Below, one piece after another: positions 1 to 21,335 of a stretch of 21,335 nt of DNA; position 1 is the first letter of the stretch; each line of letters begins with the position of its first letter. This stretch comes from a virus, in IMG/VR virus record IMGVR_UViG_3300030688_000133, positions 1 to 21,335 of that record; one strand, 5' to 3'. The notes beneath the pieces are model-generated. The model worked only from the letters and a program-made list of their open reading frames with translations, was not told the DNA's origin and did no database searches. The translations under genes were made by a program, and so were the position numbers.

Positions 1-870
1 TGGCCCACTACGGGCGCGAATAAGATTGTCGTGTCGCCGGCGTCGTTTTTGGGCTCGATTGGCGTTGTTTCGACGATGCGCAAGGGCGGCGATGACAGCA
101 CGGTTGAGATTGTGTCGTCGAAGAGCCCAAACAAGCGTCCTAAGGCCGGGGATCCCGAAGGGCGCGCGGTCATTCAAGCGCGGATTGACGACCTGGCGGA
201 CGTGTTTATAGGGGCTGTCGCGAAGCATAGGGGTGTGACACCGGCGAAGGTGGAATCGGACTTCGGCCAGGGGGGCGTTTTGATCGGCGCCAAGGCCGTG
301 GCCGCCGGCATGGCCGACCAGGTCGGCGATTCAAATGACGCGTTTAATGCTCTTAGGGAGCTGGCCGATAGATCGACGGCCGACCAGAATAAGTATGGGC
401 GCTATGGCCCAACTTCCGCCATTACGAAAGGGGCGAACATGGCAGGACAACAGGGCGCCGAGACGCCTGTATTTACAACGATGGAGCAGCTTCGCGCGGC
501 GTGTCCGAGCCTGGTTGCCCAGCTGGAGGCTACGTTTCGCGCAGAGGGCGCCGAGACTGAGCGCGCACGGATAAAGGCAATCGACGCCATCGATAATCCT
601 AAGAACCGGGCTATTGCCGGCGAGGTGATTACCATAGCCAAATGGGACGGGAAGACGTCTCATGAGTCGCTGGCCTATCAAATCATGACGGCCGAGACTG
701 CAAAAACTGCTCAGATCGGCAAGAATCGCGAGGAGGATGCAAAGCTGATCCCTGCGATCAAGGATGCGCCGCAAAACGCGACTGAGCAGCAAGCGGATAA
801 AGCTGAGGCTGAGATGCTCGCCTCATTTATGAACGCGCGCCATGGGGCGGCGCCGAAGGGGGGCAAATAA
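1..870 (+). CDS. S49-family capsid maturation protease with C-terminal scaffold region, 5' partial
   Basis: The frame is open from base 1, so the N-terminus, including the usual nucleophilic serine region, lies outside the window; 289 residues are visible. The start reads ANKIVVSPASFLGSIGVV, the SppA/ClpP-like segment that follows the active serine in S49 peptidases. About 90 residues on, GVLIGAKAVAAGMADQVG matches the typical end of the peptidase core. The final 140 or so residues are charged, alanine/glutamate-rich and helix-prone, as expected for a scaffold segment. In lambda-type phages this protein (gpC-like) enters the procapsid, and its C-terminal part guides shell assembly before cleavage. 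It directly precedes the decoration and major capsid genes, as in the lambda order. An in-frame ATG with a ribosome site at 439 may yield scaffold alone. The family call is firm; the scaffold role is inferred from position and composition. Confidence 0.85.
   Translation, partial: WPTTGANKIVVSPASFLGSIGVVSTMRKGGDDSTVEIVSSKSPNKRPKAGDPEGRAVIQARIDDLADVFIGAVAKHRGVTPAKVESDFGQGGVLIGAKAVAAGMADQVGDSNDAFNALRELADRSTADQNKYGRYGPTSAITKGANMAGQQGAETPVFTTMEQLRAACPSLVAQLEATFRAEGAETERARIKAIDAIDNPKNRAIAGEVITIAKWDGKTSHESLAYQIMTAETAKTAQIGKNREEDAKLIPAIKDAPQNATEQQADKAEAEMLASFMNARHGAAPKGGK
439..870 (+). CDS. Possible nested scaffold protein (Nu3-like) from an internal start
   Basis: Inside the protease frame an ATG at 439 is preceded by GAAAGGGGCGAAC, a purine-rich ribosome site with AAAGGGG about five bases from the ATG. 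It would give a 143-residue protein starting MAGQQGAETPV and sharing the protease C-terminus. Lambda uses this arrangement: Nu3 scaffold is made from an internal start in gene C. The product lacks the peptidase core and is rich in Ala, Glu and Lys. That internal translation really happens is inferred from the ribosome site and the lambda precedent. Confidence 0.5.
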   Translation: MAGQQGAETPVFTTMEQLRAACPSLVAQLEATFRAEGAETERARIKAIDAIDNPKNRAIAGEVITIAKWDGKTSHESLAYQIMTAETAKTAQIGKNREEDAKLIPAIKDAPQNATEQQADKAEAEMLASFMNARHGAAPKGGK

Positions 871-1788
871 TTGGGAGACTACACGGTAGTTGGTAATTCC
901 TTTACGTGGGATGATGGTCTGGCGGGTGATTTCCCGCTGACTACGCAGCTCGCGACCATTAAGGGCAGCCAGGGCATGCTTGCGCGCTATACGGCGCTCG
1001 GGCAATCCTTGTTGACGATTGGCGCGGCGGTTGCCGGCGTGCATACGGGGACTGAGACGATTGCGCAGCCTACCTTGCAGGCCGGGGCTATTCCCGGTGT
1101 ATACAAATTGACGTGCACGGCCGTCAATGGGGGCGTTGGAACATTCTCAGTCATCAATCCGAAGGGGGTTCGCCTGGCGGACCTTACCCAGGCGGTGGCG
1201 TATACCGACCAGATCGGGTTGACCGTTGCCGGCGGCGCGGCGGTGGCCGCGGACACTTACACGATCACGGTGTCGACGTCTGGTGCCGGGCTGCAGGTCT
1301 CCAACATCGCCGAGGGCGTTAATGGTGGCGGGGCGACATTGACGGCTGCGACGATCCATGACGCGGCGGCTATTGCTGGTGAGTACCTGATCACCTGTAC
1401 GGCCGTTGTCGACGGCGTTGGAACTTATAGCGTGGTCGGCCCTGGCGGAGCGCTGGCGAATGCTACGCAGGCCGTTGCGTATACCACGCAAATCGGCTTT
1501 ACCATTGGGGGAGATCCGCCGGACGTCGGGGACTCGTTCATCGTTACCGTGTCGCCTGGGATTATCGAGCTTGTGGTTTGCAGCAACACTGCGGTGGACG
1601 GCAGCGCGGTTCTGTGGGGCCTGGTAGCAGAGCCCGATGGTGTTGATACGACTAATGGCGACGTGCTGTCTGCTGTCTATGTGACGGGCAAGTTCAATGA
1701 GGCAGCGGTGACGTTTGCTGCGGGCGACTCTTACGCTAACCATCTGAACGATAAGGCGACTATCTTCCTGGTGCCGATACACCCTTAA
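871..1788 (+). CDS. Head decoration protein, lambda D-like, with two inserted beta repeats
   Basis: Predicted capsid-stabilising protein bound to the outer shell. The start is TTG directly after the upstream TAA, with GGGGGG as ribosome site; no better start fits the N-terminal D-like sequence. At 305 residues it is far longer than lambda gpD (about 110). Residues 20-50 (GDFPLTTQLATI and following) and 231-305 (DGSAVLWGLVAEPDGVDT, then YVTGKFNEAAVTF) resemble the two parts of the D/HDPD fold. Between them lie two similar segments, about 73-136 and 168-229, each running GxYxLTCTAV, GVGT(F/Y)SV, TQAVAYTxQIGxT and ending TxTVS. This inserted domain type is known in phage decoration proteins, here duplicated. 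A paired-hairpin region follows the stop. D-like identity is well supported; the role of the repeats (surface display or spacing) is inferred. Confidence 0.8.
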   Translation: MGDYTVVGNSFTWDDGLAGDFPLTTQLATIKGSQGMLARYTALGQSLLTIGAAVAGVHTGTETIAQPTLQAGAIPGVYKLTCTAVNGGVGTFSVINPKGVRLADLTQAVAYTDQIGLTVAGGAAVAADTYTITVSTSGAGLQVSNIAEGVNGGGATLTAATIHDAAAIAGEYLITCTAVVDGVGTYSVVGPGGALANATQAVAYTTQIGFTIGGDPPDVGDSFIVTVSPGIIELVVCSNTAVDGSAVLWGLVAEPDGVDTTNGDVLSAVYVTGKFNEAAVTFAAGDSYANHLNDKATIFLVPIHP

Positions 1789-1803
1789 GTCCGGACCCCC
1801 TAA

Positions 1804-1880
1804 CCCCCAATACTGGGGGAAACGGGAGCCGATAAAGAGCTAAGGCCACTTCTCCAATTTGGGGAGGTGGCCTTTGCTTT
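1804..1880 (+). terminator. Double hairpin with terminator-like end between decoration and capsid genes
   Basis: The first hairpin is CCCCCA-ATAC-TGGGGG (1804-1819). After GATAAAGAGCT comes a second: GGCCACTTCTCC (1844-1855), loop AATTT, GGGGAGGTGGCC (1861-1872), 12 pairs with two G-T wobbles, followed by TTTGCTTT. It looks like a weak or partial terminator or an mRNA 3'-end stabiliser that could set relative output of decoration and capsid proteins. The AAAGAGCT linker recurs at 17832-17839 and 21138-21145, so this is probably a member of the repeat family found elsewhere in the window. Confidence 0.55.
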
Positions 1881-1924
1881 GGGTGATTTATGTTAACCGG
1901 GGATCCGGTTAGAAAGGGCTTGAA

Positions 1925-2986
1925 ATGCCTGACGAATATCCGTTGTTTAAGACGCGGACCATGCTCGCGGCGCTTGAACTGCGCACTGCTCCGCGGACGT
2001 TTGTGAAGGATACGTTCTTCCAGCGGGCGAGCCCGGTCTATACCGAGCGCGTGGACGTCGATATCTACACGTCTCAGCGGCGTGTGGCTGTTTATGTCGA
2101 CTCGACTGCCGAGGGAAACGTGATGAGCCGGGAAGGCTATACCACGTTCTCGTATAAGGTTCCTTATATCAAGGAGAAGATGGTAATCGAGCCGACCGAC
2201 CTTGAAAACAGGACGTACGGCGAGACGATCTACCAGGCGGAGTCTCCACAGCAGCGCGCCCTTCGGCAGCTCGCCATTGACATGGGCGTTCTCGACGATG
2301 CGATCACGCGTGCCGAGGAGCTGCAGGCAGTGCAGGCGCTCTTCCAGGGCAAGATACAGCTCAAAAACGGCGACTGGCTCATTTTCCCTGAGATGGCCAC
2401 TCACTTGATCACGGACCTGGAATTCGAGTGGACCGATACCGAAAACTCGGATCCGCTGGCCGATCTGGGCGTTTGGCGGCGCATGATCGTACGGGATGGG
2501 CGCATCGCTCCGGACGTCGTGATGATGGGCTCCGATGCGATGACGACGTTCCTGAATCACCCGAAAATATCGGGCAATCAGGCGGCGTTCTCCCAGGTCA
2601 AAATAAATCGCGGTATGATCGATCCTCAGATGCTCGCCGACGGCGTCATCTACTGGGGCTTCATCGCGGAGATCGGGTGCGACATCTACTCTTACGACGA
2701 GTGGTATGTTCCGCCGACTGCGCCGGCGAACTCGGAGGCGGTTCCGATGGTCCCGCTCAACCAGATCCTTATGGGGGCTTCGCGCGCTCGACGGGACATC
2801 ATCTACGCGCCGATCAAGGATATGCGATCGCTGATCCCTGTGGCGCGTTTCCCCAAGACCTGGATTACTCAGGATCCTTCTGCGCAGTGGCTTATGCTGC
2901 AGTCGGCGCCGCTGCTGATTCCTACCCAGGTTAACGCGACGGTTTCGGCTACGGTTTGCGCGCTGTCTAACGAGCAGCTGGGATAA
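1925..2986 (+). CDS. Major capsid protein, lambda gpE family
   Basis: 353 residues, close to lambda gpE (341). The N-terminal half (LFKTRTMLAALELRTAPRTF, then RVDVDIYTSQRRVAVYVDS) and the central part (VIEPTDLENRTYGETIYQ, then QLAIDMGVLDDAITRAEELQA) fit the Phage_cap_E family, which forms the icosahedral shell. The C-terminal half has the typical VMMGSDAMTTFLNHPKI stretch and the IGCDIYSYDEWYV stretch. The ATG at 1925 has AGAAAGGG six bases upstream. It follows protease and decoration genes in lambda order and is flanked on both sides by strong hairpins, which fits high and separately tuned expression. No N-terminal pro-domain is evident. Family call is secure. Confidence 0.9.
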   Translation: MPDEYPLFKTRTMLAALELRTAPRTFVKDTFFQRASPVYTERVDVDIYTSQRRVAVYVDSTAEGNVMSREGYTTFSYKVPYIKEKMVIEPTDLENRTYGETIYQAESPQQRALRQLAIDMGVLDDAITRAEELQAVQALFQGKIQLKNGDWLIFPEMATHLITDLEFEWTDTENSDPLADLGVWRRMIVRDGRIAPDVVMMGSDAMTTFLNHPKISGNQAAFSQVKINRGMIDPQMLADGVIYWGFIAEIGCDIYSYDEWYVPPTAPANSEAVPMVPLNQILMGASRARRDIIYAPIKDMRSLIPVARFPKTWITQDPSAQWLMLQSAPLLIPTQVNATVSATVCALSNEQLG

Positions 2987-3047
2987 GGGGCATTGCCCCT
3001 TTGGTAAGGGCCGTTCTGGCGTTGAGCCGGGACGGTTCTTTTCACGT
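2985..3047 (+). terminator. Two hairpins after the major capsid gene, ending in a T-rich tract and CACGTG
   Basis: The first hairpin, AAGGGGC-ATT-GCCCCTT (2985-3001), begins within the capsid stop codon. The second is CCGTTCTGGC (3011-3020), loop GTTGA, GCCGGGACGG (3026-3035), ten pairs including two G-T, followed by TTCTTTTC. This is a good candidate intrinsic terminator or 3' stabiliser. The tail TTTTCACGTG is repeated after a similar hairpin at 17869-17878. Confidence 0.65.
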
Positions 3048-3087
3048 GTAATGTTCGTCGCTGTGGCGGCGAGAAGGAATATGGGAC

Positions 3088-3369
3088 ATGGCGAAATATT
3101 ATGTGAATCCTGAGAAGTGCATTTCCATCAAGGGGAAGGCGCACAAGGCGGGATCTCTGGTCGAAATCGACGATAGTCAGGTTAAGCGATTGCTTGCCCG
3201 GAAGGTGATTAGCGACCCGGCTAAGCCGCTTCTTCCGACTCCGCAACAGGAGAAGGTGGCCGCGTTCAAGGCCAAGCCTCCGGTTAAAGTGGATGGATCG
3301 CGGGAGGATGGGCGGGCAGACGGGGCGCTATCGGATCCGGATGACGCGGTCAAGGGCCTTGTAGGTTAA
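3088..3369 (+). CDS. Small phage protein in the connector region, function unknown
   Basis: 93 residues, lysine-rich at first (KYYVNPEKCISIKGKAHKAG) and acidic near the end. The N-terminal half has the pattern of short Mu gp35-like phage proteins: a short strand, a GKAHKAGSLVEIDDSQ turn, then a helix VKRLLARKVI. It sits where head-completion genes are expected, between capsid and FII-like joining protein. The start at 3088 fits AAGGA nine bases upstream; an ATG at 3081 lies too close to that site and is in another frame. It ends four bases before the next start, so the two are probably co-translated. No catalytic motif is visible. Confidence 0.65.
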   Translation: MAKYYVNPEKCISIKGKAHKAGSLVEIDDSQVKRLLARKVISDPAKPLLPTPQQEKVAAFKAKPPVKVDGSREDGRADGALSDPDDAVKGLVG

Positions 3370-3373
3370 CCCG

Positions 3374-3727
3374 ATGCTTACTTTTGCTCAGGCTGAGGCG
3401 ATGGATGCAGCGGCGATTTATGGTGCGGAGTTTTCCGAGCCGGTTGTCTTCTGGGATGGGGAGAATTCGATCTCTGTTAATGGGATCGTGGATTTGACCC
3501 GCCAAGAAGTGGACTTGGATACCGGCGCCGCGGTGACGAATACGAAGCCGCGGGTTTCGTTGTGGGCGCCGCTGGTTCCATGGCCGTTGAAGTCTGACGC
3601 TGGGCAGTTCGTTGTTATTCGTGGGCTTCGGTACACGATTCGCAAGGTCGATGCGCAGGGTGACCTTGATGTGTCTGGGACTGCTGAGGGGTCTGTTGTT
3701 GTGGAGCTTAACAGGGCAAAGTCATGA
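3374..3727 (+). CDS. Head-tail joining protein, lambda gpFII-like
   Basis: 117 residues, the same length as lambda FII. Predicted mostly beta, with a central stretch resembling the FII plan: a strand before VDLTRQEVD, then PRVSLWAPLVPWPLKSDAGQ, then a late FVVIRGLRYTIRKVDAQGD (in FII, a GDTLTI-FWVDRV pattern). FII-like proteins complete the portal and provide the docking surface for the tail. Position between capsid and tail terminator agrees. The stop overlaps the next ATG (ATGA), which suggests translational coupling. No clear Shine-Dalgarno is seen before 3374. The call rests on length, position and pattern rather than strong identity. Confidence 0.6.
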   Translation: MLTFAQAEAMDAAAIYGAEFSEPVVFWDGENSISVNGIVDLTRQEVDLDTGAAVTNTKPRVSLWAPLVPWPLKSDAGQFVVIRGLRYTIRKVDAQGDLDVSGTAEGSVVVELNRAKS

Positions 3728-4275
3728 AATACCCAGTGCATTATCGCGTTGAGATCATGGAGAAGGCTCAGGAGATCTTGAAGCGCCAGGTTCATGGGCG
3801 GCCGGCTACGATTGCTCAGGATCGGGTTTATCGGCAGCGGTATTCACCGTTGGGTGATGACCCCGGGAAGACGGCGGCTTATTTGCCAGCTGTGATTATT
3901 TCGACGTTGCGGGAGGATACCGCGGCGATCGATTACACGCAGGAGCGGCGGACTATCGACCTGGTCATTGAGTGCTATGTGACGGATTTTAGCGACCTTG
4001 AAAATCCGTTAGATGTGCTGACCGAGCAGATTGAGACGATGCTCTATCGGGATCAGACGTTGGAGCGGACTGTGGAATGGATCCGCAACAAGTCCAGCGA
4101 GTGGATCTACGATAAGGACAGCGAATCGGAGATCGAGGGTTGTAGGGTGACCTACGAGGTGAAGTACATCAAGGATTCTACTTCTACCCTGCCGCTGGAT
4201 GATTTTGACGAGGTTGACATGACGACGGAGATTGGCAGCGACACGAGGTCGCAGATTATCGAGGTGACGCAGTGA
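3724..4275 (+). CDS. Probable tail terminator / tail completion protein
   Basis: 183 residues. The pattern is an N-terminal helix (VEIMEKAQEILKRQV), a proline-rich strand section ending LPAVIISTLREDT, a strand RRTIDLVIECYVTD, a helix PLDVLTEQIETMLY and a strand VTYEVKYI. This follows the lambda gpU / Mu gp37-type terminators that cap the tail tube. It sits just before the DUF2635 and sheath genes, the Mu gp37 position. ATGA overlap with the upstream gene and GTGA overlap with the downstream gene show tight coupling. The C-terminal 25 residues are acidic (DDFDEVDMTTEIGSD). Assigned by fold pattern and position, not by a diagnostic motif. Confidence 0.6.
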   Translation: MKYPVHYRVEIMEKAQEILKRQVHGRPATIAQDRVYRQRYSPLGDDPGKTAAYLPAVIISTLREDTAAIDYTQERRTIDLVIECYVTDFSDLENPLDVLTEQIETMLYRDQTLERTVEWIRNKSSEWIYDKDSESEIEGCRVTYEVKYIKDSTSTLPLDDFDEVDMTTEIGSDTRSQIIEVTQ

Positions 4276-4589
4276 TCATTGTTGTTAAGCCGCGGCCTGG
4301 GATTATTTTGCATAATCCGGGCAACTTTATGCGGCTGATTGATGCCGAAGGGTCGCCTGTTGTGCTTAGCGGCTACTGGCAGCGTCGCATTAATGATGGG
4401 GATGCGATTGTTGTTCCGGAAACCTCTCTACCGGCAAGCGAGCCCATTCTCTCCGAAACGGAGAGACCTGGAGCTCCGGACCTATCTGCCCCACAGGCGG
4501 CGCCCGTGGCCCAGGCTGTGGCCAGCGGTGGAACTCCGGCTGCAGTTGCGCCGATCGCGGCGGTTGATGCGCCAAATGGAGGGGCGTAA
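4272..4589 (+). CDS. DUF2635-family protein (Mu gp38 position) with a repeat-derived C-terminal extension
   Basis: The first 50 or so residues (VVKPRPGIILHNPGN, then GYWQRRINDGDAIVV) match the small DUF2635 family found just upstream of sheath genes in Mu-like phages; usual length is about 50-70 residues. Start is GTG overlapping the upstream TGA. The protein continues to 105 residues. Its extension begins with ETSLPASEPILSETERPGAP, which is the translated copy of the intergenic paired-hairpin repeat at 4421-4476, followed by an Ala/Pro-rich tail. The repeat thus seems to have entered the gene and added a low-complexity tail without breaking the frame. Function of the family is unknown; a role in tail assembly is inferred from position. 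Confidence 0.75.
   Translation: MIIVVKPRPGIILHNPGNFMRLIDAEGSPVVLSGYWQRRINDGDAIVVPETSLPASEPILSETERPGAPDLSAPQAAPVAQAVASGGTPAAVAPIAAVDAPNGGA
4421..4476 (+). repeat. Paired-hairpin repeat, copy inside the DUF2635 reading frame
   Basis: It begins AACCTCTCTACC and ends GAGACCTGGAGCTC, nearly the same as the intergenic copies at 6343 and 15664. The second hairpin is intact: TCTCTCCG (4448-4455), loop AAA, CGGAGAGA (4459-4466). The first hairpin (ACCGG CAAG CGAGC) has lost pairing, as might follow from coding constraint. Similarity to the 6343 copy runs on into a shared TCCGGA. Confidence 0.85.
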
Positions 4590-4591
4590 CC

Positions 4592-6331
4592 TTGCCTATT
4601 GATTTTCAGACTATTCCTACTGCCGATCGCGTGCCGTTCACTTTTGTGGAGTGGAATAACACGAATGCGCTGCCGCCTCAGGTGCAGCAGTTCCAGGCGT
4701 GGATGATTGGGCAGAGCGCTGCGGGGTCGGCGGGAGTGTTAAATACTCCTACTCTGGTCTCTAGCCTGGCGCAGGCGCAGAATAGCTACGGCCCTGGTTC
4801 GATGCTGGCTCAGATGTGTCGTGTGTGGTTTCAGAACAACACGTCGACTCCGTTGTGGATTACGGCACTCGCGGATAACGAGGCCGGAACGAAGTCCACG
4901 GCAACATTGACCATCCCTTCTGTGGCGATCACGGGAGCGACTAACGCTACTCCGATCGTTGTGACGGCCGCAGGGCACGGATTGACGACTGGGCAGAAGG
5001 TTGTTGTCGCATCGGTGGGCGGCAATACGAACGCGAATGGCACGAACTACGTTTCTGTGCTTTCTGCGTCGACGTTTGCTCTTTACTCCGATGCCGGCTT
5101 GACGACTGCGATTGCTGGGAATGCGGCTTATACGGCAGCGACGGGCACCGTTACGGGCTGCGCACTGGCGTCGGGGACGCTGGCTTTCTATATTGGCGGA
5201 CGGCAGTATGTTGCCGGCATTGTTGCGGGGATGGCGCCGAGCCAGACGGCCACGGCGCTGGCGGGAGCCATTAACGCCGATACGACTTGCTGCGTTACGG
5301 CCGTTGCGGCCGGCTCCGTGGTGACGTTGACGGTTAATTGGGCAGGCGTCGCCAATATGGGGCCTGGCTCTACGTACGATCTCGACTTGCGGTTTAACTA
5401 TCTCTCTGGAGACGCTTACCCGGCCGGGGTTACGTTTGTTATTGCTCAGACGGCCGCAGGGACGGGGAATCCAAATATCTCGTCGGCTATTACAGCGGTT
5501 GGGGACACCCAATACAATGTCGTGGTCAACCCTTATACCGATGCGCTCAATCTTCCCCTTCTGGTTGCCGAACTCAATCGCAGGGGTGGCCCAACCCTGC
5601 AAGCGTACGGAGTTGCTGTCTCCGCGCTTGCGGGCACCATGGGCAGCGCTGCGACCTTCGGCGCTACGCAGAACGCCTTGTTCGTTACGGTAACGCCGGC
5701 GAACTCGATGCCGTCGCCTTCGTGGGAATATGCAGCCGGGATTGCTGCTGTTGTGGCCTTCTACGGAAATCAGGATCCTGCGGCGCCGTTCCAGACGTTG
5801 CCCATCGCTGGGATCTATCCACCGGCGCCGGCCGATCGGTTCACCATGTCCGAGCAGAATACTCTGCTCTACACGGGGATGTCCACATTCGCGGTTTCGG
5901 CGTCGGGAGTGGTCAGTATACAAAGACTGATTACGACATATCAGACGAACCAGGCCGGAGCTCCGGACGCGAGCTACTTGGATGTGCCGACCATCTTCAC
6001 GCTCAGTCGATTGACGTACGATGTGCGCACGATGATTGCGACGAAGTATCCGAGGTCCAAGCTTGCGAGCGACGGCATCACTTATTCGGTGGGACAAAAT
6101 GTTGTCACCCCGAAGACGATCACGGCCGAGCTCGTTGCGCTTGCCCAGGGATGGGCGAGCGATGCGATCATTCAGGATGTGCCGGCGTTCGTTTCGGGGC
6201 TGATCGTCGAGAGGAACTCGACTAACCCGAATCGACTGGACGTGTTGATGCCTCCGAACCTCATGAACCAGTTTATGACGGCGGCGATACAGATTCAGTT
6301 TGTGCTGCTGGAGGCGACCGCGGCAGGCTAA
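4592..6331 (+). CDS. Contractile tail sheath protein (Mu gpL-like) with inserted module
   Basis: 579 residues; Mu-type sheaths are about 500. The TTG start (LPIDFQTIPTADRVPFTFVE) matches the usual N-terminus of the family, and no ATG fits. Typical parts are PGSMLAQMCRVWFQNN, VVVNPYTDALNLPLLVAEL, the IYPPAPADRFTMSEQN loop and the C-terminal PNLMNQFMTAAIQIQFVLLE. The protein polymerises around the tube and contracts to drive it through the envelope. Residues about 111-190, between KSTATLTI and ASGTLAFYIGG, form an extra unit: TPIVVTAAGHGLTTGQKVVV, then a TFALYSDAGLTTA stretch. Such HGLxxGxxV units occur in other phage structural proteins, often annotated as FCCH-like. Here it interrupts a sheath domain and probably sits on the outer surface. 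A repeat follows 11 bases after the stop. Confidence 0.9.
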   Translation: MPIDFQTIPTADRVPFTFVEWNNTNALPPQVQQFQAWMIGQSAAGSAGVLNTPTLVSSLAQAQNSYGPGSMLAQMCRVWFQNNTSTPLWITALADNEAGTKSTATLTIPSVAITGATNATPIVVTAAGHGLTTGQKVVVASVGGNTNANGTNYVSVLSASTFALYSDAGLTTAIAGNAAYTAATGTVTGCALASGTLAFYIGGRQYVAGIVAGMAPSQTATALAGAINADTTCCVTAVAAGSVVTLTVNWAGVANMGPGSTYDLDLRFNYLSGDAYPAGVTFVIAQTAAGTGNPNISSAITAVGDTQYNVVVNPYTDALNLPLLVAELNRRGGPTLQAYGVAVSALAGTMGSAATFGATQNALFVTVTPANSMPSPSWEYAAGIAAVVAFYGNQDPAAPFQTLPIAGIYPPAPADRFTMSEQNTLLYTGMSTFAVSASGVVSIQRLITTYQTNQAGAPDASYLDVPTIFTLSRLTYDVRTMIATKYPRSKLASDGITYSVGQNVVTPKTITAELVALAQGWASDAIIQDVPAFVSGLIVERNSTNPNRLDVLMPPNLMNQFMTAAIQIQFVLLEATAAG

Positions 6332-6342
6332 CCCCTCTCAGG

Positions 6343-6396
6343 AACCTCTCTACCCGCAAGTGGGTCCCTTCTCTCCGGTGCGGAGAGACCAGGAGA
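6343..6396 (+). repeat. Paired-hairpin repeat between sheath and tube genes
   Basis: Hairpin 1 is ACCCG (6352-6356), CAAG, TGGGT (6361-6365), keeping a G-T pair where other copies have G-C. Hairpin 2 is TCTCTCCG (6370-6377), loop GTG instead of AAA, CGGAGAGA (6381-6388). AGGAGA follows. It begins 11 bases after the sheath stop. The rest of the gap to 6448 carries the tube ribosome site AAGGAG (6436-6441). A 3' stabiliser or processing role is inference. Confidence 0.85.
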
Positions 6397-6448
6397 TCCG
6401 GAGCGCTGGCGAGAGGTTTGCGAGTTTTTGACGGGAAGGAGATGACTT

Positions 6449-6829
6449 ATGGCGAATCCTATGGCGAGAGTCGGCGGGATTATTTACGTGAAGGTTGACG
6501 GCCAGCAAATCATGGCTAAAGGGTCATTCACCTATACGCTCGGGGTACCGATCAGGAAATCGGTTGTCGGGTCTGACGGCGTACACGGCTACTCAGAGAT
6601 GCCGACTGCAGGGTATTTGGAGGGCGAAGCCACGGACTCTCTGGGTTTCTCGTTGAGCGACTTCCAGAGCATCACCAATGCTACGGTTACCCTCGAATTG
6701 GCCAATGGGAAGGTCATTGCGTACAATAACGCCGTTTTTACTGGCGATGGGACTGCGCAGACGGAGGAAGGCAATTTCAAGGTTCGCTTTGATTCGCCTA
6801 ATGTAACAGAAATTGGAGTGACGTCATGA
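6449..6829 (+). CDS. Tail tube protein (Mu gpM-like)
   Basis: 126 residues, close to the usual 115-120. The order GGIIYVKVDGQQIMAKGSFT, then GSDGVHGYSEMPTAGYLEGE, then VTLELANGKVIAYNNAVFTG is that of the Phage_tail_tube family of Mu and related phages. It builds the inner tube inside the sheath, stacked as hexameric rings, and directly follows the sheath gene as expected. The start at 6449 has AAGGAG seven bases upstream; the upstream ATG at 6442 overlaps the end of that ribosome site and is in another frame. The stop overlaps the next gene (ATGA). Confidence 0.88.
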   Translation: MANPMARVGGIIYVKVDGQQIMAKGSFTYTLGVPIRKSVVGSDGVHGYSEMPTAGYLEGEATDSLGFSLSDFQSITNATVTLELANGKVIAYNNAVFTGDGTAQTEEGNFKVRFDSPNVTEIGVTS

Positions 6830-7242
6830 TTGTTGTAGAGGGCGAGATTAAGGATCCGGAGCTGATCGAGGAGATCTGGGGGCCTGGCTTTGGGCCGGTT
6901 GAGGACGATGACAGGGAGGGCGAGACGAAGGTAAACCCCTTGCTACGCAAGAGGCGCGTGCACTTTACGGCGGACTATATCGGCGTTGAGCTGAGAAAGC
7001 CCGTCACGCTCCTGGATGGCGAAACAACGTCGCTCCTGAAGCTGACCGAGCCGTACACAGGTGATCTGGTTGCTATGGACGCGGCCAAGCAAGGCATGGC
7101 CAAGCTGGTTATTCTCCTTACCGCCGTTGCGGGAATTTCCGCCGGTGAGGCCCGCAAGAAGATCAAGGCCGGCGACTTTATTCTGTTGTCTGAGGTCCTG
7201 AACGGTTTTTTGTCCGATGGCCTTCTAATCACCTTGACTTAA
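6826..7242 (+). CDS. Tail assembly chaperone, short form (Mu gp41 / P2 gpE-like)
   Basis: 138 residues, coupled to the tube gene by ATGA. The second half (VELRKPVTLLDGETTSLLKL, then the helix AAKQGMAKLVILLTAVAGIS and IKAGDFILLSEVLNGFL) matches Mu gp41-type chaperones that bind the tape measure before tube polymerisation. The N-terminal 45 residues are highly acidic (ELIEEIWGPGFGPVEDDDRE). Thirteen residues before the stop the frame contains T-TTT-TTG, the classic -1 slip site of P2-type tails, so this is the un-shifted product. Family and position agree well. Confidence 0.8.
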   Translation: MIVVEGEIKDPELIEEIWGPGFGPVEDDDREGETKVNPLLRKRRVHFTADYIGVELRKPVTLLDGETTSLLKLTEPYTGDLVAMDAAKQGMAKLVILLTAVAGISAGEARKKIKAGDFILLSEVLNGFLSDGLLITLT

Positions 7243-7373
7243 TGGCGGAGCTGGCTTGCTGGCTGCATTTCTCGCCATCGGACATTGGGCGATTGCGGCT
7301 TAGTGAGCTGGTGCAGTGGGCTGACCAGGCGCAGCGGGTTGGCGAGCGGTATCTCGGAGCGATGCAGAGATGA
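6826..7373 (+). CDS. Tail assembly chaperone, -1 frameshift fusion
   Basis: A -1 slip at 7206-7212 rejoins reading at 7212 and runs to TGA at 7371-7373, giving 129 plus 53 = 182 residues. The added part, ...MAELACWLHFSPSDIGRLRL then SELVQWADQAQRV, follows the P2 gpE extension/GpE+E' pattern (a WxxHxxPxxIxxLxLxEL-W helix pair). The same segment also has its own ATG at 7242 overlapping the short-form stop (TAATG), so independent translation of a 43-residue protein is possible. In P2, lambda and other long-tailed phages the ratio of short to shifted product is set by the slip site and is needed for tail assembly. The sequence and frame relation are seen; actual slippage is inferred. Confidence 0.78.
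7206..7212 (+). promoter_or_regulatory. Programmed -1 ribosomal frameshift heptamer TTTTTTG
   Basis: In zero frame the bases read GGT TTT TTG, so the heptamer is phased T-TTT-TTG, permitting tandem tRNA slippage by -1. The -1 frame is open across the zero-frame stop at 7240 and ends at 7373. This is the heptamer used in P2-like tail chaperone genes. No convincing downstream stem-loop is visible by eye. Confidence 0.78.
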
Positions 7374-7398
7374 CATTGCACGTGAAAAGGTTGGCGCT

Positions 7399-8115
7399 GT
7401 GATTGAGGTTAAGGCAAATATTACGGCGCCGGCTTTGAAGGCTATGGCGGAACTGGCGAGTAAGCAGGTTCCTTATGCGACTGCGCTTGCTTTGACCACT
7501 GTGGCGGGGCAGGCTCGGGACCGGGTGAAGGCGCAGCTTCCAGGGGAGTTTAAAATTAGGCGTCCTTGGACAGCGGGCGGGATCCGGATTGAAACTGCTC
7601 GGAAGAGTGCTTGGCCTAAGATAACTGCTAAGGTCGGCAGCATCGATCCGTATATGGTCGATTTTGAGGCGGGCGGTCCGCATAAACTGGAAGGCACGCG
7701 GGCGACGGGGAACAAGACGGGGCGCACAACGGCGTTTGTTATTCCTATCGCGATACGCAAGGCCGCTGGATTGTCTGTTAGCCAGGTCATTCCGTCGCGT
7801 CTGTGGCCTGGGAAGTTGAAGAACGGTGGGCGCGTCCGGAGCCGCGGGAAGAAGGCTAAGCCGGCACCATTCCTTAAGACGATGCCTGACGGTAAAACGG
7901 GCGTCTTTGTGCGGACTGGTGATTTTCGCGAGGTTTCGGGTAAGCGCGGCACGCATAAGCGCGCGAAAATTACGATGTTGTGGGCGATAGAGAATCGTCC
8001 GGCTAAGGCGCCGAAGAAGCAATGGCTTCAACGGCCGGCGCAGGATGTTGTTAGCGCTAATTTGGTGAGCGAGTTTAACAAAGCTCTGAAGAAGGCTATT
8101 GCTTCGGCGAAGTAG
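7399..8115 (+). CDS. Unknown tail-region protein between chaperone and tape measure
   Basis: 238 residues from GTG at 7399, chosen because the residues from VIEVKANITAPALKAMAELA onward look like real protein, AAAAGG lies about nine bases upstream, and any earlier start would overlap the chaperone extension in a different frame. The protein is very basic (many Lys and Arg, e.g. NGGRVRSRGKKAKPAP) and has a helix-rich N-terminus then strand segments such as AFVIPIAI and KTGVFVRTGDFREV. That pattern loosely recalls minor tail or neck proteins with long basic loops, but I do not recognise the family. Mu has no gene at this place. Its last 20 bases overlap the 3' end of a minus-strand gene. Confidence 0.65.
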   Translation: MIEVKANITAPALKAMAELASKQVPYATALALTTVAGQARDRVKAQLPGEFKIRRPWTAGGIRIETARKSAWPKITAKVGSIDPYMVDFEAGGPHKLEGTRATGNKTGRTTAFVIPIAIRKAAGLSVSQVIPSRLWPGKLKNGGRVRSRGKKAKPAPFLKTMPDGKTGVFVRTGDFREVSGKRGTHKRAKITMLWAIENRPAKAPKKQWLQRPAQDVVSANLVSEFNKALKKAIASAK

Positions 8116-8320
8116 TGACATCGGACTTATTTGGCTTCTGCCATCCATTCCGGTAGGCTTCTGCCCGGATAGCATCAATGATCGCCGTGTTCCCACTCAG
8201 TACGGGGTTTCGCCTGACGACAATGAGTGGATCTTCAAGAGTTCCTACTTTGAAGGTCCGGATGTAACTCAGCGCATCTTCGGTTTCCGAATCGAGGCGC
8301 AATGTGAAATTCTTGCTCAT
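8096..8320 (-). CDS. Small ribbon-helix-helix-like protein, antisense between tail genes
   Basis: 74 residues starting MSKNFTLRLDSETEDALSYI, a strand followed by a helix as in Arc/CopG-type DNA-binding proteins; a second helix may be TAIIDAIRAEAYRNG. The tail is polar (QKPNKSDVTTSPKQ). Start is the ATG at 8320; an upstream TTG at 8377 would extend into the tape measure gene and gives residues unlike the family. There is no Shine-Dalgarno, but a promoter-like sequence ends seven bases before the ATG, which suggests leaderless translation. It converges on and overlaps 20 bases of the upstream tail gene. It could be an antitoxin-like or small regulatory 'moron' gene; the target is unknown. Confidence 0.6.
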   Translation of the reverse strand: MSKNFTLRLDSETEDALSYIRTFKVGTLEDPLIVVRRNPVLSGNTAIIDAIRAEAYRNGWQKPNKSDVTTSPKQ

Positions 8321-8327
8321 GCCGTCA

Positions 8328-8355
8328 ATGATACCATTGGCGGCGCCGAAAACAA
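8328..8355 (-). promoter_or_regulatory. Candidate minus-strand promoter for the 74-aa RHH-like gene
   Basis: On the minus strand TTGTTT (8355-8350) and TATCAT (8333-8328) are 16 bases apart, close to sigma70 consensus. The -10 box ends seven bases before the ATG at 8320, so transcription would start at about the start codon. This would allow expression separate from the virion operon, for example in a prophage. Confidence 0.45.
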
Positions 8356-8358
8356 AAG

Positions 8359-10155
8359 ATGCCCAAAGAGTTTTCAATTAGTGTCGTTCTCGCGGCTGTG
8401 GATCGGGTGACTGGTGTTGTCGACAAGGTTGTCGGCAAGACTACGCACGCGTTGCATAAGATCGAGGAGGCCGGGGAGAAGCTCCATGAGCGCATGGAGA
8501 AGGCTATGAATATCCCTGTCTCCGGGGCGATTCTTGGGCTGGCTGCTGAGTTTTTGACAATCGAGAAACTCTCTGAGGGCTACAAGGAGTGCACCGAGGC
8601 GGCGGAAGAGCAAGCGACTGCTCAGGCTCGGCTTAACGTCTTGATGTCGAATACGAAGGGCGGATCCCTGGAGGCTGCGAAGGCCGCGACTGAGTATGCC
8701 GACAAGGTCGAGGCGCTTACTGCAATCAACCATAAAGCCACGATGGCTATGGAAGGTCAGTTGGCGACGTACAACCTCACGCCGGCGCAGATTCAAAAAT
8801 CTGTATTGCCGCTGATGGGTTACGCTGAGAAGATGTCCCATGGCGTGGCGACGACGGAGGATGCGACGGGAGCAGCTAAGGCGCTGGGGCGCGCGCTGAT
8901 TAGTCCGACTCTTTCCCTGGTGCGCATGGGGATTGCTGTAGACGCTTCGGACAAGAAGATGCTGAAACATGCGACCACGGCGCAGAAGTTGGCGTTTATT
9001 CTGCCCAGGCTGCAGCAGCATTATAAAGGCCTGACGGCTGCTATGGCGGGGTCGTCGCAGGGGCAGCAGGCCCAGCTCCAGAACAAGCTGGAGGGCCTTA
9101 AGGAAGACATGGGTACCCCTCTTCTGAAGCTGAATATTGCTGCTACGAAGCTGGCTATAACTGCGATCCCTCTTTTGATACCGGCGGTTGAGAAGTTGAC
9201 CGTTGTGCTCGAAAAGGGCGTCAACTGGATCACGATGGCGATTAATAAGACTAGCGCGTGGGCTAAGGCCAATCCGGCACTAGCGGCGTTGATAGAGAAG
9301 GTAGTCATCGCCGCGGTTGCGTTTGTGGCGTTGCTCGGGCCTATGCTTAAGGTTCTTAAGGGCGTGGAGTGGGTTATTGAGGCGTTCAAGAAGTTCGGCC
9401 CGTGGATTAAGAATGTCATCGAATGGGGCGGCAGGGTCATCCAGTGGATTGCCAGGCTCGGGCCATGGATGACAGGCCTTATTGAGTGGTTTACCGCTGC
9501 CGGGGAGATCATCGCCGAGGCCGGCGTTACTGTTGAAACCTTGAGCGCTTTATTTCCGGCCCTGGGCGGCGCGATCGCGGTGTTGTCCGGGCCGATCGGT
9601 TGGGTTGTGGCCGCTGTGGTTGCGCTAATCGCGGTGACCATTCTGGTGGTTACGCACTGGAATAAGGTTAAGGCCTTCTTCGTGGGGTTGTTCAAGTTCT
9701 TGCTTGGCGACAGTCCTTTTGCTAAGCTTCTTCGCTACATCAACCCTGTTTGGATGGTGACGTTCCTCTTGATCAAGAATTGGGACAAGGTTAAGGCCTG
9801 GTTTACGGGCTTTAAGAATTGGTTCATCCAGCTCTGGCAGGATATCCTTAATTCGCCGGCGTTTCAGGCGTTCATGAGCAATTGGGCCGATGTCGAGAAG
9901 GGCGCTTCGATGGTTGGACAGGCAGTCGGGAAGGCCTGGAACTGGGCGACTACAGATCCGGATGCGCCGCAGACTACTGCTTCGATTGCGCGGCCTGGCG
10001 GGCATGGTGCGGCGAATGGTGCGCCTGGTCGGGGTGGGCATTCTACGGTAGACATTCGCATTCATGGTGCTCCTCACGGTACTAGGTCGAAGTCTTCACT
10101 GGCTCCTGGGCATACATTTGGAATGGGCTACACGAATTCGAGCGTGATGGATTGA
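8359..10155 (+). CDS. Tail tape measure protein
   Basis: 598 residues. It begins MPKEFSISVVLAAVDRVTGV, the common tape measure start, followed by long Ala/Glu/Lys helices (KIEEAGEKLHERMEKAM, then EEQATAQARLNVLMSN). Hydrophobic stretches lie at about 258-284, 315-331 and 397-431 (VVAAVVALIAVTILVV), typical of tape measures that later insert into the host membrane, followed by Trp-rich amphipathic segments (WNKVKAFFVGLFKFL; WDKVKAWFTGFKNWF). The end is Gly/His-rich. It spans the tail lumen and sets tail length. At the usual 0.15 nm per residue it predicts a tail of about 90 nm, short for a contractile tail. The stop overlaps the next start (TTGA). The ribosome site before 8359 is weak. Confidence 0.88.
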   Translation: MPKEFSISVVLAAVDRVTGVVDKVVGKTTHALHKIEEAGEKLHERMEKAMNIPVSGAILGLAAEFLTIEKLSEGYKECTEAAEEQATAQARLNVLMSNTKGGSLEAAKAATEYADKVEALTAINHKATMAMEGQLATYNLTPAQIQKSVLPLMGYAEKMSHGVATTEDATGAAKALGRALISPTLSLVRMGIAVDASDKKMLKHATTAQKLAFILPRLQQHYKGLTAAMAGSSQGQQAQLQNKLEGLKEDMGTPLLKLNIAATKLAITAIPLLIPAVEKLTVVLEKGVNWITMAINKTSAWAKANPALAALIEKVVIAAVAFVALLGPMLKVLKGVEWVIEAFKKFGPWIKNVIEWGGRVIQWIARLGPWMTGLIEWFTAAGEIIAEAGVTVETLSALFPALGGAIAVLSGPIGWVVAAVVALIAVTILVVTHWNKVKAFFVGLFKFLLGDSPFAKLLRYINPVWMVTFLLIKNWDKVKAWFTGFKNWFIQLWQDILNSPAFQAFMSNWADVEKGASMVGQAVGKAWNWATTDPDAPQTTASIARPGGHGAANGAPGRGGHSTVDIRIHGAPHGTRSKSSLAPGHTFGMGYTNSSVMD

Positions 10156-11375
10156 GTACTCCTTCGGTCAATATTCCGGCCTGGCGGCAGCAATTACAGC
10201 CGGCATCGTTTCGGGGTGTGCCGTTTGGTATCACCGAGGCTCCTGTTACAACCGGGCGGCGGACGGTAACGCACGAGTATCCATTCCGCGACACGCCTTA
10301 TGTGGAGGACCTGGGGCGTAAGTCGAGAGAATACACACTGACGGCTTTCGTTGTTGGCCCGGACTATATGCCGGCTCGGGATGCGCTGCTGCAGGCGATG
10401 GAGGCGTTTGGGCCTGGGAAGCTCGTCCATCCCTACCTTGGGACAATGACGGTGCAGCCGGGTACTTGCTCGTTTACTGAGACGTGGGACAATGGCGGCA
10501 TGGCTACGTTCACTCTGCAGTTTTTGCAGAGTGATGCGATCGTGTATCCGTCCGCGGTGGCGTCGGCGAGCAGCTCTGCTCAGACTAACGCCACGGCGGT
10601 TAATACCGCGGCTTCGGCTATGCTCGGGACGGCTTATACGCTGACCGGGCAGGATACGACGGCGATTACCAATGCAGCTACGGGGACGGTTACGGACACT
10701 GTTTCCTTGATTTCCGGAAGTCTGGGCTCTACGGTTTCGACGCAGGGTCTCGGGGCAGACGCGTTTACGGCTGCCGTTGCTAATTTTAAGTCTCAGGCTG
10801 CGGCCCTGGTTGTTAGTCCGGTTTTGTTAGCGGCTCAGTACACCGGGCTGATTAATACGCTGCTGGATGCTCCGGACGGACTGGCGGCCGTGGCTTCTTT
10901 GACCAGGCTTTACAGTTCGACGGTTGCTTATTTTGGGGCGAAGACTTACGGGTCTTCGGCTTCGGCGCTGGTTGCCCATGCTAATGACGCGGCGCTTAGC
11001 CAGATGATTTTGTTTGGGATCCTGAGCGCGGCGGCTACGATCGCGGTTTCTGCAGCGTATGTTTCTATCCAGCAGGCCCAGGCGACTGTGGCCGGGCTGG
11101 ATACGCTGTTTAACACGCTTGTCTATCAGGTGACTGATGACGGGCTTTATGAGGCGGTTGTTGACCTGCAGGTTTCGATGGATGCAGCGATCCCGCCTCC
11201 GGGGCAGACATTGCCCAGTGTCGTGAATGTTCGGGTTGTGCAGTCGGTTCCTTCGCTTGTGCTTTGTTATCAGGTTTATGGCGATGTGAGTGAGGAACTG
11301 GCGCTCGTGGCGATGAATGACATTGTCAATCCGTTTTGCGTTCCGGGGAATACAGTTGTGCAGACGTTGCAGTAG
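10152..11375 (+). CDS. DNA circularisation / baseplate-tail protein (Mu gpN-like)
   Basis: 407 residues from a TTG overlapping the tape measure stop. The N-terminal 125 residues (PAWRQQLQPASFRGVPFGI, then HEYPFRDTPYVEDLGRKSRE and FGPGKLVHPYLG) are a clear DNA_circ_N domain, which defines Mu gpN and relatives. The rest is Ala/Thr-rich with helical stretches and ends in a LysM-like or short C-terminal domain (VNVRVVQSVPSLVLCYQVYG) ending in PFCVPGNTVVQTL. In Mu-type tails this protein lies at the tail tip next to the hub. The gene order tape measure, N, P is kept except for the inserted small gene at 11474. Confidence 0.85.
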   Translation: MSTPSVNIPAWRQQLQPASFRGVPFGITEAPVTTGRRTVTHEYPFRDTPYVEDLGRKSREYTLTAFVVGPDYMPARDALLQAMEAFGPGKLVHPYLGTMTVQPGTCSFTETWDNGGMATFTLQFLQSDAIVYPSAVASASSSAQTNATAVNTAASAMLGTAYTLTGQDTTAITNAATGTVTDTVSLISGSLGSTVSTQGLGADAFTAAVANFKSQAAALVVSPVLLAAQYTGLINTLLDAPDGLAAVASLTRLYSSTVAYFGAKTYGSSASALVAHANDAALSQMILFGILSAAATIAVSAAYVSIQQAQATVAGLDTLFNTLVYQVTDDGLYEAVVDLQVSMDAAIPPPGQTLPSVVNVRVVQSVPSLVLCYQVYGDVSEELALVAMNDIVNPFCVPGNTVVQTLQ

Positions 11376-11393
11376 GCACTCCGGAGCGCGCAG

Positions 11394-11438
11394 AATTGGA
11401 CGTATTTGACGCATTGGACCAATTGGACGCATTGGACT
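11394..11438 (+). repeat. Five tandem copies of a 9-bp unit (NATTGGACN)
   Basis: The TTGGAC core starts at 11396, 11414, 11423 and 11432, with TTTGAC at 11405, so five units are spaced exactly nine bases apart. They fill the middle of the 98-base gap between the gpN-like gene and the small gene at 11474. The rest of the gap holds GGCGCGCC (11441-11448) and the ribosome site. Function is unclear; possible protein-binding array or slippage-born minisatellite. Confidence 0.8.
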
Positions 11439-11473
11439 GGGGCGCGCCGGGATATTGGGAGATTTAGGATTTT

Positions 11474-11818
11474 ATGGACGCTCCTGTTTCTGTATGTGGC
11501 GACATTGCTCTTGTCCAGGGTGCGGATTATTATGCTGCCGATGGCCTGGCGCTGCTTTGGACGGATGCGACGTGGCCTGACCTGGTTGGGGCTACTGTGA
11601 CGTTGAAGTTCAAGAGCTCGCGGTCTAATGAGGTTTCTGTTTCGTTTGGGTGCGTTGTTGTGGACGCATTGCACGTGAAATTGGAGCTGTCTGCGGCTCA
11701 GACGGCTACGATCCCATACAGCCGATCCGGGATCCCGGATAGTTATGAGCTCTGGGCTGTACTGGCCAGCGAGCACAATGTGCGGCTTAAGCAGGGCGTT
11801 GCGTTGGTGGAGAGTTAG
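11474..11818 (+). CDS. Small predicted beta-rich tail protein, unknown
   Basis: 114 residues. Alternating strands (ATVTLKFKSS, VSVSFGCVVV, HVKLELSAAQ) and the ending SYELWAVLASEHNVRLKQGV resemble small Ig-like or baseplate-upper-type phage proteins placed next to hub or fibre genes. No conserved catalytic residues are seen. An in-frame TAG at 11465 rules out an earlier start; TAGGA lies four bases before the ATG. The stop is two bases before the hub gene start, so the two are probably co-translated, and the protein may assemble with the hub's extra N-terminal domains. Confidence 0.65.
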   Translation: MDAPVSVCGDIALVQGADYYAADGLALLWTDATWPDLVGATVTLKFKSSRSNEVSVSFGCVVVDALHVKLELSAAQTATIPYSRSGIPDSYELWAVLASEHNVRLKQGVALVES

Positions 11819-11820
11819 TT

Positions 11821-13293
11821 ATGCTTACCGCTTCCTTTGACGGAACCAATAACGCGGATGTGGCTTGGTTCGGGGGGAGTGAGGCGTCCGTTTTTCCCGC
11901 AGGCTCGTACGCCCTAAAATACTTGCGAGGCTGTTACAACTATTCGCACGGGAACCCTGGCTATTGGATGATCGATTGCGTGCTGACCAACGACAGCACG
12001 GTCTATTCGTTATTTGTTCCGCCGGTGCCTGGGAGTGGACATTTTTTTAATGCTTGGAACGCTAGCGAGGCGGCGATTGAGGCCTACTATGCTGGCTATA
12101 CCTATACGCTTGTACACACGGGCGGCCCGATCGGGATCTATGCGGCGGACGGCGACACTGGCGATAATACCAATGGGGCGGTTTGGACGACCTGGGGGCT
12201 TTTGGGATATACGCCGACGATTGCGGTGGCTAGGGCTGTCCCCCCTTTTGGGGGTGCGGCCGGAGTTATAGTGTCCTGGGCAGCGACGACGGCAGCGACC
12301 TATAACGTCTATCGTTCGACGACTTCTGGCGCAGGGTACGCGCTGATTGGCTCTACGCCCTCGTTGGCGTTTGAGGACTTCTCCGCGGATCCGGCTCAGA
12401 CCTATTATTACGTGGTGCGGGGTGTGCTAGGCGGCGTTGAGTTTGGTAATTCTAACCAGGCGAACATTGTCGGGATCGCGGCGCCGGCGGCCGCTCCTCC
12501 TGCTGGGCCGGGCTCGCCGGCGGAGTCGACGTCGATTCGGCGGCGGCCTACGGGAAATGTTAACCCTGCCGGATCTAGCGTTGTTACGCTGCTCGTTAAT
12601 GGGATCTTGTACTCAGGATGGACATCTGTTCGCGTTACGAGGTCGATGAAGGCGATCGCGGGCTCGTTCGAGTTGGGGCTAACGGATGTGTGGCAGCCAG
12701 GGCAGGCGCCATGGCCGATTGTTAAAGGCCTGGCGTGTACCGTAATGATCGGCCAGGACGTGGTGATCACCGGGCATATCGACGAGGTGACGGCGCTGCT
12801 GGATAGCGGCAACCATACGCTGACGGTTAAAGGACGGGATGACACGGCCGACGTCGTCGATTGTTCCGCGACGAACGTTCCTGGGGAGTGGCGCAATAAG
12901 AAGCTGGAGGCCATTGCGGCGGACATCTGCGCGCCACTTGGCGTCAAAGTGGTGTGCGATGTTGACACGGGTCCGCCGTTGTCGTTGTTTCGGCTGCAGC
13001 CTGGCGAGAAGTGTCAGGATGCGCTTGAGCGGTTGACTAAGGGCGGCGGGGACATGCTGCTATTGACTGGCAACGCGGCCGGGAATGTGGTGATTACGCG
13101 ACCTTCGACGCTGCAGGTTGCTCCTGGGAACGGCGGGGTTACGCTGCAGGAGGGGGTCAATATTAAGAGTATCCAGCACGTGACCAATGGGGAAGAGCAG
13201 TTTTCTCAGTACATCGTGAAGGCTTTTGCGAAGGACGCTAAGGACTCGAGCGCGGCGGATCCGCAGGGCGGCGGGGCGTTGGTTAGGAGCTGA
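11821..13293 (+). CDS. Baseplate hub (Mu gpP-like), N-terminal part, fused to lectin-like and fibronectin-like domains
   Basis: 490 residues. Residues about 253-474 (VTLLVNGILYSGWTSVRVTR, then VVITGHIDEVTALLDSGNH and KGRDDTADVVDCSATNVPG) match the first two thirds of Mu gpP-type hubs, which thread the tube end. The match stops after FSQYIVKAFAKDAKD; the last 15 residues (SSAADPQGGGALVRS) do not look like the family. The missing hub C-terminus is at 14199-14672. Before the hub core are extra domains: 1-135, beta-rich and aromatic (YLRGCYNYSHGNPGYW), possibly carbohydrate-binding; and 137-215, a fibronectin III-like unit (YNVYRSTTSGAGYALIGST, then TYYYVVRGV); then a Pro/Ala linker. Usual gpP is about 380 residues without these. 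Hub call is secure; the sugar-binding idea is inference. Confidence 0.85.
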   Translation: MLTASFDGTNNADVAWFGGSEASVFPAGSYALKYLRGCYNYSHGNPGYWMIDCVLTNDSTVYSLFVPPVPGSGHFFNAWNASEAAIEAYYAGYTYTLVHTGGPIGIYAADGDTGDNTNGAVWTTWGLLGYTPTIAVARAVPPFGGAAGVIVSWAATTAATYNVYRSTTSGAGYALIGSTPSLAFEDFSADPAQTYYYVVRGVLGGVEFGNSNQANIVGIAAPAAAPPAGPGSPAESTSIRRRPTGNVNPAGSSVVTLLVNGILYSGWTSVRVTRSMKAIAGSFELGLTDVWQPGQAPWPIVKGLACTVMIGQDVVITGHIDEVTALLDSGNHTLTVKGRDDTADVVDCSATNVPGEWRNKKLEAIAADICAPLGVKVVCDVDTGPPLSLFRLQPGEKCQDALERLTKGGGDMLLLTGNAAGNVVITRPSTLQVAPGNGGVTLQEGVNIKSIQHVTNGEEQFSQYIVKAFAKDAKDSSAADPQGGGALVRS

Positions 13294-13296
13294 AAG

Positions 13297-13350
13297 AACC
13301 TCTCTACCCGCAAGCGGGTCCCTGTCTCCCCGAAACGGGGAGACAGGGAG
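13297..13350 (+). repeat. Paired-hairpin repeat at the break in the hub gene
   Basis: It starts three bases after the hub TGA. Hairpin 1 is ACCCG (13306-13310), CAAG, CGGGT (13315-13319). Hairpin 2 is the longest of the family: CCTGTCTCCCCG (13321-13332), loop AAA, CGGGGAGACAGG (13336-13347), 12 perfect pairs. Compared with the 15664 copy the stem differs on both sides in matching positions, so pairing is kept. It may also act as a bidirectional terminator between converging transcripts. Confidence 0.85.
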
Positions 13351-13352
13351 TT

Positions 13353-13763
13353 TTAGGAGTCGGACAGTGCGTCCTTCGAGCTTTGAGGCAGGCAGTGTCT
13401 TCGGAATCGCCAGCCAGCGATCTCGTCTAGCAAGAGGCGTTGGTAGTCTTCCGGCCATCGCGCGGCGGCGGCTTCGCATTCGGTTGCTATGATTTCGGGA
13501 TCCGCCTTAGCGCAAACGTAGTCCAGGAGCTGCATGAGGTCGAGAGCGTTGATACTAAATGTAAGACGCATGTATAGCAGGGACCGTATTTGCGCCTTCC
13601 AGTCGGCGGTTGCCCAGTTGCCCCATTCCGCCGCTGATTTGCATTTGAAATCGCGGAGATCGGGGAGAGGATCGGTAGACACAGGCTTGTCGAGATTGTA
13701 TTCAAACGAACCCGACGTTAAGAACTCCTTACCGTTAACCGCGACGAACATCAATTTTCTCAT
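13353..13763 (-). CDS. Unknown protein, second gene of antisense cassette in the hub locus
   Basis: 136 residues, start ATG overlapping the previous gene's stop (TAATG). The first 30 residues look like beta strands (KLMFVAVNGKEFLTSGSFEY), followed by helices (AAEWGNWATADWKAQIRSLL, then LDLMQLLDYVCAKADPEII) and a basic turn GWRFRRHCLP. Two tryptophans lie in a WGNWATADW stretch. No signal peptide or membrane segment is seen. I do not recognise the family. Its 3' end abuts the paired-hairpin repeat at 13297-13350. Its strand and place suggest separate expression from the virion operon, perhaps as a cargo gene, but nothing in it shows a function. Confidence 0.6.
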   Translation of the reverse strand: MRKLMFVAVNGKEFLTSGSFEYNLDKPVSTDPLPDLRDFKCKSAAEWGNWATADWKAQIRSLLYMRLTFSINALDLMQLLDYVCAKADPEIIATECEAAAARWPEDYQRLLLDEIAGWRFRRHCLPQSSKDALSDS

Positions 13764-14137
13764 TACGGCCTGAACCTCTTTTCTAAGTCTTGCGCTTGGG
13801 CCTTTATTGTGAGGCGCATCCGGAGCGTGCCATCTGTCTCACCTTCTGCTCGGCGTGTGCCGAGCGACGCGGCCCAGGCGTCGAGGACCTCTGACCCAAG
13901 CTCGTCGGGAGACATTATTACCGGCGCAGCAGGCAGAGAGCGTTCAATGCGTTCGGCGAGCTTGCTTAGATCGCTGAGGAAGCTCGCCGGAAGCCCTTCA
14001 AAGAACCTTGGGTCATTGATCGCAACTGATGCATGGAGTGCCTTTTTCCGATAAGCTTCCAGGTCTGCCGATGACGTAGGACTGGCTTCTTCGGGCCATT
14101 TCATATCGTTGATTACTGTCATTATGTCTTCGGACAT
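13763..14137 (-). CDS. Unknown protein, first gene of antisense cassette in the hub locus
   Basis: 124 residues from ATG at 14137, chosen because GGGGAGG lies 11 bases upstream; the longer GTG reading from 14218 would run into the hub C-terminal gene and has no such site, though it cannot be excluded. The product is helix-rich and acidic early (MSEDIMTVINDMKWPEEASP), with a hydrophobic patch FFEGLPASFLSDLSKLAERI and a basic end (RLTIKAQAQDLEKRFRP). I do not recognise it. It is followed by the 13353-13763 gene with a one-base overlap, so the two form an operon. The pair occupies most of the DNA separating the two hub parts. Confidence 0.6.
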   Translation of the reverse strand: MSEDIMTVINDMKWPEEASPTSSADLEAYRKKALHASVAINDPRFFEGLPASFLSDLSKLAERIERSLPAAPVIMSPDELGSEVLDAWAASLGTRRAEGETDGTLRMRLTIKAQAQDLEKRFRP

Positions 14138-14198
14138 TATGATCAGGACCTCCCCTAGCCCCTCCACTTCGTAAAGGGGAACTTGGAAAGATTGTACC

Positions 14199-14672
14199 TT
14201 GAGTGTTAAGGATATCACGGCTGGGGCGTCTGTTTCGGCTACGGCTACCGATGCGACGATCGGGCGGTTTCGGCCGCTTGTGATTATTGCGGAATCGGCT
14301 GCGGGGCCGGGGTACGCGCAGGCACGGGCTAATTTTGAGGCGCGCGTTCGTGCGGCTAAGGGTGACGCTGTTGATATCGTTGTCCAGGGATGGCGGGATC
14401 CAGATGGGGCTCTTTGGGCCGTAAACCGTCAGGTTTGGATTTCTTCGATCACGACGCGGACAGGCGGCTTTTATCTAATTTCTGACGCGGAGTTCACGCT
14501 CGATAACGATTCGGGGGAGACGACGAAGCTCAAGGTTGAAAACCCTGATGTGTATTTGGCCGAGCTTGATTTTGCTGCTCAGGATGCGGTGGATATTGAC
14601 ACGTTAGAGGCTGCCAAGTCCTTGAGGCGAGGGAAGAAGGCCGGAAGGGCGTCGATAAGGCAATTGCTATGA
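14199..14672 (+). CDS. Baseplate hub (Mu gpP-like), C-terminal part as separate gene
   Basis: 157 residues. ATDATIGRFRPLVIIAES, then ARANFEARVRAAKGDAVDIV and VQGWRDPDGALWAVNRQVWI match the C-terminal third of Mu gpP-type hubs, which in relatives continues directly from the YxxKG region now ending the gene at 11821-13293. Start is TTG with GGAAAG eight bases upstream. The stop overlaps the spike gene (ATGA), so it is coupled to the next baseplate gene. Hub core (about 222 residues upstream) plus this part (about 152) equals the usual gpP length. It probably folds together with the N-terminal part as a two-chain hub, unless the locus is inactive. Confidence 0.75.
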   Translation: MSVKDITAGASVSATATDATIGRFRPLVIIAESAAGPGYAQARANFEARVRAAKGDAVDIVVQGWRDPDGALWAVNRQVWISSITTRTGGFYLISDAEFTLDNDSGETTKLKVENPDVYLAELDFAAQDAVDIDTLEAAKSLRRGKKAGRASIRQLL

Positions 14673-15655
14673 TGAGCGCGGTTCGGCGTGCGATGACGCC
14701 TCTTGCAAGACGTGTCATGGGGTCCGTTGGTCGATGCCGGGTTCAGAATGTGGACGAGAGCAGCGGGCGGCAGCGGCTTCAGTTGTCGGGGTTGCCTGGC
14801 GAGGTGCTGTCTCAGGTTGAGATGATCGGGCAGTATGGATTGACGTCGTCTCCGTTGCCTGGAGCGTTGGCGATTGTCCATTTCCCGGCCGGCGCTCGTG
14901 ATTCGGGAATCGTTGGCGGTACCGACGACTCGAGGTATCGGCCGGTGGGATTGGCGCCTGGCGAGGTGTGCCTTTACAACAATAACGGCGCGCAGGTCCT
15001 GATGCAGGCCGATGGGAGCATTGTTATTGTTGCCGGCGCCGCAGGGCTTACGATCCATGGCAACGAGGTAGTAGACGGCACGTCGACCGTGTCTGGACTT
15101 GGGACTTTCGGCGACGGGTTGAGCGTGAATGGCAACGTGGTCGTTGCGGGCTCAATATCCGCGGATGGAATTGTAGAGAGCGTAAACGGTCAGACGGGAG
15201 CTGCTGTACTGACGGCTGCTGATGTGTCTGCGGACGCGGCGGGAGCGGCTGCAGCTGCGTATGCCGCGGCGGTGGCTTCGTCGGCGCAGAAGGCTAACAA
15301 TCTTAGTGATCTGACTTCGGCATCGACGGCGCGTACTAATCTTGGGCTTGGGACCGTGGCGACTGCAGCGCTGGTGACTGCGCTCGGGACGCCTGGCACC
15401 AATACGAATGTCCCCAGTGAGGAGGCGGTCCGGACTGCGATCGCTGATGCTGTTCGGTTTCAGTCGGATTCCTGGGCTGTCTCTGGGGTTACTTATGCTC
15501 TTACGCAGGCGCCGAACGGCGGTTTTATCCTGGTGTTTTTTGACGGCGTGCTGCAGCCGGGAAGCGCTTATACTTATGCGGGGTCGGTTTTGACATTGGA
15601 TGGCAGCGTGGATTTGACTTCGATCGCCACGGTGAGCGCTATTTACACGTACTGA
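14669..15655 (+). CDS. Baseplate spike protein (Mu gp45-like) fused to a tail-fibre-like C-terminus
   Basis: 328 residues; Mu gp45 is about 200. Residues 1-165 follow gp45: RVMGSVGRCRVQNVDESSGR, QRLQLSGLPGEVLSQVE, an OB-like ALAIVHFPAGARDSGIVGG, then a repetitive beta-helix-prone part (GLTIHGNEVVDGTSTVSGLG). This builds the trimeric membrane-piercing spike below the hub. From about 168 the sequence switches to fibre motifs: VNGQTGAAVLTAADVSADA, an Ala-rich helix, then KANNLSDLTSASTARTNLGL, which is common in side tail fibres, and a final beta domain. I see no HxH iron-binding tip. ATGA overlap with the upstream hub part. The fusion may extend the spike or attach a fibre-like tip. Confidence 0.8.
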   Translation: MMSAVRRAMTPLARRVMGSVGRCRVQNVDESSGRQRLQLSGLPGEVLSQVEMIGQYGLTSSPLPGALAIVHFPAGARDSGIVGGTDDSRYRPVGLAPGEVCLYNNNGAQVLMQADGSIVIVAGAAGLTIHGNEVVDGTSTVSGLGTFGDGLSVNGNVVVAGSISADGIVESVNGQTGAAVLTAADVSADAAGAAAAAYAAAVASSAQKANNLSDLTSASTARTNLGLGTVATAALVTALGTPGTNTNVPSEEAVRTAIADAVRFQSDSWAVSGVTYALTQAPNGGFILVFFDGVLQPGSAYTYAGSVLTLDGSVDLTSIATVSAIYTY

Positions 15656-15663
15656 CGCCGGTC

Positions 15664-15718
15664 AACCTCTCTACCCGCAAGCGGGTCCCTTCTCTCCGAA
15701 ACGGAGAGACGAGGAGCT
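15664..15718 (+). repeat. Paired-hairpin repeat between spike and gp46-like genes
   Basis: Hairpin 1 is ACCCG (15673-15677), CAAG, CGGGT (15682-15686). Hairpin 2 is TCTCTCCG (15691-15698), loop AAA, CGGAGAGA (15702-15709). The final GAGGAG (15711-15716) also serves as ribosome site for the next gene, 11 bases before its ATG. It starts eight bases after the spike stop. Confidence 0.88.
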
Positions 15719-15727
15719 TAAGAAACG

Positions 15728-16153
15728 ATGCCTGATATTGCGTTGCTGCCGGAGACGATCGGGGCGCTGGCCGATATTCAATACTCGTCTAACGACATCT
15801 TGACGGATGGCGGCTTTGAAACTGCCGTTTACATCTCCTTGTTTACCGATGCGTTCGATCCGGAGAGCGGGGACGGCGGCTATTGGGCTGATGAGTTTGA
15901 CGACACGCCGATGGGGTCGCTTCTTTGGACGTTGGCTCGGACGGTGATTACGCCAGCGTTGCCTGGGCAGGTCGTGACGATTTGCGAGAATGCGCTTCAA
16001 TGGCTGATCGATTGTGGGGCGGCTGATGCCGTGACTGTTACGGCGGCGATCACGGGGCAATTTTCGGTCGGGATCTCGATTACTATCACTCAGGCGGCTC
16101 AGCAGTCGCAATACTCGTATAACTGGTCGAGCCAGGGAATGGCGGGATTCTAA
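15728..16153 (+). CDS. Baseplate wedge protein (Mu gp46-like)
   Basis: 141 residues, the usual length. GGFETAVYISLFTDAF, then GGYWADEFDDTPMGSLLWTL match the GP46 family (T4 gp25-related region of Mu-type baseplates), which joins sheath to baseplate wedges. The rest is a beta strand region (GQFSVGISITITQAAQQ). The ribosome site comes from the end of the repeat element just upstream. The stop overlaps the next start (TAATG), so it is coupled to the baseplate J gene, as in Mu. Confidence 0.85.
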   Translation: MPDIALLPETIGALADIQYSSNDILTDGGFETAVYISLFTDAFDPESGDGGYWADEFDDTPMGSLLWTLARTVITPALPGQVVTICENALQWLIDCGAADAVTVTAAITGQFSVGISITITQAAQQSQYSYNWSSQGMAGF

Positions 16154-17199
16154 TGCCTATTTCGCGCCCTACACTTCAGACACTTGTTAACCGGAGTACC
16201 ACGGATATTCAGGGGGCTGCCGGTTTCTCCGTCCCGATCTTGCCGGTATCCGTCCTGAGGGTCCTGGCGAAGCTTTTTGCCGGTGCGGTGCACCTGCTTT
16301 ATGGGTACATCCAGTATTTTTCGCGGCAAATCTTCCCAGATACGGCAGAGTCGGCCTATTTGAGTGAATGGGCTTCCATCTGGGGGATTACGAGGGAAGC
16401 TGCGACATACGCGCAGTGCGTTTTGACTGTGACTGGGGTGAACACTTCCGATATCCCGGCCGGGACGCTTTGGATTAACGCTAACGGGATTGAATACGCT
16501 TCCAATGCCGACGCGACGATCGCAGGCTCTACGGCTGTGGCTGCCACGGCGACGACCTCGGGCAGCGTTGGGACTCCGACTGTTGGCGACACCCCCGTTC
16601 TGGTTAACCCTGTGGCAGGCCTTGACTCGGCGGCGACCGTGGCGTCGGTGACGGCCGGGCAGGACTCGGAGCTAGATCCCGCGTTGTTGACGCGGCTTTT
16701 AGCGCGCATTCAAACGCCTCCGCAGGGCGGCGCGCTCACTGACTATGTGGCCTGGGCGAGGACTATTGCCGGCGTGACTAGGGCTTGGCCATATGGGGGT
16801 ATGTTCGGACCTGGCACGGTGGGTGTAACTTTCGTGATGGATAACACGGAGGGCGGCCCGATTCCGGATGGCGGCACGGTTTACGCCGTGCAAGCCTATA
16901 TAAATACCGTGCGGCCGGTGACGGCGAATGTGACGGTTTTTGCGCCGACCGCGCTTCCTGTGGATTTCACCATTCACCTGGTTACATCTTCGACGCCCGT
17001 GCAGGAGGCGATTGAGGCTGGGCTAGCTGCGTACATTTCCGATGCCGGCACGCCAGGCCAAACGCTGCTTTTAACGCAGATCTCCGCCATCGTGGCAGAG
17101 AATTCGGCCGGGAGCGACTTTGTTTTGAGCGTGCCGGCTGCCAACGTCGTTGTTGGCGTTAGCTATATGGGGACGATGGGGACGGTGACATGGGTTTGA
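16153..17199 (+). CDS. Baseplate J-like wedge protein (Mu gp47-like)
   Basis: 348 residues, normal for Mu gp47. It starts MPISRPTLQTLVNRSTTDI and goes on with LLYGYIQYFSRQIFPDTAES, then LSEWASIWGITREAA, the common N-terminus of this family. The Baseplate_J core is clear in the second half: PQGGALTDYVAWARTIAGVT, RAWPYGGMFGPGTVGVTFVM and the region around VTVFAPTALPVDFTIHL. It forms wedges around the hub and couples receptor signalling to sheath contraction. TAATG coupling upstream and 10-base overlap downstream keep it in the gp46-47-48 block. Confidence 0.9.
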   Translation: MPISRPTLQTLVNRSTTDIQGAAGFSVPILPVSVLRVLAKLFAGAVHLLYGYIQYFSRQIFPDTAESAYLSEWASIWGITREAATYAQCVLTVTGVNTSDIPAGTLWINANGIEYASNADATIAGSTAVAATATTSGSVGTPTVGDTPVLVNPVAGLDSAATVASVTAGQDSELDPALLTRLLARIQTPPQGGALTDYVAWARTIAGVTRAWPYGGMFGPGTVGVTFVMDNTEGGPIPDGGTVYAVQAYINTVRPVTANVTVFAPTALPVDFTIHLVTSSTPVQEAIEAGLAAYISDAGTPGQTLLLTQISAIVAENSAGSDFVLSVPAANVVVGVSYMGTMGTVTWV

Positions 17200-17780
17200 G
17201 TCAAGCGGACTATGCCGCACAGATCGTTCAATTGCTTCCCCGTGGTAAGGCCTGGCAGGGCGAGCTGCTGCAGCAGCTCGTGCAGGCGTTCGCGGCCGAG
17301 TGCGCACGTGTGGATGCTCAGGGCGTTGTGCTGGTTACCGAGGCGTTTCCGCAGACTACGAATCAGTGTTTGCCGGATTGGGAACGCGTTGCCGGGATAC
17401 CATCGGCCGTATGGCCGGCAGTAGTTCCCTCGAGTAACATTTCGCAGCGGCAGAGGAACCTTGTTGCTAAGCTTTCGGCGCAAGGCGGCCAGTCGATCCC
17501 GTATCTTATTTCCGTAGCCACGCTTATGGGCTATACCATTTCGTCGATCACGGATTGCTATTCGCCGTTTACGTGCAAGAGCAATTGCAATGATCTGCTT
17601 TATGGAGAGGCATGGGCTTTTACTTTTACGGTTAATGTGTCCGCGTTGCCTGCAGGGGAGACCGTCGCGTTCGATGGCAGCTTGCCTATGTTGAGGCAGT
17701 ACTCGAATGCTCGGATTGAGGCTGTTATCAATTCGCTGCAGCCGGCGCAGACGGTTAGTTTGTTTACGTATCCTGGGTAG
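17190..17780 (+). CDS. Baseplate protein (Mu gp48-like, DUF2313)
   Basis: 196 residues, standard size. The opening SQADYAAQIVQLLPRGKAWQ and CLPDWERVAGIP with QRQRNLVAKLSAQGGQSIPY are the DUF2313/YmfQ signature. It follows baseplate J in Mu-type phages and helps link fibres to the baseplate. A cysteine cluster at about 122-134 (DCYSPFTCKSNCND) fits the family. The last strands end VSLFTYPG. Start overlaps the end of the J gene by ten bases. A hairpin repeat follows three bases after the stop. Confidence 0.88.
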   Translation: MGLSQADYAAQIVQLLPRGKAWQGELLQQLVQAFAAECARVDAQGVVLVTEAFPQTTNQCLPDWERVAGIPSAVWPAVVPSSNISQRQRNLVAKLSAQGGQSIPYLISVATLMGYTISSITDCYSPFTCKSNCNDLLYGEAWAFTFTVNVSALPAGETVAFDGSLPMLRQYSNARIEAVINSLQPAQTVSLFTYPG

Positions 17781-17783
17781 GGA

Positions 17784-17880
17784 GTCACCCCTCCCGCCCA
17801 AGGGGCGGCGACCTCCCCTGAAGGGGAGATTTAAGAGCTTTGGGCCGCGCTTCGTAGAGTTGCGGTCCTTTTCACGTGGC
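17784..17880 (+). terminator. Paired-hairpin repeat variant plus terminator-like hairpin before the fibre genes
   Basis: Hairpin 1 is CCGCCC (17794-17799) with GGGCGG (17803-17808). Hairpin 2 is CTCCCC (17813-17818), TGAA, GGGGAG (17823-17828), followed by TTAAGAGCT. A third, GGGCCGC (17842-17848) with GCGGTCC (17862-17868), is followed by TTTTCACGTG (17869-17878). The third resembles a terminator and matches the arrangement after the capsid gene. The part at 17812-17839 closely matches 21118-21145. No gene is seen in 17781-17898. Confidence 0.6.
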
Positions 17881-17898
17881 ATGATTGGAGTGTTTTTA

Positions 17899-18609
17899 AT
17901 GCATCGTATTAATACGCCTAGCGCGCTGGTGGCGGCGCCGGCTCTTGTGGGCAGCGGGGCTACTCAGGGTTGGTTTACTGATGGGGACCCGACGATGGGT
18001 GTTCCGCCGACCGGGCTGGACGATACCTGGTTTAACAGCGTGCAGGATGAGATCGCGAATGTGATACTCGGAGCGCCCAGTCCGTCCGCGCTTTCGGTGA
18101 CTGACAATACTCAGTTGCTCGCGGCAATTAAGGCTCTAAGGGGTGGCCCACGGCGGGTGCAGGTTGCTAATGGGGTTTCGGAGGGCGGTTCGCAGATTCC
18201 TGTTAAGGCCTGGTTTACGGGGACGCTTTACCAATACGCGGAGAGCTGCATCGATCCCTCGATCCATCATACTGTTGCAGACATGCAGGAACTGGTTTGG
18301 TGGATGGTTGGGGTGAGTAACCCCACGGCCAATCCGATAACGGTGGCTGCGACGATATGCGCCGTTGATGACGGGGCTAACGTGTTCTGGAATGGGGCTT
18401 CTGTTTGCTCCGTGTATGGAGACATTTACGGGACGCCGGGGACGGCCACGGCGAATATAACGATCGCCGCGGGAGCCTCGAATTTGCTTGAGGTGTTGTT
18501 CTACAATCGCGGGAGCGCGGGCGGCAACGCGGGTTATTTGCTGTTTACGCTTGGGGATCCGTTTCCGGCGGGGCTGCAGCTGTATGATCCTGGGACTGTG
18601 TTTGCCTAA
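17899..18609 (+). CDS. Tail fibre protein, short
   Basis: 236 residues from ATG at 17899, with GGAG nine bases upstream; an earlier in-frame ATG at 17881 has no ribosome site. The N-terminus MHRINTPSALVAAPALVGSG, then GWFTDGDPTMGVPPTGLDDT and WFNSVQDEIANVI is the common attachment motif of Mu/P2-type tail fibres (GDP...T.v...W.N.vQ.Ei). From residue 95 there is a beta sandwich-like domain with many aromatic and Asn residues (ELVWWMVGVSNPTANPITVA, VFWNGASVCSVYGDIYG) that may bind the host surface. It starts a new transcription or translation unit after the hairpins at 17784-17880. Receptor binding is inferred. Confidence 0.75.
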   Translation: MHRINTPSALVAAPALVGSGATQGWFTDGDPTMGVPPTGLDDTWFNSVQDEIANVILGAPSPSALSVTDNTQLLAAIKALRGGPRRVQVANGVSEGGSQIPVKAWFTGTLYQYAESCIDPSIHHTVADMQELVWWMVGVSNPTANPITVAATICAVDDGANVFWNGASVCSVYGDIYGTPGTATANITIAAGASNLLEVLFYNRGSAGGNAGYLLFTLGDPFPAGLQLYDPGTVFA

Positions 18610-18619
18610 GGAGTGACCA

Positions 18620-19084
18620 ATGACGCAGCAAACGATATCGGGGAAGATTATTCGAAGCGGGTCGATCCCGTTGGCTGCTCTGGCCGCGGGCCTGGCTGTT
18701 GTGTCTGTTAACCACGCGGCTAGCCCTTTTGCGGTGGCATCGGCGGTCGCGAGCGTGATTGTTTGCGATACGTCCGGAGGGGCGATTACGGTTGATCTGC
18801 CGGCGGCAACAGGCAGCGGAAACATTCTGTTCGTTTTGAATTCTACTAGCGCGACGGCTACGACGATTACTCCCCATTTGGCGGACACGATTAACGGGCT
18901 GGCGAGTGCAATGGCGAGCTCTATGTTTGGGCTTGTGGAACTGATCGACGTCGCCGCAGGGACCTGGATTATTGGTAGCCAAGAGCCGGTTCCCGGCGCC
19001 GGAATGAGCGTTCTTGACGGGATCGTAACCGACATCGGGGAAGTCGTTGTAGATTCGCTGACCGGGGCCGTTTTGTATGCTTAG
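18620..19084 (+). CDS. Small fibre-associated protein, unknown
   Basis: 154 residues with AAGGAG six bases before the ATG, ten bases after the fibre gene. Composition is Ala/Val/Ser/Thr-rich. The pattern AVASVIVCDTSGGAITVDLP, then GSGNILFVLNSTSATATTIT and ADTINGLASAM is the kind of beta-helix/triple-strand repeat seen in phage fibre and tailspike add-ons that display a surface-exposed tip (VDLP, TIT.....DTI). No enzyme motif is visible. Likely part of the host recognition set with its two neighbours; this is inferred from position and pattern. Confidence 0.6.
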   Translation: MTQQTISGKIIRSGSIPLAALAAGLAVVSVNHAASPFAVASAVASVIVCDTSGGAITVDLPAATGSGNILFVLNSTSATATTITPHLADTINGLASAMASSMFGLVELIDVAAGTWIIGSQEPVPGAGMSVLDGIVTDIGEVVVDSLTGAVLYA

Positions 19085-19126
19085 GCTGCGCGCAGCAATT
19101 AACGCGTCAAGTTTTTAGGAGATACT

Positions 19127-20074
19127 ATGGGCTTTCATAATGCGATAGCAGCCGGCGGTGTGCACGTGGTCGCCAATTGGGTTTATGCCAACAATGCGGA
19201 CATGTTGGCTGCTTCTGGATTCGTAACTGGAGATGTGGGAAAAGTTGCGTGGGAGACGGACAATGACACTCTTTGGATTTTGACGGCGACAACACCTACG
19301 TGGGTAGCGATTGGGGGGCTGACAAACCCAATGACGGCAGTGGGAGATGTAATCATTGGCGGGGCTTCCGGGACCCCTGAGCGGCTGCCTATCGGGACGA
19401 TCGGGAAAGTGCTAACGTCGAATGGTACGACGGCAGGGTGGGCATCGGGCAGCACGGCGGCAGGCCTCTATGCCGGCAATGTTGTGGCGCCACCAGCTCT
19501 GGGGAGTTGGACGTGGCTCAATCAGGGGGGCGCTACGGCGACAAACAATGGCGGCACTTTGCTGATGCTTATCCCAGACAGCTCGACGTCGTTAGACTGG
19601 CGCCTGCTTTATGTTGCTGAGCCAACTCCTCCATACGGCGTTGTCGCGTGCATTTCGAGCATGCAGGGTAACTTTAACTCTCAGACGGCCGGGATCTATT
19701 TTTGCGACACTGGTTCCGGGAATATATCTGGGCTTGAGTTCCTTACGCAGGTTGGTGTGCGCTCCTGGAGCGTACGAAATTTCGCGAGCCCAACATCCGG
19801 CGGATCTATTGTATATCAACAGACCGGAGGCGAGGTGTGGCGAGGCCCAGACACAGCGCCCATGTGGGTACGACTCAGAAACGACGCTACGACGTTATCC
19901 TACGACGTATCCCTGGACGGGAGCAATTGGCGAAACCTGTATAGCCAATTACTAACCGCCTTTGTCACTCCAAACAGTTTAGCTTTTGGTGGACTATGCG
20001 TCACTTCGGGGGCTCTTGCGTTTGAGGATGTTAACCTAATAAGTTGGACGACGACCAACTCGGCAGCTTTCTAG
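19127..20074 (+). CDS. Tail fibre / receptor-binding protein with lectin-like C-terminus
   Basis: 315 residues, AGGAG five bases before the ATG. The first 110 residues use fibre motifs: NWVYANNADMLAASGFVTGD, then KVAWETDNDTLWILT and ERLPIGTIGKVLTSNGTTAG, typical of adaptor regions. Residues 120-315 look like a concanavalin-type jelly roll (GIYFCDTGSGNISGLEF, WVRLRNDATTLSYDVSLDGS, FGGLCVTSGALAFEDVNLIS), which in secreted and phage proteins binds sugars. It is the last gene of the fibre set; its final 39 bases overlap the 3' end of the antisense SGNH hydrolase gene. The lectin-like reading is by pattern; the sugar is unknown. Confidence 0.7.
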   Translation: MGFHNAIAAGGVHVVANWVYANNADMLAASGFVTGDVGKVAWETDNDTLWILTATTPTWVAIGGLTNPMTAVGDVIIGGASGTPERLPIGTIGKVLTSNGTTAGWASGSTAAGLYAGNVVAPPALGSWTWLNQGGATATNNGGTLLMLIPDSSTSLDWRLLYVAEPTPPYGVVACISSMQGNFNSQTAGIYFCDTGSGNISGLEFLTQVGVRSWSVRNFASPTSGGSIVYQQTGGEVWRGPDTAPMWVRLRNDATTLSYDVSLDGSNWRNLYSQLLTAFVTPNSLAFGGLCVTSGALAFEDVNLISWTTTNSAAF

Positions 20075-20821
20075 CGTCGACTCCCAAACGCGAGCGATTT
20101 TGGCATAGCCCGATGCCGCAGGGTGAACGCCCGAGGGTGCATAGTCGAACCGGCGCAGCTTTGCTAGATGGTACATGTCTACGAAATGGATGTGATAACC
20201 TCTGGCATGCCACAGTTCCACCTGTTCGGCAATCGCCGCATTGAGGGGCGTCACGTCGTAGTTATAGAGCGGGATGACCGAGGAAACATACAGGTCGCAC
20301 GATGGGTTTTGTTTATAGATCTCAGTCCAGAGAGTTGCCATGTTGGCCATCGATGTTTCGAGTGGAATGTCGGCGCCAAAATCGTTGGTGCCGATCATGA
20401 TGAGGGCGACGTCCGGATGTATGCCCTGGTCGAAGGTCGGGTACCTGGCGGCGAGGTCCGCGGTCGTGGCGCCTGGGTGGCCTTCGCAGTGCCAATCCCA
20501 GCCTGGACCGTCGCCGGCGATGACGCTGCCGACAGGTCGGTACCCATGGGCGGCCAGCCAGGGATAGATTTGCTTTCGATAGCCCCCGCGGCAGGCGTTT
20601 AGGTTTCGCTCGGCGGAGAGGCTTTCATCGGCGCCGTAAGTGATGGAATCTCCGATCTCTTCGATTGTTGTGCGGTCGCTTGGCGCTGTTGGCTGGAATG
20701 CGAGCGGTGATGATACGGGCGCTATGGCGAGGGCTTGCGGTGTGTGGTTTTCACGTGCAATGGCGAGAGCAAAAATTAACGCCAATGCCCAACCGGTATA
20801 AGCGAGGGCTTTATTTAGCAT
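20036..20821 (-). CDS. SGNH/GDSL-family hydrolase with N-terminal membrane or signal segment
   Basis: 261 residues from ATG at 20821, which overlaps the stop of the RHH gene, so the two are coupled; a longer reading begins inside the RHH gene and is not protein-like. Residues 6-21 are hydrophobic (LAYTGWALALIFALAIA), a signal or anchor. Family blocks are clear: EIGDSITYG with Ser59, GHPG with Gly117, GTND with Asn146, and GVHPAASGY with His233. The usual Asp three residues before His is Ser230 (APSGVHP); Asp226 is the nearest acid. Members cleave acyl or acetyl esters on sugars and lipids. Exported action on cell envelope or surface polysaccharide is inferred. Convergent with the fibre gene, it may be a lysogenic conversion gene or a surface-modifying enzyme. 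Confidence 0.82.
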   Translation of the reverse strand: MLNKALAYTGWALALIFALAIARENHTPQALAIAPVSSPLAFQPTAPSDRTTIEEIGDSITYGADESLSAERNLNACRGGYRKQIYPWLAAHGYRPVGSVIAGDGPGWDWHCEGHPGATTADLAARYPTFDQGIHPDVALIMIGTNDFGADIPLETSMANMATLWTEIYKQNPSCDLYVSSVIPLYNYDVTPLNAAIAEQVELWHARGYHIHFVDMYHLAKLRRFDYAPSGVHPAASGYAKIARVWESTLESCRVGRRPTY

Positions 20822-20987
20822 TTCTGGACTCCTTGATTTTTGCGACGCGATCGGAAAGAAAGAACCGCACGGCCTCTTCCAGCACGGCCGTTGCGGTTTT
20901 GCCTTTTTCGGAGGCCTCGTCCTGGACGGCCTGGTAGGCATCTGGGGTGAGCCTGGCCGAGAGCCAGGTTTTAATTTTTGTGCTCAT
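20811..20987 (-). CDS. Ribbon-helix-helix DNA-binding protein, likely autoregulator
   Basis: 58 residues: MSTKIKTWLSARLTPDAYQA, then VQDEASEKGKTATAVLEEAV and RFFLSDRVAKIKESRNAK. The plan is a short N-terminal strand, a helix and a second helix, with a KGKTATAVLEEAVRFFL segment typical of CopG/Arc-type repressors. Such proteins bind DNA as dimers, often as repressors of their own promoter. It lies upstream of the SGNH gene with overlapping stop and start. Tandem TTGTxACACA repeats lie seven bases before its ATG and cover the probable promoter. No Shine-Dalgarno is obvious, so leaderless translation is possible. Confidence 0.72.
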   Translation of the reverse strand: MSTKIKTWLSARLTPDAYQAVQDEASEKGKTATAVLEEAVRFFLSDRVAKIKESRNAK

Positions 20988-20992
20988 GTATT

Positions 20993-21013
20993 ATTGTAAC
21001 ACATTGTGACACA
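20993..21013 (-). promoter_or_regulatory. Tandem 10-bp operator-like repeats over an extended -10 promoter
   Basis: TTGTAACACA (20994-21003) is followed directly by TTGTGACACA (21004-21013), nine of ten bases alike. On the minus strand the same bases hold TGTTACAAT, an extended -10 (TACAAT at 20998-20993), five bases before the RHH start codon. Two adjacent half-site-like repeats suit two RHH dimers, so this is probably the autoregulated operator. Confidence 0.55.
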
Positions 21014-21110
21014 AATTGCGATATGGAAAATGATTCAAATTCTCTAATATAAATTAGGCGATTCGAATTTACGCATTGGGTTTTACAGGTAACCCATCTC
21101 GCCGGTCAGA
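21014..21110. promoter_or_regulatory. AT-rich divergent intergenic region with small palindromes
   Basis: Between the minus-strand RHH unit and the plus-strand membrane protein the sequence is markedly AT-rich compared with its surroundings. It holds CTAAT-ATAA-ATTAG (21044-21057), ATTCGAAT (21061-21068) and GGGTT-8-AACCC (21078-21095). I see no convincing plus-strand -35/-10 pair. It is a plausible control region for the downstream lysis-type genes. Confidence 0.4.
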
Positions 21111-21146
21111 CCGCGATCCTCCCCTGAAGGGGTGGTATAAGAGCTA
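21111..21146 (+). repeat. Hairpin repeat variant before the membrane protein gene
   Basis: CCCC (21121-21124), loop TGAA, GGGG (21129-21132), flanked by CC and GG with one mismatch, then TATAAGAGCT. The segment 21118-21145 is nearly the same as 17812-17839, so both derive from one element. Here it lies upstream of a start codon rather than after a stop on the same strand. Confidence 0.7.
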
Positions 21147-21172
21147 GAATCAACCTATAGGTGTATTTGACT

Positions 21173-21335
21173 ATGAGCCCTTTTCCTACGTCGATGGCCC
21201 AGGCGGTGTTTGCCGGGTTTGGATTAATTACCGCGGCGTTTATTGGCATGTTGGGGTCCTGGAGAGTCGCGCGGATTAATGCGTATGCCACGCACGAGGC
21301 GACGGTAAACAGCCAGGTGTCGGAATTCATTAAGT
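21173..21335 (+). CDS. Small membrane protein, 3' partial (holin- or spanin-like position)
   Basis: Only 54 residues are visible. ATG at 21173 has AGGTG about ten bases upstream. Residues 10-29 (QAVFAGFGLITAAFIGMLGS) form one membrane segment with few charges before it, followed by a charged helix (WRVARINAYATHEATVNSQV) running off the end. Such one-segment proteins with a helical tail follow fibre genes in many phage lysis modules, as holins or inner-membrane spanins. The role is inferred from position and topology only; the opposite strand is also open but shows no protein-like features. Confidence 0.55.
   Translation, partial: MSPFPTSMAQAVFAGFGLITAAFIGMLGSWRVARINAYATHEATVNSQVSEFIK

Follow-up and report, generated by a model that had tools for sequence, protein, structure and literature searches.

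A covarying two-hairpin repeat at phage gene junctions belongs to a family common to Armatimonadota chromosomes and an unrelated Armatimonadota prophage

Copies of the element in the phage window

The window, which is the whole 21,335-nucleotide stretch of IMG/VR record IMGVR_UViG_3300030688_000133 analyzed here, carries four near-identical copies of a two-hairpin element, all on the + strand (nhmmer E values of 2e-19 to 5e-21). They lie within the DUF2635 gene (4421..4478; nhmmer E = 2.4e-19), between the sheath and tube genes (6343..6400; nhmmer E = 7e-20), after hub1 (13297..13355), and after gp45 (15664..15721), and they score 79.8, 81.8, 84.2, and 87.8 bits, respectively, with R1, a covariance model built from these four copies only. 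A repeat search of the window recovered the same four as families D1, D3, and D4, in agreement with an earlier sequence-only reading that had listed them. The element is the sole dispersed hairpin family of such kind in the window, and few of ~240 related loci have a dispersed family with four copies.

A diverged fifth copy is found after gp48 (17784..17839, + strand; R1 E = 0.03, and alignment); it scores 28.2 bits with a second model, R2, whose training set included this copy. A very diverged possible copy at 21090..21145 (+ strand), flanked by divergent genes, contains a 28-nt repeat with an 89% match to positions 17812-17839, is nonsignificant with R1 (E = 5.9), and was not recovered by R2 at E ≤ 1. 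Thus, of the two shorter variants proposed earlier, 17784 stands as a diverged member, and that at 21111 is doubtful. The hairpins at 1804 and 2985, also proposed as relatives, are found by neither R1 nor R2. The former lies upstream of a strong terminator-like stem (1842-1877), and the latter, a hairpin with a terminator-like hairpin and TTCTTTTC after it, reads as an ordinary terminator. Hairpins upstream of the major head gene are common in related phages (z below -2 in six of eight) and are terminator-like in many of them.

The family plan spans ~50 to 60 nt and comprises a 5' arm ((A/G)ACCTNNCT), hairpin 1, a CCCT linker, hairpin 2, and a short 3' arm, which is often GGAG. Hairpin 1 is short and variable (CCCG CAAG CGGG, CCCAC TTC GTGGG, and others), and hairpin 2 is a stable pyrimidine/purine stem, either TCTCTCCG/CGGAGAGA or TCCTCCCG/CGGGAGGA. 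As described from the sequence, stem 2 is TCTCTCCG/CGGAGAGA in three window copies versus TCTCCCCG/CGGGGAGA within a longer, 14-bp stem at 13297, and the loops vary (AAA or GTG). The hairpin 2 of copy 13297 is followed by AGTTTT, which makes this the only terminator-like copy (fold z of -5.7), and the copy is convergent with a minus-strand gene at 13353. Copy 15664 places AGGAG close upstream of the gp46 ATG (15728), and this motif may be the ribosome-binding site of gp46. Copy 17784 has a different hairpin 1 (CGCCC AAG GGGCG) and a CTCCCC/GGGGAG hairpin 2, with a terminator-like hairpin following at 17842-17869.

Most copies had been described as beginning 3 to 16 bases after a stop codon, which holds for 6343 (11 nt past the sheath stop), 13297 (3 nt past hub1), 15664 (8 nt past gp45), and 17784 (3 nt past gp48) and fails for 4421. 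Rather than trailing a stop codon, this copy lies in frame toward the 3' end of the DUF2635 gene (4272..4589, + strand). The Pfam DUF2635 domain covers residues 5-50 only of the 105-aa product; the whole proteins of Bordetella phage PY223 and Citrobacter phage phiNP have 63 and ~54 aa, respectively. The C-terminal extension in the window is partly element derived. Copy 4421 reads ACCGGCAAGCGAGC, with a perfect hairpin 2 (4448-4466) and a degenerate hairpin 1 in which three pairs are broken by pair count; since these pairs are broken, the copy lies outside the RNA-structure constraint.

The family in Armatimonadota and its covariation

The element was matched by no description in the libraries searched. 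Three DNA patterns searched against IMG/VR returned only L005, a fragment of this phage with identical sequence, blastn against phages and plasmids gave chance matches only, and nhmmer and R1 found nothing real in ~275 related phage and prophage loci. The covariance-model search of genomes that had been suggested earlier did find the same family in Armatimonadota. In the phylum of one related locus (L168, "uncultured Armatimonadetes"), R1 gave full-length matches in G058 (32 matches, up to 46.6 bits) and G053 (up to 40.8 bits); in G240, it gave 60 matches. R2 gave 84 matches in G058 and 54 in G053, but its training set included copies from both genomes along with window copy 17784, so these counts are partly circular. 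By comparison, 385 alphaproteobacterial genomes reached 31 bits at most, mostly in 35-nt matches, and 284 genomes labeled Myxococcota (the phylum of L146) gave no matches. Some background near E = 1e-4 does exist, as 15 of 294 Planctomycetota genomes had matches, mostly single ones.

Two contigs of G058, C48 (beyond 87 kb) and C8, are phage sequence, encoding a primase, terminase, HNH protein, portal, scaffold, major head protein, and endolysin, and no similarity was found between their proteins and those of the window. They carry 18 and 5 copies, respectively, all 23 on the + strand, the same as the local genes, and nearly all at gene junctions; two lie within long + frames. The density of the element is ~0.8 per kb in this phage versus ~0.01 per kb across the remaining 61 matches, a ~75-fold enrichment. 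In the complete chromosome of G053, the CCCGCAAGCGGG subtype, which is the closest to the window copies, has 12 copies, of which 9 begin 12 to 18 nt past a co-directional stop codon, and this subtype is thus tied to stop codons as in the window. The family is therefore common to this phage, Armatimonadota chromosomes, and an unrelated Armatimonadota prophage, with the phage copies all oriented along transcription and placed at gene junctions. The element is absent from L353 and L354, two Mu-like prophages from this phylum.

The exact 22-base core has no match in 84,980 species genomes, and therefore the direct host is not among the genomes sampled. We infer that this phage infects a member of the Armatimonadota.

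The chromosomal copies of G058 and G240 occur in either orientation relative to neighboring genes. This two-way arrangement, which is as for a neutral repeat, and the broken hairpin 1 at 4421 count against an RNA role.

A compensating change in stem 2 had been cited as a sign of selection on structure. Taken alone, the four window copies do not bear this out, as their one double-sided pair change is equaled by 123 of 500 shuffles. With 31 aligned copies from elsewhere, the evidence is strong: there are 37 double-changed cells versus 14.4 ± 3.0 in shuffled alignments, a number reached in none of 500, and slid controls gave 13 at most. Both hairpins covary clearly above the shuffled and slid controls, as is expected of a structured RNA, and selection on structure is thus borne out, although only once homologs had been found.

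Junctions in related phages and comparison with known repeats

Close relatives of this phage lack the element at the same junctions. The sheath/tube gap is 117 nt in the window versus a median of 25 nt in 101 relatives, and the gp45/gp46 gap is 72 nt versus a median of -1 nt in 135 relatives; the median at the gp48/fiber junction is 7 nt (n = 61). In the nearest relative, L172, the sole close one from sheath- and gpJ-based searches, hub1 and hub2 are adjacent frames 8 nt apart, versus an insertion in the window (13294..14198) that holds the element and two minus-strand genes without a family match. Because related phages mostly have no sequence at these junctions, the copies behave as insertions. 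Unrelated strong hairpins occupy some of the same junctions in relatives (gp45/gp46 in L172, with a 13-bp stem, and sheath/tube in L173 and L168), as would be expected if a hairpin there is useful.

The element is not the cause of the hub break, as L172 has separate hub1 and hub2 without the insert. The sequence-only reading had also placed copies right after genes with added domains; this is correct for the sheath, hub1, and gp45, and the two features are nevertheless not linked, because L172 has the gp45 extension without the element.

REP elements and BIMEs, GTAG- or CGTC-tagged palindromes, are small, dispersed, and extragenic, number tens per chromosome, often lie 3' of genes, and have proposed roles in mRNA stability and termination (PMC3733652). 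The element resembles them as a dispersed extragenic palindrome in many copies but differs in its two dissimilar hairpins and conserved 5' arm, its strong enrichment and sense bias in phage, and its lack of a conserved GTAG or CGTC tag: CTAC precedes hairpin 1, which is the wrong side, and CGTC occurs in copy 15664 only. Unlike REPs with RAYTs, it does not flank the Y1 transposase genes of the same genomes. Y1_Tnp genes are present in all five genomes, and one of 10 Y1 regions examined, a count separate from 14 further Y1 matches in G055, has a copy (G058 contig C45, 1.8 kb away); that Y1 gene has its own 57-nt inverted repeats. As for MITE features, AACCTCTC...GAGAGGTT is found only around 6343, no target-site duplication was seen by eye at 15664, and no transposase is present in the window; in G058, the core is embedded in a MITE-like repeat of ~246 to 263 bp, copies of which also lie at contig ends. 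The dispersed chromosomal copies and the dense, sense-only copies in a second phage uphold the earlier description of the element as small, REP/MITE-like, and adapted to phage operons.

Rickettsia palindromic elements are short palindromic repeats that occur both between genes and, in frame, within them. The present element does both, but it is mostly intergenic here and phage borne. The SAS/ESAS repeats of cluster K mycobacteriophages are asymmetric sequences that contain inverted repeats, recur at many junctions between genes, and nearly always share a single orientation, with SAS immediately upstream of start codons (PMC3203893). The junctional, one-way distribution is similar, but our element is tied to stop codons (window and G053), is also chromosomal, and lies directly upstream of a translation start in only one of five window copies and about 4 of 23 G058 phage copies. 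Whalefall-1 RNA (RF01762) has two hairpins, one CUCUCC/GGAGAG and the other with a CUUG/CAAG loop (PMC2864571). In spite of the shared two-hairpin plan, identity is rejected: the minus strand of 13297 matches at 21.4 bits (E = 0.16 for the window), below the gathering threshold of 37 bits and on the opposite strand, and no other copy searched matched. T7-type RNase III processing hairpins also recur between the genes of a phage operon; the element differs from them in sequence, in its two-hairpin plan, and in being chromosomal as well.

Possible roles of the element

We infer a molecular function in RNA, and the reading that we favor, as somewhat the more probable, is that a REP/MITE-like repeat under selection for its RNA fold would serve as sense-strand intergenic punctuation of late transcripts. 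Copies would have spread into junctions by duplication or insertion, and those in sense would have been kept as folded RNAs that punctuate long late transcripts. Such an RNA may stall 3' exonucleases and/or provide a double-stranded processing site after each gene, which would allow mRNA levels to differ between neighboring genes of one operon. The 3'-arm GGAG would, in a minority of copies, double as the next gene's ribosome-binding site, and at 13297, the stem appears to have grown into a terminator between convergent genes. The mRNA 3' stabilizer proposed earlier is compatible with the sense orientation behind stop codons.

The main competing explanation, which we regard as possible but distinctly less probable, is a neutral or selfish host repeat hitchhiking in phages, a DNA palindrome that spreads and of which only harmless sense insertions behind stops survive. 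The two-way copies in the G058 and G240 chromosomes, the core's place within the MITE-like G058 repeat, and the in-frame copies at 4421 and in the G058 phage agree with it, as does the presence in another prophage, L144, of a dispersed palindromic repeat that belongs to its own host's genome (11 matches). It accounts less readily for the phage enrichment in G058, with every phage copy in sense versus mixed orientations on the chromosome, for the narrow stop-codon spacing in G053, for stem changes that preserve pairs, and for a window without a transposase. Ordinary intrinsic terminators or attenuators are improbable as a general explanation. Termination fits copy 13297 only, although the hairpin directly 3' of 17784 and those upstream of the major head gene are also terminator-like; hairpin 2 lacks a T run in 4421, 6343, 15664, and the G058 phage copies, terminator-like sites in a scan are at chance level (22 versus 21.9), and two linked hairpins with a conserved 5' arm are unnecessary for termination.

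A role at translation starts resembling that of the mycobacteriophage start-associated sequences, with a ribosome-binding site supplied or hidden by the 3' arm, is likewise improbable: copy 15664 and four G058 phage copies end in GGAG close upstream of a start codon, but most copies are far from one (at least 48 nt for 6343, 13297, and 17784), and those of G053 are linked to stop codons instead. The least probable reading makes the copies recombination linkers at module boundaries. Copy 13297 does adjoin the pair of antisense genes inserted at the hub break; however, the seams suggested earlier fall at the element in only one of four module breaks relative to L172 (hub1/hub2), the others being the hub1 N terminus, the gp48 N terminus, and a site within the second fiber gene, and gene content is unchanged at 15664 and 17784.

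Dispersed palindromes are usually regarded as chromosomal debris. Here, the chromosomes and the phages of a phylum that has received little study share one family, which is denser in phage, covaries, and lies nearly always in sense behind genes; this pattern suggests an mRNA punctuation mark shared by phage and Armatimonadota. A broader version of this reading, which we consider unlikely, is a punctuation system in which unrelated phages would recruit one structured RNA family in bulk and in sense behind their genes; it would cut or cap each cistron of long late transcripts, giving operon genes individual mRNA levels, and a host factor acting on chromosomal genes as well would read it. The element also offers a way to assign metagenomic phages to Armatimonadota. 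Its phage enrichment, covariation, and sense placement make it possible to test whether host intergenic repeats are recruited by phages as expression signals and which factor reads the element.

Copies of the element in the window phage

A family of two-hairpin elements of conserved structure occupies gene junctions of the window phage in sense orientation, as insertions relative to its kin. The phage, known from a 21.3-kb IMG/VR record (G000), is a Mu-like myophage that encodes a head protease, a lambda-E-type major head protein, sheath, tube, tape measure, a DNA circulation protein, a split gpP-type hub, gp45, gp46, gpJ, gp48, and fibre genes, with nearly all genes on the plus strand. Fragment L005 is identical to the window and contributes no independent evidence. 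The four main copies (4421, 6343, 13297, and 15664) described in the sequence-only reading were exact on re-check and share a common plan in which AACCTCTCTACC is followed by hairpin 1, CCCT, and hairpin 2, with an end resembling AGGAG. The variant proposed at 17784 is a diverged member of the family, a site at 21090 is doubtful, and the supposedly related hairpins at 1804 and 2985 are other hairpins outside the family. All five window copies are in sense orientation, and the four non-coding members begin 3 to 11 nt after a stop codon. Copy 4421 lies in frame within the DUF2635 gene and has lost three of its five hairpin 1 pairs, with hairpin 2 perfect. Directly after it, positions 4479 to 4538 show weak matches to the covariance model built from the four window copies (R1; E=2.6) and to a later model trained partly on outside copies (R2; E=0.016), the E-values of both models being rough, and the entire DUF2635 extension may thus be assembled from element pieces.

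The sheath gene (4592-6331) carries an insertion of ~80 amino acids at residues about 111 to 191, which Mu-like relatives do not have. In addition, TTTTCACGTG occurs at 3039-3048, 17869-17878, and 20748-20757 on the plus strand and at 7379-7388 and 11672-11681 on the minus strand (5 matches at ≤1 mismatch versus 0.9 expected, with no shuffle reaching 5). ATG or AATG usually follows within a few bases, and it is a possible regulatory palindrome.

Armatimonadota copies, covariation, and a second phage

Exact-pattern searches found no family outside the window. A search of genomes with R1 gave matches in the phylum of locus L168 (uncultured Armatimonadetes), including full-length copies in genome G058 (best, 46.6 bits; for example, AACCTACCTTCCCGCAAGCGGGCACCTTCCTCCCGAAACGGGAGGAGCT and GACCTCTCTACCCCATCGGAATGGGGTCCCCTTCTCTCCGAAACGGAGAGAC) and a copy in genome G053, CCCCCCTCCACCCGCAAGCGGGTCCCCGGCTCTCCCAAAATTGGGAGAGCCGGGGAG. 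Among 385 control Alphaproteobacteria, scores were at most 31 bits, mostly from 35-nt matches, and 284 genomes of the phylum of locus L146 (Myxococcales) gave no matches. The R2 background near an E-value of 1e-4 consists mostly of single hits, in 5% of Planctomycetota genomes, and outside copies were therefore used only when they were multi-copy or high-scoring. The putative host of the window phage is deduced from the element, and the genomes searched are mostly drafts in which misbinning is possible.

The sequence-only reading had argued for structure from covariation among four copies, an argument not yet valid on the window alone, since 123 of 500 shuffles reach the same measure. In a MAFFT alignment of 31 copies, 90.6% of cells are paired, and 37 are double changed versus 14.4 ± 3.0 after shuffling (0 of 500 shuffles reach 37), a conservative count because MAFFT misplaced a few rows by one column. 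Covariation is 0.263 versus 0.150, and kinship among copies raises such counts, with slid controls, which retain the same kinship, far lower. Hairpin 1 takes the forms CCCG CAAG CGGG, CCCAC TTC GTGGG, CCCGC TTC GCGGG, CCCC TTC GGGG, and longer ones, and hairpin 2 the forms TCTCTCCG/CGGAGAGA and TCCTCCCG/CGGGAGGA.

The best G058 copies cluster in the stretch of contig C48 that begins at 87 kb and runs to its end, and on contig C8, which code for a primase, small and large terminase subunits, HNH, a portal, and head morphogenesis, scaffold, and major head proteins, with an endolysin on C8. We infer that C8 continues the C48 prophage. No window protein matches any of these C48/C8 phage proteins. 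R2 finds 18 copies on C48 and 5 on C8, all 23 on the gene strand and mostly 20 to 100 nt past a stop codon, with two within long frames. The other 61 G058 matches are spread over about 5.77 Mb at a density some 75-fold lower, which is an estimate because only 150 candidates were scored and R2 was partly trained on G058. Chromosomal G058 copies occur in both orientations, and some sit within a MITE-like repeat of 246 to 263 bp. This repeat of about 250 bp (e.g., locus L299, 791-1036) contains the two-hairpin core and occurs in at least eight similar copies, of which some lie at contig ends. Of the 12 CCCGCAAGCGGG-subtype copies in G053, which consists of one 7.6-Mb contig, 9 begin 12 to 18 nt past a co-directional stop codon. 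The L144 prophage carries a dispersed two-part palindromic repeat of its own host genome at 914, 7455, and 8798 (11 genome matches).

Junctions compared with relatives

Junctions were compared with those of L172, the nearest relative (collinear, with a 77% identical gpJ), and of about 240 more distant loci. The gp45/gp46 gap has a median of -1 nt in 135 relatives versus 72 nt in the window and 124 nt in L172, where it holds two strong hairpins unrelated to the element. The gp48/fibre gap is 118 nt in the window versus a median of 7 nt in relatives and 9 nt in L172, and the hub1/hub2 gap is 905 nt versus 8 nt in L172, the window adding two minus-strand genes. Relatives, the closest ones L173 and L168 among them, often have structured sheath/tube gaps. 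Given these short or hairpin-bearing gaps, element copies behave as additions to tight junctions, and some element-bearing junctions are sites where other phages hold different hairpins. The proposal that the copies mark recombination seams is not supported, as the element lies at only one of four gene-content breaks relative to L172 (hub1 N terminus, hub1/hub2, gp48 N terminus, and second fibre gene).

Neither minus-strand gene of the hub1/hub2 insert (13294-14198) matches any family, and a hairpin-forming CCTCCCCT...AAAGGGG lies at its right border, about 14150 to 14180. The hub split predates the insert, since L172 has a split hub without it. The hub1 N-terminal domain (11821-12530) has a counterpart before gp48 in L172 (3956-4355; 39% identity), apparently a domain moving between genes.

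Likenesses and possible roles

The element seems to work like REP-type intergenic palindromes but fails the GTAG/CGTC tag test and the RAYT-linkage test. Y1 transposases are present in all five Armatimonadota genomes tested, and RAYT-driven mobility is not supported because none of 10 Y1 genes examined is flanked by the element. One Y1 gene of G058 (contig C45; L398, 3798-4372) is framed by 57-nt inverted repeats unlike the element. The cluster K SAS/ESAS (PMC3203893) is likewise a phage repeat found at junctions in one orientation, but it is tied to start codons whereas the element is tied to stop codons. Whalefall-1 (PMC2864571) has a similar plan, and identity with it was rejected on a score below threshold. 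Within the library searched, no relevant paper on Armatimonadetes with palindromic repeats was found.

Intrinsic termination by the copies fits only 13297. The main rival to an RNA-punctuation role is a neutral repeat from which selection removes antisense or disruptive insertions. The 3' arms of 15664 and of four G058 phage copies could also serve as the next gene's ribosome-binding site. As we read the sequences, RNA of the element would punctuate late transcripts by shielding the 3' ends upstream of it, by providing a site for processing, or both.
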